Assembly: GCF_000701365.1 (NCBI RefSeq)
Contig: NZ_JNIK01000002.1
Coordinates: 186,001 to 250,000, forward strand
Source: Blastococcus sp. URHD0036
Lineage (GTDB): Bacteria > Actinomycetota > Actinomycetes > Mycobacteriales > Geodermatophilaceae
Direction of reading: 5' to 3'
DNA: 64,000 bases
Shown: positions 1 to 64,000 of the stretch, in pieces
Layout of the letters: each line of letters begins with the position of its first letter
Position numbering within the stretch: the stretch's first letter is position 1
Notes under the pieces: model-generated
Database searches by the model: none
The model's input: the letters and a program-made list of their open reading frames with translations, nothing else
What the model was told of the DNA's origin: nothing
Program-made: the position numbers and the translations under genes

Positions 1-226
1 CGGCCTGCTCGACCAGCGTCAGCCCCGCGCCGCCGTACTCGGCCGGCACGGTCACGCCGAGGAGCTCGTTGTCCAGCAACCTCTGCCGCCAGTTGCGCTG
101 GAACTCCGCCTGGTCATCCGGCGGCAGCGCGCCGAGCCCGGTCCATCCCTCGGGCAGGGAGTCGGCGAGGAACCGCTGCACCCGCTCCCGGAACTCCTCC
201 GCCTCGGGTGGATACGTCAGGTCCAC
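1..226 (-). CDS. Acyl-CoA dehydrogenase, N-terminal part (cut by window edge)
   Basis: The reverse strand reads from a GTG at 226 to the window edge, giving 75 residues that start VDLTYPPEAEEFRERVQRF and include the PAEYGGAGLT segment typical of the N-terminal helical domain of acyl-CoA dehydrogenases. A GGAGGAGA Shine-Dalgarno lies about 6 bases before the GTG. The family oxidises acyl-CoA esters to 2,3-enoyl-CoA using FAD and passes electrons to ETF. The gene follows the CoA ligase stop by about 40 bases on the same strand, so the two probably form one transcript: ligase first, dehydrogenase second. The FAD-binding and catalytic parts lie outside the window. Confidence 0.85.
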   Translation of the reverse strand, partial: MDLTYPPEAEEFRERVQRFLADSLPEGWTGLGALPPDDQAEFQRNWRQRLLDNELLGVTVPAEYGGAGLTLVEQA

Positions 227-266
227 GGGATCTCCTCCGGTCGGTGCGGCGTCGGGGCGAGCGCGG

Positions 267-1949
267 TCATGCGCCCATCACCGGCGTGCCGATGGTGAGG
301 TCGGCCTTGACCACCTTTCCGCTGGCCGTGCGGGGCAGCGGGTCGTCGGTGAAGCGGACGGCCGTCGGCACCTTGAAGGCAGCCAGCCGCTCGACCAGGA
401 AGGCCGTGAGCTCGCCGGGGTCCAGTGACCGGCCCGGGCGGAGGCGCACGAAAGCTCCCACCTCCTCGCCCCACAGCGGGTGGGCGATCCCGATGACCGC
501 CGCCTCGAGGACGTCGGCGTGGTTCTCGATCGCGGACTCGACCTCGGCGCAGTACACGTTCTCACCGCCCCGGATGACGACGTCCTTGAGCCGGCCGACC
601 AGGTGGACGAAGCCGTCCGCGTCCACGCTCACCTGGTCCCCCGTCCGGTACCAGCCGTCGGCGAAGGCATCGGCGGTGGCCTCCGGGCGGTGGTGGTAGC
701 CCACGGCCACCTGGGGACCGCGGATCTCCAGCTCGCCGACCCCGCACGGGGGCACGATCGCGCCGTCGGAGGCCCGGACGCGCATCTCGACGGTGGGCAC
801 CGGACGTCCCACGCTCGTCGGCCGGGCCAGGTAGTCCGCGCCGGTGATCGTCAGGACCGTCGACGTGGTCTCGGTGGAGCCATAGCCGGTGCCGGGGCTG
901 ACCGCTCCACCGAACGTGGTCCCGATGTCCTGGATCAGCTGCGGCGGCGCCGGTGCCGCACCGACGACGAGGGACACCAGGCTCGACGTGTCGTGCTCAC
1001 CCCGCGCGGCGCCGTCCACGAGCTGCCGCACCACCAGTGGCGGCCCGGACATCTCCGAGACGCGCTCGCGCTCGATCAGGCGCAGCGCCTCCTCGGCGTC
1101 CCACTTGTACATGAGGACGACGCGGCGGCCGGCGTAGGCGTTGGAGGTGAGGGCCGTCAGCGCCGCGATGTGGAACAACGGATTGGTCACCAGCGTCGCG
1201 GTCGGGGTGGCCGGTCCGCCGGCATCCGCGAGCCGGGCCCGGCGGACCGCCTCTGCCCGCAGCCGCATGACCAGGATGGTCGAGACGTGGTTGCGGTGCG
1301 TGGCCAGCACGCCCTTGGGCGCCCCTGTCGTGCCGGACGTGTACAGAATCGTGGCGACGTCATCCGGAGTCACCGGGTGCGGCTCCACGTCGGGACCGTC
1401 GACGTCGGCGACGACGTCCTCGAACGGGACGGCGGCCGGGTGACGGCCTCGCACGACGATTACGCCGCGCAGCCCGGCCAGGCCCTCGGGCCGTCCGGCG
1501 ACCCGCCCGAGCCGTTCCTGGTCGGCGATCAGCACGACCGGCTCGCTGTCGGCCAGCAGGCCCTGCAGCTCGTACCCGGTGAGCCACGCGTTGAGGGGGA
1601 CGACGACCCCGCCGAGGAGCTGGACGGCCCAGAACACCGGACCCCACTCGGGGTAGTTACGCATCGCGACCGCGACCCGGTCCCCCCGCCCGACCCCGAA
1701 CCGGTCGCGCAGCTGCCGGGCGAGGGCCATCACCAGGCGGTCCTGCTCGGCGTAGGTCCACCGCTCGTCGAGGTACACCAGCGCCTCGGCGTCTCCGTGC
1801 GCGCGCATCTCGAGAAACGCCTCGACCAGGGTGCGCGGGCTCCGGTCGAAGACCTGTACGGGACGCCCGTCGACGACCTGCTCGGTGAGGGGGAAGGGGC
1901 CGCGCCGAGCGGTGAGCTCCCAGTAGGGGTCGACCGATTGCGCGCTCAC
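267..1949 (-). CDS. Acyl-CoA ligase (class I adenylate-forming, fatty-acyl-CoA synthetase-like)
   Basis: A 560-residue ATP-dependent carboxylic acid:CoA ligase. The P-loop-like motif ILYTSGTTGAPKGV is at about residues 201-214, GYGSTET at about 355-361, YRTGD at about 434-438 and the C-terminal PRTASGK catalytic lysine at about 545, so the enzyme looks complete. The start is taken as GTG 1949; the frame stays open upstream but loses family resemblance. That GTG overlaps the stop of a small upstream frame (GTGA). The acyl-CoA dehydrogenase at 1-226 follows closely. The expected role is activation of a free acid before beta-oxidation. The substrate is not readable from the sequence; aromatic or branched acids are as possible as fatty acids. 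Confidence 0.9.
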   Translation of the reverse strand: MSAQSVDPYWELTARRGPFPLTEQVVDGRPVQVFDRSPRTLVEAFLEMRAHGDAEALVYLDERWTYAEQDRLVMALARQLRDRFGVGRGDRVAVAMRNYPEWGPVFWAVQLLGGVVVPLNAWLTGYELQGLLADSEPVVLIADQERLGRVAGRPEGLAGLRGVIVVRGRHPAAVPFEDVVADVDGPDVEPHPVTPDDVATILYTSGTTGAPKGVLATHRNHVSTILVMRLRAEAVRRARLADAGGPATPTATLVTNPLFHIAALTALTSNAYAGRRVVLMYKWDAEEALRLIERERVSEMSGPPLVVRQLVDGAARGEHDTSSLVSLVVGAAPAPPQLIQDIGTTFGGAVSPGTGYGSTETTSTVLTITGADYLARPTSVGRPVPTVEMRVRASDGAIVPPCGVGELEIRGPQVAVGYHHRPEATADAFADGWYRTGDQVSVDADGFVHLVGRLKDVVIRGGENVYCAEVESAIENHADVLEAAVIGIAHPLWGEEVGAFVRLRPGRSLDPGELTAFLVERLAAFKVPTAVRFTDDPLPRTASGKVVKADLTIGTPVMGA

Positions 1950-2167
1950 GAGAGCACCAGGGAGTGGACCGGCGACCCGGCCGCCCCCCTGATGGTCGGA
2001 CGCACCGCGGTAGGCAGAGACTGGGAAGTCCCGTCCGCGGCGAGGCCGGCCACGAGGGCCTTGAGGTGCCACATCTCGTTGCTCCAGACGCTGGCGTTGA
2101 CCAGGAGGACCACGTGGAGAGGGGCCCATCGCTCTTTGCGATCGTACGAGAGGCTGCACACCAGCAC
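1946..2167 (-). CDS. Possible small protein translationally coupled to the CoA ligase
   Basis: An open frame of up to 73 codons ends with a TGA that overlaps the GTG of the CoA ligase by 4 bases (GTGA). Its upper end lies just after the ATCCTGGAT operator at 2183. It reads with ordinary amino-acid composition (for example LVCSLSYDRKERWAP and LHVVLLVNASVWSNEMWHL), less arginine- and proline-rich than most shadow frames here. I recognise no family and no strong Shine-Dalgarno. It could be a leader peptide, a real small protein or the remnant of a longer gene. Confidence 0.3.
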   Translation of the reverse strand: MLVCSLSYDRKERWAPLHVVLLVNASVWSNEMWHLKALVAGLAADGTSQSLPTAVRPTIRGAAGSPVHSLVLS

Positions 2168-2182
2168 GAGGGCGCCCTCGCC

Positions 2183-2200
2183 ATCCTGGATCCAGCATAC
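2183..2200. promoter_or_regulatory. Palindromic operator ATCCTGGAT with adjoining CCAGCATAC
   Basis: A perfect ATCCWGGAT core lies at 2183-2191, about 230 bases before the CoA ligase. The 17 bases TCCTGGATCCAGCATAC (2184-2200) recur exactly at 56140-56156, upstream of an amidohydrolase on the same strand. Read leftward, the block starts GTATGCT, and TATGCT could be a -10 box running directly into the operator. Confidence 0.55.
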
Positions 2201-2377
2201 TCCTCGAGGTGCTCGCCCTGGGTAGCCTCCGCCGGCTCCGGCCAGGGACGGTCCACCCGCCCCGAGACCTCAAGGAGCACACCCGCCGACGGCGCGGTGC
2301 CGGACAACCTCGGTCTTGGCACCGTCCGCCTTCTTGCCGGTGGCCGACACGCGCCCCGGTCAATCGGACTCACTCAT

Positions 2378-3823
2378 CTAGGAGTCGGTCGGCAGCGGGG
2401 AGAGTGACCGCGGGGCGCCCACGACGGCGGCGCGGCGGGCGACGCGCCGCGGGTCGGGCATGACCCGGGTGGCCAGTGCGGCGACGACCATGATGACGGT
2501 GAGCAGCAGGAATCCCGTGGTGTAGCCGCTCTCGGTCGGGATACCTCCGGGCGGGGCGGTCGAGGTGACCACGGTGGCCATCGTGGCGGTGCCGATGGAG
2601 CCGCCGATCGTGCGGATGTTGGCGTTCATCCCGCTCGCCGCGCCGGTCTGCTCGCGCCGGACAGAGGTCACGATCACATTGGCCAGCGCAGCCTGCATGG
2701 TGCCGGTGCCGAACCCGAAGAGGACGAAGGAGACCAGCAGCTGCCAGTGCTCGTCGTGCGCCACGGTGAACCCCGTGTATGCCAGCACGCTGATCAGCGT
2801 GCCGGCGGTGACGATGTTGCGGGAGCTGAAACGCCGGCGCAGCACCCCGGCGGAAAGACCCGCGCAGAACCCCGCGGCGGCCTGCGGCAGCAGCGCGAGA
2901 CCGACCTGGTTGATCGACGAGCCGAAGCCGTAGCCGGCCGACGGTGGCGTCTGCATGAGCTGGGGGAGGAAGGCGAACGCGGCGAAGGTGGTCAGCCCGA
3001 CGCAGAAGGCGATCAGGTTCGCCGTCCAGACCGCGCGCAGCCGCATCATGCGCATATCGATGAGCGGTTGCGCCGACCGCGTCTCGACGGCGATCCAGCC
3101 GGCCAGGAGGGCGACGCCACCGCTCAGCAGCGCCAGCACCGGGGGCGACCCCCAGCCCCACGCGGTGGCCCGGCTGACCCCGAGGAGGACGCACACCAGC
3201 CCGCCGGAGAGCAGCAGTGCAGCCGGGACGTTGACCCGGCCGGGTGTACGTGTGCGTGACTCCGGGATCACCCGATGAGCGATGGCAGCAGCGACCACCG
3301 CGACCCCCATGGGCAGCCAGAAGAGCCAGTCCAAGCCCAGCGCGGAGTCGATGGGGCCGGCGATCACCACGCCGGCCGCGGAGCCGACGGCAAGGAGCGA
3401 CGAGAGCGCGCCGATCGCGCTCGCCACCCCGGCGTCGGGAAACTCGTCGCGCAGGATGCTGTAGCCGAGCGGGACGATGCCGCCGCCGACCCCCTGCAAC
3501 GCCCGGCCGACAATCATCAGCGGCATCGCGCCGGCCACCGCCGACAGCAGGCAGCCGAGGCTCAGCAGCAGCAGCACGCCGACGAACAGACGATGCTTGC
3601 CGAACATGTCGCCGAGCCGCCCCACGATGGGCGTGGCCACCGCCGCGGCCAGCAGGTTCGCCGTCAGCACCCAGGTGACGTCGGCCTGGGTGGTGCCGAG
3701 CTCGGCCTGGATCGTCGGCAGCACCGGGATCACCATCGACTGGAGCAGCGCGTAGGTGAAGAATCCGCACGCCAGGACCGCGGCGATCACCCGATGCGAC
3801 CTCCGGCCCACCTCTTCGCCCAC
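2378..3823 (-). CDS. MFS transporter, DHA2/EmrB-like
   Basis: A 481-residue integral membrane protein of the major facilitator superfamily. The first helix (about residues 11-32) is followed by a periplasmic stretch and the motif-A loop GRLGDMFGKHR at about residue 75. Length and pattern fit the 14-helix DHA2 drug:H+ antiporter branch. The start is GTG 3823, with GAGGAG 7 bases upstream. The frame extends further upstream but reads as arginine-rich non-coding sequence. It is divergent from the D-aminoacylase at 4101; the shared 277-base interval contains an operator-like site at 3899. Inference: export or uptake of a substrate or intermediate of the neighbouring catabolic genes. Confidence 0.85.
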   Translation of the reverse strand: MGEEVGRRSHRVIAAVLACGFFTYALLQSMVIPVLPTIQAELGTTQADVTWVLTANLLAAAVATPIVGRLGDMFGKHRLFVGVLLLLSLGCLLSAVAGAMPLMIVGRALQGVGGGIVPLGYSILRDEFPDAGVASAIGALSSLLAVGSAAGVVIAGPIDSALGLDWLFWLPMGVAVVAAAIAHRVIPESRTRTPGRVNVPAALLLSGGLVCVLLGVSRATAWGWGSPPVLALLSGGVALLAGWIAVETRSAQPLIDMRMMRLRAVWTANLIAFCVGLTTFAAFAFLPQLMQTPPSAGYGFGSSINQVGLALLPQAAAGFCAGLSAGVLRRRFSSRNIVTAGTLISVLAYTGFTVAHDEHWQLLVSFVLFGFGTGTMQAALANVIVTSVRREQTGAASGMNANIRTIGGSIGTATMATVVTSTAPPGGIPTESGYTTGFLLLTVIMVVAALATRVMPDPRRVARRAAVVGAPRSLSPLPTDS

Positions 3824-3898
3824 GCGCCAACTCCTCGTCCCACTGGTTGTCGCCACCAACTGCCCACTGTGACAGGCCCATAGTGCGTAGAAGCCTGA

Positions 3899-3907
3899 AT
3901 CCTGGAC
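3899..3907. promoter_or_regulatory. Operator-like site ATCCTGGAC
   Basis: One mismatch from the recurring ATCCWGGAT palindrome. It sits in the divergent interval between the MFS gene and the D-aminoacylase gene and could serve both. On the + strand a TGTAAC box follows about 10 bases later. Confidence 0.4.
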
Positions 3908-4100
3908 ACGACCTGTGTAACCTGCGCCATAACTGGCCGCGCGTCGCTCGCCGCCTCCAGTCGACCAGCACTCCCGGGGGCCCATGACCGAGGCCTCCGC
4001 ATCGCAGCCATCTGCGACGACGGGGTGCGGCACTCCAACTGAATCCACAACTCGCAGACGTAGTGCCCCACTGCTGCGGCACGACGGAATGAGGGGAAGA

Positions 4101-5822
4101 ATGGCGACGGAGTACGACCTGTTGATTCGAGGCGGCACGGTGGTCGACGGCTCGGGTGCGGAGCCGTTCGAGGCCGATGTCGCGGTCGACGGCGGTGTCA
4201 TCGTCGCCGTGGGCCGCCACCTGGGCCGAGGACGGGCGGAGATCGACGCATCGCGTCTGCTGGTGACGCCGGGCTTCGTCGACATCCACACGCACTACGA
4301 CGGCCAGGTGACCTGGGAGAACCGATTGTCACCGTCCTCGGAGCACGGCGTCACCACCGTTGTCACTGGCAACTGCGGCGTGGGTTTCGCGCCCTGTCGT
4401 CCAGCGGACCGCGAGGACCTCGTCGCGCTCATGGCCGGGGTCGAGGACATTCCCGAGGTGGTCATGGTCGAGGGCCTACCGTGGACGTGGGAGACGTTCG
4501 AGGAGTACATGGACACGGTCGCTGCGCGTGACCACGACGTGGACGTCGCCGTGATGCTGCCGCACTCGGCGCTGCGGGTGTACGCCATGGGCCGGCGGGC
4601 CATCGACCGGGAACCCGCCACCGATGACGACATCGTCCAGATGGCGGCGCTGACCCGCCGGGCCATGGCAGCGGGGGCGATTGGGTTCGGTACTTCCCGC
4701 GCCTTGCATCATCGAAGCATTGACGGTGAGCCCATCCCCACTGTCGGTGCGGATGCCGAAGAGCTGCTCGCCATCGCCAGGGCGATGGCCGAAAGCGGAT
4801 CCGGCGTGTTCCAAGTGATACCCACCGACTTCGACCAGCTGGCCGACGTGGAGCAGGAGTTCGCCCTGTTCCGACGAATCGTGTTCGAGAGCGGTCGGCC
4901 GCTGTCATTCTCGCTCAACCAGAGGCACAGCGACCCCGAGGGCTGGCGCCAACCGCTCGAGCAGACCGAGCAAGCTCGCGTCGACGGGCTACCGATCCGC
5001 GCCCAGGTTGCATGCCGGGCCGCCGGAGTCGTACTCGGGCACGAGGTCACGCTCAGCCCCTTCAGCGGATGCCCCTCGTACGAGGCGCTCGCAGATCTGC
5101 CGTTCGACGACCGCATCGCCATGCTGCACCGCCCCGAGGTGCGGGCCGCGATCCTCACCGAGGCGGGGGACGACCGGTCGGCGAGGTGGGAACAGCGCTT
5201 CGAATTCGGGGACCCCGTGAACTACGAGCCCGGGCCGGAGGACAGCCTCGCTGCCCGGGCCGCCGAAGCAGGAACGACGCCGCAGAAGCTCGCTTACGAC
5301 CTCAGTCTGCAGGACGGCGGACGGCGGCTGATCTTCCAGCCAGGGCAGAACTACGCGTACGGCAGCTTGGACGCCTCCTACGAGATGCTGAACCACGAGG
5401 GCACCGTCCTCGGCCTAGGTGACGGCGGAGCCCACCTGGGACTGATCTGCGACGCCAGCTACCCGACCACCATGTTGTCGCACTGGACCCGCGACCGGAC
5501 GCGCGGTCCGAAGCTAAGTGTGCCGGCGGCGATCCGCGCGCTGAGTGCCGAGACGGCCGAGGCCGTCGGCCTGAACGACCGCGGCCACGTGTTGGCGGGT
5601 TACCGGGCCGATCTGAATGTCATCGACTACGAGCGGTTGCAGCTGTACATGCCGGAGGTCGTCCACGACCTGCCGGCCGGCGGTCGCCGGATGCTTCAGC
5701 GCGCCAACGGCTATGTCGCCACCATCGTCGGCGGCATGGTCACCCACCGGGAGGGGGAACCGACGGGCTCCCTTCCGGGTCGGCTGGTGCGTGGCGCCCG
5801 CCCGGCGCCGGCGGCTGCGTAA
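4101..5822 (+). CDS. N-acyl-D-amino-acid deacylase / D-aminoacylase-type amidohydrolase
   Basis: A 573-residue amidohydrolase of the D-aminoacylase branch. The N-terminal beta-sandwich strand reads YDLLIRGGTVVDGSG, followed by the metal-binding DIHTHYDGQ (HxH) at about residue 60 and the GVTTVVTGNCGVGFAP segment typical of D-aminoacylases. Near the C-terminus LGLGDGGAHLGLICD carries the catalytic Asp region and HVLAGYRADLNVID closes the domain. It should hydrolyse an N-acyl or cyclic amide bond in the cytoplasm, releasing an acid that the nearby CoA ligases could take up. The start ATG 4101 has GAGGGGAAGA immediately upstream; an in-frame ATG at 4089 is less well placed. It is monocistronic, with a hairpin at its stop codon. 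Confidence 0.85.
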   Translation: MATEYDLLIRGGTVVDGSGAEPFEADVAVDGGVIVAVGRHLGRGRAEIDASRLLVTPGFVDIHTHYDGQVTWENRLSPSSEHGVTTVVTGNCGVGFAPCRPADREDLVALMAGVEDIPEVVMVEGLPWTWETFEEYMDTVAARDHDVDVAVMLPHSALRVYAMGRRAIDREPATDDDIVQMAALTRRAMAAGAIGFGTSRALHHRSIDGEPIPTVGADAEELLAIARAMAESGSGVFQVIPTDFDQLADVEQEFALFRRIVFESGRPLSFSLNQRHSDPEGWRQPLEQTEQARVDGLPIRAQVACRAAGVVLGHEVTLSPFSGCPSYEALADLPFDDRIAMLHRPEVRAAILTEAGDDRSARWEQRFEFGDPVNYEPGPEDSLAARAAEAGTTPQKLAYDLSLQDGGRRLIFQPGQNYAYGSLDASYEMLNHEGTVLGLGDGGAHLGLICDASYPTTMLSHWTRDRTRGPKLSVPAAIRALSAETAEAVGLNDRGHVLAGYRADLNVIDYERLQLYMPEVVHDLPAGGRRMLQRANGYVATIVGGMVTHREGEPTGSLPGRLVRGARPAPAAA

Positions 5823-5847
5823 GCGAGGGAGTCCTGCCCCTCGCTTA
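5820..5847 (+). terminator. Hairpin terminator overlapping the D-aminoacylase stop
   Basis: A perfect 10-bp stem: TAAGCGAGGG (5820-5829) pairs with CCCTCGCTTA (5838-5847), and the left arm contains the TAA stop. No T-run follows, as is common in high-GC actinomycetes. It also faces the leftward korB gene. Confidence 0.7.
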
Positions 5848-6154
5848 GGGGTCAACTTTGGGCCGTCGTTGACAGAGCGCCGTACGTCCCGGCCCGGGGC
5901 CCCGTTGCGAAGCTCTTCCCGGGGCGTCCCACCCTCACGGCAGTGTGCGGCGACCCTGGGCAAATGTCCTCTGCCCAGCGACGTCGACATGACCCGCTGC
6001 CACACGGCCCAAGGTGCTACGACAGGTCCGCTTACTCCTCCCGCCCCCGCTGCCTCCCCGATGAGGGCTCACCCTCACCAGGCGACAGGCATCTGCAGGG
6101 GTCCAGGGTCTGGCTCGGGCGGAGGGACCGGGTGTCTGCGACCCACGACGCCTG
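5848..6154. other. Intergenic gap, no gene seen
   Basis: About 300 bases between convergent genes. I see no open frame with family resemblance, no ATCCWGGAT site and no strong hairpin beyond the terminator at its left edge. Confidence 0.6.
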
Positions 6155-7255
6155 TCATCGGGTGCTCTCTCCAGTCGTCGCGTGCGGGAGGACCGCGCCG
6201 TCGCGGACGGTCCAGGTGTCGGTGCCGTGCAGGAGCGCGAGCAGGTCGTCCCCGCCGCCCTCGACCGCCTGCTGGACCTGCGCGCGGGTCAGGTCGTCGT
6301 AGGTGGGGCGCTGCACCTGCCGCAGCACGCCGAAGACCGCGTGGTCCAGGTTCTGGTCGCTCAACCGGGACAGCGCGAACGACAGTTCCAGGTCGGCGGG
6401 GTCGTGCACCACGATCGCTTCGGCCGCCACCTCGCCGGTGGATGCGATCCGCAGGCCGAAGCCGCGGCGCACGACGGCCCAGCGGCCGTCGGTGCCGAAG
6501 GTGATCGGCCGGCCCGGGACGACGGGGATGACCCGCGCCTCGGAGTCGTCGGGCCGGCGCAGCACGTCGAAGGAGCCGTCGTTGAAGATCGGGCAGTCCT
6601 GGTAGATCTCCACCAGCGACGCGCCGCGGTGCCGGGCGGCGGCCTCCAGCACCGCCGTCAGGCCCTTGCGGTCGGAGTCCATCGCCCGGCCGACGAACGT
6701 CGCCTCCGCGCCCAGCGCCAGCGACACCGGGTTGAACGGGTGGTCCAGCGAGCCCATCGGGGTCGACTTGGTGACCTTCCCGACCTCCGAGGTTGGCGAG
6801 TACTGGCCCTTGGTCAGGCCGTAGATCCGGTTGTTGAACAGCAGGATCGTGATGTTGACGTTGCGGCGCAGCGCGTGGATCAGGTGGTTGCCGCCGATGG
6901 ACAGCGCGTCGCCGTCCCCGGTGACCACGAACACCGACAGGTCCGGCCGGGAGACGGCCAGGCCGGTGGCGATCGCCGGCGCGCGGCCGTGGATGGAGTG
7001 CATCCCGTAGGTGTCCAGGTAGTACGGGAAGCGCGACGAGCAGCCGATCCCGGACACGAAAACGGTGTTCTCCCGCTTGATGGACAGCGTCGGGAGGAAT
7101 GACCGGACGGCGGCCAACACGGCGTAGTCACCGCACCCGGGGCACCAGCGCACCTCCTGGTCGGAGGTGAAGTCCTTGGCCTTCTGCACGTCCTCGGCGG
7201 TGGGCACGAGGTCCAGCCCGCCGAGGACCGGCATCCCGAGGTCGATCGTGCTCAT
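6155..7255 (-). CDS. korB: 2-oxoacid:ferredoxin oxidoreductase, beta subunit
   Basis: A 366-residue beta subunit of the CoA-dependent 2-oxoglutarate:ferredoxin oxidoreductase family. EVRWCPGCGDYAVL (CxxC, about residues 35-48) is the conserved N-terminal cluster/ThDP region. VTGDGDALSIGGNHLIHALRRN is the ThDP-Mg motif, followed by NNRIYGLTKGQYSPTS. The start ATG 7255 overlaps the alpha-subunit stop by 4 bases (ATGA), so the two chains are translationally coupled. With the alpha subunit it should decarboxylate a 2-oxoacid to acyl-CoA and reduce ferredoxin. In mycobacteria KorAB provides an alternative to 2-oxoglutarate dehydrogenase and supports growth on fatty acids, which suits this context. 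Confidence 0.93.
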   Translation of the reverse strand: MSTIDLGMPVLGGLDLVPTAEDVQKAKDFTSDQEVRWCPGCGDYAVLAAVRSFLPTLSIKRENTVFVSGIGCSSRFPYYLDTYGMHSIHGRAPAIATGLAVSRPDLSVFVVTGDGDALSIGGNHLIHALRRNVNITILLFNNRIYGLTKGQYSPTSEVGKVTKSTPMGSLDHPFNPVSLALGAEATFVGRAMDSDRKGLTAVLEAAARHRGASLVEIYQDCPIFNDGSFDVLRRPDDSEARVIPVVPGRPITFGTDGRWAVVRRGFGLRIASTGEVAAEAIVVHDPADLELSFALSRLSDQNLDHAVFGVLRQVQRPTYDDLTRAQVQQAVEGGGDDLLALLHGTDTWTVRDGAVLPHATTGESTR

Positions 7256-9168
7256 CGCCGGACTCCGATTAGATCGCTCGCAGAGGGACTGACGTGGGGG
7301 CTCACATGGGGGCGCAGCAGCTCCTGGAGCTCCTCGGCGCCGAAGGGCATCCCGGCGACCTTGGTCACCGAAACGACTTGGCGGGCGAACCGCCCCTGCA
7401 GCAGGAAGGCCAGCTGGCCCAGGTTCATCTCGGGGACCACCACGGTGCGGTAGCGCTCGAGCACCGCCCCGGTGTTGGCCGGCAGCGGGTTGAGGTGGCG
7501 CAGGTGGGCGCGGGCCACGGCGACGCCCTCGCGGCGCAGCCGGCGCACGGCCGCGCCGATCGGCCCGTAGGTCGAGCCCCAGCCGAGCACCAGCACCTCG
7601 GCGGTACGACCGTCGGGCCCCACCGGGTCGTCGACCTCCAGGTCGGGCACCGCGATGCCGTCGATCCGGGCCTGGCGCAGCCGGACCATCCGGTCGTGGT
7701 TGTCCGGCTCGTAGGAGATGTTGCCGGTGCCGTCGGCCTTCTCCAGCCCCCCGACCCGGTGCTCGAGCCCCGGGGTGCCCGGGACCGTCCACGGCCGGGC
7801 GAGCGTCTCGGGATCGCGGGCGTAGGGCAGGAACTCACCGTCGGGGCCGTTGGGCTCGGTCCCGAACGACACGGGCGTGGACGTCAGGTCGGCCGCCTCC
7901 GGCAGCCGCCACGGCTCCGACCCGTTGGCGATCGCCCCGTCGGAGAGCAGCAGCACCGGCGTCCGGTAGGTGACGGCGATGCGGACGGCGTCCAGGGCGG
8001 CGTCGAACGCGTCCGCCGGTGACGACGGCGCCACCACCGGCACCGGCGCCTCGCCGTTGCGGCCGAACAGCGCCTGCAGCAGGTCCGACTGCTCGGTCTT
8101 GGTCGGCAGCCCGGTGGAGGGACCGCCGCGCTGCACGTCGATCACCAGCAGCGGCAGCTCGATCATCACCGCCAGGCCGAGCGCCTCGCTCTTGAGCGAG
8201 ATGCCGGGGCCCGACGTCGTGGTCACCCCCAGCGCCCCGCCGTAGGCCGCGCCGATCGCCGAGCCGATGCCGGCGATCTCGTCCTCGGCCTGGAACGTGG
8301 TCACGCCGAACCGCTTCAGCCGCGACAGCTCGTGCAGGATGTCCGACGCCGGGGTGATCGGGTAGCTGCCGAGGAACACCGGCAGGCCGAACCGCCGCCC
8401 GGCGGCCACGATCCCGTAGGCCAGCGCGGTGTTCCCGGTGACCTGACGGTAGGTCCCGTCCGGCAGCACCGCCGGGGCGACCACGACCGGACCGGCGAAG
8501 GTCTCCGTCGTCTCGCCGTAGGCGTGGCCGGTGCGGAAGGCGACGACGTTGGCCTCGGCGATCTCCGGGCGCTTGGCGAACTTGTCGCGCAGCCAGCGCT
8601 CGGTGCCCTCGGTCGGCCGGGAGTACATCCACGACAGCAGCCCCAGGGCGAACATGTTCTTGCTGCGCTCGGCATCCTTCTTGCCGATGCCCAGCGGGGC
8701 CAGCGCGGCCGTGGTCAGCGACGTCATGGCCACCCGGTGCACCGTGTGCGCGGACAGAGAGCCGTCCTCCAACGGATCGGCCTCGTAGCCGACCTTCGCC
8801 AGGTTCCGCGGCGTGAACTCGTCGGCGTCCACGATCAGCACGCCACCGGCGGGCAGGTCACCCACGTTGGCCTTGAGGGCGGCGGGGTTCATCGCCACCA
8901 GCACGTCCGGCCGGTCGCCCGGCGTGAGGATGTCGTGGTCGGCGAAGTGCAGCTGGAAGCTGGAGACCCCAGCCAGCGTGCCGTGCGGCGCCCGAATCTC
9001 GGCGGGAAAGCTGGGGAACGTCGCGAGGTCGTTGCCGAACGCCGCCGCCTCCGCGGTGAACCGGTCACCGGTGAGCTGCATCCCGTCGCCGGAGTCACCG
9101 GCGAAGCGGATCACCACCCGGTCGCGGCTCGCCGCATCCTCGGCGACGCCCTCACGAGCCCTGGTCAT
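7252..9168 (-). CDS. korA: 2-oxoacid:ferredoxin oxidoreductase, fused gamma-alpha subunit
   Basis: A 638-residue protein. Residues about 15-195 are the gamma domain (VVIRFAGDSGDGMQLTG, then FPAEIRAPHGTL), and the rest is the alpha/pyrimidine-binding chain (GSYPITPASDILHELS, FQAEDEIAGIGSAIGAAYGG, TSGPGISLKSEALGLA, DVQRGGPSTGLPTKTEQSDL). The gamma-alpha fusion is usual for KorA. ATG 9168 has an ideal AGGAGG 5 bases upstream. Longer in-frame starts were rejected because the gamma domain begins just after this ATG. It is coupled to korB by ATGA. A DoxX-like membrane protein gene lies 114 bases upstream on the same strand, so it may be transcribed from the promoter at 9967. Confidence 0.93.
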   Translation of the reverse strand: MTRAREGVAEDAASRDRVVIRFAGDSGDGMQLTGDRFTAEAAAFGNDLATFPSFPAEIRAPHGTLAGVSSFQLHFADHDILTPGDRPDVLVAMNPAALKANVGDLPAGGVLIVDADEFTPRNLAKVGYEADPLEDGSLSAHTVHRVAMTSLTTAALAPLGIGKKDAERSKNMFALGLLSWMYSRPTEGTERWLRDKFAKRPEIAEANVVAFRTGHAYGETTETFAGPVVVAPAVLPDGTYRQVTGNTALAYGIVAAGRRFGLPVFLGSYPITPASDILHELSRLKRFGVTTFQAEDEIAGIGSAIGAAYGGALGVTTTSGPGISLKSEALGLAVMIELPLLVIDVQRGGPSTGLPTKTEQSDLLQALFGRNGEAPVPVVAPSSPADAFDAALDAVRIAVTYRTPVLLLSDGAIANGSEPWRLPEAADLTSTPVSFGTEPNGPDGEFLPYARDPETLARPWTVPGTPGLEHRVGGLEKADGTGNISYEPDNHDRMVRLRQARIDGIAVPDLEVDDPVGPDGRTAEVLVLGWGSTYGPIGAAVRRLRREGVAVARAHLRHLNPLPANTGAVLERYRTVVVPEMNLGQLAFLLQGRFARQVVSVTKVAGMPFGAEELQELLRPHVSPHVSPSASDLIGVRR

Positions 9169-9282
9169 TGGTCCTCCTAGGTTGAACGGCGAAGAAGCCA
9201 CGACCCCTGCGTGACGACACATGCAGAAGATCGCCAGCACGGACGAATCGCCCCGGACGTGGACTGCGGAGGCGGTCGCCGG

Positions 9283-9807
9283 TCACGCCCGCTCCGCGAC
9301 CCGTGGCCGCCAGAACACGGCGAGCAGCGCCGCGGCACCCCCGACCCCACCGACGAGACCGATCCCCAGTCCCCACCAGCCGGGAGGCTGGAACCAGCCG
9401 AGAGCGTGGTCGAGCGACCAGTCCCCCGCTCCCATGCCGGCGAGGCCGATCCCGGCAAAGGTCAGGGTCATGACGTACTCGTAGCCCTCGCCGGGACGGA
9501 AGATGAAGAAGCCGTTCCTTCGATGGTTGGCTACCCACGCCACGACCATCGTTCCGACGACTCCGGCGCAGGCCAGCGGCGTCGCCAGCCCCGCGATCAG
9601 CAGCACCCCCGCCGCGAGCTCGGTGAGACTGGCCAGCCAGGCGTGCAGCGCACCGGGCCGCATGCCGAGACTCGCGAACCACCGGGACGTCCCTTGGATT
9701 TTGCCGCCGCCGAAGATGTGGTTCCAGCCGTGGGCGAGGAAGACCACTCCCAGGGCGAAGCGGAACAGGAGCAGCCCCACCGACGTCGCTTCCAACCGGT
9801 ACTCCAC
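9283..9807 (-). CDS. DoxX-family membrane protein
   Basis: A 174-residue protein with four predicted membrane segments: GLLLFRFALGVVFLAHGWNH at the start, two internal hydrophobic stretches (about 67-85 and 90-107), and GLGIGLVGGVGGAAALLAVF near the end. The pattern and length fit the DoxX family (PF07681), whose members often sit beside oxidoreductases and whose biochemical role is mostly unknown. The start is GTG 9807 with only a weak GTGAG upstream. A good promoter lies about 150 bases upstream at 9967-9994. It precedes korAB on the same strand. Confidence 0.8.
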   Translation of the reverse strand: MEYRLEATSVGLLLFRFALGVVFLAHGWNHIFGGGKIQGTSRWFASLGMRPGALHAWLASLTELAAGVLLIAGLATPLACAGVVGTMVVAWVANHRRNGFFIFRPGEGYEYVMTLTFAGIGLAGMGAGDWSLDHALGWFQPPGWWGLGIGLVGGVGGAAALLAVFWRPRVAERA

Positions 9808-9966
9808 CTCACACGTCGGAACGGGATGTCCTTCAGGTCAGCGGGCCGACGGCCGCATGTGCGTCGGCCGAACACCTCCGTCGCGGGTCTCGGCATCCGA
9901 AGTGGAAGGGACATCAGACCCAGCCGACCGCACACCTACATCGGACGCCATTTCCACCGTGCGAGA

Positions 9967-9994
9967 ATCTTACATCCAGGATCCAGTCAGTCAA
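9967..9994 (-). promoter_or_regulatory. Sigma70-type promoter with operator in its spacer
   Basis: Reading leftward: -35 TTGACT (9989-9994), a 16-base spacer containing the perfect palindrome ATCCAGGAT (9974-9982), then -10 TAAGAT (9967-9972). Start would be near 9960, leaving a leader of about 150 bases before DoxX and korAB. An operator between -35 and -10 implies repression. Confidence 0.7.
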
Positions 9995-10126
9995 CCGTCA
10001 GTCTTGCTGTCACCCACGGACACCGACAGCGCCGCGGCCGTCCTCTCAGATCTCGGCAGTGCTTGCTGTACTGCCCGGACAGGTTGGTCAAGCGGGTGAT
10101 GGGCGGGCGCCGGTCGGTCGCGGGGG

Positions 10127-10911
10127 TCATGGGGGCCGGGAGGATCGAACGAGAGCGACCCGCCCTGCGAGGAGGTCGACGTCGACCAGGCCGTCCCACT
10201 CGGCTGCTGCGATCAACCGGAAGGTGAATCCCCGCTGTCGCAGCGCCCCCACCGAGGCCGACTCATGGCCTTGCAGCCAGGTCAGTAGTTCTTCCTGTGT
10301 TCGGCGGACGGACGGCGTCGAGGACCGGACACGCATCGCCCGGGTCGACGAAGCGGTGGGTCGATCCGCGCTGTCCGGCGCGCCAACCATGCAATAGCCG
10401 TGGCGGAGGCACGGGACCAGCGCACCAGGTTCGGGGCTGGGTTCCGGGTCGGGAATCTGAGCACGGTTCCGCAGCGCAGCACCACCGTGAACATGGAGCC
10501 AGGCCTCTCACGTCGCGGACACCCGCGGGCATCCGGCGGGTACCGCTGTGGACCTTTGCCGCTCGACCATCGCGCTCACAGCTGGAGCGCAGCAGTAGCG
10601 GTGCTGTGGTTGTGTCTCGGGAGCGCCGCCGATGCGTCGTCGTCCAGGACGACCTCAGCGCACATCTCCGTCGCTCGAACGACGGGTGCCCCCGCCGCGT
10701 GAGCCGCGTCGGGAATTCGCCCCGCCCCCCCACCGCAAACCTGCGCGATCTGTCATCGCCGAGCGCCCGCACGTGCGCCACCGTCGCGAGCGTCGCCACC
10801 ACCCGGGCCTGAAGACCTCGCGACCCCAGCAGGACCAGGCACCTCGTCCACGTGATCCACCGAGAACGGGCGACGACGTATGCGGCCGACGTCGGCCCTC
10901 CGGCGCACGGT
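10127..10911. other. Region without a confident gene; possible decayed small gene
   Basis: On the minus strand two short frames look slightly protein-like but lie in different phases: MFTVVLRCGTVLRFPTRNP from ATG 10494, and TQEELLTWLQGHESASVGAL then GFTFRLIAAAEWDGLVDVDL ending at 10127. They may be pieces of one broken gene. I recognise no family. No operator or strong hairpin was seen in the interval. Confidence 0.3.
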
Positions 10912-11259
10912 TCAGGGAATCCGCCGGCCGCGGCGCACCAGGAACCGAGGACGAGGGAGTTGGGTCATCAAGCGGCCGTCCACGGTGAGCGATCCGGGTC
11001 CTGACTGCGTGCAACGCACCTCGAGTCCCGACCGCTCGTCCCGGTAGACCTCGCCGGCGACTGCGCCCACCACCGTGCGGGATCCCACGGACCGCTGCGA
11101 ACAGGGTACGTACGGCCCGGGGACCATCTCCCGGCCCGCGCACTCGAGCACGACAGGGCGCTTCGCGGCCCGAACGACCACGACGTCGGTCACGCCCTCC
11201 CCACACGTCAGCCGCTGCCCTGGCTGCAGCGCCGGGGGATGTCCAGCGTCTACGACCAC
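10912..11259 (-). CDS. Small cysteine-containing hypothetical protein
   Basis: A 115-residue protein starting at GTG 11259 with a perfect AGGAGGT about 8 bases upstream. It has four cysteines: LTCGEGVTDVVVV, VVLECAGREM, YVPCSQR and LEVRCTQSGPGSL. The LTCG...VLEC spacing resembles a short metal-binding ribbon such as the desulfoferrodoxin N-terminal fold, but with single cysteines per knuckle. It lies 92 bases downstream (on its strand) of the near-operator GTCCAGGAT at 11352. Function unknown. The strong ribosome site and non-shadow composition support a real gene. Confidence 0.6.
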   Translation of the reverse strand: MVVDAGHPPALQPGQRLTCGEGVTDVVVVRAAKRPVVLECAGREMVPGPYVPCSQRSVGSRTVVGAVAGEVYRDERSGLEVRCTQSGPGSLTVDGRLMTQLPRPRFLVRRGRRIP

Positions 11260-11351
11260 CCTGCCGACCTCCTATGCGAGCAAACCCAGGCCCCGAGGAC
11301 CGGCAGATGTGCTGCCGTTTCACCCGACGTCCATCCTCGTCCCAGAACTGT

Positions 11352-11360
11352 GTCCAGGAT
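11352..11360. promoter_or_regulatory. Operator-like site GTCCAGGAT
   Basis: One mismatch from ATCCWGGAT; read leftward it is ATCCTGGAC followed directly by ACAGTT, a possible weak -10. It lies about 95 bases before the small cysteine protein at 11259. Confidence 0.45.
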
Positions 11361-11479
11361 ACATTGTGGACCGGGTTTCCCTACCCCACACCGCCGCTAC
11401 AGCCAGTGCCGACACGCCCGCCGTCGGGAACTCGGCGAAGGCGGCTCCCCAACGGCTGGTCGTCCTGGTCCGGCATTTC

Positions 11480-12160
11480 GCACGGCTTTCCGCGGCAGTA
11501 GTACCCCCAGACCATTGGCGATATCGTGCATGGGCGACGAGGCCCACCGCAGCGTCGACGTCGGCTGCCTCGAGCACGCCGACGGTGACGATCGCGTGGT
11601 CGGCCATGAGTCCCGGCGTGGCCTCGACCAGGAAGGCCGCCGCCTCACCGGCGTCCCCGAAGACGTGCATTGCGCCGAAGTCCATCGCGCTCTTGCGCTT
11701 GAAGGAGTTCGGGTCGGCGACCACGACGCGGCCGCGCCCGAGAGCGCGGCACCCTGGAAAGGGTTAGCCCGACCCCGTCGGCCCCGAGCACCACGACGGT
11801 GTCACCGGGCTGGACCTTGGCCGCGCGCACCGCGCTACCCCAGCCGGTCGGTACGGCGGCCAAGTCGAAGTCGATCTCGTCAGGCAGCGGCAGCACCGAG
11901 TACTCGGAGACGACCATCCGCTCGGCGAAGGCGCCCAGCGCGCAGAAGGCGCCCAGCTCCTCGTCACCGGCGTGGAACCAGTGGGTCTCGTCGGCCAGCC
12001 GCCCCGTCCCGGCGTGGCGGCCGTGGTCGCAGATATCTGGCCTACCGGAGGGGCAGAAGGGACACACGCGGCACGCCGGGATGGACGTCGTGGCCAAACG
12101 GTCGCCGACGGCGACCCGCTCGACGTCCGCGCCGACGGCCTCCACGATCCCGGCAGGCAC
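11480..12160 (-). pseudogene. Zinc-dependent alcohol dehydrogenase pseudogene
   Basis: Two out-of-phase pieces of a medium-chain Zn alcohol dehydrogenase. The first (to about 11760) has VAVGDRLATTSIPACRVC, the structural-zinc cysteine cluster, AAVPTGWGSAVRAAKVQPG and VVVLGADGVGL. The second (about 11724 leftward) resumes with VADPNSFKRKSAMDFGA and HAIVTVGVLEAADVD. The Rossmann segment between them is shortened and shifted, the N-terminal catalytic domain including the first zinc cysteine is missing, and the C-terminus drifts out of phase. It is related to the intact NDMA-type alcohol dehydrogenase at 19628-20740. It cannot make a working enzyme as read. Confidence 0.8.
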
Positions 12161-12233
12161 TCCTGTAGGGAGCTGACCGGGCGCGTGAACTCGATCGCCG
12201 CCTGTGGTGCGGCTGCCGTCAGATCGGTGCCGG

Positions 12234-12647
12234 CTAATTCTGATGCTCTTCTCTCCTCACGGAGCGGAGGCCCGCGGCGCGGATCTCCGGTGAGTCTTGG
12301 GATGGCCGCTTGAACCCGCCGGTCGTGACCGTCAGGTGGGCCATCGGGCCATCGTCGGCCGCACCGTGGGTGTGGAGTTCGTCCGGTGGCGTGATGACCA
12401 CGTCGCCGGGACCGATCCAGACTCGGTCGCCCGCGGTCTCGACCCAGCCGTTACCGGAGACGACGACGATGAGCTGCCCGCCGTCGTGCGAGTGCGGCCG
12501 AGCGGCGGCCCCCTGGTCCAGGGTCACCAAGCCCACGTCGAGGGCGTCGACGTTGGCAGGTCCGGCCAGCCAGTTCACCGACAGACCTTGACCCGCAGGT
12601 ACCGCGGCGATGAGGTCGTCGACCTGGTCGGATCGGATGAGCTCCAT
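12234..12647 (-). CDS. Cupin-domain protein
   Basis: A 137-residue single-domain cupin. The metal-binding motif 1 is seen in AAARPHSHDGGQLIVVVSG (two histidines and a following Gln/Glu position), and GDVVITPPDELHTHGAA supplies the motif-2 histidine. Such small cupins bind a metal and act as dioxygenases, isomerases or ligand sensors; which applies here cannot be read. ATG 12647 lacks a clear Shine-Dalgarno. It lies directly upstream (on its strand) of the broken alcohol dehydrogenase at 11480-12160, inside the decayed zone. Confidence 0.75.
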   Translation of the reverse strand: MELIRSDQVDDLIAAVPAGQGLSVNWLAGPANVDALDVGLVTLDQGAAARPHSHDGGQLIVVVSGNGWVETAGDRVWIGPGDVVITPPDELHTHGAADDGPMAHLTVTTGGFKRPSQDSPEIRAAGLRSVRREEHQN

Positions 12648-13269
12648 GACGCAATGAGACGCGCGACGACGTCCCTGTGCAAACCTCTGTGACGGCGACC
12701 CGCCTCGAGGAACCGCTGTGGGCGCGACGTTCCGCGGCGGCGAAGCCGACAGATGCACCGTGTCGGGACTGTGCTGTTCGGATAGGACGACGACGCTTCC
12801 ACGAGGTCGCTCGCCCGACCATCGAGGATGTCGTCCACATCGTGGTCGTGTGGATGCTGGTCCGACTCCTGCCCGACCCCGACTCGCTGAGCCGTCAGAG
12901 GAGCCAGCTCCCGTGAATTGGCGGCGCGTCGTCGGCTCCCCGCGAGCCGGCCGTTCCGTGCACGCAAGGGCCCCACTCCCTCACAGCGCACCGCCCCCCG
13001 CCTCGGCCTCGGCCTCGGGATGCAAACGCCTCCGACCGGTCGGTCGGCGGGGCGGAGCCACCGCGCCGACCCGCACAGGCGCCCATTGGTGCACGACGCA
13101 ACCTTCTGGTATCCAGGATCCGTTCTGTTCATCGGCTTCCTGGCGACCGCCGTCTGCAGAGAGGCCGTGCGCGAAACCCCTGCGTTCCGCCTACAGAGTG
13201 GCCGATACGCGGGCCTGAGTGAATCCCCGATACACGACCCGGTCGACAGATTGGCCGCAGGAGTAGCTG
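12648..13269. other. Long non-coding interval with one operator
   Basis: About 620 bases between the leftward cupin and the rightward MDR gene. No frame shows family resemblance on either strand. The only recognisable element is the palindrome at 13111-13119. The size and lack of coding signal fit a decayed gene in a pseudogene-rich zone, but nothing identifiable remains. Confidence 0.5.
13111..13119. promoter_or_regulatory. Palindromic operator ATCCAGGAT
   Basis: A perfect core flanked by GGT and CCG, about 150 bases upstream of the MDR oxidoreductase start and about 460 bases from the divergent cupin. Confidence 0.55.
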
Positions 13270-14235
13270 ATACTTGGCGCATTCCACGATGACGTCGGCG
13301 CTGTCGACGTCCTGCAGTACGGCGAGATCGATGCGCCGACGCTGAGTGACCATGACGTCCTGGTAGAGATGGCCGCGAGTTCCCTCGACCGTCTCGACAT
13401 CTACAGCCGCGAGGGCTCGCACGGGGTGGTCAGGACGGGGCGGCAGGTCGGTGGGCGCGACGTGGCCGGCACCGTGGTCGAGGTGGGTCCGCGCGTGACC
13501 GGGGTCGCGCCGGGCGACGACGTCGTCGCCGTCGCCCGCGGCGGCCGCGGTGCACATGCGGAACGTGTTGCCTGTTCGGACGTCCTCACCTTCCCCCTCC
13601 CGGCCGGGTGCTCCATGGAGCGCGCCGCGGCCATCCCCACGGCGGGCCGGAGCGCCTGGGCCGCCCTGGTGGAGCTCGCCAGGATCCGGCCGGGCGAGCG
13701 GGTGCTCGTGTTCGCCGCAGGCAGCGGGGTCGGCAGCTTCGGCATGCAGATCGCTCGCGCGGCAGGCTGCTTCGTGATCGCCACCGCCGGCTCGCAGTGG
13801 AAGTGCGACCGCGCGGTGGAGCTCGGGGCACACGCCGCGATCAACCACTACACGGAGGACGTCACGGCGCGGGTGGCAGAGATCACCGGCGGCCGCGGAG
13901 TCGACGTCGTCCTCGACCACGTCGGCACGCCGGTATGGGACGCGGCCATGGGGAGCCTGGCGCCGGGGGGTCGCTTCGTGACGACGGGGGTCACCGCCGG
14001 CCATCGAGTCTCGCTGCACCTGGGACAGGTCTTCGCCAAGGGACTAACGGTGGCGGGCGTCGGCCGCCCCGACGACGGGCAGATCCGGCGCCACCTGAGC
14101 GGCCTGCTCGAGCTGGTCGCCCAAGGGTCGGTCACCCCGATCGTCGACCGCGTGTTCCCGCTGGCCGAGATCGTGGCCGCCCACACCCACCTGGAGAGCG
14201 ACGACTTCTTCGGCAAGGTCGTCCTCACCCGGTAG
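13270..14235 (+). CDS. Quinone-oxidoreductase-like MDR dehydrogenase with non-standard start
   Basis: A medium-chain dehydrogenase/reductase of the zeta-crystallin/quinone reductase type. The GroES-like part reads DVLVEMAASSLDRLDIYSREG. The Rossmann motif is VFAAGSGVGSFGMQIAR, and GVDVVLDHVG and GGRFVTTGVTAG follow. No catalytic-zinc cysteines are present, as expected for the branch. The first ATG in frame (13369) would remove about 33 conserved N-terminal residues (FHDDVGAVDVLQYGEID...). The frame opens just after a TAG at 13264, with AGGAG at 13259 and an ATA codon at 13270 at ideal spacing (CTG at 13267 is the alternative). Either a rare non-canonical start is used or the start has mutated. 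The hot-dog gene follows 60 bases on. Confidence 0.7.
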   Translation: MLGAFHDDVGAVDVLQYGEIDAPTLSDHDVLVEMAASSLDRLDIYSREGSHGVVRTGRQVGGRDVAGTVVEVGPRVTGVAPGDDVVAVARGGRGAHAERVACSDVLTFPLPAGCSMERAAAIPTAGRSAWAALVELARIRPGERVLVFAAGSGVGSFGMQIARAAGCFVIATAGSQWKCDRAVELGAHAAINHYTEDVTARVAEITGGRGVDVVLDHVGTPVWDAAMGSLAPGGRFVTTGVTAGHRVSLHLGQVFAKGLTVAGVGRPDDGQIRRHLSGLLELVAQGSVTPIVDRVFPLAEIVAAHTHLESDDFFGKVVLTR

Positions 14236-14295
14236 TTCCGTCTCCGGCCGCCCGCCCGACGAAGCGCTTGCTGAAACCGAGACAGGAGACCACCA

Positions 14296-15300
14296 GTGAC
14301 CAACACCAGGCAGGCGTCGGCCCCGACGGAACTGGAATCGGTGACGGTGACGGATTCGCGTACATACCAGTTCCCGGTCGAGGTCGGCCAGGTGCTGCAG
14401 TTCGCGCGAGCCGTCGGAGAGATCCCCTTGGGCAAGGACCAGCCGGGACTGACCGACGTCGCCGCGCGAACACCGGCCCCCACGTTCCTGGTCGGCGCCG
14501 ACGTCTTCGATCCGCTCTGCCCGCGGCGCCCCGTCCCCGGCGTGACGTACCCGGTGCGGCCGGTCCCCAAGGAGGCCGGCGAGGCCACGTCCCAGCGGCG
14601 CGGCTTCCACGCCCAGCAGACCTTCGAGTTCCGTCGTCCGCCCCGGATCGGTGAGGTGCTGACGGTGGAGACCGGGATCGGCCGGACGTGGAGCCGCCCC
14701 GGCAGCACCGGCCGGCTGAACTTCACCGAGCACCTCACCGCGTTCACCGACTCCGACGGCGAGCGTGTGGCGACGACCTGCTGGCTCAAGGTGATGATCC
14801 CCCCCACCACCGAGGCGGAGCCGGCCGCGCCGGCGAAGGAGCAGCGCCCGGACACGTCAGCAGGCGTCCCGGCGGACGGCGCGGCCGCCGGGGAAGACGC
14901 CGGGACCGTGGAGACCTGGTCCGAGATCGTCGTGCCCGAGGTGACCCTGAGCCATCTGGTGATGTACGCCGGCGCCTCCGGCGACTACATCCCGATGCAC
15001 CATGACGATCAAGTAGCCCGCACCGCCGGCTACGACGGCGTCTTCGCGCACGGGATGTGGACCATGGGCGTCACGGCACGGGCGATCTCGCCTGCCGTCG
15101 CGACGGAGAACCTGCGCCGCTATTCGGCGCGGATGCGTGCGCCCGTGTGGCTCGGGGACACCCTGACGACGGAGGTCGTCGCGACTCGCCCGGCTGCTGG
15201 TTCCGCTCCCTCGGGCTCGATCTCGCTCGTCCTGGAGACGCGCAATCAGCATGGCGACGTCGTGCTGTCCGCCGAGGCCGTCGGGGACGAGACCCGCTGA
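14296..15300 (+). CDS. Double hot-dog (MaoC-type) enoyl-CoA hydratase
   Basis: A 334-residue two-domain hot-dog protein. Residues about 20-165 are the FAS1-like/MaoC N-terminal dehydratase fold (YQFPVEVGQVLQFARAVGE), followed by an Ala/Pro-rich linker (about 175-205). The C-terminal MaoC domain carries hydratase-2 motif residues in ASGDYIPMHHDDQVARTAG and FAHGM, including the Asp/His pair. It should hydrate 2-enoyl-CoA with R stereochemistry. The start is GTG 14296 with AGGAGAC upstream. It follows the MDR gene by 60 bases and probably shares its transcript. Confidence 0.85.
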   Translation: MTNTRQASAPTELESVTVTDSRTYQFPVEVGQVLQFARAVGEIPLGKDQPGLTDVAARTPAPTFLVGADVFDPLCPRRPVPGVTYPVRPVPKEAGEATSQRRGFHAQQTFEFRRPPRIGEVLTVETGIGRTWSRPGSTGRLNFTEHLTAFTDSDGERVATTCWLKVMIPPTTEAEPAAPAKEQRPDTSAGVPADGAAAGEDAGTVETWSEIVVPEVTLSHLVMYAGASGDYIPMHHDDQVARTAGYDGVFAHGMWTMGVTARAISPAVATENLRRYSARMRAPVWLGDTLTTEVVATRPAAGSAPSGSISLVLETRNQHGDVVLSAEAVGDETR

Positions 15301-15339
15301 GAGCAGCCTGATCGGGTGGGTCGTGGCCTCGGTCCGCCG

Positions 15340-16203
15340 TCAGGTCCGCCCGGGCAGCTTGACGCCGGGGGCCACGACCGTGGCGAAGCGGCCGTCGACG
15401 AGTTGGTTCGGTTCACGACGTTGCCGGTGAACTCGGTCCGGCACTGGGCCAGGTGGACGATGGCCGGGTTGATCGCCGACGGCGGGACAAATGTGGCAAG
15501 CCATTCCGGGTCGGTGGTGTGCTTCGCGGCGCTCTCGGTCAGGAGGCTCATGGGCCGGATGGAGTTGACGCTGATGTTGCGGTCGTAGAGCTCGATCGCC
15601 AGGCCCGCGTGAGCTGCTCCATGCCGGCCTTGCCCACGGCGTGGCTGATGAGCCGGCCCCCTCCGTACGTCGGATCGCCAGCGGTCGAGGACATGTTGAT
15701 GATGCTGCCGCCGTCGGCCGACAGGTGCGGGATGGCGTAGCGCGCACATAGGAACGGGCCCCGGATGTGCGTGGCGATCGTCTCGTCCCAGCGCCCGAGG
15801 GACTTGGACTGGACCGTTTCACCCGGCCAGAAGAGGCCCGCCTTTGTTGACGACCACGTCCAGCCGGGCGAACTCGGACACGCACGCCTCGATGGCGGCC
15901 TCGACCTGGGTCCCGTTGCGGACGTCGCAGACGAGCGGGAGGGGCCGTACCACCGACGGCCTGGACCTCCAGCGCTGTTTTCCCGGCCGTCCCCGGCCCG
16001 GTGCCTTCGGCCCGGCCGGTAAGCGCAACCGTGGCTCCGGCCTCGGCCAGGCCGATGGCGATCGCCTTGCCGATGCCCTTGCTCGCCCCTGCCACGAAGG
16101 AGACCTGCCCGGCCAAGGGAGCGTTCGAGGCATCCACGGTTGTGACCTCATCGTCTGGCTCGGCTGTCTTCGTGACCCAGCTCACCGGGATGTTATCGTC
16201 CAT
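15340..16203 (-). pseudogene. Short-chain dehydrogenase pseudogene with several frameshifts
   Basis: SDR-family similarity runs across the segment but changes phase at least four times (near 15955, 15838, 15608 and 15418). In order: VSFVAGASKGIGKAIAIGLA (Rossmann glycine motif), VCDVRNGTQVEAAIEACVSE with VVVNKGG in place of the NNAG motif, then GGRLISHAVGKAGMEQLT (catalytic region), AIELYDRNISVNSIRP and QLVDGRFATVVAPGVK. The ATG at 16203 overlaps the operator at 16202. No full-length product is possible as read. Multiple small indels in one gene suggest relaxed selection, though local sequence error is the alternative. Confidence 0.85.
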
Positions 16204-16210
16204 CCTGGAT
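16202..16210. promoter_or_regulatory. Palindromic operator ATCCTGGAT
   Basis: A perfect core extended to CATCCTGGATCCAGG, placed between the broken SDR (leftward, its ATG overlapping the site) and the CMD-family gene (rightward, 40 bases on). A GTTATCG sequence just upstream could contribute a + strand -10. Confidence 0.6.
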
Positions 16211-16250
16211 CCAGGCCCGGGTGGGCATGGACGAATCATCGAGGGGTGAC

Positions 16251-16661
16251 ATGGCTACCGACGACGCGGCGCTATTGAAATGGGTCTACGGAGACGAGAT
16301 CAGCATGGCTGTGATGAAGCCGCTGCTCGACGCCCCATGGTGGCCGAAGCTGCAGTCTGACATGTCGGTTCCCCAGCGCGAGGTCTTCAAAGGTGAGACC
16401 AATCAGCTCAGCGTCCGCGAGCGGATGCTCGTGAACATCGCGATCCTGGCGTGCGTGGGGCGCGAGCGCTCGTTCCGGTCCCGGTGCCATGGCCTGCTCC
16501 GCGGCGGCTTCCAAGAGGAGGAGCTCGCCGAGGTCTTCCGGCAGGTCGCCATGTACGCCGGCATGCCGACCGGCGTCGAGTGTTCGCTAGTCCTCGCCGA
16601 GGCCGCACGTGACCTCAAGGCGGCCGGCGTCCTGCCGGCTGACGACGCCAAGGAAGCCTGA
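16251..16661 (+). CDS. Carboxymuconolactone decarboxylase-family protein
   Basis: A 136-residue all-alpha protein of the CMD/AhpD-like family. The core reads LSVRERMLVNIAILACVGRE, then CHGLLRGGFQEEELAEVFRQVAMYAGMPTGVEC, matching the family's conserved helix pair. The peroxidase CxxC of AhpD is absent, so a decarboxylase-like or uncharacterised role is more likely than peroxidase. The start ATG 16251 is preceded by GAGGGG; an earlier in-frame ATG at 16227 lies nearer the operator. The VOC gene follows 123 bases later on the same strand. Confidence 0.75.
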   Translation: MATDDAALLKWVYGDEISMAVMKPLLDAPWWPKLQSDMSVPQREVFKGETNQLSVRERMLVNIAILACVGRERSFRSRCHGLLRGGFQEEELAEVFRQVAMYAGMPTGVECSLVLAEAARDLKAAGVLPADDAKEA

Positions 16662-16784
16662 GCGATCCGGCCGGTCGCCCCGCCGTCCTAACGGCGGTGG
16701 CGGCCCACCACGCGGCGCAGGTGCCCAAGCGATCTCGTCGACCACGACTGTCCAACGTTCCCCCTTGTCCCATGGAGGTTTCCG

Positions 16785-17261
16785 ATGAGCGTTACCGGCT
16801 TCTCGCACCTGTCCGTCCAAGTCCGCGACATCGAGAAGGTGCTGCCGTTCTACCGCGACCTCCTCGGCCTGAAGGTCTCGATCGACCGCGAGCACTCCTT
16901 CTCCGCGCACAGTGGCGCCGACGGCGAACGCGTCGAGTACAGCCGGCGAGAGGTCTACCTCCGGTGGGAGGAGGGCCCGGGCGCGGCCTACATCGTGCTG
17001 GGCCAGAGCAAGCGGGAGATGAAGGGTTCGGCCACCCCGCTGCAGGAAATCGGATTCGACCACGTCGCCTTCGAGGTCGATGACGTCGACGCCGTCGTCG
17101 CGCGTGCCGAGGAGCTGGGCTACGAGTGCCTGAGCGGCCCGAACACGAACGACGGTCCCGCCAACGCCTACGACGGGCCCGCCGCCGTGCGGACGGCGCT
17201 GTTCTACGACCCAGAGCGCAACATCGTCCAGGTGGACGCCTGGCTCGACCTGCCGGAGTGA
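16785..17261 (+). CDS. VOC (glyoxalase/bleomycin-resistance/dioxygenase) protein
   Basis: A 158-residue vicinal-oxygen-chelate protein. It has the typical start FSHLSVQVRDIEKVLPFYRDLLGL (first metal-ligand His) and, in the second beta-alpha-beta module, FDHVAFEVDDVDAVVARAEELG and FYDPERNIVQVDAW, with further His and Asp/Glu positions. The family binds a divalent metal and includes extradiol dioxygenases, isomerases and epimerases; a substrate cannot be assigned. ATG 16785 has GGAGG 6-7 bases upstream. A very strong hairpin lies just after the stop. Confidence 0.8.
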   Translation: MSVTGFSHLSVQVRDIEKVLPFYRDLLGLKVSIDREHSFSAHSGADGERVEYSRREVYLRWEEGPGAAYIVLGQSKREMKGSATPLQEIGFDHVAFEVDDVDAVVARAEELGYECLSGPNTNDGPANAYDGPAAVRTALFYDPERNIVQVDAWLDLPE

Positions 17262-17269
17262 GCACGCCG

Positions 17270-17330
17270 CCGGTTGCGGTCTCGCGGCAACTCCTCGACC
17301 TCGAGGTCACGCCCGCGAGACCGCAACCGG
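17270..17330 (+). terminator. Long inverted repeat, terminator of the VOC gene
   Basis: An 18-bp perfect stem: CCGGTTGCGGTCTCGCGG (17270-17287) pairs with 17313-17330. The 25-base loop contains a smaller palindrome, CTCGACCTCGAG. It lies between the VOC stop and the decayed leftward alcohol dehydrogenase. Confidence 0.75.
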
Positions 17331-17341
17331 TGAGCTGGGGG

Positions 17342-18000
17342 TCAATGTGCCCGTCGACTGACGATCCGCCCGGCGCGCAGGTCGTCGTAGGCACGCTCCA
17401 GGTCGTCGAACGTGTAGTTGACGGTGTCGACGACGGGCAGCCCGCGTTCCGGCGATGAAGACCAGGTCGGCGAGCGCGGCCGGCGTGCAGCTGGCATGCG
17501 TGGAGTACGCGGCCCTCCCGCCATGAAGCCGAACGGCACGGTGCCACCTCCGGTTCCGACGAGTACCAGCCTGCCTCGCGACCGGGTGACGGCCGCGGAG
17601 AGCTGGTAGTCGCGCCGATGCCCCCGGGGTCGCGGACCCCATCGACACCGTCCCCGCCGGTGAGCTCGTTGATCGTCGCCGCGGCCTTCTCATCGTGGGC
17701 ACCGTGACGTGGGCGCCCCGTTCGCCGGCGTGCTCGAGTCGGTCGGCCATGTCGACGGCGATGACGGTGGCCGTGGTCTTGAGCCGGAGCAACTACAGGG
17801 CGTAGGGCCCGGGTCCACCGACGCCGATGACGACGACGTACCCGTTGTCGCGGGCCGCGTGCAGCATCAGGTTCGCCGCCCCATACGCGGTGGCGCCGGC
17901 GTCCCCGAGTGGTGCGGCGACCCGCGCCAACGTGCCGACGGGGACGACATCACGTCCTCCGGGCGACCTAGGTGTACCGAGCCAGGACGCTGGTGACAGC
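17342..18000 (-). pseudogene. Second alcohol dehydrogenase pseudogene
   Basis: Remains of a Zn/NAD alcohol dehydrogenase in several phases. Reading leftward: GDAGATAYGAANLMLHAARDN then GYVVVIGVGGPGPYAL (Rossmann glycines), a TAG stop within the alignment, LLRLKTTATVIAVDMADRL, a shifted middle, and a C-terminal VDTVNYTFDDLERAYDDLRAG. The catalytic domain is largely gone. The IS481-type transposase fragment begins just beyond its upstream end at 18078, so insertion and deletion probably caused the loss. Confidence 0.75.
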
Positions 18001-18019
18001 GGTCGGGGCTTGAACGAGG

Positions 18020-18077
18020 GAGAACCTCCGAGTGGGGTGTGGCTTGTCGAAGGCCCAACACCTGCTCGGAGGTTCTC
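18020..18077. repeat. 13-bp inverted repeat before the transposase start
   Basis: GAGAACCTCCGAG (18020-18032) and CTCGGAGGTTCTC (18065-18077) are perfect inverted copies with similar but imperfect inner sequence. The right arm contains the transposase Shine-Dalgarno (CGGAGG) and ends next to its GTG. The hairpin could therefore mask translation, a known way for insertion sequences to limit transposase made from read-through RNA, or it could mark an element end. Confidence 0.5.
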
Positions 18078-18420
18078 GTGGCTCACGGCAACGCCCGCAC
18101 GACCGTTCACGGCCGGCTGCTGATCGTTGCCCGGTATCGGGCCGGATGGCGGCAGGCGCACATCGCGGCGGCGATGGGGATCTCACGCAAGCGCGTGCGG
18201 ACCTGGATCACCCGCTACGAAGCCGAGGGCGAGGCCGGGCTGGTGGACCGGTCCAGCCGCCCACACACCAGCCCGCGGCGCGCCCCGGCGGAGGTGGGAG
18301 AGCGCATCGTCGAGCTCCGGCGCCGGGAGCGCCGCGGCCCGGCCTGGCTCGCCGTCGAACTCGGCGTGCCGGCCCGCTCCGTGTCTCGCGTCCTGGGCGG
18401 CCGGGGACTGCCCACTCAGC
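18078..18420 (+). mobile_element. IS481-type transposase, N-terminal fragment
   Basis: GTG 18078 with GGAGG 5 bases upstream opens VAHGNARTTVHGRLLIVARY, followed by an HTH (AHIAAAMGISRKRVRTWITRY) and EAGLVDRSSRPHTSPRRAP. This is the characteristic N-terminal helix-turn-helix and DRSSRP linker of IS481-family transposases. Resemblance stops near 18420, before the DDE catalytic core. No integrase core was found between there and 18662, so the element is a truncated, inactive remnant. Confidence 0.75.
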
Positions 18421-18662
18421 GCGGCGCGCGGGACCGCCGCCGGCCTCGGGACGCGATCCTTTCCCGAGCTGGTCGACCAGGCCATGGCCAGCGTGTGGAG
18501 CTACGGGCAGTCGCAGCCACCGGCACCCTGACGGGCCGGTCTTTCGCCACCGCCTGCTCGACTTCCCGGTTCCCAGCGACCTCGGGCGCTACTGCCTCCG
18601 GGCGCTCCGAAGCAGACCACTGCGGGCCGGCTCCGGCCCGACCGGGTCGTACCGGATCCGGC

Positions 18663-19436
18663 TCACCGCCGGTCGGATCGACGCCCTCCGACGAACTCTG
18701 CGATGGCCGCCCGATGGTAGGACGTCTCCCCCAGCGTCTGCTGGACGCGCCGCTCCTCCGCGAGCGAGGCGTCCAGCGTCCGATCCCATCCGTCCCGCAA
18801 CAGGCGCTTGGACGCGGCGAGTGCCGGGGCGGAGCCGCCGGCCAGTTGGGCGGCCACGGACTGCACGGTGTTCGGCAGATCGGCAGCAGCGACCACCGTA
18901 CCCACCAACCCCCAGGCAGCGGCCTCCTCAGCGGTGAATGTCCGGTTGCGCAGCACCAGCTCACTGGCCCGGGCCGCGCCGACCGCCCGCGCCAGCAGGA
19001 CCGAGACGCCGCAGTCAGGGGCCAGCCCGATTCCCGTGAAAGCGAGGGCGAACCGGGCCCCCGCTGCCGCTACCCGGATGTCGGCAGCGAGCGCCAGTCC
19101 TAGACCGCCGCCGGCGCAGCTGCCGTTGATGCCGGCGACCACGGGCTGCGGCATTCCGGACAGCGTCCGGATCACCGGCGCGTAGTGCTCATCCAGACTC
19201 TCGAACGCCGTCCCGGGGTCCGCCTCCAGGGTCGCTCCGTGCTCGTGCAGGTCCTGGCCGGCGCAGAAGACCCGGCCGCTGCCCGTGAGCACGACCACGC
19301 TGACGTCGTCCCTGTCCGCCAAGCCTGCGAGGGCACCCAGAAGGTCGACGCGGACCGCTCGCGTCAGCGAGGGGTGCAAGAGGGTGACCGTGGCGACACC
19401 GGCGTCGACCCGGCACCGAACGTGGTGATCCGTCAT
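18663..19436 (-). CDS. Enoyl-CoA hydratase/isomerase
   Basis: A 257-residue crotonase-fold protein. VFCAGQDLHEHG (oxyanion-hole loop 1) and GSCAGGGLGLALAADIRVAA (oxyanion-hole loop 2) are intact. The first catalytic-Glu position reads Leu (GGGLGLALA), so an isomerase-like or non-standard reaction is possible; the later ALAFTGIGLAPDCGVS region resembles PaaG-type proteins with a catalytic Asp (APDCG). ATG 19436 is chosen over GTG 19445; neither has a strong Shine-Dalgarno. The IS481 remnant ends about 240 bases beyond its stop. It is the last gene of a leftward run starting at the amidohydrolase at 25960. Confidence 0.85.
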   Translation of the reverse strand: MTDHHVRCRVDAGVATVTLLHPSLTRAVRVDLLGALAGLADRDDVSVVVLTGSGRVFCAGQDLHEHGATLEADPGTAFESLDEHYAPVIRTLSGMPQPVVAGINGSCAGGGLGLALAADIRVAAAGARFALAFTGIGLAPDCGVSVLLARAVGAARASELVLRNRTFTAEEAAAWGLVGTVVAAADLPNTVQSVAAQLAGGSAPALAASKRLLRDGWDRTLDASLAEERRVQQTLGETSYHRAAIAEFVGGRRSDRR

Positions 19437-19627
19437 GACATCCACCGTTCCATCAGGTCCCTCGCGCAGCAGACGACGTTTCCGGCGATCCTGACACGGA
19501 GGACAGCCGGCGCCGATGCAGGCGGCGCGTCGGCTGGGGAAGTCACCGGCTCCATCCGTGCGCTAGCCCGACCCCGCGGGATCCCTCCAGGGCGACCGTC
19601 GGACGGCAGGAACCGCGACCGGACGGC

Positions 19628-20740
19628 TCAGTCGAAGGTGATGACCCCGCGGATGTTGGTGCCGGCGTGCATGTCGTCGTAGCCGGTGTTCACCTCGTCC
19701 AGCGTGTAGGTCCGGGTGACGAGTTCGTCGAGCGCGAGCTTCCCCTGCTCGTACATGTGCAGCAGCACCGGCACCGCCGCGGCCGGCGACCACATGCCGT
19801 ACAGGCAGCCCTGGATGCGCTGCTGGTACATGGCCAGCTTGAACGGGTTCACCGGCACGCCGACCTCGGCCGCCGATCCGGTGCCGGTGACCACCACGAC
19901 ACCGTCCTTGCCGATCGCGTCGAAGGCCTGGCCGATGTGCTCCCCGGTCACCACGCCCACCGTGACGATCGCGGCGTCAGCGCCCTGGCCGTCGGTCACC
20001 GACCGCGCCAGCTCCGCTGCCTCGGCGATGTCGGAGACGGCGGTCGTCGCACCCAGCCGCAACGCCGTGTCCCGTTTGAACTGCACCGGATCCACGGCGA
20101 TGACGTGGGCGGCGCCGGCATGGGCTGCCCCCTGGACCGCGTTGATCCCGATGCCACCGACACCCATCACGATGACGACCTGCCCCGGCTTCACCGCAGC
20201 GGCGTTGACGGCCGATCCCCATCCGGTCGGCACCCCGCACCCCAGGAGCGCCACGGTCGACAGCGGAAGGTGCTCGGGCACCTTGATGCACGACCCCTCC
20301 GGCATCACGGACCATTCGGCGAAGGTGCCGATGGCCGAGGACCGGGCGACATCCCTGCCGTCGTAGTGCATGCGGAACGTGCCGTCGAGCATCGACCCGG
20401 CGGCCAGGAACTTGCCGTTGTGGCACAGGTTCTGCCGACCGGTCGCACACGGACGACACCGCCCGCACGCCGGGACGAACGACGTCACGATGTGGTCGCC
20501 CACCGCCAGCGACCCGACACCGGCACCGACGGCCTCCACGACGCCGGCTCCCTCGTGGCCGCCGCACAGCGGGAGGTGTGGTGCCGGGCCGTCCCCGGTG
20601 GCCCGGTGGTCGTCGGAGTGGCACAGACCGGAGGCGACCATCCGCACGAGGACCTCGTGCTCCTTCGGGTCGTCCAGGACCGTGTCGACCACCTCCCACT
20701 TGCCCGGCTGGTCCATCAGCAGCGCTGCTCGTGTCCTCAT
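19628..20740 (-). CDS. NDMA-dependent (mycofactocin-type) Zn alcohol dehydrogenase
   Basis: A 370-residue zinc alcohol dehydrogenase. The catalytic zinc ligands are Cys40 in ASGLCHSDDH and His62/Glu63 in GGHEGAG. The structural-zinc cluster is PACGRCRPCATGRQNLC and the Rossmann motif is VMGVGGIGINAVQGAA. Length and the opening MRTRAALLMDQPGKWEVVD fit the family of nicotinoprotein alcohol dehydrogenases assayed with NDMA, which bioinformatic work ties to mycofactocin. It would oxidise an alcohol intermediate, with the aldehyde passing to the dehydrogenase at 22985. ATG 20740 follows GGAAGG. It is separated from the MBL gene by 104 bases. Confidence 0.85.
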   Translation of the reverse strand: MRTRAALLMDQPGKWEVVDTVLDDPKEHEVLVRMVASGLCHSDDHRATGDGPAPHLPLCGGHEGAGVVEAVGAGVGSLAVGDHIVTSFVPACGRCRPCATGRQNLCHNGKFLAAGSMLDGTFRMHYDGRDVARSSAIGTFAEWSVMPEGSCIKVPEHLPLSTVALLGCGVPTGWGSAVNAAAVKPGQVVIVMGVGGIGINAVQGAAHAGAAHVIAVDPVQFKRDTALRLGATTAVSDIAEAAELARSVTDGQGADAAIVTVGVVTGEHIGQAFDAIGKDGVVVVTGTGSAAEVGVPVNPFKLAMYQQRIQGCLYGMWSPAAAVPVLLHMYEQGKLALDELVTRTYTLDEVNTGYDDMHAGTNIRGVITFD

Positions 20741-20844
20741 CAGGTACGCCTTCCGCTAGGGATCGATGCCGCTGGTCGAGGCGCGCTCGGCGACCGAGGA
20801 CGCTCACGGCGGGGTGGTGGTGACACGCGCCTGGTCGGCGGCTC

Positions 20845-21780
20845 TCAGACCGACTGCCAGGCCCCGCTGAGGACCCGGCCGCCCTTGAGACCGGGGAAGT
20901 GGCACCCCAGGCCCACACCGCCCCCCTCGTCGAGCTCGCGGAGATAGCGCTCGCGCACCCGCTGCGCCGCGCGCGGGTCCACGTCGCTGCCGGCGATCCA
21001 ATCCACCTCGGTCAGCTGCTGCGGGCAGTACATCGCGTCCCCGAACAGGATCGCCCGCTCTCCGCCGTCCTCCACCAAGTACAGCGAGTGCCCCGGTGTG
21101 TGGCCGGCACCGTCGAGCCGCGTGATACCAGGGGCGACCACGACATCCCCCTCGAGCAGATCGACCCGCCCCTGATCCGCCAGCGTCATCAGGGCCCGCT
21201 TGACGTACCCGTCGATCGGCAACTGGGCCTCGTCGGTCTCCATGAAGTGGTGCCAGTCCTGGGCGCCCATCACCACCCGGGCGTTGACGAACAGCGGATT
21301 GCCCTCGAAATCGGCCAGCCACCCGGTGTGGTCGGGATGCAGATGACTCAGCGCCACGATGTCGATGTCGTCGAACCCCAGCCCCTTGCGCGCCATGTTC
21401 CGGCGCAGTTCGCCGCCGACCATGATGCCGCCCCCACCGTCGCGCGGCCCGAACCCCGCGTCGACCAGCACGTTCAGCTCTCCCGGCCAGACGAAGGCGC
21501 CGACGGGAACGCGAGGGGGCGTCATTCCCTGCGCGACCAGATCATCGTGCAAGCCGTGCGGATCGGCCGGCGAGCCGAGGAACTCGGGCACCCGGTCGAT
21601 CGTGAAGAAACCATCCGACAGCGCCAGCAGGGTGCGCCCGCCGACCGGCAACTCCTCCACCGCCAGCGTTGTCAGCGTGTCGTCGTACAGCGGACTGCCG
21701 GCGATCGGGTCCGCATCGCTGTAGTCGAAACCGAAGGTCTCCGACGAGACCTCGGGATCCACCTCGGACATACCGCTCAT
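20845..21780 (-). CDS. MBL-fold metallo-hydrolase
   Basis: A 311-residue metallo-beta-lactamase-fold hydrolase. The metal motif is SHLHPDHTGW (HxHxDH), with further ligands in GAGHTPGHSLYL and in LFGDAMY, and a C-terminal LGCHFPG histidine. VGAFVWPGELNVLVDAGFGP precedes the first motif, as in quorum-lactonase and aryl-ester hydrolase relatives. It probably opens a lactone or thioester, but the substrate is unknown. ATG 21780 has GAGG about 10 bases upstream. A partial, frameshifted relative fused to a VOC domain is at 44151-44806. Confidence 0.85.
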   Translation of the reverse strand: MSGMSEVDPEVSSETFGFDYSDADPIAGSPLYDDTLTTLAVEELPVGGRTLLALSDGFFTIDRVPEFLGSPADPHGLHDDLVAQGMTPPRVPVGAFVWPGELNVLVDAGFGPRDGGGGIMVGGELRRNMARKGLGFDDIDIVALSHLHPDHTGWLADFEGNPLFVNARVVMGAQDWHHFMETDEAQLPIDGYVKRALMTLADQGRVDLLEGDVVVAPGITRLDGAGHTPGHSLYLVEDGGERAILFGDAMYCPQQLTEVDWIAGSDVDPRAAQRVRERYLRELDEGGGVGLGCHFPGLKGGRVLSGAWQSV

Positions 21781-21823
21781 CACGCACTCGCCTCGGCTCT
21801 CTGAAGACTGGATTGGCTGTTCC

Positions 21824-21832
21824 GTCCTGGAT
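21824..21832. promoter_or_regulatory. Operator-like site GTCCTGGAT
   Basis: One mismatch from the ATCCWGGAT palindrome, 44 bases before the MBL gene start. A second half-like CTGGATTGG lies at 21808-21816. Confidence 0.45.
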
Positions 21833-21907
21833 GTGGGTTTTCTCTGCTCGAGTGGAATCCCCGGATCGACGTGCACCGCACCGCGCGGCGGCTCACCCGA
21901 TCCGCGA

Positions 21908-21960
21908 CCGTTCCGTCCGGGCCTGGAGGAGACTCCTCCCTCAGGCCCGGAACGGAACGG
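21908..21960 (-). terminator. Extended hairpin downstream of the SDR
   Basis: GGAGGAG (21925-21931) pairs with CTCCTCC (21933-21939) around a single A. CCGGGCCTG (21917-21925) pairs with CAGGCCCGG (21942-21950), and outer CCGTTCCG pairs with CGGAACGG. It lies between the SDR stop and the MBL promoter region. Confidence 0.65.
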
Positions 21961-22055
21961 CAGTGTCGAGCGGACAGTGATCAGCAGCGCCACGAGCTAC
22001 CGCGAGAAGGTTCCGTGACGCGCTCACGACGTGGCCGCACCGCGGCCACGGTCGC

Positions 22056-22892
22056 TCATCCGGTCCAGGTGGCCGACTTCCCGGCCGTGACGTCGAAGAC
22101 CGCCCCGGTGACGAATCGGGCCTGATCGCTGGCGAGGAACGCGACCATGTGAGAGACGTCCAGGGCGTCGATGTGCGAGACCCCCATGGGGTTCAGCGCG
22201 GCGAACCCGTCCTTGCAGTCCTCCCACGTCGGGTTCTCGAGGTCGGGCCGGAACAGGTGGTAGATCTCCTCGTTCTGGATCAGCGGCGTGAGCACGGCCA
22301 CCGGGCAGACCGCGTTGACCGTGACGCCGTGCTGACCGGCCTCCAGGGCAGCGGACTTGACGAGCCCGATGATCCCCCACTTCGACGCGGCGTAGTGGCC
22401 GCCGTTGCGCGCACCCCCACGACCCATCGTCGACGAGGTCGCGATGATCCGGCCCGAGCCCCGGTCGATCATGTGCGGGAGGACCGCCCGCATGGCGTGG
22501 AACACCCCGGTCAGGTTGATGTCGATCAACTCGCTCCACGCCTCCGGCGGCATGGCCGACACCTGGTGATAGCTGGCCACCCCGGCGTTGGCCAGCATGA
22601 TGTCGACGGAACCCAATTCCTCGATGCCGCGCTCGACCGCCCCGGAGACCTGCTCGAACGACCGCACGTCACCCTCGATCGCCAGGCAGCGCCGGCCCAG
22701 CCCGGTGACGAGCGCCTGGGTCTCCTTCAGGTCCTCCGCGCTCGCCGGCGGATAGGACACCGTCGACATCTGGTCGGGCACGTCGAACAGCACGATGTCC
22801 GCGCCCTGCTCGGCGAGGGTGACTGCATGACTGCGACCTTGACCGCGACCGCCACCGGTGATGAACACGACCTTGCCGTCGAACGCTCCCAC
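22056..22892 (-). CDS. SDR oxidoreductase of the mycofactocin-coupled type
   Basis: A 278-residue short-chain dehydrogenase. VGAFDGKVVFITGGGRGQGRSHA carries the TGxxxGxG motif with the GQGRSHA extension characteristic of mycofactocin-coupled SDRs. DVRSFEQVSGAV, LANAGVA (NAG motif), SSTMGR and GHYAASKWGIIG (YxxxK) complete the catalytic set. The family holds NAD tightly and is thought to use mycofactocin to re-oxidise it. The start GTG 22892 follows GAGGAGGACCC. The aldehyde dehydrogenase ends 92 bases upstream, so the two are probably co-transcribed. Confidence 0.85.
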   Translation of the reverse strand: MGAFDGKVVFITGGGRGQGRSHAVTLAEQGADIVLFDVPDQMSTVSYPPASAEDLKETQALVTGLGRRCLAIEGDVRSFEQVSGAVERGIEELGSVDIMLANAGVASYHQVSAMPPEAWSELIDINLTGVFHAMRAVLPHMIDRGSGRIIATSSTMGRGGARNGGHYAASKWGIIGLVKSAALEAGQHGVTVNAVCPVAVLTPLIQNEEIYHLFRPDLENPTWEDCKDGFAALNPMGVSHIDALDVSHMVAFLASDQARFVTGAVFDVTAGKSATWTG

Positions 22893-22984
22893 GGGTCCTC
22901 CTCGGACTTCTCGCTCCAGCACGACCTGCTGGACGCTCTGTGGCTCCTCGATCGCATGGCAGATGACCGCCGGACACCGCGACC

Positions 22985-24403
22985 TCAGGTGGCGCTGATG
23001 CCCACCGTCTTCAGCTGGGTGTACGTCAGCAGTGCCTCGGCGCCCTTAACCCGGCCGAGGCCGCTGGACTTGAAGCCACCGAACGGCGCTTCGTTGCCGA
23101 GTAGCGCACCGTTCACACTGACCTGGCCGGCCTTCAGCTCGTAAGCGACCCGCAGCGCCCGGCCGGAGTCCCGCGTCCAGACGCTCGCCGCCAGGCCGTA
23201 CTCGGTGCCGTTGGCGATGCTGATCGCCTCCTCCTCTGTGGAGAAGGCCAGCACACCCAGGACCGGCCCGAAGATCTCCTCCTGGGCGATGCGCATGGTC
23301 GGCTGCACATCGGTGTAGATCGTCGGCTGGACGTAGCGCCCGGCGTCGAAGGGCGGCTGGCTCACGACCGCGCCCCCCAGCCGGAGTGTCGCCTTGTCGT
23401 CCTGGGCGACGGAGAAGTACTCCTGGACCTTCGCGAACTGATCACTGGTGATCATCGGCCCGATCTGCCGGCCGATCTCCAGTTTCCCGACGACATCCGC
23501 GACCCGATCGACGAGTTCGTCGTGGATTTCCCGCTGCACGACGAGGCGGGTCGGCGCGGAGCAGATCTGGCCGGAATTGACGGTGAAGCCGTTCGCGACA
23601 TGGGTGGCAGCACGGGAGAGATCGGCGTCGGCGAACACGACGTTGGCGGACTTGCCGCCGAGCTCGAGCGTCACTGGGATCAGCCGCTGAGCGGCGGTGG
23701 CGGCAATGCGGCGGCCGGTGGCGACCGAGCCGGTGAAGGCCACCTTGTCAACTGCAGGGTGCTCGACCAGGGGCGCGCCCACCTCCGGTCCGAGACCGGT
23801 GACCACGTTCAAGACACCGGCGGGAAGTCCTGCCGCGACGGCGACCTCCCCCAGCACGAGGCTGGTGAGGGAGGTGAACTCCGAGGGCTTCAGCACGACC
23901 GCGTTGCCGGCCGCGAGGGCCGGCGCCACGTCCCGCGAGGCCTGGTTCAGCGGACCGTTCCACGGAGTGATCACCGCGACGACCCCGTAGGGCTCACGCC
24001 GCGTGAACGCCAGGATGTCCGGGCCGAGGTCGATCGTCTCCCCGTGCCCAGCACGGACGATGGAGCCGTAGTAGGTGAAGTACTCGGCAGCCGCCTGCAC
24101 CTCGCGGACGGCGCTCGGCTTGCCCGTCTGCGCCTCCTCCAGGGCAATGAACTCGTCGGCCTTCGCGAGCATCGCAGCGCCGACCGCCGTCAGGATCCGA
24201 CCCCGCTCGGCCGGCGCGCGGCGGGCCCAGCCGGCCTGCGCCGCCTGAGCAGCCTTGACCGCGTCGTCGACGTCCCGCGCACTTCCGCGCGGGATGGTGG
24301 CGACGACCGCGCCGTTCACCGGACTGGTGGCGTCCTCCAGGTACTCGCCGTCCACCGGAGGCCGGTAGTCGCCCGAGATCCAGTGGCCGTATCGATCCGC
24401 CAT
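22985..24403 (-). CDS. Aldehyde dehydrogenase
   Basis: A 472-residue NAD(P)-dependent aldehyde dehydrogenase. It has VITPWNGPLNQ, the general-base region VTLELGGKSANVVF (Glu), the nucleophile in VNSGQICSAPTRL (Cys), and QEEIFGPVLGVLAF and FGGFKSSGLGR near the C-terminus. It oxidises an aldehyde to the free acid, which the CoA ligases could then activate. ATG 24403 has AAGGAG 9 bases upstream. The upstream interval holds a promoter-like operator at 24555-24583, about 150 bases away. A second aldehyde dehydrogenase is at 56189. Confidence 0.93.
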   Translation of the reverse strand: MADRYGHWISGDYRPPVDGEYLEDATSPVNGAVVATIPRGSARDVDDAVKAAQAAQAGWARRAPAERGRILTAVGAAMLAKADEFIALEEAQTGKPSAVREVQAAAEYFTYYGSIVRAGHGETIDLGPDILAFTRREPYGVVAVITPWNGPLNQASRDVAPALAAGNAVVLKPSEFTSLTSLVLGEVAVAAGLPAGVLNVVTGLGPEVGAPLVEHPAVDKVAFTGSVATGRRIAATAAQRLIPVTLELGGKSANVVFADADLSRAATHVANGFTVNSGQICSAPTRLVVQREIHDELVDRVADVVGKLEIGRQIGPMITSDQFAKVQEYFSVAQDDKATLRLGGAVVSQPPFDAGRYVQPTIYTDVQPTMRIAQEEIFGPVLGVLAFSTEEEAISIANGTEYGLAASVWTRDSGRALRVAYELKAGQVSVNGALLGNEAPFGGFKSSGLGRVKGAEALLTYTQLKTVGISAT

Positions 24404-24554
24404 GGTGCACAACTCCTTCTCGCGCGCTGCACAGAAGCATCGGACCCTCGGCTCGTCGCGCCTCGCGCTGCACGAGCATCCCGCTGCGCTCGGCGCGCAT
24501 CGACCGTGGCGTCACGGGGGGAGCGGAGTGCGGAACACCTGCCGAACGGTCGGA

Positions 24555-24583
24555 CTGTACATCCTGGATTCACTGCGAGACAG
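24555..24583 (-). promoter_or_regulatory. Promoter with ATCCTGGAT operator
   Basis: Reading leftward, weak -35 TGTCTC (24578-24583), a 17-base spacer containing the perfect palindrome (24562-24570), then -10 TACAGT (24555-24560). The palindrome abuts the -10 exactly as at 9967-9994. It would drive the aldehyde dehydrogenase and SDR. Confidence 0.55.
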
Positions 24584-24618
24584 GGCGCCAGCGATCCGCG
24601 CCGGCAGTCTGACCCTCA

Positions 24619-24694
24619 GACGACCAGACGGCCCGCCGGCGGAACTGCGTCACAGCAGCTCCGGCCGACGGGCCGTCTCGACCGGGCGGTCGTC
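24619..24694 (-). terminator. Stem-loop downstream of the amidohydrolase
   Basis: AGACGGCCCG (24626-24635) pairs perfectly with CGGGCCGTCT (24669-24678), and outer GACGACC (24619-24625) pairs with GGTCGTC (24688-24694). It is placed right after the amidohydrolase stop. Confidence 0.6.
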
Positions 24695-24718
24695 ACGTCA
24701 CAGCGTGCCGACCGCAGG

Positions 24719-25960
24719 TCACCACTGGATCGTCGTGCGGTAGTCCCGCTTGCCCGTCGCGATGTCCTCCGGGACGTCGATCTGGAAGAGCTTCGCGGCG
24801 TTGCGCCAGGTGATCTTCTCCACCTCGTCACGCGGGATGTCGCGCAGCAGGTCCCGGAGGGCCGGCTGCGTGGCGGGCCAGCTGCCGTCCGCGTGCGGGT
24901 AGTCGACCTCGACAGTGATCTTGTCGATCCCCACCCGGTCGCGCAGAGTGAAGCCGGCCGGGTCGTCGAAGGTGCAGAACCAAAAGTTGCGCGCGAACAC
25001 CTCGGACGGCGTGAACTCCTTGTCCTTCCACCCGTCCCACTCCGGGGCCATGCCGGCGTGCGTCTCGATGTACTTCAACCGGTCGTAGATCATCGGCACC
25101 CAGCCGATGCCGCCCTCGGCCAGGCTGACCCTCAGGTTGGGGAACTTCGAGAGGACACCGGAGTAGAGCCAGCTCAGCGAAGAGACGAGCGCGTAGGCGG
25201 GGAACAGCGCGACGAAGATCTCGGGCATCACGCCGGCATCGACGTCCCGCATCGACCCGGACGAGCCCGTGTGGAGGGCGATGACGGTTCCCGTCTCCTC
25301 GCAAGCGCGGAGGAACGGGTCGAAGTGCCCGCTCGCCAGGCCCGGCAGTCCGAGCTTCGACGGGATCTCCGGGAAGCTGACAGCCCGCACGCCGCGCTCG
25401 GCGTTGCGGTAGATCTCCTGCGCGGCGATCTCGCCGTCCAGCAACCACGGGATCTGCAGACCGATGATGCGGTCGGGGTAGGGGGACTTCCACTCCTCGT
25501 GGTACCAGTCGTTCCAGCCCTTGACGCAGGCGAGACCCAGCTCGTGGTCCTTCAGCTCCGCGAACCGCGCCCCGCCGAAGCCTGCGAGACGGGAGGGGAA
25601 GCACAGCGAGGCGTAGACCCCGTTTAGGTCCATGTCGCGGATGCGCGCGTCGATGTCGAAGCAGCCCTTGCGGAGCTCCTCGAAGTTGGTCGGCTCATCG
25701 TTCCACTCCTCTGGCGGACGCCCGGCGACTGCGTTCAGACCCATGTTGTGGAGGACCAAGTCCTCTATCTGCCAGGACTGGATACCGTTCATCTCGATGA
25801 TGCGCGGCCCACGGTCACCGAACTTCGCGGGGATCCGGCCGTCAAACATGGTCGGCGGCTCGACGAGGTGGTCGTCGGTCGAGATGACCAGAAACTCGAG
25901 GTCCTTCTCCGGCACCGGCTCGGGCAAGAAAGTCACGGACCGTTCAGCGGTGCTGGTCAT
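24719..25960 (-). CDS. Amidohydrolase (PF04909 type, metal-dependent TIM barrel)
   Basis: A 413-residue amidohydrolase_2 protein. VISTDDHLVEPPTMFDGRIP supplies the N-terminal D-H metal region (DxH variant). IALHTGSSGS and SLAEGGIGWVP are mid-barrel metal/base strands, and VEVDYPHADGSWP contains the late Asp ligand. The family includes ACMSD-like decarboxylases and hydrolases acting on aromatic or cyclic acids. ATG 25960 has AAGGAGATTCGC. It is the first gene of the leftward run to 18663 and a paralogue of the gene at 54942 (shared DDHVIEPP/DDHLVEPP and YPHADSxWP-like motifs). Confidence 0.88.
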   Translation of the reverse strand: MTSTAERSVTFLPEPVPEKDLEFLVISTDDHLVEPPTMFDGRIPAKFGDRGPRIIEMNGIQSWQIEDLVLHNMGLNAVAGRPPEEWNDEPTNFEELRKGCFDIDARIRDMDLNGVYASLCFPSRLAGFGGARFAELKDHELGLACVKGWNDWYHEEWKSPYPDRIIGLQIPWLLDGEIAAQEIYRNAERGVRAVSFPEIPSKLGLPGLASGHFDPFLRACEETGTVIALHTGSSGSMRDVDAGVMPEIFVALFPAYALVSSLSWLYSGVLSKFPNLRVSLAEGGIGWVPMIYDRLKYIETHAGMAPEWDGWKDKEFTPSEVFARNFWFCTFDDPAGFTLRDRVGIDKITVEVDYPHADGSWPATQPALRDLLRDIPRDEVEKITWRNAAKLFQIDVPEDIATGKRDYRTTIQW

Positions 25961-26086
25961 GCGAATCTCCTTTCAGTTCCTGAATGGCGTCCACCCAGGA
26001 GGCAACCTTCGGGTGCGGGGACTCCCCCACTCCTACTGCCGACCAGGGATGTCGCGCGCGTCGCGATCGGCGCCCTGGACAGCCGC

Positions 26087-26103
26087 TTGGATGTAGGATC
26101 CAA
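26087..26103. promoter_or_regulatory. Diverged operator, TTGGAT-N5-ATCCAA
   Basis: TTGGAT (26087-26092) and ATCCAA (26098-26103) form 6-bp inverted arms around GTAGG, 127 bases before the amidohydrolase start. It shares the GGATCC/GGAT elements of the window-wide motif but not its exact core. Confidence 0.4.
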
Positions 26104-26251
26104 CTAGTCTCGAGCATTGTCAACGGAAGCGGATGGCGCGCGCATTTTGCCTCCGCATACTCGCGCCTGGGCGCGCCCAGACGTCGCAACGACGAACAAC
26201 AGGTGGAACGGGAGGTCCTCTTCTGAGTCGTCCGGCCCGGCCCGGAGAGAA

Positions 26252-26273
26252 CGAGCCGGGCTGGCTCGGCTCG
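26252..26273 (-). terminator. Hairpin downstream of livF
   Basis: CGAGCCG (26252-26258) pairs with CGGCTCG (26267-26273), about 45 bases past the livF stop. Near-identical CCGGCCCGGAGA repeats flank it (about 26237 and 26290), so alternative foldings are possible. Confidence 0.5.
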
Positions 26274-26317
26274 TAGAGATCGAGCCGGACCGGCCCGGAG
26301 AAGACACCCGCGTACAG

Positions 26318-27073
26318 CTACACCGCGGCGTCGGCGAGGTACAGCGACTCGACCTCGTCCAGCCGACCGTGCAGCTCCGCGGCAGGACCCTCGAGCACCA
26401 GCCGCCCACGGCGCAGCACGTACGCATGATCGGAAATGGACAGAGCGCTCTGGACCTGCTGCTCGACGATGAGCGCGCCGATGCCTTCCTCGTCCGCGGC
26501 TCGCCGCACGATCGTGAGCAGTCGTTCCACGATCATGGGAGCGAGCCCGAGGGACAACTCGTCGGCGAGCAGGAGCCGGGGGCGACCAGCAAGGGCACGC
26601 GCGAGTGTCAGCATCTGCTGCTCACCGCCGGACAGAAGTCCGGCCCGACGCTTGATGAGCCTCTTGAGCTCTGGCACGTACTCCAGGGCGAGCTCGACCG
26701 GACCGCGGCCGAGACGCAGGTTGTCCTCCGTCGTCAGCCCCGAGATGATCGATCGAGATTCGGGCACGAAGGCGACACCGTTGCGGCTACGCACGTGCAG
26801 CGGCGCCATACGGGTCCGGCCGAGCCATTCCACCTCACCACCGAGCGGCGCGAGCACCCCGCTCAGGGCCAGCAGGGTGGTGCTCTTCCCTGCGCCGTTG
26901 GCACCGAGCAATGCGACCACCTCGCCGGCGTGCACCTCCAGGTCCAGATCGCTGACGACAGCCGCCCCGTTGTAGCCCGCGGCCAGGCCGCGAACCTTCA
27001 GGCGGAGTACGCCGGTGCGAGGAGTCCCCGGCGCCGCGGCGCCCTGAAGCTCTCCTGTCGAGGTCATCGTCAT
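26318..27073 (-). CDS. livF: Branched-chain-type ABC transporter ATPase (LivF)
   Basis: A 251-residue ABC ATPase of the HAAT/LivF subfamily. Walker A is LLGANGAGKSTTLLALSG, the signature is GLLSGGEQQMLTLARAL and Walker B is PRLLLADELSLGLAP, with a Glu after the Asp as usual. It energises uptake through the LivHM part of the adjacent fusion. ATG 27073 overlaps the stop of the fusion gene by 4 bases (ATGA). Substrates of such systems in catabolic clusters are often hydrophobic acids or amides as well as amino acids. Confidence 0.92.
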   Translation of the reverse strand: MTMTSTGELQGAAAPGTPRTGVLRLKVRGLAAGYNGAAVVSDLDLEVHAGEVVALLGANGAGKSTTLLALSGVLAPLGGEVEWLGRTRMAPLHVRSRNGVAFVPESRSIISGLTTEDNLRLGRGPVELALEYVPELKRLIKRRAGLLSGGEQQMLTLARALAGRPRLLLADELSLGLAPMIVERLLTIVRRAADEEGIGALIVEQQVQSALSISDHAYVLRRGRLVLEGPAAELHGRLDEVESLYLADAAV

Positions 27074-29874
27074 CGCCCTTCTGTGGTGCCGACGGAGGCG
27101 GGCGCAGAATCCTGGTCGGCCAGCGCACCGTCTGAGGTGTCGTTCGCGGCCGCGCCCAGATAGGACTCGATGACCTGCGGATCACGACGGATCTCCTCCG
27201 GGGTCCCGCTGGCGACGACCCTGCCGAAGTTGAGCGCGACCACCTTGTCGCACGTGCTCAGCACCATCGACACGTCGTGCTCGATCAACAGGATCCCCAT
27301 CCCCCACTCGGCGGCCAGCCGACGGATGAGGACGCCGAGTTCCCGCGTGCTCCTCGCGTCGAGTCCGGCCGCGGGCTCGTCGAGCAACAGGATCGACGGC
27401 GACGTCGCCACCGCGCGGGCGATCGCCACCAAGCGCCGCCGGGCGTAAGGCAGGTCGGAGGGCTTCTCGCGCAGTTCGTCCTGCATCTCGAACTCGCGGA
27501 CGCTGGCGACGCCTGCCGCGGACAAGCGTGACCGGTCCGGGCGGAACAGATCCAGCACGTCCTTGCGCAGCGATCGCTCATCGCAAGCTGCGCGGATGTT
27601 CGCATCGACGTCGAGATCCTCGAACAGCTCGAGGGACTGGAAGGACCTGGTGAGTCCGGATCGGGCCCGCTTCACCGCGTTCAGCCGGTCGATCGAGCGG
27701 CCGTCGAAGAGGACGCTGCCCTCGTAGGAGCGGTGGAAGCCACTGGCCACCTCGATGAGCGTGGTCTTCCCGGCACCATTCGGACCTATCAGACCGACGA
27801 CTTCGCCCGGCGCAATGGACAGGCTGACGTCCTCGAGCGCCGTCACCCCGCCGAAGCGCATGGTGACGTTACGGATCTCGAAGTGTCGGGGAGGAACCGC
27901 GCTGACGGGCGCAGCCGCCACCTGCGTGGCGCCGCCGGGGGTCTCCACCGGTTCGGGAGCGGACGCCCGGTCCGGACGTTCCTCGGCTGCGGAGGCGGCA
28001 CGCCCGCGTGCACGTCGAGCCGAGACCCGCGCCCGAATTTTGTGCGCTTCGTGGAGCTGGGCATGCACGACGCCGTCGGGTGAGAGCACCACGGTCAGCA
28101 CGAGGATCACAGCGGCGATGAACGGGAACCAGCCGGAGAGGTCGACGAACCGCGAGAGGACGAGCTCGAAGGCGGCGCCTGCCGCACCGAGGGCGCCGAC
28201 GATCGAGCCACTGATGAAGCCGATGCCACCGATCACGGCAAGGAGCACGACGGCGATCGAGGCGAACGCGTCGTACTGCTCGAACTGGACGTTCGGGAAT
28301 CGGAAGGCCGTGAGGACGCCCGCGACCGCGGCGATGGCGCCGGCAAGACCGAAGGCGTACATCTTCGCCCCGACGATGCTGATCCCCAGGCTGGCTGCCG
28401 CGCGCTCGTTGTCGCGGACGGCGATGAAGCGTCGGCCGGCACGACCCCGGCGCAGGTTGGACACCATGACCGCGCAGATGATGAACAAGATCACGGACAG
28501 GGCTGCATAACGCTCGGGGTGGTCGACCGCGAAGACGCTAAACCCGAAGATCCTCGGCTCGGGCACCACGATGCCGTGGAGTGCGTCCCCGATGATGTCC
28601 GGGTTCGCCAGCACGACAGCGCTCACGACCACTGCCAATCCGAGCGTGACGACCGCGAGGTTGACCCCGCGGGCACGGAGGGCGGGTAGGGCCACCAGCA
28701 ATGCGACCGGAACCGTGAGCAGGACGCCGAGGACGGCCGCGATGGGGAACGGGAGGCCGCCCGAGTCCGCGAGCCGGCTCGAGATGAGTGCGCCGATTCC
28801 CGCGATGGAGAACTGGGCGAGGCTGAGCTGGCCTGCATATCCCGTGAGCACGACGAGGGACAGGCAAATCAGCGCGTAAACGGCGGTCGTCGTCATGGCG
28901 ACGGCCCAGTCCCCGGTGAAGACCCACAGTGAGATCAGCGTCAGAAGCCCGAGCACGACCGCCGTCTGCCAGCGGATGCGTCCGGTGCCGATGCGGGGCA
29001 GACGGTCGTTGAGGTGACTGCGCAACGGTAGCGCCTTGCCCCGGATCACGAGGATCACAACGATGATCAGGAACGGGGCGGCACTTGCCGATCCCGGGTA
29101 GTCGACGTATCGCGTCGCTTCGGCTTCCAGCACGCCGACCAGCAGGCCGCCGAGGAAGGTGAGGGGGAGGGAGGAGAAGCCACCGACCAGCGCGGCGGAA
29201 AGGGCCGGGATGATGGAGAGGGTCAGCGACGTCGGAGAGAGACCGGTGATCGGGACGAGCAGGACGCCTGCGAGCGCAGCCACCCCTCCGCCGACACCCC
29301 AGTTGATCGCTGCGACCACGTTCGGCGACCAGCCCAGACTGGACATCGCGATCTCGTTCTCCGCGACGCCGGTGGTCGCCAGTCCGAACCTGGTCCGGCG
29401 GTAGACCAGGTAGAACACGGCGAACAACCCCACGGTGATCGCGAGCAGCAGGAGCCGGTCCTCGCCGACGGAGATGTCGGAGGTGACGTCGACCGAATCC
29501 TGCGGGAGCACGGACTTGACGAAGATTCCATTCGACCCGTACCGCTGCTTGGCGGCCTCCTGCGCCACCGTCAGCAGTCCCAGTGTCGCGATCACCCGCG
29601 CGAGCGGTGAGGCGTGCCGCATCGGCCGCATGACCAGGAGCTGCACGAGCACTCCGGCCACGACTCCTGCGAGGATTCCCACGAGGATGGCGACGGGAAT
29701 CCCGACCCGGTCACGCAGCTCGTAGAAGAACGACGCGCCGAGGAGGGCGAACGCGCCGTTCGCGAAGTTCACCACGCCTGAGCCGCGGTAGACGACGACG
29801 ACTCCGAGCGCCAGGAGGGCGTAGATCCCGCCGGCGCCGAGCCCGAGCAGCAGGAACTGCAGGAATTCGCTCAT
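27070..29874 (-). CDS. LivH-LivM-LivG fusion: two permease domains plus ATPase of a branched-chain-type ABC transporter
   Basis: One 934-residue frame joins three normally separate subunits. Residues about 1-290 are LivH permease (FLLLGLGAGGIYALLALGVV, FANGAF). About 300-600 are LivM (YALICLSLVVLTGYAGQLSL, FIAVRDNERAAASLGI). After an Ala/Pro-rich linker (about 610-660) comes LivG ATPase (Walker A LIGPNGAGKTTLIEVASGF, signature-like SDLPYARRRLVAIARAV, Walker B ILLLDEPAAGLD). LivM-LivG fusions are known in actinobacteria; all three in one chain is less common. ATG 29874 is preceded by GTG 29877 and no clear Shine-Dalgarno. The binding protein lies upstream at 30139-31344. Confidence 0.88.
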   Translation of the reverse strand: MSEFLQFLLLGLGAGGIYALLALGVVVVYRGSGVVNFANGAFALLGASFFYELRDRVGIPVAILVGILAGVVAGVLVQLLVMRPMRHASPLARVIATLGLLTVAQEAAKQRYGSNGIFVKSVLPQDSVDVTSDISVGEDRLLLLAITVGLFAVFYLVYRRTRFGLATTGVAENEIAMSSLGWSPNVVAAINWGVGGGVAALAGVLLVPITGLSPTSLTLSIIPALSAALVGGFSSLPLTFLGGLLVGVLEAEATRYVDYPGSASAAPFLIIVVILVIRGKALPLRSHLNDRLPRIGTGRIRWQTAVVLGLLTLISLWVFTGDWAVAMTTTAVYALICLSLVVLTGYAGQLSLAQFSIAGIGALISSRLADSGGLPFPIAAVLGVLLTVPVALLVALPALRARGVNLAVVTLGLAVVVSAVVLANPDIIGDALHGIVVPEPRIFGFSVFAVDHPERYAALSVILFIICAVMVSNLRRGRAGRRFIAVRDNERAAASLGISIVGAKMYAFGLAGAIAAVAGVLTAFRFPNVQFEQYDAFASIAVVLLAVIGGIGFISGSIVGALGAAGAAFELVLSRFVDLSGWFPFIAAVILVLTVVLSPDGVVHAQLHEAHKIRARVSARRARGRAASAAEERPDRASAPEPVETPGGATQVAAAPVSAVPPRHFEIRNVTMRFGGVTALEDVSLSIAPGEVVGLIGPNGAGKTTLIEVASGFHRSYEGSVLFDGRSIDRLNAVKRARSGLTRSFQSLELFEDLDVDANIRAACDERSLRKDVLDLFRPDRSRLSAAGVASVREFEMQDELREKPSDLPYARRRLVAIARAVATSPSILLLDEPAAGLDARSTRELGVLIRRLAAEWGMGILLIEHDVSMVLSTCDKVVALNFGRVVASGTPEEIRRDPQVIESYLGAAANDTSDGALADQDSAPASVGTTEGR

Positions 29875-30095
29875 CACTGACCAACCCGGTCGGCTCGGGA
29901 GACCTGGTCCGCGCGACGCCCGGCCGGCACGGGCGGACGACCGCCCCCACCGGCTAGCTTGCGCAGACGGTCAACTGCTGGCGTCACGGTCACTCCTCTG
30001 ACAGGCCCACGGGTCACGCAGGCTGTACCGCTTGGTCTGGGCATGAGCTCGAGACGGCTTCCCCTGACCGACAATCGGCTCGGGATTCTGGTTGC

Positions 30096-30129
30096 GGGGC
30101 CCACGCTCTCTCATGTGGACGTGGGCCCC
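30096..30129 (-). terminator. Hairpin between binding protein and permease fusion
   Basis: GGGGCCCACG (30096-30105) pairs with CGTGGGCCCC (30120-30129), a perfect 10-bp stem starting 10 bases past the binding-protein stop. Placed inside the transport operon, it probably attenuates read-through so that binding protein exceeds membrane subunits. Confidence 0.65.
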
Positions 30130-30138
30130 GTCAGCGAG

Positions 30139-31344
30139 TCAGGACAGCTGTCCGAAGGGGTCGATGACGTCGCCGGTCTGCTTCAGCTCACCGTCTTCGT
30201 AGATCAGGCCGTAGCTGGTCGAGTTGAACACCCTGGGCGCCTGCCCGCCGAGAGCGACGCCCGGCGTGGTGAAGTCCAGCGGGGGCGTGGCCCCGCCGGT
30301 GTCCAGGTCCGTGGTCTGCGAGAGAGCCGTGGCGAAGGCCTCCGGGGTGATCTCCGGCAGTCCCGCGGCGATCTCGGCGAACTCGTGCACCGCGAGCCAC
30401 ACCGTGTACGCCGCCTCGTTGGCCGCCGCCTCCTCACCGGCGTCCTTCATCGCTGCCTGGAAGTCGTCGAAGTCATCGGCCTCCTGCGACACACCCCCGA
30501 TGAAGTACAGATCGTCGGTCACACCCTGCAGCTGCTCATCGATCACCGGAAGCGAGAACACGGCCGCCGGCGCAACGATCGCGCCCTCGTAGCCCTGCTG
30601 GCGCGCCGTGCGGATGTACTTGGCCGCCAGGTCCTGGGTCAGGGCGAGCAACACCGCGTCCGGGTCGCCCTCGGTGCTGGCCGCGACCTGGGCCGAGATG
30701 TCCGCCGCGCCGATCGGGATACCGACCGACGTTCCGAGCTCCAGGCCCCTGGGCTGCAGGACGGCAGCGTTCAGCAGGGGCGGCAGCGTCTGCCCGGCGG
30801 CGACGTCGAGGTACGCCACGGAGATGTCCTGGGCGTCGAGTTCCTCGACGGCGAACGTGGCCTGGCCGCTGATCCCGCCGAGGCCACCGCCGACGATGGG
30901 ATAGGACGCCGGCGAGGTGAAGTCCGCCTGGTTGTAGGGCTGATTGCCGAACCGGGCGACCCCGGCACTCTCCAGAACCGGCAGCGAGGCGGACCCGAAG
31001 TTGTCGGCGCTGCCGACGTCGGCCACCGCGCCGGCCGCGAGGCCGTCACGCACACACTGCGCCGAGGTGTTGGCGTCGTTGTTGTTGTTGCACTCCTCCG
31101 ACTGCAGCGGCCGGCCGTTGATCCCGCCGTTCGCGTTCACGTCGTCGACCGCCACCTTCAGGGCGGGAGAGTTGATGTCGTACACCGGGTCGTCGATGGT
31201 GGTCGTGATGACGACTGGTTCGCCGGTCAGCTCCGCCGCCGATCCGGAGGAGTCCGAGCTCGAGTCCGAGTCCGAGTCGCTGCAGCCGGTGACGGCGATG
31301 GCGACCCCTACGGACAAGGCGGCAAACCGGTGGATCTTGCGCAT
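30139..31344 (-). CDS. ABC transporter substrate-binding lipoprotein (Liv/branched-chain type)
   Basis: A 401-residue periplasmic-binding protein of the type-1 (LivJ-like) fold. The signal peptide ends in the lipobox AVTG-Cys21, followed by an Asp/Ser-rich tether. The fold segments ITTTIDDPVYDINSPALKVA and DDVNANGGINGRPLQ are typical, and cysteines in EECNNNN and AQCVRDG probably form the usual N-lobe disulphide. It should capture the substrate outside the membrane and deliver it to the LivHMG fusion. ATG 31344 has GAGGAGA 5-6 bases upstream and a well-formed promoter 34 bases further up. Confidence 0.9.
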   Translation of the reverse strand: MRKIHRFAALSVGVAIAVTGCSDSDSDSSSDSSGSAAELTGEPVVITTTIDDPVYDINSPALKVAVDDVNANGGINGRPLQSEECNNNNDANTSAQCVRDGLAAGAVADVGSADNFGSASLPVLESAGVARFGNQPYNQADFTSPASYPIVGGGLGGISGQATFAVEELDAQDISVAYLDVAAGQTLPPLLNAAVLQPRGLELGTSVGIPIGAADISAQVAASTEGDPDAVLLALTQDLAAKYIRTARQQGYEGAIVAPAAVFSLPVIDEQLQGVTDDLYFIGGVSQEADDFDDFQAAMKDAGEEAAANEAAYTVWLAVHEFAEIAAGLPEITPEAFATALSQTTDLDTGGATPPLDFTTPGVALGGQAPRVFNSTSYGLIYEDGELKQTGDVIDPFGQLS

Positions 31345-31377
31345 GAACTCTCCTCAGCTATGAGATTGGCCACGCGA

Positions 31378-31406
31378 ATCCAAGATGCTGTATCCAAGCT
31401 TGTCAA
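31378..31406 (-). promoter_or_regulatory. Strong promoter of the binding-protein gene with operator half-sites in the spacer
   Basis: Reading leftward: consensus -35 TTGACA (31401-31406), a 17-base spacer, -10 TTGGAT (31378-31383). Two GGAT-type half-sites (ATCCAAGCT at 31392 and ATCCAAGAT at 31378) fill the spacer and -10. The predicted start near 31371 leaves a 27-base leader containing the ribosome site. Confidence 0.65.
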
Positions 31407-31616
31407 GCGATCGGTGGTCCGTCTGCGCATGCGTATCCGAGCCGTTATCGGCCCTGGGATCGTCGAGGAGCACGGCCTCAGTCAGCCGCCGTTCCGAGCC
31501 AGGAGCGCTCGCCCGTCAAGATCCGGGCATCGGGGCAGCGCCCCGCACATGCACGAGTCCGCGTGGTGGCCAGCCTGGCCGCCACGGGGACTGTGTACGT
31601 CATGACCTTCGAGGGG

Positions 31617-32909
31617 TCAGGTGCCGGCGATCCGGTCGAGGATCGGGAGGAGGTGGGCGGCGAAGCGCTCCGGGTCCTCCGACATCGGGAAGTGACCCAA
31701 GCCGGTCATCAGCTCGAAGTGGACGCCGGGGATCTCCTTGGCCGTCTGCTCCGAGGCCGCGACGGTGGCGATGTCGTAGTCGCCGGTGAGCATGTACACC
31801 GGGCATTCCGGCGTGTTCAGAAGATGCCCCTGCCCACGGAGGTCATGGTCCACGGTGAAGTAGTAGAGGTCCCCGGGGAAGATGCCCGGAGCACCCTGCG
31901 CGTACCCGAGCCGGGTTTCCTGCCGGTACGCCTCGGGCGCGGTGGCGGCCATCCACGCCATCATTGACGCGGCGTGCACGGCCGGGTCCTCGCCCATCTC
32001 GACCACCTGGCCCGGGTCGTCCTCCCTGGCCCCGGTCCCGAGGTGCAAGGCTCCCTCGCACGAGATCACAGCCCGGAACAAGTCTGGGTGGTACCGCCCC
32101 AGATCCAGCGCAAGCATCCCGCCCACCGAAGAACCGATGAACGCGGGGCGGTCCAGACCGAGCGCGTCGGTCAGGCCCATCGGCACCTGCATCAGGGTCT
32201 CGCGGGTCAGCCGGTACTTCTGGGCCCACCAGGCGATTCCGGTCGGAGGTAGTGACTTGCCGTGGAACGGTAGATCGTAGCTGATCACCCGGAAGCGCGA
32301 CGTGACGCGCTCGTCCTCGAGGAGGTGGCGCCACTGGCGGCCATCGGACCCGGCGGTGTGCTGGCACAGCAGCGGGATCCCCGACCCGGCCTCCTCGTAG
32401 TAGACCCGGTGGTCCACGCCATCGATGTCCAGGTGCACGTACCGGCCGACTGCGGCGTCGTGGACACCGTGCCGGCTCGGCTTGGTGATCACCTGCGGTG
32501 CGGCATCGGTGCCGTTGACCGCGTGGCGCAGGAGCTCTACGAGCCGCCGGATGGCCAGGTGCCGTTGGGCGTCGTGCGGCGGCGGGGACACCGTCATGCC
32601 GGACCAGACGGCACTGAACACGTCGGTGTAACCCGGCGGCGGCACCGCACGCGTGAGCTGCGCCCACTCCTCAGCGGGTCCCTCGATCACCACCGGCTCG
32701 TCGGCGGAAGCCTCGTCCGCGGAACTGTCGAGGTCCGTGCCGAGCACTCCCCGGCGCACGGTCAGCTCCCGGCGTGCCTCCCCACAGACGAGCACCACCC
32801 TGCCGGTCCAGGCGCCGGCGTTGATCCCGAACTCGCCGTCCTGATTGGCGGACGAGACGAGCGCGTCGATGACCCGCGGGGTCAGCACCTCCGACACCGT
32901 GGCGGTCAT
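31617..32909 (-). CDS. Alpha/beta hydrolase with N-terminal extension
   Basis: A 430-residue protein. The C-terminal ~270 residues are an alpha/beta hydrolase: HTAGSDGRQW (oxyanion region), FIGSSVGGMLALDLG with the nucleophile elbow G-S-S-V-G, an Asp in LTGDYDIA, and the final His in TGLGHFPM. The first ~150 residues (VLTPRVIDALVSSANQDGEFG... TVRRGVLG) are a separate domain of SCP2-like character; the assignment of that domain is uncertain. It could hydrolyse an ester, lactone or C-C bond of a ring-cleavage product. ATG 32909 lacks a clear Shine-Dalgarno. The ThDP enzyme ends 145 bases upstream on the same strand. Confidence 0.82.
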   Translation of the reverse strand: MTATVSEVLTPRVIDALVSSANQDGEFGINAGAWTGRVVLVCGEARRELTVRRGVLGTDLDSSADEASADEPVVIEGPAEEWAQLTRAVPPPGYTDVFSAVWSGMTVSPPPHDAQRHLAIRRLVELLRHAVNGTDAAPQVITKPSRHGVHDAAVGRYVHLDIDGVDHRVYYEEAGSGIPLLCQHTAGSDGRQWRHLLEDERVTSRFRVISYDLPFHGKSLPPTGIAWWAQKYRLTRETLMQVPMGLTDALGLDRPAFIGSSVGGMLALDLGRYHPDLFRAVISCEGALHLGTGAREDDPGQVVEMGEDPAVHAASMMAWMAATAPEAYRQETRLGYAQGAPGIFPGDLYYFTVDHDLRGQGHLLNTPECPVYMLTGDYDIATVAASEQTAKEIPGVHFELMTGLGHFPMSEDPERFAAHLLPILDRIAGT

Positions 32910-33054
32910 GCCCGCACCGCCGCTGCCGGACTCCTGTTGATGATCATCGCTTTCCCTTCAGGCGCCCTGGGACGGGCATTCGTCGTGGAACTGATTTCGA
33001 GCCTGCGGCCCGTGACGGCACGGAGCTCCGGCCGGACACCCACTCCGCCTCCGA

Positions 33055-34668
33055 TCAGTCGCTCAGGCTCGCGGCCGGGTCGATCACCAGGTCGACGAGC
33101 ACCGGACCTTGCAGATCGGCGAAGACGTCCTCGAGCTTCTCGAGGTCCTGGACTGTCCGGGCCGTGTACCCCCGCGCTCCAAAAGCCTCGGCCAGACCGG
33201 CCAGGTGCGGCCACTGCGTTCGCGAACCCTCCGGGTTGAGGCCGTACTCGGCGAGCTTCACCCACTCGGCGCCATAGGCTCCGTCGTTCGCGACGACCAC
33301 GATGAGCGGAAGGCGCTCCCGCACCGCGGTGCTCAACTCGACCACGCCCTGCATGAACCCGCCGTCTCCGACTACCGCCACTGTCGGGCGATCGGGGCGT
33401 GCGACTGCCATGCCGACCGCGGTACCGACGCCCAGCCCGATGGACCCGAAGTTCACCGAGTGCATGAACCCGCGGGGGTCGTCCCCGTGCACAAACTTCC
33501 AGGGAGTGGTCATGGACCGTCCGGCGTCGGTCACGAGGTTCCTCTCACGTGGGAGTACCCGGTCCAGGGTGACCATCGCGGTGCGGAGGTCGATCGTGTC
33601 CGTGCCGCTGCGGTCGGTGAAGGATCTCTCGGGAGCCCACTCGGCGAGCTCCCGCGCGAGCGTGTCGTTGGAGCGGGACGACGGCTCGACCTCGGCGGCC
33701 TTCAGGTGATCCAGCAGCTGCGCAGCCACCGCGCGCGCGTCGCCCACGATCGAGATCTCCGCCGGGCGATGGGCATTCAGCCTGGCGGCATCCCGGTCCA
33801 CGTGGACGACTCGCGCGTTCTGCAGCAAGTGACCGCGATCGGTCGTCCACTGATTGAGGCTCGCGCCGAAGGCGAGGACGCAGTCCGCCGTCGCGAGGTA
33901 CCCCGACGCCACTCCGGTGGAGACCGTTCCGCTCACCCCGAGGTCGAGGCGGTGGCCGCGGAAGAGGTCCCGGGCGAGCAGCGTGGTGGCCAGCGGTGCG
34001 CCCAGGTGCTCGGCCAGCTCCACGAGCGTGTCGCGCGCCCCCCCGTGCACGGCTCCCCTACCCGCAAGCACCACCGGTCGCGACGCGCTGAGCGCGAGAC
34101 CGAGGGCGGCGTCGATCGATTCCTCGTCCGCGTCGTGCGGGCCCGCGAGCTCAACCCGCGCCGCGAGCTCGTCGCTCCCGCACTCGTCCTCGAGGAGGTC
34201 GAACGGGACGTCGAGGACGATGGGCCGACGCTCCGTCAGCGCCCGCCGGAACGCCCGGGCGGCGTCCGGAGCAGCGGACGCGCCACTCCAGACGCGCTCG
34301 TAGCCGGCCCCCGCAAGTGCGGCCACGGCCCGCACGTCGATGTACTGGATGTGGCTCGCGACGCCGGGCGTGTCACCGGTGACGAGCACGACGGGCTGAT
34401 TCCCGCGGGTCGCCTCCACCAGGCCTGTCATGGCGTGCGTGAGAGCCGGGCCGTGGGTGACCGTGGCGACGCCGACGCAGTTGCGCGCCGACGCGTACGC
34501 GGCGGCCATCAGCAGGCTGCTCCGCTCGTCGACGACAGGGACGAACCTGCCGCCCTGCTGGCTGACGAAGTCGGTGATGTAGAGCATGTTCGCGTCGCCC
34601 ATCAGGCCGAACAGGGTGTCGACGCCCTGCTCGCTGAGCGTCCGCGCTACGGCGTCGTGAACCTGCAC
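33055..34668 (-). CDS. Thiamine-diphosphate enzyme (acetolactate synthase/benzoylformate decarboxylase-like)
   Basis: A 537-residue ThDP enzyme with the usual three domains. The N-terminal PYR domain carries the cofactor-activating Glu48 in VPVVDERSS. The middle domain includes SRPVVLAGRGAVHGGA. The C-terminal PP domain has the Mg-ThDP motif VVGDGGFMQGVVEL with the downstream Asn-Asp in VVVANDGAYG. It decarboxylates or ligates a 2-oxoacid, possibly an aromatic one, producing an aldehyde or acyloin. GTG 34668 has GGAG 6 bases upstream. Its promoter carries the recurring operator, and the predicted leader is about 29 bases. Confidence 0.85.
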   Translation of the reverse strand: MQVHDAVARTLSEQGVDTLFGLMGDANMLYITDFVSQQGGRFVPVVDERSSLLMAAAYASARNCVGVATVTHGPALTHAMTGLVEATRGNQPVVLVTGDTPGVASHIQYIDVRAVAALAGAGYERVWSGASAAPDAARAFRRALTERRPIVLDVPFDLLEDECGSDELAARVELAGPHDADEESIDAALGLALSASRPVVLAGRGAVHGGARDTLVELAEHLGAPLATTLLARDLFRGHRLDLGVSGTVSTGVASGYLATADCVLAFGASLNQWTTDRGHLLQNARVVHVDRDAARLNAHRPAEISIVGDARAVAAQLLDHLKAAEVEPSSRSNDTLARELAEWAPERSFTDRSGTDTIDLRTAMVTLDRVLPRERNLVTDAGRSMTTPWKFVHGDDPRGFMHSVNFGSIGLGVGTAVGMAVARPDRPTVAVVGDGGFMQGVVELSTAVRERLPLIVVVANDGAYGAEWVKLAEYGLNPEGSRTQWPHLAGLAEAFGARGYTARTVQDLEKLEDVFADLQGPVLVDLVIDPAASLSD

Positions 34669-34703
34669 AAGTAACTCCAGGGGCTATCGAGGGTTGTGCA
34701 GCG

Positions 34704-34731
34704 AGTGAACCAGGATCCAGGATGAAGTCAA
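34704..34731 (-). promoter_or_regulatory. Promoter with ATCCAGGAT operator in its spacer
   Basis: Reading leftward: -35 TTGACT (34726-34731), a 16-base spacer containing the perfect palindrome (34715-34723), then weak -10 TTCACT (34704-34709). The layout is the same as at 9967-9994. An extra AGGATCC lies at 34733-34739. It drives the ThDP enzyme. Confidence 0.65.
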
Positions 34732-34819
34732 CAGGATCCATGTGAGCCGGGAACCGGCAACGAGACCGACCCCCGCCGGCTCACGGGACGCCCGCGTCCT
34801 TGGCGAGCGACCCAGGCGG

Positions 34820-36061
34820 TCACGCCTGCCAGAGGGACTTCCCCTCGCTGAAGATGGCCCGCTGGATAAGGATGCGCTGGATCTCGTCCGTCCCGCCGCC
34901 GATGCGACCGTGGCGGATCTGGTGGTACCAGTGCGGGATGGGGAAGTCCATCGCCTCTCCCAGCCCGCCGAAGATCTGCATGATCTTGTCCATGGAGCGG
35001 TGGCCCCAGTTGGCGCCCATGAGCTTCGACATCGCCGCGTAAGCGCGGACATCTTCGCCGCGGTCGGCTAGTGCTGCGGTCTCGTAGGAGACGGCCCGGA
35101 TGCTCTTGAGGTCGAGGAGCACGTCGACGAGCATCCACTGGATCGCCTGGCGCTCGCTCAGCGGCTTGCCGAAGGTCCGCCGCTGCTGCACGTAGTCGAC
35201 GGCGAGGTCGAGGCTGCGGCTCAGGAACCCGCAGGCGAGCGACCCCCGACTCAAACGGTCCTGGATGGCCAGGAACTGCTGCCCGAGGCCGAATCCCCCA
35301 CCGACCTCGCCGATTACCTGACCGGGCGCCACCCGCACGTTGTCATAGGTGACGGTGAACTGGTGCGGTCGGCTCGACTGCCAGGTGCGCAGCGGCTGCA
35401 ACGAGATGCCGGGCGTGTCCGAGTCGACGATGAACATCGTGATCCCGCCGCGCTGACGCTTCTCCGGGTCGGTCACCGCGAGCAGGAGGTGGAAGTCCGC
35501 GCGATGCGCTCCGGAGATGAACGTCTTCGTCCCGTTGATGACCCACGTGTCGCCGTCGAGGACCGCGCGGGTCGTCATGGCCCCCGGATCCGACCCCGCG
35601 TCGGGCTCGGTCTGGGCGTAGCAGCCGGAGAGCTCGCCGCGCATCGAGGGCAGGAGGTACTTCTGCTGCTGCTCCTCGTTCCCCGAGTACAGCGGCCCCA
35701 TGACGAACGCCCGGGGGAAGGGGATGATGGTTCGGTTCAGCTCCTCGGCGATGACGAACGACCCGAGGATGCCGTAACCCATCCCGCCGTACTCCACCGG
35801 CAGCGTGGCCGTGTCCAGCCCCGTCTCGGCGGCGATCGTGCGCAGTCGCTTCCAGTCCGCGGCCGGGAGGGTGCCGTCCACCAGGGATTCCCCCCCGATC
35901 CCGCCGCGCTCCCACTCCGGATTGTCGGCGAGGAACGTGGACTCGAGCGGGATGCACTCCTCGTCCACGATCCGGCGGACGAGGTCCTTCACCTCGATGA
36001 GCTCCGGCGGCAGCACGAACGGGCTCTCCGGCATGGAGTAGGCGACTTTGGACTGGGACAA
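34820..36061 (-). CDS. Acyl-CoA dehydrogenase
   Basis: A 413-residue acyl-CoA dehydrogenase. N-terminal helical domain with LPVEYGGMGYG; FAD/substrate strand CYAQTEPDAGSDPGAMTTRA and GTKTFISGAHRADF; C-terminal QRRTFGKPLSERQAIQWML and GRIGGGTDEIQRILIQR. All hallmark regions are present. It would introduce a 2,3-double bond in the CoA ester supplied by a ligase. The start is taken as TTG 36061 with AAGGAA about 10 bases upstream; ATG 36034 is the alternative. It precedes the ThDP gene on the same strand and is divergent from the dpp-like operon. Confidence 0.88.
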   Translation of the reverse strand: MSQSKVAYSMPESPFVLPPELIEVKDLVRRIVDEECIPLESTFLADNPEWERGGIGGESLVDGTLPAADWKRLRTIAAETGLDTATLPVEYGGMGYGILGSFVIAEELNRTIIPFPRAFVMGPLYSGNEEQQQKYLLPSMRGELSGCYAQTEPDAGSDPGAMTTRAVLDGDTWVINGTKTFISGAHRADFHLLLAVTDPEKRQRGGITMFIVDSDTPGISLQPLRTWQSSRPHQFTVTYDNVRVAPGQVIGEVGGGFGLGQQFLAIQDRLSRGSLACGFLSRSLDLAVDYVQQRRTFGKPLSERQAIQWMLVDVLLDLKSIRAVSYETAALADRGEDVRAYAAMSKLMGANWGHRSMDKIMQIFGGLGEAMDFPIPHWYHQIRHGRIGGGTDEIQRILIQRAIFSEGKSLWQA

Positions 36062-36358
36062 GGGGATCGGTTCCTTTCCGACGGCGGTGCATGCTCGCGC
36101 GAGGGAGTGGCGAGCCGCTCCGCCTCAGCTCGGCAGTGCGGTCGCCGCACGGCCAATGTGGCCGGGCGACCGCTGCCGACACAGCGATGAGGGCGACGGA
36201 ATCAACTCCCTGGCTCAACTGTCAAGCGGAGCCTCACCTCCTGCGAAGGCTGCCAAGCCAGGTCCGGCACCGGACGCCGACTGCTGGGGAGCCGGCGATG
36301 TCAGAGCCACCCGCGACTACCCCGGCATCGGAGCTCCGCCGGACTCCTCCACGCGAGA

Positions 36359-36368
36359 CTGGATCCAG
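36359..36368. promoter_or_regulatory. Operator variant CTGGATCCAG before the dpp-like operon
   Basis: A perfect 10-bp palindrome containing GGATCC, followed by GGGCCCAGG and, 20 bases on, a TACGTT box. It lies 186 bases before the first permease gene and about 300 bases from the divergent acyl-CoA dehydrogenase. The rest of the 36062-36553 interval shows no gene. Confidence 0.45.
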
Positions 36369-36553
36369 GGCCCAGGTTTCTGTACGTTAAGTCACAGCGT
36401 CGGGGCCGGTCGGACCCTGCCGCCACACATGCAGGGAACCAGAGCGCCACACGAGCAAGGAATCAGAATGTCCAGCAGGGCCCACGCCTCCGATCCCGCC
36501 GTGCGTGCGGACCGGCAGACGGTCCGACTCCCCTCCAGCCAAGGAGACCGTTC

Positions 36554-37501
36554 ATGATCGGAGCAGTCGGACGGCGTCTGCTGCTGGCGATCCCCATCCT
36601 CGTGGTGGTTTCGCTCCTGTCCTTCCTCCTCATCGACCTGACGCCGGGGAGTCCCGCTGAGCTCCTCGCCGGGGAGGGCGCCACTCCGGAGCGGGTAGCC
36701 GAGCTCGAGCAGACGCTCGGCCTGGACCAACCCATCTGGCAGAGGTTCGGGGACTACATGTCCGGCCTGCTGCAAGGCGACTTCGGGACGTCCCTGTTCT
36801 CCGGGCAGTCGGTCGGGGACGCGATCGGTGCGGCGCTGCCGGTGACGGTGTCCCTCATCGTCGTCGCCTACGTGCTCGTCTTCGTGATCGCGATTCCGTT
36901 GGGTGTGCTGGCCGCGGTGCGCCGCGACACCCGTACCGACCGGGCGATCTCGGCCACGTGCTCCTTCTTCCTGGGCATCCCGTCGTTCGTGGTGGCACTC
37001 GTGCTGGTGATCCTGCTGGCCCTCACGGTCGAGGCCTTCCCGGCAACGGGGTACAAGCCGCTGGCGGACGGTTTCGGTGTGTGGCTCAGCCACCTCATCC
37101 TCCCGGGACTTGCACTGGCGCTGACCTCGGCGGCCGAAGTGACGCGGCAGCTGCGCGGGGCGCTCGTCGACGTCCTCGAACAGGACTACATCCGGACGCA
37201 GCGGGCCAAGGGCCTGCCTCCGCTGCTGATCCTGGGCAAGCACGGACTGAAGAATGCCGCGCCTCCGGTGCTGACCGTCATCGGGTTGCAGCTCGCGCGG
37301 ATGTTGGGCTCGACCGTGATCATCGAGCAGGTCTTCGCGATGCCGGGATTCGGTGCCCTCACTCTCAACGCAGTCCTGCAGCACGACTTCCCGCTCATCC
37401 AGGGCTGCGTCCTCGTGTCCGCCATCGCTGTCATCGGGACGACCGTGGTGGTCGACGTCGTCGAGGCAGGACTCAACCCCCGACTGAGGAGCGCAGCATG
37501 A
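36554..37501 (+). CDS. Peptide/nickel-type ABC transporter permease (DppB-like)
   Basis: A 315-residue permease with an N-terminal membrane helix (LLLAIPILVVVSLLSFLLI), the periplasmic LLQGDFGTSLFSGQSV loop typical of DppB, four further hydrophobic segments and the EAA cytoplasmic loop VLEQDYIRTQRAKGL. ATG 36554 has AAGGAG 8 bases upstream. It overlaps the second permease by 4 bases (ATGA). With that protein it forms the membrane channel of a dipeptide/oligopeptide-family importer. Confidence 0.92.
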   Translation: MIGAVGRRLLLAIPILVVVSLLSFLLIDLTPGSPAELLAGEGATPERVAELEQTLGLDQPIWQRFGDYMSGLLQGDFGTSLFSGQSVGDAIGAALPVTVSLIVVAYVLVFVIAIPLGVLAAVRRDTRTDRAISATCSFFLGIPSFVVALVLVILLALTVEAFPATGYKPLADGFGVWLSHLILPGLALALTSAAEVTRQLRGALVDVLEQDYIRTQRAKGLPPLLILGKHGLKNAAPPVLTVIGLQLARMLGSTVIIEQVFAMPGFGALTLNAVLQHDFPLIQGCVLVSAIAVIGTTVVVDVVEAGLNPRLRSAA

Positions 37502-38418
37502 CCGAGACGCCGACCACCGAAGTTGTCACGCCAGCGCCGGAGTCGACGCTGGCAGCGGACGGGACCACGACGACGCGCCGATCGCGCAGCCGGGTCATGC
37601 GCCGGCTGCGCCGCAACCGCGGGGCGATGATCGCAGCCGGGTTCATCGCCCTGCTGATCCTGGTGGCGGCCCTGGGTGGACTGCTGCCGCTCCCCGACCC
37701 CAACAAGCAGGACCTGGTGAATCGTCTCTCCGGCCCGTCGGGAGACCACTGGCTGGGCACGGACTCCTTCGGACGCGACACGTTGAGTCGGCTCGTCGCC
37801 GCCACCCGTGTGACCCTCCTGGCGGCGACCGAGGGCCTCCTCGTCGCGGTCGTGCTCGGCGTGCCGCTCGGTCTCCTGGCGGGCTACGTCGGTGGCGCGA
37901 CCGATGCAATCCTGAGCCGGATCGCCGACGGTCTGCTCAGCCTGCCGGGGCTGGTCCTCGCCCTCGCCATCGTGGGCGTCGCCGGCCCCGGCCTGACGAA
38001 CGCGATGGTGGCCATCGGCATCGTCTTCGCTCCCCGCTTCTACCGCGTGGGCCGCAGTGCGGCGCAGTCGGTCTCGCACGAGACCTACATCGAAGCTGTC
38101 CGCGCCGACGGCGTCCCCACCAGCCGCATCCTGCTGCGGCACATCCTGCCGAACTCGAGCGGTCCCCTGCTGGTCCAGGCCTCGTTCGCCGTCGGCTTCA
38201 TCATCACCGCGGAGGCCAGCCTGAGCTTCCTCGGCCTCGGTGTGCAGGTGCCGGACGCCAGCTGGGGCTCCATGGTGCGCGAAGGCTTCGCGCACGTCCA
38301 CGAATCCACCTTCGCGATCATCCCCCCTGCCGTGATGATCACGCTGACCGTCTTCGCCTTCTCACAACTCGGCGACGGTCTGCGGGACGCCCTCGGCCGC
38401 GACTCTCGAGGATCCTGA
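37498..38418 (+). CDS. Peptide/nickel-type ABC transporter permease (DppC-like)
   Basis: A 306-residue second permease. The Thr/Arg-rich N-terminus is followed by GAMIAAGFIALLILVAALGG, the DppC hallmark HWLGTDSFGRDTLSRLVAATR, membrane segments and the EAA loop SHETYIEAVRADGVP, then FIITAEASLSFLGLGVQVP. ATG 37498 lies within the upstream stop (ATGA) with GAGGAG upstream. Its stop overlaps the next start by one base (TGATG). Tight coupling indicates stoichiometric synthesis with the neighbouring subunits. Confidence 0.92.
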   Translation: MTETPTTEVVTPAPESTLAADGTTTTRRSRSRVMRRLRRNRGAMIAAGFIALLILVAALGGLLPLPDPNKQDLVNRLSGPSGDHWLGTDSFGRDTLSRLVAATRVTLLAATEGLLVAVVLGVPLGLLAGYVGGATDAILSRIADGLLSLPGLVLALAIVGVAGPGLTNAMVAIGIVFAPRFYRVGRSAAQSVSHETYIEAVRADGVPTSRILLRHILPNSSGPLLVQASFAVGFIITAEASLSFLGLGVQVPDASWGSMVREGFAHVHESTFAIIPPAVMITLTVFAFSQLGDGLRDALGRDSRGS

Positions 38419-39452
38419 TGGCCATGAAAGCCCTTCCCCTGCCGACCTCGCCCGACGGTGACGTCACCGATGCCGTCCTGACGGTGACCGACCTGTCGGT
38501 CGAGTTCCAGACCGAGCATGGACGCGTCCGGGTCCTCGACGGCGTCGACCTCCAGGTCCCCAGCGGCAAGACCCTCGGCCTCGTCGGCGAGTCGGGATCG
38601 GGCAAGACGGTCACGTCGCTGGCGATCATGGGTCTGCTGGACCGCCGCGTCGGCCGGATCAGCAGCGGGTCGATCCAGTTCGAAGGGCAGGATCTCGCCG
38701 CTCTCGACGCCCGTCAGCTACGCCGCATCCAGGGTGCGAAGATCTCTATGATCTTCCAGGAGGCGCGGCGCAGTCTCGATCCCGTGTTCACGATCGGGGA
38801 CCAGATCGCCGAGTCGGTCCGCATCCACGAGGGCCTCAGCCGCCGCGAGGCCTGGAAGCGGGCCATCGAGATGCTCCAGCTGGTCCAGATTCCCGATGCC
38901 GAGCGCCGGGCACGCGAGTACCCCCACACGTTCAGTGGCGGCATGTGTCAGCGGGTCATGCTCGCCAGTGCCCTGGCCTCCCGCCCGTCGCTCCTCATCG
39001 CCGACGAGCCCACCACCGCACTCGACGTCACGGTGCAGGCGCAGATGCTGCGGCTGCTCCGGACGCTGCAGGAGGAGATGGGACTGGCCATCCTGTTCAT
39101 CACCCACGACCTCGGGGTCGTCTCCGAGATGTGCGACCGCGTCGCGGTGATGTACGCCGGCCAGATCGTGGAAGAGGGTGACGCCACGCAGGTCTTCGGC
39201 CATCCCCGCCACCCGTACACCGAGGGTCTGATCCAGTCGTTGCCCGAGAGCGCGGTCGCCCGCGGCCGGCTGGCGGCGATCCCCGGGAGCGTCCCGCCCG
39301 CCCACGCCTGGCCGCAGGGCTGTCACTTCGCCGATCGCTGCCGGTACGCGGTCGACGCCTGCAGGTCCGGTCCGATTCCCCTGTTGAGCCGGGACGGCAG
39401 CGCCACCCGGTGCATCCGAGCCGACGAACTCTCCCTGGCAGGCGTGCGATGA
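38418..39452 (+). CDS. Peptide-type ABC transporter ATPase (DppD-like)
   Basis: A 344-residue ATPase. Walker A is [18 protein letters not shown], the signature [15 protein letters not shown], Walker [14 protein letters not shown] and the switch His FITHDLG. The C-terminal oligopeptide-transporter extension has the cysteine cluster [14 protein letters not shown], common in this subfamily. Its ATG shares a base with the upstream stop, and its own stop overlaps the next ATG (ATGA). It hydrolyses ATP to drive import. Confidence 0.92.
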
Positions 39453-40486
39453 CCGATGTCCTTCGGCTGAGCGGGATCACCAAGTCCTTCGTCACCGGCC
39501 GCACGCTGCTGGGCAAACCGAACAGCTACTTCCATGCCGTACGCGGGGTGACCCTCTCGGTCGCGCGCGGCGAGACGGTCGCGGTCGTGGGTGAGAGCGG
39601 TGCCGGGAAGTCGACGGTGGGGCGGCTCGCGCTGCGACTGATCGAGCCCGACGACGGCGGCATCGAGTTCAACGGTTCGGATCTGCGCGCGGCTTCGAAG
39701 GAGGACCTCCGGCGACTGCGCGGCCGTATGCGCATGATCTTCCAGGACCCCTACTCCTCCCTCGACCCCAGCATGGTCGTGGGCGACACGGTGGCCGAGC
39801 CCCTCCTCGTCCACACGAAGATGTCCGCCGCCGAGCGGCGGGCGAAGGTCCTCGACCTCCTCCAGCGGGTGGGTATGGACACCCACCACATGGACCGGTT
39901 CCCCTATGAGTTCTCCGGGGGCCAACTGCAGCGCATCGCGATCGCCCGCGCGATCACGACGGACCCGGACCTGATCGTCTGCGACGAGCCCGTGGCCGCC
40001 CTGGACATGTCCATCCGCGCGCAGGTGGTCAACCTGCTCCGCGACCTGCAGGTAGAACGCGGCATGGCCTACCTGTTCATCACCCACGACCTGTCGCTGG
40101 TCCGCCTGATCGCCGATCGCGTCGTCGTCATGTACGCCGGGCAGATCGTCGAGTCGGCCACCACAGAGCAACTGTTCGCCGAGCCGCGTCATCCGTACAC
40201 CCGCGCCCTGCTTGCTGCCGTCCCGGTTCCCGACCCCAACCGGCGGAAGAGCCAGACAGCCATCCCGCTGGCCGCCGTGCAGGGGAAGCCCCCGGCGAAG
40301 GGCTGCTCCTTCGCGCCCCGGTGCCCGCTCGCCACGGAGGAGTGCACCGTCGAGGCTCCCCCGCTCGCCGAGGTGGCCGGTCACGACGTCGCGTGCTACC
40401 ACGCGGACCACGTACCGGTCGCGGAGCTGTCGGAAGGAGCGCCCGGGACGCCGCACCCGCGGACCGAGTTGCTCGACCCCCACTGA
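39449..40486 (+). CDS. Peptide-type ABC transporter ATPase (DppF-like)
   Basis: A 345-residue partner ATPase. Walker A is VVGESGAGKSTVGRLALR, the signature FSGGQLQRIAIARAI, Walker B LIVCDEPVAALDM, and the C-terminal CSFAPRCPLATEEC cluster is present. ATG 39449 overlaps the upstream stop. The operon B-C-D-F is complete except for the substrate-binding protein: none is found upstream to 36062 or downstream, where an MmgE/PrpD gene follows 77 bases later. Confidence 0.92.
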   Translation: MTDVLRLSGITKSFVTGRTLLGKPNSYFHAVRGVTLSVARGETVAVVGESGAGKSTVGRLALRLIEPDDGGIEFNGSDLRAASKEDLRRLRGRMRMIFQDPYSSLDPSMVVGDTVAEPLLVHTKMSAAERRAKVLDLLQRVGMDTHHMDRFPYEFSGGQLQRIAIARAITTDPDLIVCDEPVAALDMSIRAQVVNLLRDLQVERGMAYLFITHDLSLVRLIADRVVVMYAGQIVESATTEQLFAEPRHPYTRALLAAVPVPDPNRRKSQTAIPLAAVQGKPPAKGCSFAPRCPLATEECTVEAPPLAEVAGHDVACYHADHVPVAELSEGAPGTPHPRTELLDPH

Positions 40487-40563
40487 ACCGACACCCCATC
40501 CCTTCGACCAGGCGGCTCGACGATGTCTTAGGGCTCGCGGCAACCGAGACGGAGCGATCCCTC

Positions 40564-41967
40564 ATGAGTGACGAAGTCGTTGGCGCCACCCGAGCCCTGG
40601 CCGAGAGGCTCGTCGCCCTGCGCACGTCTCCCCCGCCGCAGCACGTACTGGCGCGGGCTCGGCACTGCCTGCTCGACTGGACCGGGGTGACGGTCGCGGG
40701 CGTGACCGAGGACGCGGGGCGCATCGCCGGTGACCTGGCGCTCGACGAGGCAGCCGACGGTCCGTGCACGCTGGTCGGCCGGCCGGGGCGCACGACGGCC
40801 CAGCTGGCGGCGCTAGCCAACGGAGTGGCATCGCACGCCCTGGACTTCGACGACGGCAGCTCCCTGATGATGGGGCACCCGTCCGTGGCCGTGGTCCCCG
40901 CGGCCCTGGCCGTGGCCGAGGGCCGGGGGGCCAGTGGCCGCGACCTGGTCACTGCGACCGTCGCCGGCATCGAGGCGGCGAGCGTCGTCGGGGTCCTGGT
41001 GGGGAAGAGTCACTACGTCGCCGGATGGCACGGGACCGCCACGATCGGCACCTTCGGCGCGGCGGCCGCCGCAGCGCACCTGCTGAACCTCGATGTGCCG
41101 CAGACGCAGCACGCCCTCGGGCTTGCCGCGACCCAAGCGGCCGGGCTCAAGGCCATGTTCGGCACCATGGGCAAGCCCTTCCATGCCGGCCGAGCCGCCA
41201 TGAGCGGCGTCCTCGCCGCCCAGCTGGCAGCGCGAGGCTTCACCGTCAACCCCGACGCCATCGAAGCCGAGCAGGGGTTCGCCTCGACCGGCAGCACCAC
41301 GTTCGACCCCGCCGCGCCGGCTCGCGAGCTCGACGATGGAGAGCGCTACGGCGTCGAGGCGGTGTCGTTCAAGCACCACGCCTGCTGCGGCGGCACGCAC
41401 CCCACCATCGACACCCTCACGCGGCTGCGCCGGCAGTACGACTTGACGGTCGACGACATCGAGGACGTGCGACTGCGGGTGAGTCCGCTGATCGCAGGCA
41501 TGTGCGCGATCGAGGATCCCGCCTCCGGCCTCGAGGGCAAGTTCAGCATCCGCTACTGTGCCGCCCTCGCACTGGCCGGCCGGGGCGCCGGTCCACAATC
41601 GTTCGAGGACGCCGCCGTCCAGGACCCGGACATCCGCGAGCTGATGGCCCGGATCGCCACGGAGTCGATCGACGGCGACTGGACGGACGTCGAGCTGGAG
41701 GTCCGGCTACGGGACGGCCGGACTGTCCGGGCCACCGCCGAGAGCAGCTCCGGTGAGACCGCGGGCCTGCGACACCTCGATGGCGGCGAGCTCCGTGACG
41801 AGTGGACCGCCCTGGCCGGGAAGTTCGACCTGCTGGTCACCCCACGACTCGGAGCCGAGGTCGCGGCCGAGCTGGTCGGGCTGATCGATGCCCTGGACGA
41901 CCAGCCGTCGCTGACGGCACTGACGAACCTGCTCCAGCCGCGGGCGGAACTCCCGCTCGTCGACTGA
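40564..41967 (+). CDS. MmgE/PrpD-family protein
   Basis: A 467-residue protein of the 2-methylcitrate dehydratase-like superfamily. Characteristic segments are HCLLDWTGVTVAG, NGVASHALDFDDGSSLMMGHPS (conserved DFDD), GWHGTATIGTFGAAAAAA, GTMGKPFHAGRAA and FKHHACCGGTHPTID. The superfamily includes PrpD, cis-aconitate decarboxylase and imidazolinone-type hydrolases of uncertain chemistry. Here, without prpC or prpB, a dehydratase acting on another hydroxy-acid is as likely as methylcitrate dehydration. ATG 40564 has GGAG about 9 bases upstream. It is co-directional with the transporter, suggesting it acts on the imported compound. Confidence 0.85.
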   Translation: MSDEVVGATRALAERLVALRTSPPPQHVLARARHCLLDWTGVTVAGVTEDAGRIAGDLALDEAADGPCTLVGRPGRTTAQLAALANGVASHALDFDDGSSLMMGHPSVAVVPAALAVAEGRGASGRDLVTATVAGIEAASVVGVLVGKSHYVAGWHGTATIGTFGAAAAAAHLLNLDVPQTQHALGLAATQAAGLKAMFGTMGKPFHAGRAAMSGVLAAQLAARGFTVNPDAIEAEQGFASTGSTTFDPAAPARELDDGERYGVEAVSFKHHACCGGTHPTIDTLTRLRRQYDLTVDDIEDVRLRVSPLIAGMCAIEDPASGLEGKFSIRYCAALALAGRGAGPQSFEDAAVQDPDIRELMARIATESIDGDWTDVELEVRLRDGRTVRATAESSSGETAGLRHLDGGELRDEWTALAGKFDLLVTPRLGAEVAAELVGLIDALDDQPSLTALTNLLQPRAELPLVD

Positions 41968-41970
41968 GCC

Positions 41971-41999
41971 GGGCCGGCCCGTCATCGACGGGCCGGCCC
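41971..41999. terminator. Bidirectional hairpin terminator
   Basis: GGGCCGGCCCGTC (41971-41983) pairs perfectly with GACGGGCCGGCCC (41987-41999) around a 3-base ATC loop. It lies between the convergent MmgE/PrpD and MaoC-like genes and can serve both. Confidence 0.85.
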
Positions 42000-42028
42000 A
42001 CGACTCCCCCGCCGCGAGCACCCGCTCG

Positions 42029-42556
42029 TCAGCGTCGGATCACCGTCTGCGTGACGACGACGAGCAAGTCGTCGTGCTGGTTGGTATAGGTGGTCTCAGT
42101 ACGGATGAAGACCATCGGGTTGTCGTCACCGCCCTGACGCTCGCTGATGTCGACGTACTTCGACCGTGCCGTGATCACGTCGCCGACGCGGGCCAGTCGG
42201 TGGAAGCGGGCCTCACTGCCGCCGTTGAGCACCCGCTTCACCGGAAGGTCGATCAGCGGCAGCCCCGGGGTCCGGCCCATGTCGAACAGCCCGTCGTCGT
42301 CCGGGTCCGCCGCGAACGCCTCGAACGGGTCGGGCGTCCCGGGGGCCCGTTGGAAAGCGAACACCGGGAACAGTGGCGGTGCAACCACTTCGCCGTACCG
42401 CGACTCGCTCGCTCGTCTCGGGTCCCAGTGGACCGGATCGTCCTCCAGAACGGCATGGACGAAGCGACGGAGCAGTTCTTCCGACACGGGCTCGGATGAG
42501 CGCGGCTCGGACTCCATGCCGATGAGCGAGCGCATTTCGTCGGTGACGATAGCCAT
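42029..42556 (-). CDS. MaoC-like/FAS1-type dehydratase N-terminal-domain protein
   Basis: A 175-residue single hot-dog protein. SEPVSEELLRRFVHAVLEDDPVHWD and VVAPPLFPVFAF match the N-terminal dehydratase domain, and VKRVLNGGSEARFHRLARVGDVITARSKYVDISER plus TETTYTNQHDDLLVVVTQTVIRR complete the fold. Such proteins often pair with a separate MaoC half to form an enoyl-CoA hydratase; the partner half is not adjacent. ATG 42556 with GGGAA upstream is preferred to ATG 42568. Confidence 0.78.
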   Translation of the reverse strand: MAIVTDEMRSLIGMESEPRSSEPVSEELLRRFVHAVLEDDPVHWDPRRASESRYGEVVAPPLFPVFAFQRAPGTPDPFEAFAADPDDDGLFDMGRTPGLPLIDLPVKRVLNGGSEARFHRLARVGDVITARSKYVDISERQGGDDNPMVFIRTETTYTNQHDDLLVVVTQTVIRR

Positions 42557-43019
42557 GAGGGTTCCCATTGCATAGGCCGTGGGGCGATTGACGACGAGCG
42601 TGGCGTCATGAAGTCCGCGACGGGTGGACTCAACCCTGCACGTGGTGCTCTTCGTCCACAGCGTCTGGGCAGCAGACCCCGAGAGATGCGTTCCTGCGAT
42701 TCCGCCGACCCGTTCGGGAGCTCGCCGACGCGGTATCCCCGGCGATGTTCCGAGCGGGCGGCGGCAGCAGCCCCCGAGCAATCCCGAGGTCGGCAGCCAT
42801 GCAGTCACCGCCCGAGGCCAAACCACCCGTGGCCCTGCGCCCCGGGCCGTGAACCTCGCCGGCAGCTCCGCCTGGACTCCCTCTGCTTGATCGGGATCGC
42901 GGATCAGCCCGAGCGCCCCGTGCGCGCCGCCGAACGCGAGCAGCGCCGCACGGGTGACCCGGCTTGCTCTCGTGGGGCTCGAGGTGCGCCCGGCAATCGA
43001 TGAGGCGTCGGTACGCCCT
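42557..43019. other. Intergenic interval, no gene recognised
   Basis: About 460 bases between two leftward genes. A minus-strand frame in phase with the hot-dog gene (AALLAFGGAHGALGLIRDP, RFTARGAGPRVVWPRAVTAW) reads partly protein-like but matches nothing I know. No ATCCWGGAT core or strong hairpin was found. A degraded gene is possible. Confidence 0.4.
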
Positions 43020-43853
43020 CTACTCGCCCGTGAACTCGGGGGGCGGCTGGCGCTCCGCCACGGCCGCCCGCGCCTTGATCGAGTCGTCGGTGCCCTTGAG
43101 GAAGTATGCCCAGGCACGCTCGAGTTCGTAGTGCTCCATGGTGTTCATCGACTTCTTGACAAGCTGGCGGACTGCCGCGACAGTCAGCGGCGGCCGCGCC
43201 GCGATCGTCTTGGCGACTTCGACTGCGGTGTCGAAGAGCTGGTCACGGGGCACGACCTGGTTCACGAGATCGTGCTGGAGCAACTCCTGGGCCGGGATCC
43301 TCCTGGCATTGAGCAGCCAGTCGAGCGCCTTGTGCTTGCCCACCATCTTGGCCAGGTAGTTGCAGGTGTTCGAGAACGGCGGAAGGCCCACATCCATCTC
43401 GACTGCACCGAAGACGGCGTCATCGCTCGCGATGATGAGGTCGCACATGTGCGCGAGCTCCCACCCGCCACCGAGGCAGTAGCCCTGAACCGCGGCGACC
43501 ATCGGCTTGGGAAAGTTGTGCAGCGTCTCCCACATGTTTCCGAATGCGTACTTGTACGCGAGCCGCTGCCCGTTGGACCAGTCGAGCTCGTCGTGGCCGC
43601 CGAAGTGGTTCGTCGGCCGGATATCAGCACCGGCACAGAACGCGCGGCCCTGCGCGCTGAGCACCACGACCCGCACATCGAGGTTGGCGCGCAGCTCCTC
43701 GAGCGCGTAGTGGACGTGGATCTCGTTCGCGCCGAGCGGGTTCAGCCGCTCCGGCTCCGCGAGCTGGATGTGCCCGATCTGACCGTCGACCCAGACCTCC
43801 ACGGACTCCGGGTGGGGAAGCTTGGATCGATCGGCGACCCAGGGTGAAGGCAT
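43020..43853 (-). CDS. Enoyl-CoA hydratase/isomerase
   Basis: A 277-residue crotonase-fold protein. AQGRAFCAGADIRPTNHFGG forms the first oxyanion loop, and GYCLGGGWELAHMCDLIIAS the second, with a Glu in GGGWELA at the usual catalytic position. The C-terminal RPPLTVAAVRQLVKKSMN helix is typical. ATG 43853 has AAGGAG 5 bases upstream; an earlier in-frame start lacks one. It lies downstream of a degenerate operator (CCTGGATGTTGGATG, 43936-43950). It probably hydrates the 2-enoyl-CoA made by one of the dehydrogenases. Confidence 0.9.
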   Translation of the reverse strand: MPSPWVADRSKLPHPESVEVWVDGQIGHIQLAEPERLNPLGANEIHVHYALEELRANLDVRVVVLSAQGRAFCAGADIRPTNHFGGHDELDWSNGQRLAYKYAFGNMWETLHNFPKPMVAAVQGYCLGGGWELAHMCDLIIASDDAVFGAVEMDVGLPPFSNTCNYLAKMVGKHKALDWLLNARRIPAQELLQHDLVNQVVPRDQLFDTAVEVAKTIAARPPLTVAAVRQLVKKSMNTMEHYELERAWAYFLKGTDDSIKARAAVAERQPPPEFTGE

Positions 43854-44150
43854 ACGGGCTCCTTGATGGTGTACAGCCAGGTGAATGGCGCTGGGCATCG
43901 GACGTTACATGGCCGACGGTGCCTCACACACCTTGCCTGGATGTTGGATGCAGACCGAGTCTTTACCCTGACAGGAACTCGTTGCGCGCAGGGTCACCGA
44001 CGCGCACCTGCTGGAGCGCGCCGCACGCCTCTCGGATCTCAGCCGACCGACCACCCCGGCTTGTCGAGGCAAACACGGGCAGCCACGCGCGCGATCGCAC
44101 CGACGACCGCGGAGGCCGACGTGGACGGCCGGCCGTCCACGCGCGGTGAG

Positions 44151-44806
44151 TCAGGCGGTCCCGCCGGGTGGCTGATCCACCCATTCGTCCAGCTGCCGGA
44201 AGGTTCCTTCGGGATCGCGGATCATGCAGGAGCGCACCTTGGCGCCCGTGGGGTCGCCGTATGCCGCACCGTCGTGGTCGGTGATGGTGCCTTTGATGCC
44301 CGCTGCCCAGACCCGCTCCATGATGCTGTCCAGATCACGCACCCAGAAGCCGACGTGGCTGATGCCATAGGTCGCGGATGGGAAGAACGGGCGGCCGTCC
44401 ACGCTCGCCCAGCCGATGTAATCGATGTGGAAGTGGGAGAACACGACGTCGGTCACGTCGGTCGGGGAGAAGCCGGCCTTCGCGAGGTTGCCCGGCAGCT
44501 CGCCGCCCTGCAGGGGGCCCATCGCGTTCGGGCCGAACCCCGTGTCCACGAGGACGACCCGGTCATGACCAACCAACAGGAGTCCGCCCATGGTCAACTC
44601 GACCGTTCCGTCGTCGTGGAGGAGCTCCGGGTGGCGGTCCCAATCCTCTTGCTCTGCGCCGAGCCCGGTCCACGGGTGCCCGTCTGCGCCGAGGTCGCTT
44701 GCAGTTGTGCCGGAGTCGCCCGCCACTGACCGTCCCGGATCGGAATGATCGTCCAGTCTCCGACCGTCATGGGATCGGCTGTGGGCGCATGGAACGCGGA
44801 TGTCAC
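44151..44806 (-). pseudogene. Chimeric remnant: MBL-fold N-terminus fused to VOC C-terminus, with a frameshift
   Basis: GTG 44806, with AAGGAG upstream, opens an MBL-type N-terminus (TVGDWTIIPIRDGQWRATPAQ). Near 44700 the phase changes and the MBL protein resumes as DLGADGHPWTG, LTMGGLLLVGHDRVVLVDTGFGP and VVFSHFHIDYIGWASVDGRP. The metal motif is damaged (HxHxDY where HxHxDH is expected). At about 44366 the sequence switches without a break from FFPSATYG to the second half of a VOC protein (ISHVGFWVRDLDSIMERVW... FRQLDEW). A deletion appears to have joined two genes, and the frameshift then removed the start. Confidence 0.75.
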
Positions 44807-45009
44807 TGTTGACTCCTTGAGACATGACGATCGGCGATCTGCCTGACGAAGAATCCGGTGTCCTGGAGGTCGTCCAGACAACTGCCCGCCGGCGCGCGCA
44901 GCAGGGTGGTCAGGTCCGGTGGCGTCGCCCCCGACCGGAGGCGCCACACTCTCGAGGTCAGGTGTCCGTCGGCCGGGCGGGCCATCCCGATCACCCTCGT
45001 GCGTGCCCG

Positions 45010-45816
45010 TCAACGGTTCTGCCACCGGGGCCGGCGCTTCTCCAAGAAGGCGCGGACCCCCTCGGCAGCGTCTGCGCTCCCTTTCACCTCGTCGAAGTTC
45101 GGGCTGCGGTGGGCAACCGCCTCGGCGGTGTCGGCGAAGCCGCCCAGCTCGTCCAGGTCCGCCAGGGAAGCCCGCACCGCAACGGGCGAGCCCTCGAGAA
45201 TCTCCGCGGCCAACGCCCGGGCGCCCTGGAGCGCGAGGCCCGGGCCGACCACTCGGTTGACCACACCGTGCGCCTGCGCCTCGACGGCTCCGAGCCGGCG
45301 ACCGGTCAAGACGAGCTCGGCTGCCAGCTTCGGTGGGAGACACCGGGGCAGGCGGGCGAGTCCTCCCGCCGCCGCCATCCGGCCGACCCGCACCTCGGGA
45401 AGCGCGAACCACGCCGTCTCATCGGCGACGACGAGGTGGCAGGCGAGGACGACCTCGAATCCCCCGCCCACGGCGATCCCGTTGACCGCCGCGATCACCG
45501 GCTTGGGCAACCGCCGGCGTCGTGTCAGGCCGGCGACTCCGTTCTCCGGCAGCCAGAGCCGTCGTCCCGACGTCAGGTAGGCGAGGTCGGCGCCGGAGCT
45601 GAACGCCTTGTTCCCGGCCCCGACGAGGATGGCGACCCAGAGATCCTCGTCGGCGAAGTAGGCGTTGAAGACCTCGTCCAGCTCGTCGTTCGCCGGGGGG
45701 TGGAGACAGTTGCGGACGTCGGGGCGGTTGATCGTCACCTCGAGGACATGCCCTTCCCGCCGCACGAGCAGGTGGTCGTACGACTCGCGGAGTCCGCTGG
45801 TGTGCGACGAATGCAT
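45010..45816 (-). CDS. Enoyl-CoA hydratase/isomerase
   Basis: A 268-residue crotonase-fold protein. VGAGNKAFSSGADLAYL and GIAVGGGFEVVLACHLVVAD are the two oxyanion loops, with a Glu in GGGFEVV. MAAAGGLARLPRCLPPKLAAELVLTG is the usual third segment. ATG 45816 has AGGAG 8 bases upstream. It is divergent from the CoA ligase at 45959 across a 140-base interval that holds the operator at 45927; the regulator could act on both. The damaged MBL/VOC gene lies downstream on the same strand. Confidence 0.9.
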   Translation of the reverse strand: MHSSHTSGLRESYDHLLVRREGHVLEVTINRPDVRNCLHPPANDELDEVFNAYFADEDLWVAILVGAGNKAFSSGADLAYLTSGRRLWLPENGVAGLTRRRRLPKPVIAAVNGIAVGGGFEVVLACHLVVADETAWFALPEVRVGRMAAAGGLARLPRCLPPKLAAELVLTGRRLGAVEAQAHGVVNRVVGPGLALQGARALAAEILEGSPVAVRASLADLDELGGFADTAEAVAHRSPNFDEVKGSADAAEGVRAFLEKRRPRWQNR

Positions 45817-45926
45817 CTGGTCCACTCCTGTTCCCGATGCCGCCCTCGCTGCGGCTGACGTCGAGCAGGGGCACCGCTCGGCTGCATGCCTACACGGAAC
45901 ACCTAGACTCCGGTAACATCCGCAGG

Positions 45927-45935
45927 ATCCTGGAT
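45927..45935. promoter_or_regulatory. Palindromic operator ATCCTGGAT
   Basis: A perfect core, extended to AGGATCCTGGATAC, between a divergent hydratase and CoA ligase. On the + strand a TAACAT box (45914-45919) lies just upstream and the ligase GTG is 24 bases downstream, so the site would cover the transcription start. Confidence 0.6.
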
Positions 45936-45958
45936 ACACCCCATGAAGGGAATGCACA

Positions 45959-47533
45959 GTGGTGACCGCTACACCAGACGTCGCCGGACGCTCCTTCTGG
46001 CAACGGGCCGAGTTGCTCGGGGACAAGCCCGCGGTGATCGACCCCGATGGCACCGTGGTCACCTATGCCGAGCTCTTCGCGGCGGGGAACCAGGTGGCTA
46101 ACGGCCTGATCGGCCTCGGCCTGAGCGACGATGAGGTCGCCGCGACGATCCTGCCCAACGGTCACATCGTCTACGAGATCTTTTCCGCCGTCCTGCAGTC
46201 CGGCACCTACTTCACCCCGATCAACCGGCACCTTCAGGCCGACGAGATGGCGTTCATCCTGAAGGACAGCGGTGCGAAGGCCTTGTTCACGCACGTCTCG
46301 CTGGTCGACATCGTCCGCGAGGCCGCGGACATGGCCGGCATCGCGGAGAACCGCCGCTTCGTGGCGGGCGGGGAGGTCGAGGGCTTCACGTCCTACGAGG
46401 CCTGGAAGGCCGAGCAGAGCACGAACCTCCCCACCGTGCGCCGTCCCGGGCACCGCCTGTACTACACGTCGGGAACGACGGGCCGGCCGAAGGCCGTGCT
46501 GAGGCCGCGGCCGACCGGCGACCCCGACGCCGCCTCGTCGGCCTTCACCCGAAGGTTGTTCTCCAACTCCGGTCTGGGTCTCGGCGAGGACGAGGTGCAC
46601 CTGGTCCTCGGACCGATGTACCACGCGTCACCGCTCGGTTTCGGAATGGCGGCCCTGCACCTCGGGCAGACCGTCGTGATCATGGACAAGTGGGACCCGG
46701 AAGACACGCTGCGCCTCATCCAGAAGTACAAGGTGACCGCGGCGCACTTCGTCCCGACGATGTTCCATCGGATGCTTCGCCTACCCGCGGAAACCCGCGC
46801 CGCGTACGACGTGTCGAGCTTGCGCAGTGTCGTCCACGCCGCGGCACCGTGCCCGCCCGAGGTGAAGCGGGCCATGATCGAGTGGTTCGGGCCGATCGTG
46901 TGGGAGTACTACTCCTCCTCGGAGATCGGTGGCACGCATGTCAGCCCCGAGGAGTGGCTGCAGCGCCCCGGCACCGTCGGTCGCCCCTTCCCCGATGCGC
47001 AGATGCGCATTCTGGACGAGAGCGGGAACGAACTGCCGGTCGGTGACGCCGGCCTGGTGCACTTCAAGGTCGCCACGACCTTCGAGTACAAGGGCGACCC
47101 GGGCAAGACGGCAGCAGCCCGGCACGGTGACTTCATCACCGTCGGTGACATCGGCTACGTCGACGAGGAGGGCTACCTGTTCCTCTGCGACCGTGCCGCC
47201 GAGACGATCATCTCCGGCGGGGTGAACATCTATCCGGCAGAGGTGGAGGCGGCGCTGCTGATCCATCCCGCCGTCGAGGAGGCCGCGGTCATCGGCGTCC
47301 CCGACCCGGACTGGGGCGAATCCGTCAAGGCTGTGGTACAGCTGAGCGAGGGGTGGACGGCGTCCTCCGACCTCGAGGCAGAGCTCATCGAACACTGTCG
47401 CGCCCGAGTGGCGAAGTTCAAGGCCCCCCGGAGCGTGGACTTCGTCGAGACCGTGCCGCGCAACCTCAGTGGCAAACTGCTGCGCCGCGCACTCCGCGCC
47501 CCGTACTGGGAGGGGCACGACCGCAAGATCTGA
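45959..47533 (+). CDS. Acyl-CoA ligase (class I adenylate-forming)
   Basis: A 524-residue CoA ligase. YYTSGTTGRPKAV at about residues 168-180, EYYSSSEIGGTHV in the A5 region, VGDIGYVDEEGYLFLCDRAAE and IISGGVNIYPAEVE, then PRNLSGK with the catalytic Lys at about 506. The motifs resemble medium-chain/FadD-like ligases. GTG 45959 (or the adjacent GTG 45962) follows AAGGGA. It is transcribed alone: a long hairpin follows and the next gene is convergent. Confidence 0.92.
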   Translation: MVTATPDVAGRSFWQRAELLGDKPAVIDPDGTVVTYAELFAAGNQVANGLIGLGLSDDEVAATILPNGHIVYEIFSAVLQSGTYFTPINRHLQADEMAFILKDSGAKALFTHVSLVDIVREAADMAGIAENRRFVAGGEVEGFTSYEAWKAEQSTNLPTVRRPGHRLYYTSGTTGRPKAVLRPRPTGDPDAASSAFTRRLFSNSGLGLGEDEVHLVLGPMYHASPLGFGMAALHLGQTVVIMDKWDPEDTLRLIQKYKVTAAHFVPTMFHRMLRLPAETRAAYDVSSLRSVVHAAAPCPPEVKRAMIEWFGPIVWEYYSSSEIGGTHVSPEEWLQRPGTVGRPFPDAQMRILDESGNELPVGDAGLVHFKVATTFEYKGDPGKTAAARHGDFITVGDIGYVDEEGYLFLCDRAAETIISGGVNIYPAEVEAALLIHPAVEEAAVIGVPDPDWGESVKAVVQLSEGWTASSDLEAELIEHCRARVAKFKAPRSVDFVETVPRNLSGKLLRRALRAPYWEGHDRKI

Positions 47534-47542
47534 GCCGAACCG

Positions 47543-47586
47543 GCCGGAGCCGTACTCGACCCCTCGGGGACGGGTACGGCTCCGGC
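47543..47586. terminator. Bidirectional hairpin between two convergent CoA ligases
   Basis: GCCGGAGCCGTAC (47543-47555) pairs perfectly with GTACGGCTCCGGC (47574-47586), with CCCC/GGGG extending the stem inside. Confidence 0.8.
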
Positions 47587-47718
47587 TTCTGCTGCTGAGC
47601 GTCGCCCGTCGCCCCTCGCGGCGTCCAGCCCGGCCGTGCCTCAGTGGTGGAAGGCCTTCCGCGCGGAGGACTATCCACCGGCGGACACCCGTGTGACAGC
47701 TCGGCCAGCCCCCGGCGC

Positions 47719-49338
47719 TCACGGAGCGGGTTGCGGATCCCGGTTCTCGTCGATGAACGACTGGCGGAGCGCGGCCTTGATCACCTTGCCGCTCGCCGTA
47801 CGCGGGAGCTCGGGGACATGGCGTACGTGCTCGGGGCTCTTCTGAATCGCCAGGCCCGCATCGAGGACCAGGCGACGCAGTTCGTCCAGCCCAGGTCCGC
47901 CGGCCGGACCCGGGACCACGAAGGCGCAGGCCCGCTCGCCCAAGGTCGCATCCGGCACGCCGACCACGGCCACGTCGACGACGTGGTCCCCGCGCCGCAG
48001 CGCCTCCTCGATCTCCTTCGCCGACAGGTTCTCCCCGCCACGGATGACGATGTCCTTCGACCGGCCGGCCACCGTCACGTACCCATCAGCATCCACGCTG
48101 CCCAGATCTCCAGTCCGCACGTACCCGTCGGCCGTGAACGCCCTGGCGTTCACCGACGAGTCGACGTACCCGAGGAAGATCTCGGGACCCGCCACCTCGA
48201 TCTCACCGATCGCGCCGTCCCGGCCATCGCCACCGGCGGCCAGTCGGAGCAACGTATCGTCGATGAGGCGGCCGTCGGTCAAGGCCGCCTTGTCCGGCGG
48301 GGCGTCCGGCGGAACGCACGTGACGGTCGGCATCTCGGTCATCCCGTAGACGCGCAGGATGGCCACGCCGAGCTGCTGCGCGGACTCCATCAGCGATGCC
48401 GGGATGTCGGCGCCGCCGCAGCGGAAGAATCGGAGGGACGACAGCGCCTCAGCTGCATCCGGATGCGCGAACATCTGCTGGATGAAGGGGGTCGCCACGA
48501 CGGAGTAGGTCACGCCGTGGCGGGCGATGAGTTCCAGCCCGCGATCGGCATCCCAATCACGCTGCAGCACGACGGTGGCCCCGAGAATGATCGGCCCGAC
48601 CATGCCGTTGAGCAGACCGGTCACGTGCGTCAGCGGCGATGGCATGAAGAAGACATCGTCGCCCGTGAGGCCGAGGAAGTCGACCATGGAGCGCGAGTCG
48701 TACGCCAAGCCGGTGTGCGAGTGCAGCGCTCCCTTCGGATCGGACTCGGTGCCCGAGGTGTACAGGACAGCGGCGATCTCCTCGAGCCCCGGAGCGGGGC
48801 GCAGGTCGACCGTCGGCGCCCCGAGCTCCTCGCCGGGCCAGTTCGCCCCGGGGGCGGCGTCCAGATCGATCGCATGGGTGGTCCGCAAGGTCGGGACCGC
48901 CTCCGCCACCCGCCGCGCCATGGCCGCGTGGTCGTGCTTCCGGTACTCCCGGGGCACCACGAGCACGGTGGCCCGGGTCTGCTGGCAGATGAACGTCAGC
49001 TCGCGGTCCCGGAAGATCACCACGACCGGGACCGAGACCGCCCGCAGGCGGGCTACGGCGAAGAACAGCACGACCGCATCCACGCAGTTGGGTAACTGCC
49101 ACGCCACCGCGTCCCCCGTCCCCACGCCGGCGCTCTCGAGGAACCGGACGCACCGGTCGACGAGGGTATCGAGCTCGGCGAAGGTGACACTCACCGTTCC
49201 CTCGACGACCGCCGCCTTGTCCGGGGTGCGGGTCGCGCTCGCGCGCAGCGCGTCGTCGAGGGCGCCGGCGCGCCACAGCCCGCGCTTCGTCCAGTCGGCG
49301 CGCCAGCCGGCCGGGGGGAGATGAGTGGCGGTCAGCAT
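47719..49338 (-). CDS. Acyl-CoA ligase (class I adenylate-forming)
   Basis: A 539-residue CoA ligase. The phosphate-binding loop reads AAVLYTSGTESDPKGAL, unusual in having Glu-Ser-Asp where most have TGxPK. ILRVYGMTEMPT, VRTGDLGSVDADGYVTVAGRSKDIVIRGGENLSAKEIE and PRTASGK (Lys at about 518) are intact. The short-chain/cyclohexanecarboxylate-type ligases share the GTESDPK variant. ATG 49338 has no clear Shine-Dalgarno; TTG 49347 is possible. It is 19 bases after the hydratase stop and likely cotranscribed with it. Confidence 0.9.
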   Translation of the reverse strand: MLTATHLPPAGWRADWTKRGLWRAGALDDALRASATRTPDKAAVVEGTVSVTFAELDTLVDRCVRFLESAGVGTGDAVAWQLPNCVDAVVLFFAVARLRAVSVPVVVIFRDRELTFICQQTRATVLVVPREYRKHDHAAMARRVAEAVPTLRTTHAIDLDAAPGANWPGEELGAPTVDLRPAPGLEEIAAVLYTSGTESDPKGALHSHTGLAYDSRSMVDFLGLTGDDVFFMPSPLTHVTGLLNGMVGPIILGATVVLQRDWDADRGLELIARHGVTYSVVATPFIQQMFAHPDAAEALSSLRFFRCGGADIPASLMESAQQLGVAILRVYGMTEMPTVTCVPPDAPPDKAALTDGRLIDDTLLRLAAGGDGRDGAIGEIEVAGPEIFLGYVDSSVNARAFTADGYVRTGDLGSVDADGYVTVAGRSKDIVIRGGENLSAKEIEEALRRGDHVVDVAVVGVPDATLGERACAFVVPGPAGGPGLDELRRLVLDAGLAIQKSPEHVRHVPELPRTASGKVIKAALRQSFIDENRDPQPAP

Positions 49339-49357
49339 CCGCGACAACCGTCAGGCG

Positions 49358-50254
49358 TCAGGCGGACGTCGTCGCGGGGGCCGCCTCAGGACCGTCAGAA
49401 CTGCCGGGGCGGTTCCACAGCGGGTCCGACGTGCGGATGTTCGCCGGCAGTCCACTGGGGTCCATCGGCGACCCGAAGAGCACTTCGTTGTGCGCGTGCG
49501 CCAGCTGGTGCAGGCCGAACGAGTTCTGCGTCGCGACCTCGTGGCCCTGCGCGTCCACGGTCGCGTTGATGGCGGACTTCACGAGCTTCACCGCGAGCGC
49601 GGGCTTGGTCGCGATCTTGCGGGCGAGCTCGACCGCGACGTCGCGGATCTGGTCGTCCGGCACCACCCGGTTCACCATGCCGAGCTGCTCGGCCTCCCGA
49701 GCCGTCCAGGAGTCGGCCGTCATCAACAGCTCCTTGGCCTTGCGGGGCCCAAGCTCCCACGGGTGCGCCAGCCACTCGATGCCGTTGATGCCGAAGTTGA
49801 CCACGGGGTCCTGGAAGACCGCTCCCTCCCCCGCGATGATCAGGTCGCAGACCCAGGCGAGCATCAGGCCGCCGCCGATGCACTTGCCCTGGACGGCGGC
49901 GATCGTCGGCTTGGAGAGGTTGCGCCAGCGGCGGCACATGTCGAAGTAGATCTCGTGCTCACGGGCGAGGCGCCCCTCGGCCCCCGGTGCTGCCCACCCG
50001 GCCCAGGTACCCACGCAGAGGTCCGTCTCGGTGTAACGCGCCGGGTCGGTCAGGTCGTGACCGGCTGAGAAGTGGCGGCCCGCGGCCGCGAGCACGATGG
50101 CTCGGACGTCGTCGTCACGCACCGCGCGGTCGAAGGCCTCGTTGAGCTGGTAGGTCATGGGCACGCTCTGCGCATTGGCCTTCTCCGGCCGGTGCAGCTC
50201 GATGACAGCCACACCCTGGCCGTCCTTCTCATAGCGCACGATGTCGAGATCCAC
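49358..50254 (-). CDS. Enoyl-CoA hydratase/isomerase, predicted leaderless
   Basis: A 298-residue crotonase-fold protein. RHFSAGHDLTDP and GKCIGGGLMLAWVCDLIIAGE supply the oxyanion loops. The usual catalytic Glu after GGG is Met, as in several uncharacterised actinobacterial homologues. A ~40-residue Ala/Pro-rich tail follows the fold. GTG 50254 lies exactly 6 bases after a -10 (TAATCT) and there is no ribosome site, so the mRNA probably begins at the start codon. The CoA ligase follows 19 bases downstream. Confidence 0.88.
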   Translation of the reverse strand: MDLDIVRYEKDGQGVAVIELHRPEKANAQSVPMTYQLNEAFDRAVRDDDVRAIVLAAAGRHFSAGHDLTDPARYTETDLCVGTWAGWAAPGAEGRLAREHEIYFDMCRRWRNLSKPTIAAVQGKCIGGGLMLAWVCDLIIAGEGAVFQDPVVNFGINGIEWLAHPWELGPRKAKELLMTADSWTAREAEQLGMVNRVVPDDQIRDVAVELARKIATKPALAVKLVKSAINATVDAQGHEVATQNSFGLHQLAHAHNEVLFGSPMDPSGLPANIRTSDPLWNRPGSSDGPEAAPATTSA

Positions 50255-50260
50255 CCCCGG

Positions 50261-50290
50261 AGATTACAAGATGTATCCCGCATCCAGCAA
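50261..50290 (-). promoter_or_regulatory. Promoter of a leaderless transcript, with operator-like half-sites in the spacer
   Basis: Reading leftward: -35 TTGCTG (50285-50290), an 18-base spacer, -10 TAATCT (50261-50266); the predicted start coincides with GTG 50254. The spacer carries GGAT half-sites (GGATGCGGGATAC) related to the window-wide palindrome. Confidence 0.6.
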
Positions 50291-50384
50291 TCCTTCGAGC
50301 CGCTTGACCGGCCGTGCATACCGTGCCGAGGATGCATCCCGAATCTCGTACCCGGCGGCGCCGCCGCCTCTAAGGAGCAACGAA

Positions 50385-51179
50385 GTGACCGACCCACTGA
50401 CCGTCTTCCGCTCGGACACGCTGGCAGGGAAGTCAGCCCTGGTGACCGGCGGAAGCCGAGGCATCGGTGCCGAGATCGCGACGACCCTGGCCCGACTGGG
50501 CGCGTCAGTCGTCCTGGCCGCGAACGACGCCGACGGCCTCGCGGCCACCGCCGCGGCCATCAAGGAGGCCGGCGGTTCGGCCGAGGCGGTGTACGTGGAC
50601 CTGAGAGACCGCGCGGCGGTCGACGACCTCGCGCGGCAGTGCCGCGACGTCGACGTCCTGGTCAACAACGCCGCACCCGAGCAAGGGCCGGTGCCGTTCC
50701 AGGAGACGACCGACGACACCTGGGACCTGTTGTACGACCTCAACGTGTGGACGCCGGTTCGGCTGATGCGCGCCATCGGACCACGGATGGGCGAGCGCGG
50801 CGGCGGCTCGATCATCAACGTCTCGTCCGTCTCCGTGTCGTCCCCGGCCCCCCGCATCGCCCCGTACGCCTCCAGCAAGGCCGCACTCGAGGTCATCATG
50901 CGGGTGCTCGTCCTGGAGTGGGGCCCGCTCAACGTGCGGCTCAACGCGGTGGCCCCGTCGATGACCCGGACGGCGCGAGTGGCTGCGTTGCTGGCGGACC
51001 CCGAGTTCGAGGCCCGGGTGACCGGCCGCATCCCGCTCGGCCGGCTGGCGCAGGTGTCCGACATCGCGAACGCAGTCGCCTGGTTGGTCAGCGACGCTGC
51101 CAGCTTCGTGAGCGGTCAGGTCATCGTCACCGATGGCGGAGGCTCGGCCGGCTTCTTCGCCCCCATGCCGAAGGTCTGA
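50385..51179 (+). CDS. SDR-family oxidoreductase
   Basis: A 264-residue classical short-chain dehydrogenase. ALVTGGSRGIGAEIATTLA (TGxxxGxG), VLVNNAAPEQG (NNA), INVSSVSVSS (catalytic Ser) and APYASSKAALEVIMRVL (YxxxK) are present, and VSGQVIVTDGGGSAGFF ends the fold. The GTG 50385 start has AAGGAG 7-8 bases upstream; the frame is open further up but that part lacks similarity. Divergent from the hydratase at 50254. It probably oxidises a 3-hydroxyacyl-CoA or a ring alcohol. A near-perfect terminator hairpin follows. Confidence 0.9.
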   Translation: MTDPLTVFRSDTLAGKSALVTGGSRGIGAEIATTLARLGASVVLAANDADGLAATAAAIKEAGGSAEAVYVDLRDRAAVDDLARQCRDVDVLVNNAAPEQGPVPFQETTDDTWDLLYDLNVWTPVRLMRAIGPRMGERGGGSIINVSSVSVSSPAPRIAPYASSKAALEVIMRVLVLEWGPLNVRLNAVAPSMTRTARVAALLADPEFEARVTGRIPLGRLAQVSDIANAVAWLVSDAASFVSGQVIVTDGGGSAGFFAPMPKV

Positions 51180-51228
51180 GCTAAGCGGCCGGCGGACCGC
51201 TCCGTCGCCGTCGTCGTCGCGCGCCAGA

Positions 51229-51270
51229 ATGACGAGAGCCCCCGGCCGTGCGGTCGGGGGCTCTCGTCAT
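51229..51270. terminator. Strong bidirectional hairpin terminator
   Basis: ATGACGAGAGCCCCC (51229-51243) pairs perfectly with 51256-51270, and GGCC/GGTC extends it to 19 pairs with one G-U around a GTGC loop. It separates convergent SDR and acyl-CoA dehydrogenase genes. Confidence 0.9.
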
Positions 51271-51280
51271 GGTGGCGGGA

Positions 51281-52429
51281 TCACAGGCGGATCCGTCGGG
51301 CAAGCTCTTCGCGGTAGACCTCGGGGCCCCCGAGGAGCACGGCTGTGCTGTGCGCACGACGGAAGTACAGATGCGCCGGGTGCTCCCATGTGAAGCCGAG
51401 CCCGCCATGCAGGTGGATGCAGTCGTAGGTCGCCTTACGAGTCTCGTCAGCGCAGCGTGCTCGCGTGGCGGCCACGGAGGCCGGCGCCAGCGGGCTGCCC
51501 TGGTCGGCCAGCCAGGCGGCCTGCTCTACCAGGACGCGGCAGGACTCGAGGGCGAGAGACATGTCGGCGCAGGCGTGCTTGATCGCCTGAAACGAGCCGA
51601 TTGGCCGGTTGAACTGGACTCGCATCTTGGCGTGCTCAACGCTCATCTGGAGGACTCTGTCGATGATCCCGGTCTGCTCCGCCGCGATGGCGATCGAGAA
51701 GCGGTCCATTGCCTCGGAGAAACCCTGCGCGACGCTGTCGACGGTCCCGATCGGTCGAGCCGGCACCGCCTTGAGCGTCAGCCTGGCGAAGGCACGACCG
51801 AGGTCCAGGGATTCCAGCCGGTCGATCGTCAGGCCCGGAGCCGCGGACTCGACCGCGAAGAGCCGGACGCCGTCCTCGGCCCGAGCCACCACCAGAAAAA
51901 GATCGGCCTCCGCGCCGTCCAACACGGTCGGCTTGACCCCGTCGAGCAGGTACCCGTCGCCGCTCCGTCGCGCCGACGTGCGGACGTCGGACACGTCCGG
52001 GCGGTCGGATTCCGGACCGGCCACGGTGGCGATGAGCTTCCCGGCCGCGATGCGCGGCAGGTACTCCTGCATCGCCGCTTCATCTCCGCACGCCAGCAGT
52101 GCAGGGACGGCAAAGCCGACGGTCGCCAGGTACGGGCCCCCGACCAGCGCGCGACCGAACTCGTGGAAGACGAGCCGCTGTTCGACCCATCCGTAGCCCG
52201 CACCGCCGTAGACCTCCGGGATGGCCAGACCCTGCAGCCCCAACTCGTTGGCCATCATCTGCCACCGCGCGCGGTCGAATGCCTCAGGTGCGGCAGCAAG
52301 CCGGCTTGCCTCCGACTCGGGGAAGCGCTCCGCGGTGAACCGGCGGACCGTCTCCCGCAGCGCCTCGTGTTCGGGCTCGAGGGCGACTCCCCCAGCCGCG
52401 ACCTCTGCTGCGGTCAGCACCGTGCTCAT
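51281..52429 (-). CDS. Acyl-CoA dehydrogenase (second subunit of a pair)
   Basis: A 382-residue acyl-CoA dehydrogenase-fold protein. LAIPEVYGGAGYGWVEQRLV, VAGPESDRPDVSDVRTSARR and DGVKPTVLDGAEADLFLVVAR occupy the usual strands, but the FAD-contacting segments are divergent from the canonical EPxAGSD pattern. The C-terminal VQFNRPIGSFQAIKHACADM and LHGGLGFTWEHPAHLYFRRA are well conserved. ATG 52429 overlaps the upstream dehydrogenase stop (ATGA). Such coupled pairs often assemble as alpha2beta2 heterotetramers in steroid and related pathways, with one chain carrying the catalytic base. Confidence 0.87.
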   Translation of the reverse strand: MSTVLTAAEVAAGGVALEPEHEALRETVRRFTAERFPESEASRLAAAPEAFDRARWQMMANELGLQGLAIPEVYGGAGYGWVEQRLVFHEFGRALVGGPYLATVGFAVPALLACGDEAAMQEYLPRIAAGKLIATVAGPESDRPDVSDVRTSARRSGDGYLLDGVKPTVLDGAEADLFLVVARAEDGVRLFAVESAAPGLTIDRLESLDLGRAFARLTLKAVPARPIGTVDSVAQGFSEAMDRFSIAIAAEQTGIIDRVLQMSVEHAKMRVQFNRPIGSFQAIKHACADMSLALESCRVLVEQAAWLADQGSPLAPASVAATRARCADETRKATYDCIHLHGGLGFTWEHPAHLYFRRAHSTAVLLGGPEVYREELARRIRL

Positions 52430-53751
52430 GCCTCTGCCTTTCCAGCGGCGCCCACAGCGACGACGGACGGGTCGGCCCCCGGCCGGGACCGTTCCGGCGC
52501 CGCCTCCATGACCCGGGCACCTAGCCTTCGGAGCTCGTGGAAGGACATCCCTCGGCCGACGGAGGGCTCCCGCGGGAGACCGAGCGAGCGCTCGGCGATG
52601 ACGTTCTTCACGATCTCGTCCGTGCCTCCCCCGATGGCCAGGCCCGGGGAGATGAGCAGACGTGCGGCCCACTGCTCGGCGTCCGGCTCGGCCGGGTCCC
52701 AGGCCACGGCACTCGACCCGGACAGCTGCACACCCAGCCCGGAGACCAGCTGGATGAACTGAGAGGATGCCAGCTTGTTGAGCGCCCCCTCTGGCCCGGG
52801 CGCTTCACCGGCGAGCACGGCCCGCTTGGCCCGCTCCCTCATCAGCTGGATCACCAGCTCGCCGGTCCAGGCCTCGGCGATGCGCTGCCGCCACACCGGG
52901 TCGTTCGCGAGTCCACGCTCCTGAGCCTCCATCGCGATCATCGTGGCGTTGCCCCCTCGGAGCGCCGTCGATCCACCCACCGACACCCGCTCGTTCGACA
53001 ATGTCGTGCGAGCGCACCGCCACCCGTCGCCCGGCCGGCCGATCACCTGGTCGTCGGGAACGAAGACGTCGTCGAAGAAGACCTCGTCGAACTTCGAGTG
53101 TCCGGTCATCTGACGGAGAGGACGGACGTCCAGTCCCGGGGCCCGCATGTCGACGATCAGCATGATCAGGCCCTCGTGCTTGGGGACCGATCCGTCGCTG
53201 CGAGCAAGCGCGAGGCCGAAGTCCGCCGACCGCCCACCGGAGGTCCAGACCTTCTGCCCGGTAAGCCGCCAGCCCTCCTCGACACGCTCAGCACGCGTGG
53301 CGATCGCGGCGAGGTCGGAACCCGCATCGGGCTCGGAGAACAGTTGGCACCAGAGCTCCTCCCCTCGGAGGAGTCGCGGCAGGTATCGCGCGCGCTGCTC
53401 GGGTGTGCCGTGCACCCGGATGGTGGGACCGCACATGCCGAGCCCGACATTGAGCGGGGCGGTCGGCAGCTCGTACGCGGCGGACTCCTGCGCGGCGACG
53501 ACGTCGTACTGGGGGGACAAGCCCCGTCCCCCTGCCTCCTCCGGCCAGGTGAGCCCCGCGAAGCCGGCGTCGTACAAGGCTGCCTGGTACGCCTTCGCCG
53601 CGGCGATCGTGGCCGCGTTCGTCTCCTCGACGGCTCGAACGGCTGCACCCACCGTGTCCTGAGTAGGCACCCCCGACGCCGCGAGCCAGTCGCGCAGGCG
53701 CGCTCGAAAGGCCGCGAGGTCCCCATCGGCTTGGTGATGGTCAGCCGCCAT
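52426..53751 (-). CDS. Acyl-CoA dehydrogenase (first subunit of a pair)
   Basis: A 441-residue acyl-CoA dehydrogenase. FAGLTWPEEAGGRGLSPQYD, QLFSEPDAGSDLAAIATRAER and LTGQKVWTSGGRSADFGLAL form the FAD/substrate region, and LAIGGGTDEIVKNVIAERSLGLPRE ends the C-terminal domain. ATG 53751 has GAGGAG about 9 bases upstream; upstream frame extension reads as non-coding. Translationally coupled to the second dehydrogenase, and probably one enzyme with it. The promoter region contains a perfect operator at 53785. Confidence 0.9.
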   Translation of the reverse strand: MAADHHQADGDLAAFRARLRDWLAASGVPTQDTVGAAVRAVEETNAATIAAAKAYQAALYDAGFAGLTWPEEAGGRGLSPQYDVVAAQESAAYELPTAPLNVGLGMCGPTIRVHGTPEQRARYLPRLLRGEELWCQLFSEPDAGSDLAAIATRAERVEEGWRLTGQKVWTSGGRSADFGLALARSDGSVPKHEGLIMLIVDMRAPGLDVRPLRQMTGHSKFDEVFFDDVFVPDDQVIGRPGDGWRCARTTLSNERVSVGGSTALRGGNATMIAMEAQERGLANDPVWRQRIAEAWTGELVIQLMRERAKRAVLAGEAPGPEGALNKLASSQFIQLVSGLGVQLSGSSAVAWDPAEPDAEQWAARLLISPGLAIGGGTDEIVKNVIAERSLGLPREPSVGRGMSFHELRRLGARVMEAAPERSRPGADPSVVAVGAAGKAEA

Positions 53752-53779
53752 GTCCAAGAGCTCCTCGATCGATCCCACC

Positions 53780-53793
53780 AGTGAATCCTGGAT
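53780..53793 (-). promoter_or_regulatory. Operator ATCCTGGAT with possible -10
   Basis: The perfect palindrome at 53785-53793 abuts TTCACT (53780-53785, reading leftward), a weak -10 identical to that of the ThDP gene promoter. The start would be near 53773, 22 bases before ATG 53751. TATTTT (53798-53803) is an alternative -10. Confidence 0.5.
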
Positions 53794-54007
53794 TCGAAAA
53801 TAGATGAGCTCTGGACCGGCGTCCATGGTCTGCGCAATGTGCCGTGTGCAGCTGCCGGTCGGCGAGCGGATCCGGCGCCTCACGCAGATGACCGGCGACG
53901 TGACTGGGGCCACGACTGTCGTACGGAAGGTGAACGTTCCGAGCGTCACCTGGCCGATGGCGAGACGGCACGTGACATCGACCATCAGCGCTCGTCCGGT
54001 GAAATCC

Positions 54008-54051
54008 AGAGAGCGCATGGTCGTCGAGACGTCAACGACCATGCGCTCTCT
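54008..54051. terminator. Hairpin between cupin and dehydrogenase genes
   Basis: AGAGAGCGCATGGTCGT (54008-54024) pairs perfectly over 17 bp with 54035-54051 around a 10-base loop. It ends the amidohydrolase-ferredoxin-cupin transcript, 54 bases past the cupin stop. The rest of 53794-54104 shows no gene. Confidence 0.8.
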
Positions 54052-54104
54052 TGCGACCGTTCGCGGGACGGTCGTACGACCCGGCCCGGTCCGCAGGCGT
54101 CCTG

Positions 54105-54647
54105 TCAGATCGTCGACGCGCCCTCGTTCGCGAAGAGCGGATTCGTCCCATCGGCCTTGATCCAGCGCTTCGGGTTGTCTTCCACCCACCTCGTCTCGAG
54201 CTCGCTCAGCGACCCCTGGCGGATCTCGAGGTAGGTCGCGCCTTCGGCACCTGCGCGGATCGTGTACACCTCGTGAGCCCGTGAGAAATACCCGTCACCC
54301 GGAGCGAAGCGACGCTTCCCGCGGTAGATCTCCCCCTCGAGGACGACGATGCTCTGGGGCATGTTGTGCGAGTGGCGGGGGATGGTGATGTTGGGCGCGG
54401 CCTTGATGTACAGCAGGTTGAAGGTCTCGCCCGCGACGTACTTGAATTGCGTCGCGCCGTCGAAGAACTTCTGGAGATCGACCGTCCCGATGATGGACTC
54501 CGGCCAGTACTTCCCGCCACCCTCGCCGTTCGGACCCACCACGGCGGGAACCCACTCGAGCTCGTCCAGGAAGAACAGGGAGGCACTCGCCGCGGTTTTT
54601 TCACCAAGCGCCGCGCCGAACCCCTTGGCATCCACCGTTGCAGCCAT
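54105..54647 (-). CDS. Cupin-domain protein
   Basis: A 180-residue cupin. NITIPRHSHNMPQSIVVLEGEIYRG is motif 1 (two His and the Gln/Glu position), and GDGYFSRAHEVYTIRAGAEG is motif 2 with its His. Each end carries an extension not seen in the smallest cupins. It could be a dioxygenase or an isomerase-like accessory of the pathway. ATG 54647 has GGAGG 6 bases upstream. It follows the ferredoxin gene by 77 bases and probably shares its transcript. Confidence 0.8.
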   Translation of the reverse strand: MAATVDAKGFGAALGEKTAASASLFFLDELEWVPAVVGPNGEGGGKYWPESIIGTVDLQKFFDGATQFKYVAGETFNLLYIKAAPNITIPRHSHNMPQSIVVLEGEIYRGKRRFAPGDGYFSRAHEVYTIRAGAEGATYLEIRQGSLSELETRWVEDNPKRWIKADGTNPLFANEGASTI

Positions 54648-54724
54648 CTCAGACCTCCACTCATATTTCCATGGTGCGACAGGCAACCGGCCTGTGCGCA
54701 TGTCACCGACACCCGGTCACGGGT

Positions 54725-54916
54725 TCACTCGACGGTGATGGCGCCCTCAGGGCAGCTGCGGGCCGCAGCACGCGCCGTCTCCAACTGATCGTCCGAGATG
54801 CTCGACTGGAGCACCCGCGCATAACCATCGTCATCGAGTTCTATCAGCCCGGGTGCCATGGCAGCGCACACCCCGTGCGCCTGGCAGAATTCCGAGTCGA
54901 CATTGAGCTGCGGCAC
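54725..54916 (-). CDS. [3Fe-4S]-type ferredoxin
   Basis: A 63-residue ferredoxin with the pattern Cys11-x2-His14-x2-Cys17 ... Cys55-Pro (EFCQAHGVCAAMAP and ARSCPEGAITVE). A His replaces the second cysteine, as in actinobacterial ferredoxins that pair with cytochromes P450. GTG 54916 has AAGGAG 6 bases upstream. It lies 25 bases after the amidohydrolase stop. No P450 or ferredoxin reductase is present in the window, so the partner is unknown; KorAB reduces ferredoxins but usually of a different type. Confidence 0.85.
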   Translation of the reverse strand: MPQLNVDSEFCQAHGVCAAMAPGLIELDDDGYARVLQSSISDDQLETARAAARSCPEGAITVE

Positions 54917-54941
54917 TACGTTCTCCTTGCCGGCGGGTCGT

Positions 54942-56090
54942 TCAGGCGGTCGTACGAGGGAAGTTGAACAGCTCCCGCGCGTTGGTCTCGGCGATCTTGG
55001 CGGCGTCGTCATCAGGGACATCCGCCATGGCCTTGGTAAGGAGCTTGCGACTGTCGGGCCACTGCGAGTCGTTGTGGGGGTAGTCGCCCTCCCACATCAA
55101 CTTGTCGGTACCGATGTGCTCGTAGGTGGCGAGCGCGAAGCGGTCGTCGATGAAACAGCTCCAGAAGTTGCGGTTGAACAGCTCCGTGGGCGACAGCTCG
55201 CGGTGGACGTCGACGCGCGTGCGCTCCCAGGTGTAGTCCATGCGCTCGAGGAGGTAAGGAACCCAGCCCGACCCACCTTCTGCCAGCGCAATCTTCAGGC
55301 CGGGGAACTTGAGAAGCATGCCGGAGAAGATGATCTCCGCGGCGGCGGACATCGAGTTCAGCCCGCACAGAGCGATCGAGACCGCCTCACTGGAGTCCTT
55401 CGACGGCACGACGAGTTCACCGGAGGTTCCGATGTGCATGCACAGCGGCAGCCCGGTCTCCTCAGCGGCATCCAAGAACGGCGCCCAGTGCTCGATGTTC
55501 CACCAGGACGGAAGACCCAGCGGAGCAGGGTTCTCCGTCATGGAGATCGCCTTCGCCCCCTTGGCGGCGGTGCGCCGGATCTCCTCCGCTGCAGCCTGCG
55601 GATCCCACACGGGAGTAATAACCGCGGAAATGAAGCGGTCCGGCGCCGAGCCGGTCCACTCGTCGAGAATCCAGTCGTTGTAGGCCCGGACGCATTCGAG
55701 CGCGAGGTCCCTGTCCTTGCCCTCGAGGAAGCGCGTGCCCGCGAATCGCGGGAAGGTCGGGAAGTTGAGACCGGCGTGCACCCCGTCGGTGTCCATCGCG
55801 GCAACCCGGGCCTTGACGTCATAGCACCCGGGGACCATGTCGTCGTAGTGGCGCGCGTGGAAGTCCTCGCCCGTTCCGTCGGTGCGGAAAACCCGGGTGC
55901 GGGGGCTGCCCTGGAGGTGCAGCGGGTAGAGGTCGCCCTGGTAGGACCAGGCCTGGGTGTGCCCGGGCTGATCGACGATGCGCGGGCCGGCTTCCCGCAT
56001 TGCCGCGGGAAGGCGATCCGACCACACGTTCGGAGGCTCGATGACGTGGTCGTCGACGGAGATCAGCTGGACGTCGTCAGCCAGAGGCAT
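54942..56090 (-). CDS. Amidohydrolase (PF04909 type)
   Basis: A 382-residue TIM-barrel amidohydrolase. LISVDDHVIEPPNVWSDRLP (DxH region), LCMHIGTSGE (metal His), IALAEGGSGWVPYLLERMD and WEGDYPHNDSQWPDS (Asp) are the landmarks. Related to the gene at 24719 but not identical in the metal region. ATG 56090 has GGGAG 6 bases upstream. It heads a three-gene unit with the ferredoxin and cupin, and a 17-base operator copy shared with the CoA ligase at 267-1949 lies about 50 bases upstream. Confidence 0.88.
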   Translation of the reverse strand: MPLADDVQLISVDDHVIEPPNVWSDRLPAAMREAGPRIVDQPGHTQAWSYQGDLYPLHLQGSPRTRVFRTDGTGEDFHARHYDDMVPGCYDVKARVAAMDTDGVHAGLNFPTFPRFAGTRFLEGKDRDLALECVRAYNDWILDEWTGSAPDRFISAVITPVWDPQAAAEEIRRTAAKGAKAISMTENPAPLGLPSWWNIEHWAPFLDAAEETGLPLCMHIGTSGELVVPSKDSSEAVSIALCGLNSMSAAAEIIFSGMLLKFPGLKIALAEGGSGWVPYLLERMDYTWERTRVDVHRELSPTELFNRNFWSCFIDDRFALATYEHIGTDKLMWEGDYPHNDSQWPDSRKLLTKAMADVPDDDAAKIAETNARELFNFPRTTA

Positions 56091-56138
56091 AGCAACTCCC
56101 GGGGTTCTTCGGGCCGGCACGGTCGTCGGCGGCGGTTC

Positions 56139-56156
56139 GTCCTGGATCCAGCATAC
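56139..56156. promoter_or_regulatory. Operator-like site GTCCTGGAT with CCAGCATAC
   Basis: One mismatch in the core (56139-56147). The block 56140-56156 is identical to 2184-2200, including the possible leftward -10 TATGCT. Confidence 0.5.
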
Positions 56157-56188
56157 GCGCGCCTCGATGGGGTCTACAAGCGCCGATG

Positions 56189-57661
56189 CTAGGACGGCAG
56201 GTGCAGGGACTTGATCTGCAGGTATTCCTCGAAACCGAACCGGCCGTACTCGCGGCCGATACCAGATCTCTTATAACCCCCGAAGGGCGCATACACGTTC
56301 GTGGCGGCACCGTTGACGTAGACCGCACCCGTCCGGATCCGCCGGGCGACGAGCTCGGCCCGGGCGACGTCGGCCGACCAGACACCGCCCGAGAGCCCGT
56401 ACTGGGAATCGTTGGCGATCCGGACGGCGTCCGCGTCGTCGCGGTAGGGGATGAGACAGAGGACGGGTCCGAAGATCTCCTCTTGCGCGATGCGCATCGA
56501 GTTGTCGACGCGCGTGAACACGGTGGGGCGCACGTAATAGCCGCGGTCGACCCCTTCGGGCCGGTCGGGCCCCCCGACGAGCAAGGCTGCGCCATCCTCG
56601 AGGCCGGCCCGGATCATGCCGACGACGCGGTCGCGGTGCGCGGCCGAGGCGAGTGGTCCGACCACGGTCGCCGGATCGAACGGATCACCGACCCGCATGT
56701 CTCCCACCACCGCGGAAAGGACCTCCTCGGCAAGGTCCAGCCGACTCTGCGGCACCAACATCCGGGTCAGCGCGGCGCAGATCTGGCCGCCGTTCATGAA
56801 GGCACGCTGCACCCCCTGGCTGACGGCGTCCCGGAAGGCGTCGTCGGAGAGGTCGTCCAGCAGGATGTTGGCACTCTTGCCACCGAGCTCCAGGCCAACC
56901 CGCTTGATCGTGGTGGCCGCAGACTGCATGACCTTCGTACCCGAGGCGGTGGAGCCCGTGAGGCTCACCATGTCCACGTCCGGATGGGCGGACATCGCCT
57001 GCCCGACGGTCGGGCCGATGCCCGGCACGAGATTGAACACTCCAGGCGGGAGACCGATCTCGTCGAGGACCTCCGTGAGCACGTAGGCGTCCAACGGCGC
57101 AACCTCGCTCGGCTTGGCCACGACGGTGCATCCGGCCGCCATTGCATAGGCGACCTTCTTGACCATCTGGTTGAGCGGGAAGTTCCACGGTGCGATCGCC
57201 CCGACCACCCCGACCGGTTCGCGGACGACGAGGCTGTGCTTGATCCGCTCCTCGTAGGCGAAGTCGACCGCCACCTCCGCCGCGACGCGGACGAAGTGAA
57301 CGGCCCCACCGACCTGCACGACACGGCAACCTTCGACAGGCATGCCCGTCTCCCGGGTGATGAGCGTGGTGAGCTCGTCGGCCCGCGCAGCCAGACCGTC
57401 TGCCGCCTTCGCCATCAAAGCCGCGCGCTCACCCACCGGCGTCGCCGCCCATTCGTCGAACGCGGCCCGAGCCGCCTCGACTGCGTGGTCCACATCGGTC
57501 GGATGCCCTTCGGGCGCGCAGCCCATGACCTCCTCGGTCACCGAGTCATAGACTTCGACGACACGGGCGGACGCACTCTCGACCCAACGGCCGCCGATGT
57601 AGACGTGCCGACGATCGTGTCGCCGGTCCCGCTCGGACCCGGCGCCGTGACCCTCGTCCAT
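56189..57661 (-). CDS. Aldehyde dehydrogenase
   Basis: A 490-residue aldehyde dehydrogenase. AIAPWNFPLNQMVKKVAYAM, LTGSTASGTKVM, VGLELGGKSANILL (Glu) and MNGGQICAALTRM (nucleophilic Cys), then QEEIFGPVLCLIPY and FGGYKRSGIGRE. ATG 57661 follows GGTGGAC; a longer in-frame start (GTG 57673) is possible. It oxidises an aldehyde intermediate to an acid. The operator at 57740 is 79 bases upstream and the divergent LLM operon begins at 57935. Its stop is 98 bases from the amidohydrolase start region. Confidence 0.92.
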   Translation of the reverse strand: MDEGHGAGSERDRRHDRRHVYIGGRWVESASARVVEVYDSVTEEVMGCAPEGHPTDVDHAVEAARAAFDEWAATPVGERAALMAKAADGLAARADELTTLITRETGMPVEGCRVVQVGGAVHFVRVAAEVAVDFAYEERIKHSLVVREPVGVVGAIAPWNFPLNQMVKKVAYAMAAGCTVVAKPSEVAPLDAYVLTEVLDEIGLPPGVFNLVPGIGPTVGQAMSAHPDVDMVSLTGSTASGTKVMQSAATTIKRVGLELGGKSANILLDDLSDDAFRDAVSQGVQRAFMNGGQICAALTRMLVPQSRLDLAEEVLSAVVGDMRVGDPFDPATVVGPLASAAHRDRVVGMIRAGLEDGAALLVGGPDRPEGVDRGYYVRPTVFTRVDNSMRIAQEEIFGPVLCLIPYRDDADAVRIANDSQYGLSGGVWSADVARAELVARRIRTGAVYVNGAATNVYAPFGGYKRSGIGREYGRFGFEEYLQIKSLHLPS

Positions 57662-57739
57662 GTCCACCCAGACCTTTCGACAGTGGCTGTTGCCCCGCTT
57701 CGTGGCGCCGCTTCCAAAGATGCGCCTCGCTGGCACCGT

Positions 57740-57748
57740 ATCCAGGAT
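57740..57748. promoter_or_regulatory. Palindromic operator ATCCAGGAT
   Basis: A perfect core with GT/GC flanks, upstream of the leftward aldehyde dehydrogenase. Leftward it is followed by TACGGT, a possible weak -10. Confidence 0.6.
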
Positions 57749-57823
57749 GCAAGGGGGTCGCTAGAGGTGATCAGCTCTTGATCCACCCCTGGGTGGGGTG
57801 TTAGACACCACGCGACGTTCTGC

Positions 57824-57832
57824 ATCCTGCAT
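57824..57832. promoter_or_regulatory. Operator-like site ATCCTGCAT
   Basis: One mismatch from the core, 103 bases before the LLM gene. With 57740 it gives two sites in the divergent interval, about 84 bases apart. Confidence 0.4.
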
Positions 57833-57934
57833 CCCGGTGAGTCGCGCCACGCCCAGCGCCTCCAGCACTCGTCGCGACCACGCCGGTGAGCGTGCTCCGA
57901 CGAGTTGAACAACGCCCGCTTCTGAGAGGTCTCG

Positions 57935-58912
57935 ATGTCGCACCCCTTCCGATTCGGACTCATGGCCCAGGGCGGCTCGACCGTCGCGGAGGTCACCACC
58001 CGTGCCCGCCGGGCCGAGGAACTCGGCTACTACTCGATCCTCTACAACGACCACTACCTCGGTCCCGGCGCGGCCATGACGTCGGCCAACCACTCGATCC
58101 AGGCGTCGGCAGCCATCCCCACGGCCGTGCTGGCCGCCACCGCGACCGAGCGGCTCGTGATCGGCTTCCGGGTGCTGAGCGTCGACTACCACAACCCCGT
58201 GGTGCTGGCCAAGGAGCTCGCCACCATCGACGTGTTCAGCGGCGGTCGCCTCGAGGTCGGCATGGGGGCCGGCTGGGTCGAGGCCGAGTACGCCGGCATG
58301 GGCATCCGCTACGACCGCCCGGGCATCCGCATTGCCCGCCTCGGCGAAGCCGTCGAGGTGCTGCGCGCGTGCTTCGGAGAGGGAGAGGTCGACGTCCGCG
58401 GAGAACACGTCCACGCCTCGGGATTCTCGGGAGTGCCCAAGCCGGTCGGGCGCGTCCCGATCGCCATCGGCGGCGGCGGGCCCAAGATTCTCCAGCTCGC
58501 CGCCCGCAAGGCCGACATCGTCGCCTTCAACGTGAGTAACGCGGCCGGCAAGCTGACCGCTGACGGAACCAAATCCGCTACGGCGACCGCCGTCTCCGAA
58601 AAGGTCGACATCGTGCGCCAGGCCGCCGGGGAGCGCTTCGGCGACCTGCAGTTGGAGATCGGCAACTACTTCACGTTCGTGACCGACGACGTCGCCGCCA
58701 CCGCGGCCACGCTGAGCGAGCGCACCCGCGGAGTTCTCGACATGCCCCTCGACGAGGTCCTCGAGCACCCGCACGCCCTCCTGGGCGACATCGACCAGAT
58801 CTGCGACACGCTGGAGAAGCGTCGGGAGCTGTACGGCTTCAACTACATCACCGTGCGCGAGACCGAGATCGAGACGTTCGCGCCCATCGTTGACCGGCTG
58901 GCCGGACGATGA
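57935..58912 (+). CDS. F420-dependent luciferase-like (LLM) oxidoreductase
   Basis: A 325-residue luciferase-like monooxygenase-fold protein. FRFGLMAQGGSTVAEVTTRA, LGYYSILYNDHYLGPG, VLAATATERLVIGFRVLSVDYHNPVVLAKELATID and FSGGRLEVGMGAGWVEAEYAGMGI are conserved in F420-dependent actinobacterial members, and PVGRVPIAIGGGGPKIL follows. It may oxidise or reduce an alcohol or imine-type substrate with F420; F420 rather than FMN is inferred from the subfamily. ATG 57935 has GAGAGG 6 bases upstream. It overlaps the isomerase-like gene by ATGA. Confidence 0.85.
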   Translation: MSHPFRFGLMAQGGSTVAEVTTRARRAEELGYYSILYNDHYLGPGAAMTSANHSIQASAAIPTAVLAATATERLVIGFRVLSVDYHNPVVLAKELATIDVFSGGRLEVGMGAGWVEAEYAGMGIRYDRPGIRIARLGEAVEVLRACFGEGEVDVRGEHVHASGFSGVPKPVGRVPIAIGGGGPKILQLAARKADIVAFNVSNAAGKLTADGTKSATATAVSEKVDIVRQAAGERFGDLQLEIGNYFTFVTDDVAATAATLSERTRGVLDMPLDEVLEHPHALLGDIDQICDTLEKRRELYGFNYITVRETEIETFAPIVDRLAGR

Positions 58913-59787
58913 GCCGCCTCGGCGACGGCGGCACCCTCCTGTGCCACCACACGATCTCCGGCTCCCCTGTCACCGACAGCGCCCGTCACCCGCTGGAGGA
59001 CCGGGCGGCCGCCGCGGCCGCCGCGGGCTTCACCGGCATCGGGCTGACGATCGCCGAGTACGACCACCTCGTCGCGACCGGGCACCGCGACCCGGACCTG
59101 CGCGCGGTCCTGGACGCCCACGGCGTCTCCGTTCCCGAGATCGAGTTCCTCAACGGCTGGTGGGCAGACGGCGAGCGCCTCGAGGCGGACCGGGCGAGCG
59201 AAGAGCGGTTGTACGCGATCGCCGAGGTCTTCGGAGCCCGCCATCTCAACATCGGGGCGAGCGCGCCGGTCGACGCCGCTCCCCCGTTGGACCTCATCAT
59301 CGAGCGGTTCGCCGGGGTCTGTGACCGCGCCGCTGAACACGGGCTGCTCGTCGGGCTGGAGTACATGCCGTTCTTCGCATTGTCCGACGTCGGGAAGGCC
59401 TGGGAGGTCGTGCGTGCCGCGGACCGGCCGAACGGCGGCCTCGTCACCGACGCGTGGCACCACCTGCACGGCACCGACGGCCCGGAGACGCTGCGCCAGG
59501 TCCCTGCGGACCGGATCGTCGCCGTCCAGCTGTCGGACGCCGTTCCGGACTTGTCGGCGCCGCTCATCCCGCAGTCGATCAACAACCGTCTGTGGCCCGG
59601 TGACGGCGCGCTGGACGTGGCCGGATTCGTCGCGGTGCTCGAGGACATGGGTGTGACCGCCCCGGTCGGTCTCGAGGTCCTGTCGACCCGTATTCGGGGT
59701 CTGCCTGCAGCGCAGATCGCCGAGGAGGGCGCAGCCAGCCTCGAGCGTGTGCTGTCCGCGGCGAGGGCGTTGCCGAGCGCATCATGA
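58909..59787 (+). CDS. Sugar-phosphate isomerase/epimerase-type TIM-barrel protein
   Basis: A 292-residue xylose-isomerase-like TIM barrel. GFTGIGLTIAEYDHLV opens the barrel, and metal-binding positions are suggested by VGLEYMPF (Glu), LVTDAWHHLHG (Asp/His), IVAVQLSDA and VGLEVLS (Glu). Such proteins act on keto-acids, sugars or cyclitols. ATG 58909 overlaps the LLM stop by ATGA and its own stop overlaps the next ATG, so this operon is tightly coupled. Confidence 0.82.
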   Translation: MSRLGDGGTLLCHHTISGSPVTDSARHPLEDRAAAAAAAGFTGIGLTIAEYDHLVATGHRDPDLRAVLDAHGVSVPEIEFLNGWWADGERLEADRASEERLYAIAEVFGARHLNIGASAPVDAAPPLDLIIERFAGVCDRAAEHGLLVGLEYMPFFALSDVGKAWEVVRAADRPNGGLVTDAWHHLHGTDGPETLRQVPADRIVAVQLSDAVPDLSAPLIPQSINNRLWPGDGALDVAGFVAVLEDMGVTAPVGLEVLSTRIRGLPAAQIAEEGAASLERVLSAARALPSAS

Positions 59788-60791
59788 GGTACCGCCGCCT
59801 GGGGTCCACCGGCCTGGAGATCTCTGCGATCGTCCTCGGCGCGGCGTCGTTCGGGGACACCGTCGACACCGACGCCGTCCACGAGGTCGTCGCCGCCGCC
59901 CTGGACGCCGGGGTGACGACGTTCGACACCGCGGACGCCTATGCCGGGGGACGCTCCGAGGAGATTCTGGGCCGAGCGCTCGCCGGCCAACGGCGCGAGG
60001 ACATCGTGGTCTGCTCGAAGGTCGGTCTCCGTCCCGGCGACGCCGACGCCGACCACGCCGCCATCGTCCTCGGCCGAGCGGATCACGCGGAGCGCTGGCG
60101 GCGCGGGATCTCCCCCAGCGAGGCCGGGCTCTCCCGCAAGCACGTGCTGGAGGCGGTCGAGGCGACCCTCACCCAGTTGCGTACCGACTACCTCGACCTG
60201 TACCAGGTGCACCGGTTCGACCCGGACGTTCCGCTGGAAGAGACGCTCGGGGCGCTTGACGACCTGGTGCGCGCCGGGAAGGTCCGCTACCTGGGCTGTT
60301 CCGGCTTCGCCGCCTGGCAGCTGTTCCAGGCGCTGTGGGTCAGCGACCGTCGAGGGCTCGCCAGGTTCGAGAGCTTGCAGGTGCGCTACAACATCAGTGA
60401 CCGGGTGCCCGAGCAGGCGGTCCTACCCGCCGCCGTCGATGCCGGGGTGGGGGTTCTCGCCTACCAAGTACTCGCCGGGGGGGTGCTGACCGGGCGCGCG
60501 GACACGGGGGGTTCGCAGACCAGACGCCGCTCCTCCCGCCCGTCGGTCGCCGGTCGCTACGTGAACGCCGACGTGATCGGCCGGGCCGAGCGACTGCGAT
60601 CCGCCGTGCAGGAGGTCGGCATCAGCCCCGCGGCAGCGTGCGTCGGATGGGCACTGTCCCGCCCGGGCGTCACGGCGGCGGTCGTCGGCGCCTCGTCACC
60701 TGATCAGCTCGCTGGACTGATCAGCGGCGTGGAGACATCTGTGCCCGAGCACTTGTTGGATCAGCTCTCCGCCTTTGCCGTCCCGGCCTGA
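59784..60791 (+). CDS. Aldo/keto reductase
   Basis: A 335-residue AKR of the YdjG/PerR-like class. The tetrad is visible: Asp in TTFDTADAY, Tyr in ADAYAGGRSEE, Lys in VVCSKVGL and His in LYQVHRFDPD. NADP-binding C-terminal residues are in VGASSPDQLAG. It reduces an aldehyde or ketone. ATG 59784 overlaps the previous stop (ATGA). The gene at 60972 is a paralogue with the same opening MRYRRLGS. Confidence 0.9.
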   Translation: MRYRRLGSTGLEISAIVLGAASFGDTVDTDAVHEVVAAALDAGVTTFDTADAYAGGRSEEILGRALAGQRREDIVVCSKVGLRPGDADADHAAIVLGRADHAERWRRGISPSEAGLSRKHVLEAVEATLTQLRTDYLDLYQVHRFDPDVPLEETLGALDDLVRAGKVRYLGCSGFAAWQLFQALWVSDRRGLARFESLQVRYNISDRVPEQAVLPAAVDAGVGVLAYQVLAGGVLTGRADTGGSQTRRRSSRPSVAGRYVNADVIGRAERLRSAVQEVGISPAAACVGWALSRPGVTAAVVGASSPDQLAGLISGVETSVPEHLLDQLSAFAVPA

Positions 60792-60870
60792 AGCAGGGAC
60801 CGGACGCTCAGCCCGGGGACCTCGGAGAGCGTCCCCCCCGTCCACGATGTGTCGAAGGAGTCCGCCGACC

Positions 60871-60975
60871 GTGACCGCCCTGCACCGCCCGCTCCACCGC
60901 GTCGCCTCGGAGGTCGACGACGTCCTGAGGCGGAACGTCGCCCAGGTCGAGACCTCACGGGTTCCGACGGCATGA
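60871..60975 (+). CDS. Possible 34-residue coupled small protein
   Basis: GTG 60871 with AAGGAG about 12 bases upstream opens a 34-codon frame (VTALHRPLHRVASEVDDVLR, then NVAQVETSRVPTA). Its TGA overlaps the next aldo/keto reductase ATG by 4 bases, matching the coupling used through this operon. It resembles no family I know. It could be a remnant of a deleted gene that kept its start and stop junctions. Confidence 0.4.
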   Translation: MTALHRPLHRVASEVDDVLRRNVAQVETSRVPTA

Positions 60976-62012
60976 GATACCGCCGACTGGGGTCCTCCGG
61001 GGTGCTGGTGTCCGAGGTCGTGCTCGGGACGGCGACGTTCGGCGAGCTGACCACTCCGAACGACGTCGACGCCCTCGTCGACGCCGCGGTGGAGGCGGGC
61101 ATCAACGCGATCGACACCGGAGACATCTACGCGGGCGGGCGCAGCGAGGAGGCTGTCGGGCGCGCTCTCGCCCGTCACCGCTCCCGCATGCTGGTGTGCA
61201 CGAAGGTCGGGTTCGGGGTCGGCGACTCGACAGAGGCGTTGACGGCCGCCTCCCGCGGCGCGGACGATCCCGCGCGGTCCCGTCAGGACGGCCCGACGAA
61301 CTCCGCAGGCCTCTCCCGCAAGCACATCCTCGCGGCGGTCGACGCGAGTCTGCGTCGTCTCGAGGTGGAATACATCGACCTCTACCAGATCCACCGATGG
61401 GATCCGGCCACCCCTCTGGAGGAGACTCTCGGTGCGCTGGACGACCTGGTGCGTGCCGGCAAGGTCCGCTACCTGGGGTGCTCCGACCTCGGGGGCTGGC
61501 AGCTGGTCAAGGCGCTGTGGACGAGTGACCGGCTGGGTCTCGAGCGGTTCGTGAGCATGCAGATCCCGTACAACCTGCTGACCCGGGAACGCGCCGAGAC
61601 CGACCAGTTGCCGGCGTCGGCCGCCATGGGGGTCGGACCACTCGTCTACCAGCCGCTCGCCGGCGGGATGCTGACGGGACGGTACGACCATCGATCCGGT
61701 CCCGAGGAGGGCAGTCGATTCGCGGCGCGGCCGCTGTACCGCGCGCAGTACTGGAACGACGATTCCTTCGCGCTCGTCGAGCGGCTCCGGGTCGCCGGCG
61801 CGCAGTTCGGCCGCCCGGTCAGCGCCCTGGCGCTGGGGTGGCTGCTGGCGAAGCCGGCCGTGAACGCCGTCCTTATCGGCGCGGAGCGGCCCGCCGAACT
61901 GCGCGAGAACCTGAGCGTCGTCGAGGCGCCGCTGTCCGCCGACGAGCTCGCGGCCGTGGAGCAGGCCATGGTCGCACCTCCCGAGGGGGGTGGCGGGGAC
62001 AAGCGTGGCTGA
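60972..62012 (+). CDS. Aldo/keto reductase
   Basis: A 346-residue AKR paralogous to 59784. Asp in AIDTGDIYAGGRSEE, Tyr in DIYAGG, Lys in VCTKVGFG and His in DLYQIHRWDPA form the tetrad. An insertion (about residues 85-105) rich in charged residues distinguishes it. ATG 60972 is the shared MRYRRLGS start; the frame extends upstream but lacks similarity. It overlaps the following gene by 8 bases. Two AKRs in one operon suggest successive reductions or different regio-specificities. Confidence 0.9.
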   Translation: MRYRRLGSSGVLVSEVVLGTATFGELTTPNDVDALVDAAVEAGINAIDTGDIYAGGRSEEAVGRALARHRSRMLVCTKVGFGVGDSTEALTAASRGADDPARSRQDGPTNSAGLSRKHILAAVDASLRRLEVEYIDLYQIHRWDPATPLEETLGALDDLVRAGKVRYLGCSDLGGWQLVKALWTSDRLGLERFVSMQIPYNLLTRERAETDQLPASAAMGVGPLVYQPLAGGMLTGRYDHRSGPEEGSRFAARPLYRAQYWNDDSFALVERLRVAGAQFGRPVSALALGWLLAKPAVNAVLIGAERPAELRENLSVVEAPLSADELAAVEQAMVAPPEGGGGDKRG

Positions 62013-62910
62013 CCCCGAGGCCACGCCGGTCCAGGGTCATCCCCCGGCCGAGCGGTGGCAGGACCTCCTGCACGGCGCGGTGGACCTGTACGTGCACGCC
62101 GAACCGGACCTCGTGCCCCGCCACGGGGACGACGTCGACCTTGGGCGGCAACTCGTGTCCTGGGGCTTCGCGGCAGGCGTCCACCGCAACCACCACTCCC
62201 CCACGGCCGAGCGCAGCGCACTGGTGCGCCGGCTGACCGGCGCACCACTCGTCGGCGCGATCCTCGCCAATCAGGCGGCGGGCGGGCTCGACCCCGTACC
62301 CGTGGACCTGGCGCTGCGCCACGGCGCACGCTGGGTCGGGCTGCCGACCCTGAGCGCCCGCCACTTCCGCAGCACGATGGCCGCCCGCGGCGCGCTCACC
62401 CCGGTGCTCGGCTTCGGCTCTGCAGAGCTCGAGCTGCTCGACTCTTCGGGGGCCATCCGCCCGCAGGTACTCGACATCCTCGAGCTGGCCGGGGCCGCCG
62501 CCGTGCCGCTCAACCTCGGCTACGCCTCGGCGACCGAGTGCGTGGCGGTCGCGCGCCGCGCGGCCGAGCAGGGGCTCACGCTCGTGGTGACCAACCCGCT
62601 GAGCGTGATGGCGTTGTCGACCGGTGAGGCCGCGGAGCTGCTGGACGCCACGGGCGCCTTCCTCGAGGTCACGGCGTACAGCCTGCATCCGTCCAACGCA
62701 TCACATCGACTGGCCCCGCAGCTGTTCCGGCTGATGCGCTCGATCGGGGTGCAGCGATGCGTCCTCAGCTCGGACGGCGGCATCGCCACGGCACCGGCCT
62801 CGGACATCCTGCTGGCGATGGCGTGCGACGTCCTGAGCGGAGCCGGCTTCACCGAGGCCGAGCTCCGGACCCTGATTCAGGGCAACCCGCGCCGCGTCCT
62901 GGCGATCTGA
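62005..62910 (+). CDS. DUF6282-like amidohydrolase-related protein
   Basis: A 301-residue protein resembling TIM-barrel hydrolases. GAVDLYVHAEPDLVPRHGDD supplies a metal-like D-x-H region, FAAGVHRNHHSPTAERSALV continues with His residues, and ALRHGARWVGLPTLSARHF, LSSDGGIATAPASDIL and LIQGNPRRVLAI end the fold. A lactonase or amide hydrolase role is an inference. The start is GTG 62005; GTG 61990 is the alternative. It ends the operon, with a 27-bp hairpin behind it. Confidence 0.72.
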   Translation: MADPEATPVQGHPPAERWQDLLHGAVDLYVHAEPDLVPRHGDDVDLGRQLVSWGFAAGVHRNHHSPTAERSALVRRLTGAPLVGAILANQAAGGLDPVPVDLALRHGARWVGLPTLSARHFRSTMAARGALTPVLGFGSAELELLDSSGAIRPQVLDILELAGAAAVPLNLGYASATECVAVARRAAEQGLTLVVTNPLSVMALSTGEAAELLDATGAFLEVTAYSLHPSNASHRLAPQLFRLMRSIGVQRCVLSSDGGIATAPASDILLAMACDVLSGAGFTEAELRTLIQGNPRRVLAI

Positions 62911-62915
62911 CCTGC

Positions 62916-62974
62916 GCACGACGCGGAACAGCCGCCGGTCATCCGTGATGACCGGCGGCTGTTCCGCGTCGTGC
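62916..62974. terminator. 27-bp perfect bidirectional hairpin
   Basis: Positions 62916-62942 pair perfectly with 62948-62974 around CCGTG; the inner arm is CAGCCGCCGGTCAT. The stem lies between the convergent LLM operon and the AtuA-type pair. It is the longest perfect stem I found in the window. Confidence 0.92.
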
Positions 62975-62976
62975 TC

Positions 62977-63282
62977 TCAGCCGTCGATGTCGATGTCGAG
63001 CATCAGCGAGGCATAGCTCTTGCCGTGCCCGTCCACGCGCAGGGAGAGGGACACCCCGCCGCCCAGAGCCTCCGTGAGCACGAAGTTGAGGGCAGGCAGG
63101 TTCGGGTACTCGTACCGGGTGACCGTCCCGGTCATCAGGTCCCCGAACTTGCGGCGCACGACGTCTTCCGTCAGCGCCTCCCTGATGCGCGGCCAGTCGG
63201 CGTCTTCATAGGGCAGGACGGCGATGTTGGCGATGTCGGCCTTGTCGCCTTCACGGGCGTAGGCAATCTCACGGAGCTTCAT
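62977..63282 (-). CDS. AtuA C-terminal-domain-like small subunit
   Basis: A 101-residue protein matching the C-terminal module of AtuA-type proteins: REIAYAREGDKADIANIAVL (GDKxDxANI), VRRKFGDLMTGTVTRYEYPN and LNFVLTEALGGGVSLSLRVD. In many bacteria this module is fused to AtuA (acyclic terpene utilisation); here it is a separate gene. ATG 63282 overlaps the large-subunit stop (ATGA). Confidence 0.85.
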   Translation of the reverse strand: MKLREIAYAREGDKADIANIAVLPYEDADWPRIREALTEDVVRRKFGDLMTGTVTRYEYPNLPALNFVLTEALGGGVSLSLRVDGHGKSYASLMLDIDIDG

Positions 63283-64000
63283 ACGGTGTGCACCTTCACC
63301 TTCAGCGGCACGTCTTCGCGAGGCAGGAATGCCGGGGTCACCCCGATGGCACGCTGGAGGTTCACCGCGCCACGCCCACCGCCGGCGGCGGGACCGGAGA
63401 TGGGGAGGTACTCCGCTTCCTCGAGGACGATCTCCGCACCTGCCTTCGTCTTGGTCCGCGCTGCGATCCGGATGCGGACGTCGGCCGGGTAGCCGCCCTC
63501 CAGCGACTCGCCGTAGAGCGCATTGACCCCGATGACGTCGGTCCGCCACTCGATGATGTCCGCGTCCCGGGAAGCCACCCGGGCGCGCACGATGTCACCG
63601 GCCAGGCGTGCTCGCTCGACACAGCCGGGACCGCCGTAGGAGATCTCGGCGAAGACCTTCCACCCCATGTCCAGCCCGACGAGCACCTTCAGCTTGTCCG
63701 GCCGTGGCCGGCCCGAGATACCGGAGAGGGCCACCCGGTCCGGCCCGAGCTCGCGGACCACCGCCTGGGAGTAGTCAGCGGTGACGTCGGGCGTCAGGTA
63801 GTTCGCGGGGTCGTGGACCTCGTAGGTGAGCTGGAGCTTCGTCGTGCGCTCATTCACCACGCCGCCGGAGCCCGGCAGCTTGCTCACGACGATGTGGTCA
63901 TCGTCCACCTCGCACCACGGGAAGCTGAGGTTCAACCAGTTCGCGACCTCGTTGTACGGCGGGTCGGCGTAGTTGCCGCCGGTGATCGACGTGCCGCACT
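63279..64000 (-). CDS. AtuA/DUF1446-family protein, C-terminal part (cut by window edge)
   Basis: The reverse strand from the window edge reads CGTSITGGNYADPPYNEVAN, then LNLSFPWCEVDDDHIVVSKL, LPGSGGVVNERTTKLQLTYE, VALSGISGRPRPDKLKVLVGL and GYPADVRIRIAARTK. This is the middle and C-terminal part of the acyclic-terpene-utilisation AtuA family (DUF1446). The reaction catalysed is unproven; in Pseudomonas it is needed for citronellol/geraniol catabolism. It is coupled to the small subunit by ATGA. The N-terminus lies beyond 64000. Confidence 0.88.
   Translation of the reverse strand, partial: CGTSITGGNYADPPYNEVANWLNLSFPWCEVDDDHIVVSKLPGSGGVVNERTTKLQLTYEVHDPANYLTPDVTADYSQAVVRELGPDRVALSGISGRPRPDKLKVLVGLDMGWKVFAEISYGGPGCVERARLAGDIVRARVASRDADIIEWRTDVIGVNALYGESLEGGYPADVRIRIAARTKTKAGAEIVLEEAEYLPISGPAAGGGRGAVNLQRAIGVTPAFLPREDVPLKVKVHTV

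Follow-up and report, generated by a model that had tools for sequence, protein, structure and literature searches.

The stretch of DNA analyzed here, hereafter the window, comprises 64,000 nt of Blastococcus sp. URHD0036 (contig NZ_JNIK01000002.1, positions 186,001 to 250,000, forward strand). It carries genes encoding CoA ligases, dehydrogenases, amidohydrolases and transporters, many of which are preceded by a 15-letter palindrome, TGNATCCWGGATNCA, with the core ATCCWGGAT. Genes were called with a simple in-house caller, with uncertain start positions, and a decayed stretch extends over about 9.8-13.3 kb. Four genes of particular relevance and the 22 predicted operators that score at least 13 bits with a 15-column matrix are as follows (window coordinates).

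24719..25960, minus strand: DitZ-like amidohydrolase-2 gene (E 4e-76 to PDB 8uyr)
33055..34668, minus strand: ThDP enzyme gene (best PDB matches: 2-hydroxyacyl-CoA lyase and cyclohexane-1,2-dione hydrolase)
54942..56000, minus strand: amidohydrolase-2 gene, one of only three proteins (among 103 on the island) for which every one of the four other islands compared has a reciprocal best hit
56189..57526, minus strand: aldehyde dehydrogenase gene, second of these three
2180..2201: two overlapping predicted operators (15.5 and 19.2 bits), their centres separated by 7 bp, upstream of a CoA-ligase/acyl-CoA dehydrogenase unit starting at 1949, minus strand
3896..3910: predicted operator (18.2 bits) separating an MFS transporter gene from a divergent amidohydrolase-3 gene; within the longer version of the MFS gene in first-pass calls
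9964..9985: predicted operator pair (13.1 and 21.2 bits) before a DoxX gene
11349..11363: predicted operator (21.9 bits) within the decayed stretch
13108..13122: predicted operator (18.0 bits) upstream of a gene for a zinc alcohol dehydrogenase
13220..13234: weak predicted operator (13.3 bits)
16199..16213: predicted operator (19.1 bits) before a CMD-family gene
24558..24572: predicted operator (21.2 bits) upstream of an aldehyde dehydrogenase gene
26088..26102: predicted operator (18.3 bits) before the DitZ-like amidohydrolase-2 gene
31375..31389: predicted operator (14.9 bits) upstream of a gene for an ABC substrate-binding protein
34712..34726: predicted operator (16.7 bits) before the ThDP enzyme gene
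36360..36374: predicted operator (14.6 bits) flanked by an acyl-CoA dehydrogenase gene and by an operon for an oligopeptide-type ABC transporter
43938..43952: predicted operator (17.7 bits) upstream of an enoyl-CoA hydratase gene
45924..45938: predicted operator (21.9 bits) separating a hydratase gene from a divergent CoA-ligase gene
50272..50286: predicted operator (16.4 bits) between divergent units; within the longer version of an SDR gene in first-pass calls
53782..53796: predicted operator (20.7 bits) upstream of a pair of acyl-CoA dehydrogenase genes
56136..56157: two overlapping predicted operators (16.0 and 18.9 bits) upstream of the amidohydrolase gene common to the islands
57737..57751: predicted operator (20.9 bits) flanked by the island-shared aldehyde dehydrogenase gene and by an operon for an F420/LLM enzyme
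57821..57835: predicted operator (16.7 bits) in the same intergenic region as the previous one

The nine perfect copies of ATCC(A/T)GGAT listed in a preliminary description of this DNA are all present, one of them starting at 24561 instead of 24562, compared to 0.34 expected (mean of dinucleotide shuffles), and none of 100 shuffles contained nine or more. The rough expectation given earlier was well under one perfect copy in 64 kb, and the enrichment of the palindrome in the window is real. All six one-mismatch sites and all four diverged ones listed at that time were also found; nine of these ten imperfect sites score 14.6-21.9 bits, but the one at 21824 reaches only 10.4 bits and was rejected as an operator. 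Eight additional one-mismatch 9-mers were detected in the window: three (2190, 34708 and 56146) overlap with better sites, whereas four located within called genes (927, 35258, 38727 and 41509) and one within the decayed stretch (12821) look like chance occurrences. Since one-mismatch 9-mers are found 300 times across the genome (about 3.7 expected per 64 kb compared to 14 in the window), they were set aside as weak stand-alone evidence. It should also be emphasized that the matrix was trained on island sites and that matrix counts on the island are therefore partly circular; the consensus counts, the whole-genome search, the other genomes and the de novo ranking are independent of this training.

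A search of the whole genome (5.18 Mb), which the preliminary description had proposed, revealed 15 perfect copies of ATCCWGGAT, 13 of them on a single island of about 130 kb that represents 2.5% of the genome; the two others are both within called genes. The 15-mer with at most one mismatch gave 13 matches, 11 on the island and two adjoining paralogues of island genes. The island continues onto a second contig (C7), its join with the window being based on a 444-base contig overlap, if genuine. Although ATCCWGGAT is present 23-39 times in each of seven control genomes of 4-11 Mb, chance or base composition is already refuted by these window and genome counts and by the cross-genome counts given below. 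Recombinase and transposase genes are located at the left edge of the island and could point to a DNA repeat of mobile or structural nature (a relic of insertion, or a site of methylation or recombination). However, the information of the motif drops steeply beyond its 15 bp (logo), the sites lie upstream of genes, and islands whose reciprocal-best proteins are only 25-76% identical retain the motif at their own promoters, which makes such a repeat very improbable.

As stated in the preliminary description, the sites lie between genes or at gene starts: all 22 window sites of at least 13 bits are outside called genes, with 78% of the window called coding, subject to uncertain gene starts (in first-pass calls, the sites at 3899 and 50273 were just inside longer gene versions). 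The motif was also said to mark most promoters, and this holds for the window, where it is found upstream of 21 of the 33 called transcription units. The 12 others have no site of at least 13 bits within 350 bp, and some of them may be downstream genes of longer operons. Strong sites are less frequent on C7 (8 of 26 units). In four other islands, 62 of 70 sites are outside called genes and, on the Rhodococcus plasmid pRWAY01, 18 of 19 are outside the genes of the PLSDB table, which is incomplete by its own note. The median distance from site to start codon is 113 bp upstream (quartiles 56 and 164; 99 site-gene pairs, search within 250 bp).

Pfam scans of 44 of the 49 called window genes did not detect any regulator. 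The reader who made the preliminary description could not name one because the gene of the likely regulator is located outside the window: the C7 part of the island carries two intact GntR/FCD genes (45293-46024 and 52876-53607) and a third, broken one, about 47-55 kb to the right of the window given a true contig join. The encoded protein has an N-terminal GntR winged helix (PF00392, E 2.8e-8, with a gene call starting late), also seen in its model, and a C-terminal FCD domain (PF07729, E 4.3e-13; AlphaFold mean pLDDT 84.3). The folds closest to the model are FCD regulators, including repressors such as VanR Atu1419. FCD domains carry a metal-binding Asp/His set; among 13 sequences, H205 and H227 are invariant and H143 and H147 nearly so, His143 seemingly taking the place of the usual Asp. 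In a tree, the protein and its close relatives form their own clade among FCD proteins (support 0.998) with distinct wing residues, the tree and the residue comparison including 26 of the 69 distant FCD loci considered below. The best NCBIfam match, PhnR of Burkholderia (TIGR03338), was rejected as an identification, its 97.6 bits being far under the 271.5 cut-off.

In other genomes, the motif is conserved, clusters, lies mostly outside genes and co-occurs with this clade. Sites of at least 18 bits are present at all 11 loci of close relatives (39-50% identity; 44 sites in 187 kb) compared to one of 69 loci of more distant FCD proteins (one site in 1124 kb; Fisher p 1e-12), the distant loci being a non-random sample found via shared peptide patterns. 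De novo ranking of the regions upstream of the 11 relatives, the own genome excluded, placed ATCCNGGAT first among 256 odd palindromes. Seven of these regions, taken as 350 bp before the tblastn match and not the true start, have a site of at least 15 bits; the four others are below this value (L063, 12.1; L061, 10.8; L066, 7.0; L067, 2.0), and sites are located farther upstream at L061, L063 and L067. The own regulator copy at C7 45293 has a weak site only (11.3 bits at 45213). In Frankia, Mycolicibacterium, Nocardia and Rhodococcus, the sites are concentrated around the regulator gene. Eight clade-bearing genomes have 5-16 near-consensus matches each compared to 0-2 in seven controls, and 58 relatives without the clade have 0-5 each. 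In the five other clade-bearing genomes that were listed completely, 52 of 61 matches are on the contig of the regulator, and on pRWAY01 all nine lie inside 632-699 kb of 991 kb. Among 59 close-relative genomes, the clade is found in the own genome alone, two others having a 35-36% match, and this set could therefore be used as negatives only. Integration of the island can be proposed because it carries recombinase genes and because the clade is absent from two genus-mates, no tRNA gene being detected in the 20 kb that adjoin the window on its left. Overall, the motif is kept at related islands in other genera, with counterpart regulons in at least eight other genomes or records, and the earlier proposal of one palindromic operator for a large catabolic regulon agrees with five other islands compared gene by gene and with the counts in further genomes.

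Based on these comparisons, TGNATCCWGGATNCA is predicted to be, very probably, the operator of the GntR/FCD clade. The possibility that another factor, for example of TetR or MarR type, reads the palindrome while the GntR gene merely travels with the islands appears improbable. Three TetR-type genes are indeed present on C7 and the annotation of the Rhodococcus locus includes a MarR gene, but the three TetR genes all lack reciprocal best hits in the four other islands, whereas the GntR gene has one in each of them. Furthermore, the motif tops the palindromes upstream of the GntR relatives and distant FCD loci lack it. TetR genes in other islands are possible, since the PF00440 search of five genomes was judged among the matches listed; the case against TetR therefore rests on the reciprocal-hit test.

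We infer binding and repression by the GntR/FCD clade from comparison, family and site position. Dimers of the regulator would bind the palindrome in the promoter regions of about two thirds of the called units of the window and one third of those on C7, and also at the promoters of their own genes, and would block transcription; a pathway intermediate of the island might then bind the FCD domain and lift this block. The single repressor proposed earlier is thus likely a GntR/FCD protein but is better viewed as one clade of paralogues (two intact, one broken). A reading in which the operator does belong to this clade but the protein activates, or does both, is unlikely, though less so than a different reader of the palindrome. 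The median distance to start codons by itself does not distinguish repression from activation, but the closest folds include repressors and, among 61 sites, -10-like TANNNT hexamers are more often gene-ward than backward in the left half of the site (18 vs 5) and immediately ahead of it (17 vs 8), the reverse being found at 0 to +7 of the centre (7 vs 13). TATCCT within the operator is more often gene-ward (18 vs 4 for 61 sites, p 0.004; 2 vs 1 on the own island), this hexamer having been picked post hoc. The placement of the operator relative to the -10, as a post hoc analysis, is only suggestive.

According to PMC4494728, operators of the GntR family are usually palindromic with the consensus NyGT...ACNy, from which NanR and BioR depart. 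This GT...AC core is absent here: in the logo of 122 matrix-picked sites, a GT/AC pair with the usual 3-nt spacing is not conserved. The candidate resembles the FadR/FCD subfamily (VanR Atu1419, PmiR, McbR/YncC, NanR) by its winged helix, all-helical FCD domain and palindromic operator but differs by its own clade, its wing and its ATCC-W-GGAT operator. Furthermore, FCD regulators usually control one or few operons, compared to 5-16 near-consensus sites per genome for this clade. Such a scale recalls KstR and KstR2 of actinobacteria, each a single TetR repressor with many palindromic sites across a large steroid catabolic cluster; here, however, an FCD protein and ATCCWGGAT replace TetR proteins and their motifs. 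Rhodococcal naphthalene genes, a gene set different from that of the island, are placed under GntR-type proteins in PMC11881993. Both motif and clade were undescribed in the openly licensed literature, as judged from titles and abstract beginnings among the matches listed for motif, regulator, regulon and terpenoid links.

Reciprocal best hits in every one of the four other islands were obtained for only three of the 103 proteins of this island: the amidohydrolase, the aldehyde dehydrogenase and the GntR/FCD regulator. Two island amidohydrolases match PDB chain 8uyr (E 5e-53 and 4e-76), named DitZ and, from this name, presumably a member of a dit cluster. The island also carries P450s, CoA ligases and dehydrogenases, and in these genes it resembles the dit resin acid (diterpene) clusters of Pseudomonas and Paraburkholderia, which we take to be defined by a DitZ-like amidohydrolase. 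A cyclic terpenoid or similar alicyclic acid would fit these enzymes as substrate. Taken as a whole, and tentatively, this undescribed FCD clade with the non-canonical specificity TGNATCCWGGATNCA might govern catabolic islands of 40-130 kb that are transferred among actinobacterial genera by integrative elements and megaplasmids, each with its own regulators aboard, and that encode related routes for plant-type cyclic terpenoids or similar alicyclic acids, built around a DitZ-like amidohydrolase and an aldehyde dehydrogenase. About 130 kb of anonymous ligases, dehydrogenases and hydrolases would become a single defined regulon, with a candidate for its regulator and a prediction for its operator. 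The motif could serve to trace the extent of the pathway in other actinobacteria, a search of the substrate by de-repression becomes possible, and the operator-regulator pair would be new for sensors. The suggested FCD specificity outside the published GT...AC rule, with matching wing changes, also makes a recognition code testable. Among ten proteins run against NCBIfam for naming the pathway, two had no match and seven no match above the cut-off among the rows listed; the F420/LLM enzyme alone passes its cut-off (TIGR03621). Besides, C7 carries one gene of the PEP-mutase superfamily.

The island probably carries a GntR/FCD regulon, unusual both in its operator and in its size. The nine perfect copies of ATCCWGGAT that the preliminary description had reported in the window were all found again (one at 24561 instead of 24562), and its expectation of well under one copy agrees with dinucleotide shuffles (mean 0.34; nine reached in 0 of 100). 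Searching the whole 5.18-Mb genome revealed 15 perfect copies, of which 13 are concentrated on the ~130-kb island and the remaining two lie within called genes.

Perfect copies of ATCCWGGAT by contig
C2, 178235-250761: 11 copies (island)
C7: 2 copies (island)
C4: 1 copy (off the island, within a called gene)
C13: 1 copy (off the island, within a called gene)

C7 opens with the final 444 bases of C2 at exact identity, and therefore the island most likely runs from C2 onto C7, for a total of about 130 kb. The first site is preceded on its left by two tyrosine recombinase genes and followed directly on its right by a transposase-type integrase gene, in a region covering C2 174042-176741 and 179079-180116 (8042-10741 and 13079-14116 of sub-stretch L016). 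An island edge is therefore likely there; no tRNA was found in L016. Copies of one acyl-CoA dehydrogenase gene (98-99%) are found at the right ends of C7 and C8 and the left end of C15, and probably break the assembly at these ends.

The flanking preference for TGN and NCA holds: counts over the 13 island sites favour T at position -7, G at position -6 and the mirror image of both. The logo of 122 sites scoring at least 15 bits against a 15-column matrix (seven islands or loci) reads TG-N-ATCC-W-GGAT-N-CA, with little information beyond 15 bp, and these sites include five pairs overlapping at 7 bp. The matrix scan detected 38 sites of at least 12 bits across 130.7 kb of island, a count that is partly circular since the matrix was trained on the island; the controls gave 0-5 sites in five Markov shuffles and one in 58.6 kb elsewhere in the genome. 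As had been claimed, sites lie between genes or at gene starts, 22 window sites of at least 13 bits being outside called genes (those at 3896 and 50272 fall within longer gene versions in first-pass calling), and they mark most promoters, with a site at most 350 bp upstream in 21 of the 33 called window transcription units; on C7, this is the case for 8 of 26. Window 9850-13250 is decayed, with dehydrogenase-like reading frames in pieces and no intact called gene, and still bears a strong site at 11349 and further sites on its flanks.

No regulator was detected by a Pfam scan of 44 of the 49 called window genes; the scan did not include two ABC transporter genes, two short calls and the gene truncated at the window's right edge, the rest of which is AtuA. 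Three related GntR/FCD genes are present on C7. The two intact copies (45293 and 52876) are 65% identical to each other; the third, at about 10400-11240 of sub-stretch L022 (C7 22.4-23.2 kb), is without an intact N-terminal frame and is 84% identical to an intact copy over its readable part. A 16.6-bit site lies upstream of both the broken copy (22437) and the 52876 copy (52803), and that of the 45293 copy, at 45213, is weak (11.3 bits).

A one-genome-per-species scan with the two intact proteins yielded 80 loci. The best 11 (39-50% identity, E no weaker than 3e-40) belong to Actinomadura (two), Frankia, Mycolicibacterium, Mycobacterium, Nocardia (two) and bins of Jatrophihabitans, Acidimicrobiales and Actinomycetota (two); the other 69 have E values of 2e-22 or weaker. 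Sites of at least 18 bits are present in 11 of 11 close loci (44 sites in 187 kb) versus 1 of 69 distant FCD loci (one site in 1124 kb; Fisher p 1e-12). Within 350 bp upstream of the regulator match, a site of at least 15 bits occurs in 7 of the 11 close loci and one of at least 13 bits in 0 of the 69 distant loci. ATCCNGGAT ranks first among 256 odd palindromes in the 11 close-set upstreams with zero and with one mismatch, our genome being outside this set. The clade, set apart with support 0.998 from 26 of those 69 distant proteins, shows constant R15, D18, Q41, T53 and N74 in 16 members, and its wing is mostly NGNxTVEV, position 76 being G in 22 of the 26 others.

Allowing at most one mismatch, TGNATCCWGGATNCA has 13 matches in our genome, 11 on the island, and 15, 11, 14, 5, 8, 15 and 16 in seven other clade-bearing genomes, versus 0, 0, 1, 2, 1, 0 and 0 in seven genomes with distant FCD proteins only. 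The clade is present in 0 of 58 relatives of our genome (two show a 35-36% match), where near-consensus counts are 0-5, the value 5 occurring in one genome. Contig C1 of G049, a genome of the same order without the clade, has five such matches, four of the form TGGATCCWGGATGTA, which are perhaps a repeat or another factor's sites. Matches cluster on the regulator's contig in genomes with complete listings.

Matches on the regulator's contig
Frankia canadensis: 11 of 11
Jatrophihabitans bin: 5 of 5
Mycolicibacterium hodleri: 12 of 14
Mycobacterium sp. URHB0044: 12 of 15
Nocardia fusca: 12 of 16

The two off-island matches of our genome adjoin paralogues of island genes.

Off-island TGNATCCWGGATNCA matches
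C1 271036: near the contig end, 42 bp upstream of a P450 gene 83% identical to a C7 P450 gene
C6 40363: directly downstream of relatives (54-85%) of the window MFS gene; precedes an unmatched 141-aa call

Around the former (L162, C1 268500-272724) lie second copies (81-97%) of an island P450, part of an alcohol dehydrogenase and a FAD-binding gene.

Islands of other genera keep the motif as well. On the four from Frankia, M. hodleri, N. fusca and Mycobacterium sp. URHB0044, 62 of 70 sites of at least 15 bits lie outside called genes, as do 18 of 19 of at least 13 bits on pRWAY01 of Rhodococcus sp. WAY2, according to an independent, incomplete gene table. In this 991-kb record, 9 of 9 consensus matches fall within 632-699 kb, with the regulator at 687 kb and again amidohydrolases, thiolases, hydratases, an oligopeptide-type transporter, DoxX and aldehyde dehydrogenase as neighbours. 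Of 103 proteins called on our island, three find a reciprocal best hit in each of the Frankia, M. hodleri, Mycobacterium and N. fusca islands.

Proteins with reciprocal best hits in 4 of 4 other islands
Window 54942-56000: amidohydrolase
Window 56189-57526: aldehyde dehydrogenase
C7 45293: GntR/FCD regulator

Taken as a whole, binding of the palindrome by this clade is a well-supported prediction from sequence comparison. The predicted operator does not fit the rule that PMC4494728 gives for GntR-family operators, NyGT...ACNy, to which exceptions are known. No description of the motif or clade was found in titles or abstract starts among the openly licensed papers listed. A predicted model (13 sequences, mean pLDDT 84.3) has a GntR/FCD fold, its best PDB matches including VanR Atu1419, PmiR, McbR and AlkR. 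The regulator would repress the site-bearing genes, as suggested by the repressors among these nearest folds, by the distance of sites to start codons (median 113 bp; 99 site-gene pairs) and by gene-ward TATCCT. Within 61 sites, this hexamer is gene-ward in 18 and backward in 4, a post hoc bias to which the sites of mycobacteria and Nocardia contribute most; among -10-like hexamers (TANNNT) located at 0 to +7, backward ones outnumber gene-ward ones, 13 to 7. Effectors of FCD proteins are usually small acids.

The island encodes CoA ligases, acyl-CoA dehydrogenases, hydratases, a thiolase, P450s, FAD-binding oxidoreductases, two CoA-transferases, AtuA parts, ABC transporters and an MFS transporter. 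DitZ is the best match of two amidohydrolases, and the ThDP enzyme best matches 2-hydroxyacyl-CoA lyase and cyclohexane-1,2-dione hydrolase. Our best guess for the substrate, a tentative one, is a cyclic terpenoid or similar alicyclic acid. The AtuA and AtuA-ferredoxin-like domains are encoded by two adjacent genes (window 62977-63998 and 2-637 of sub-stretch L017).
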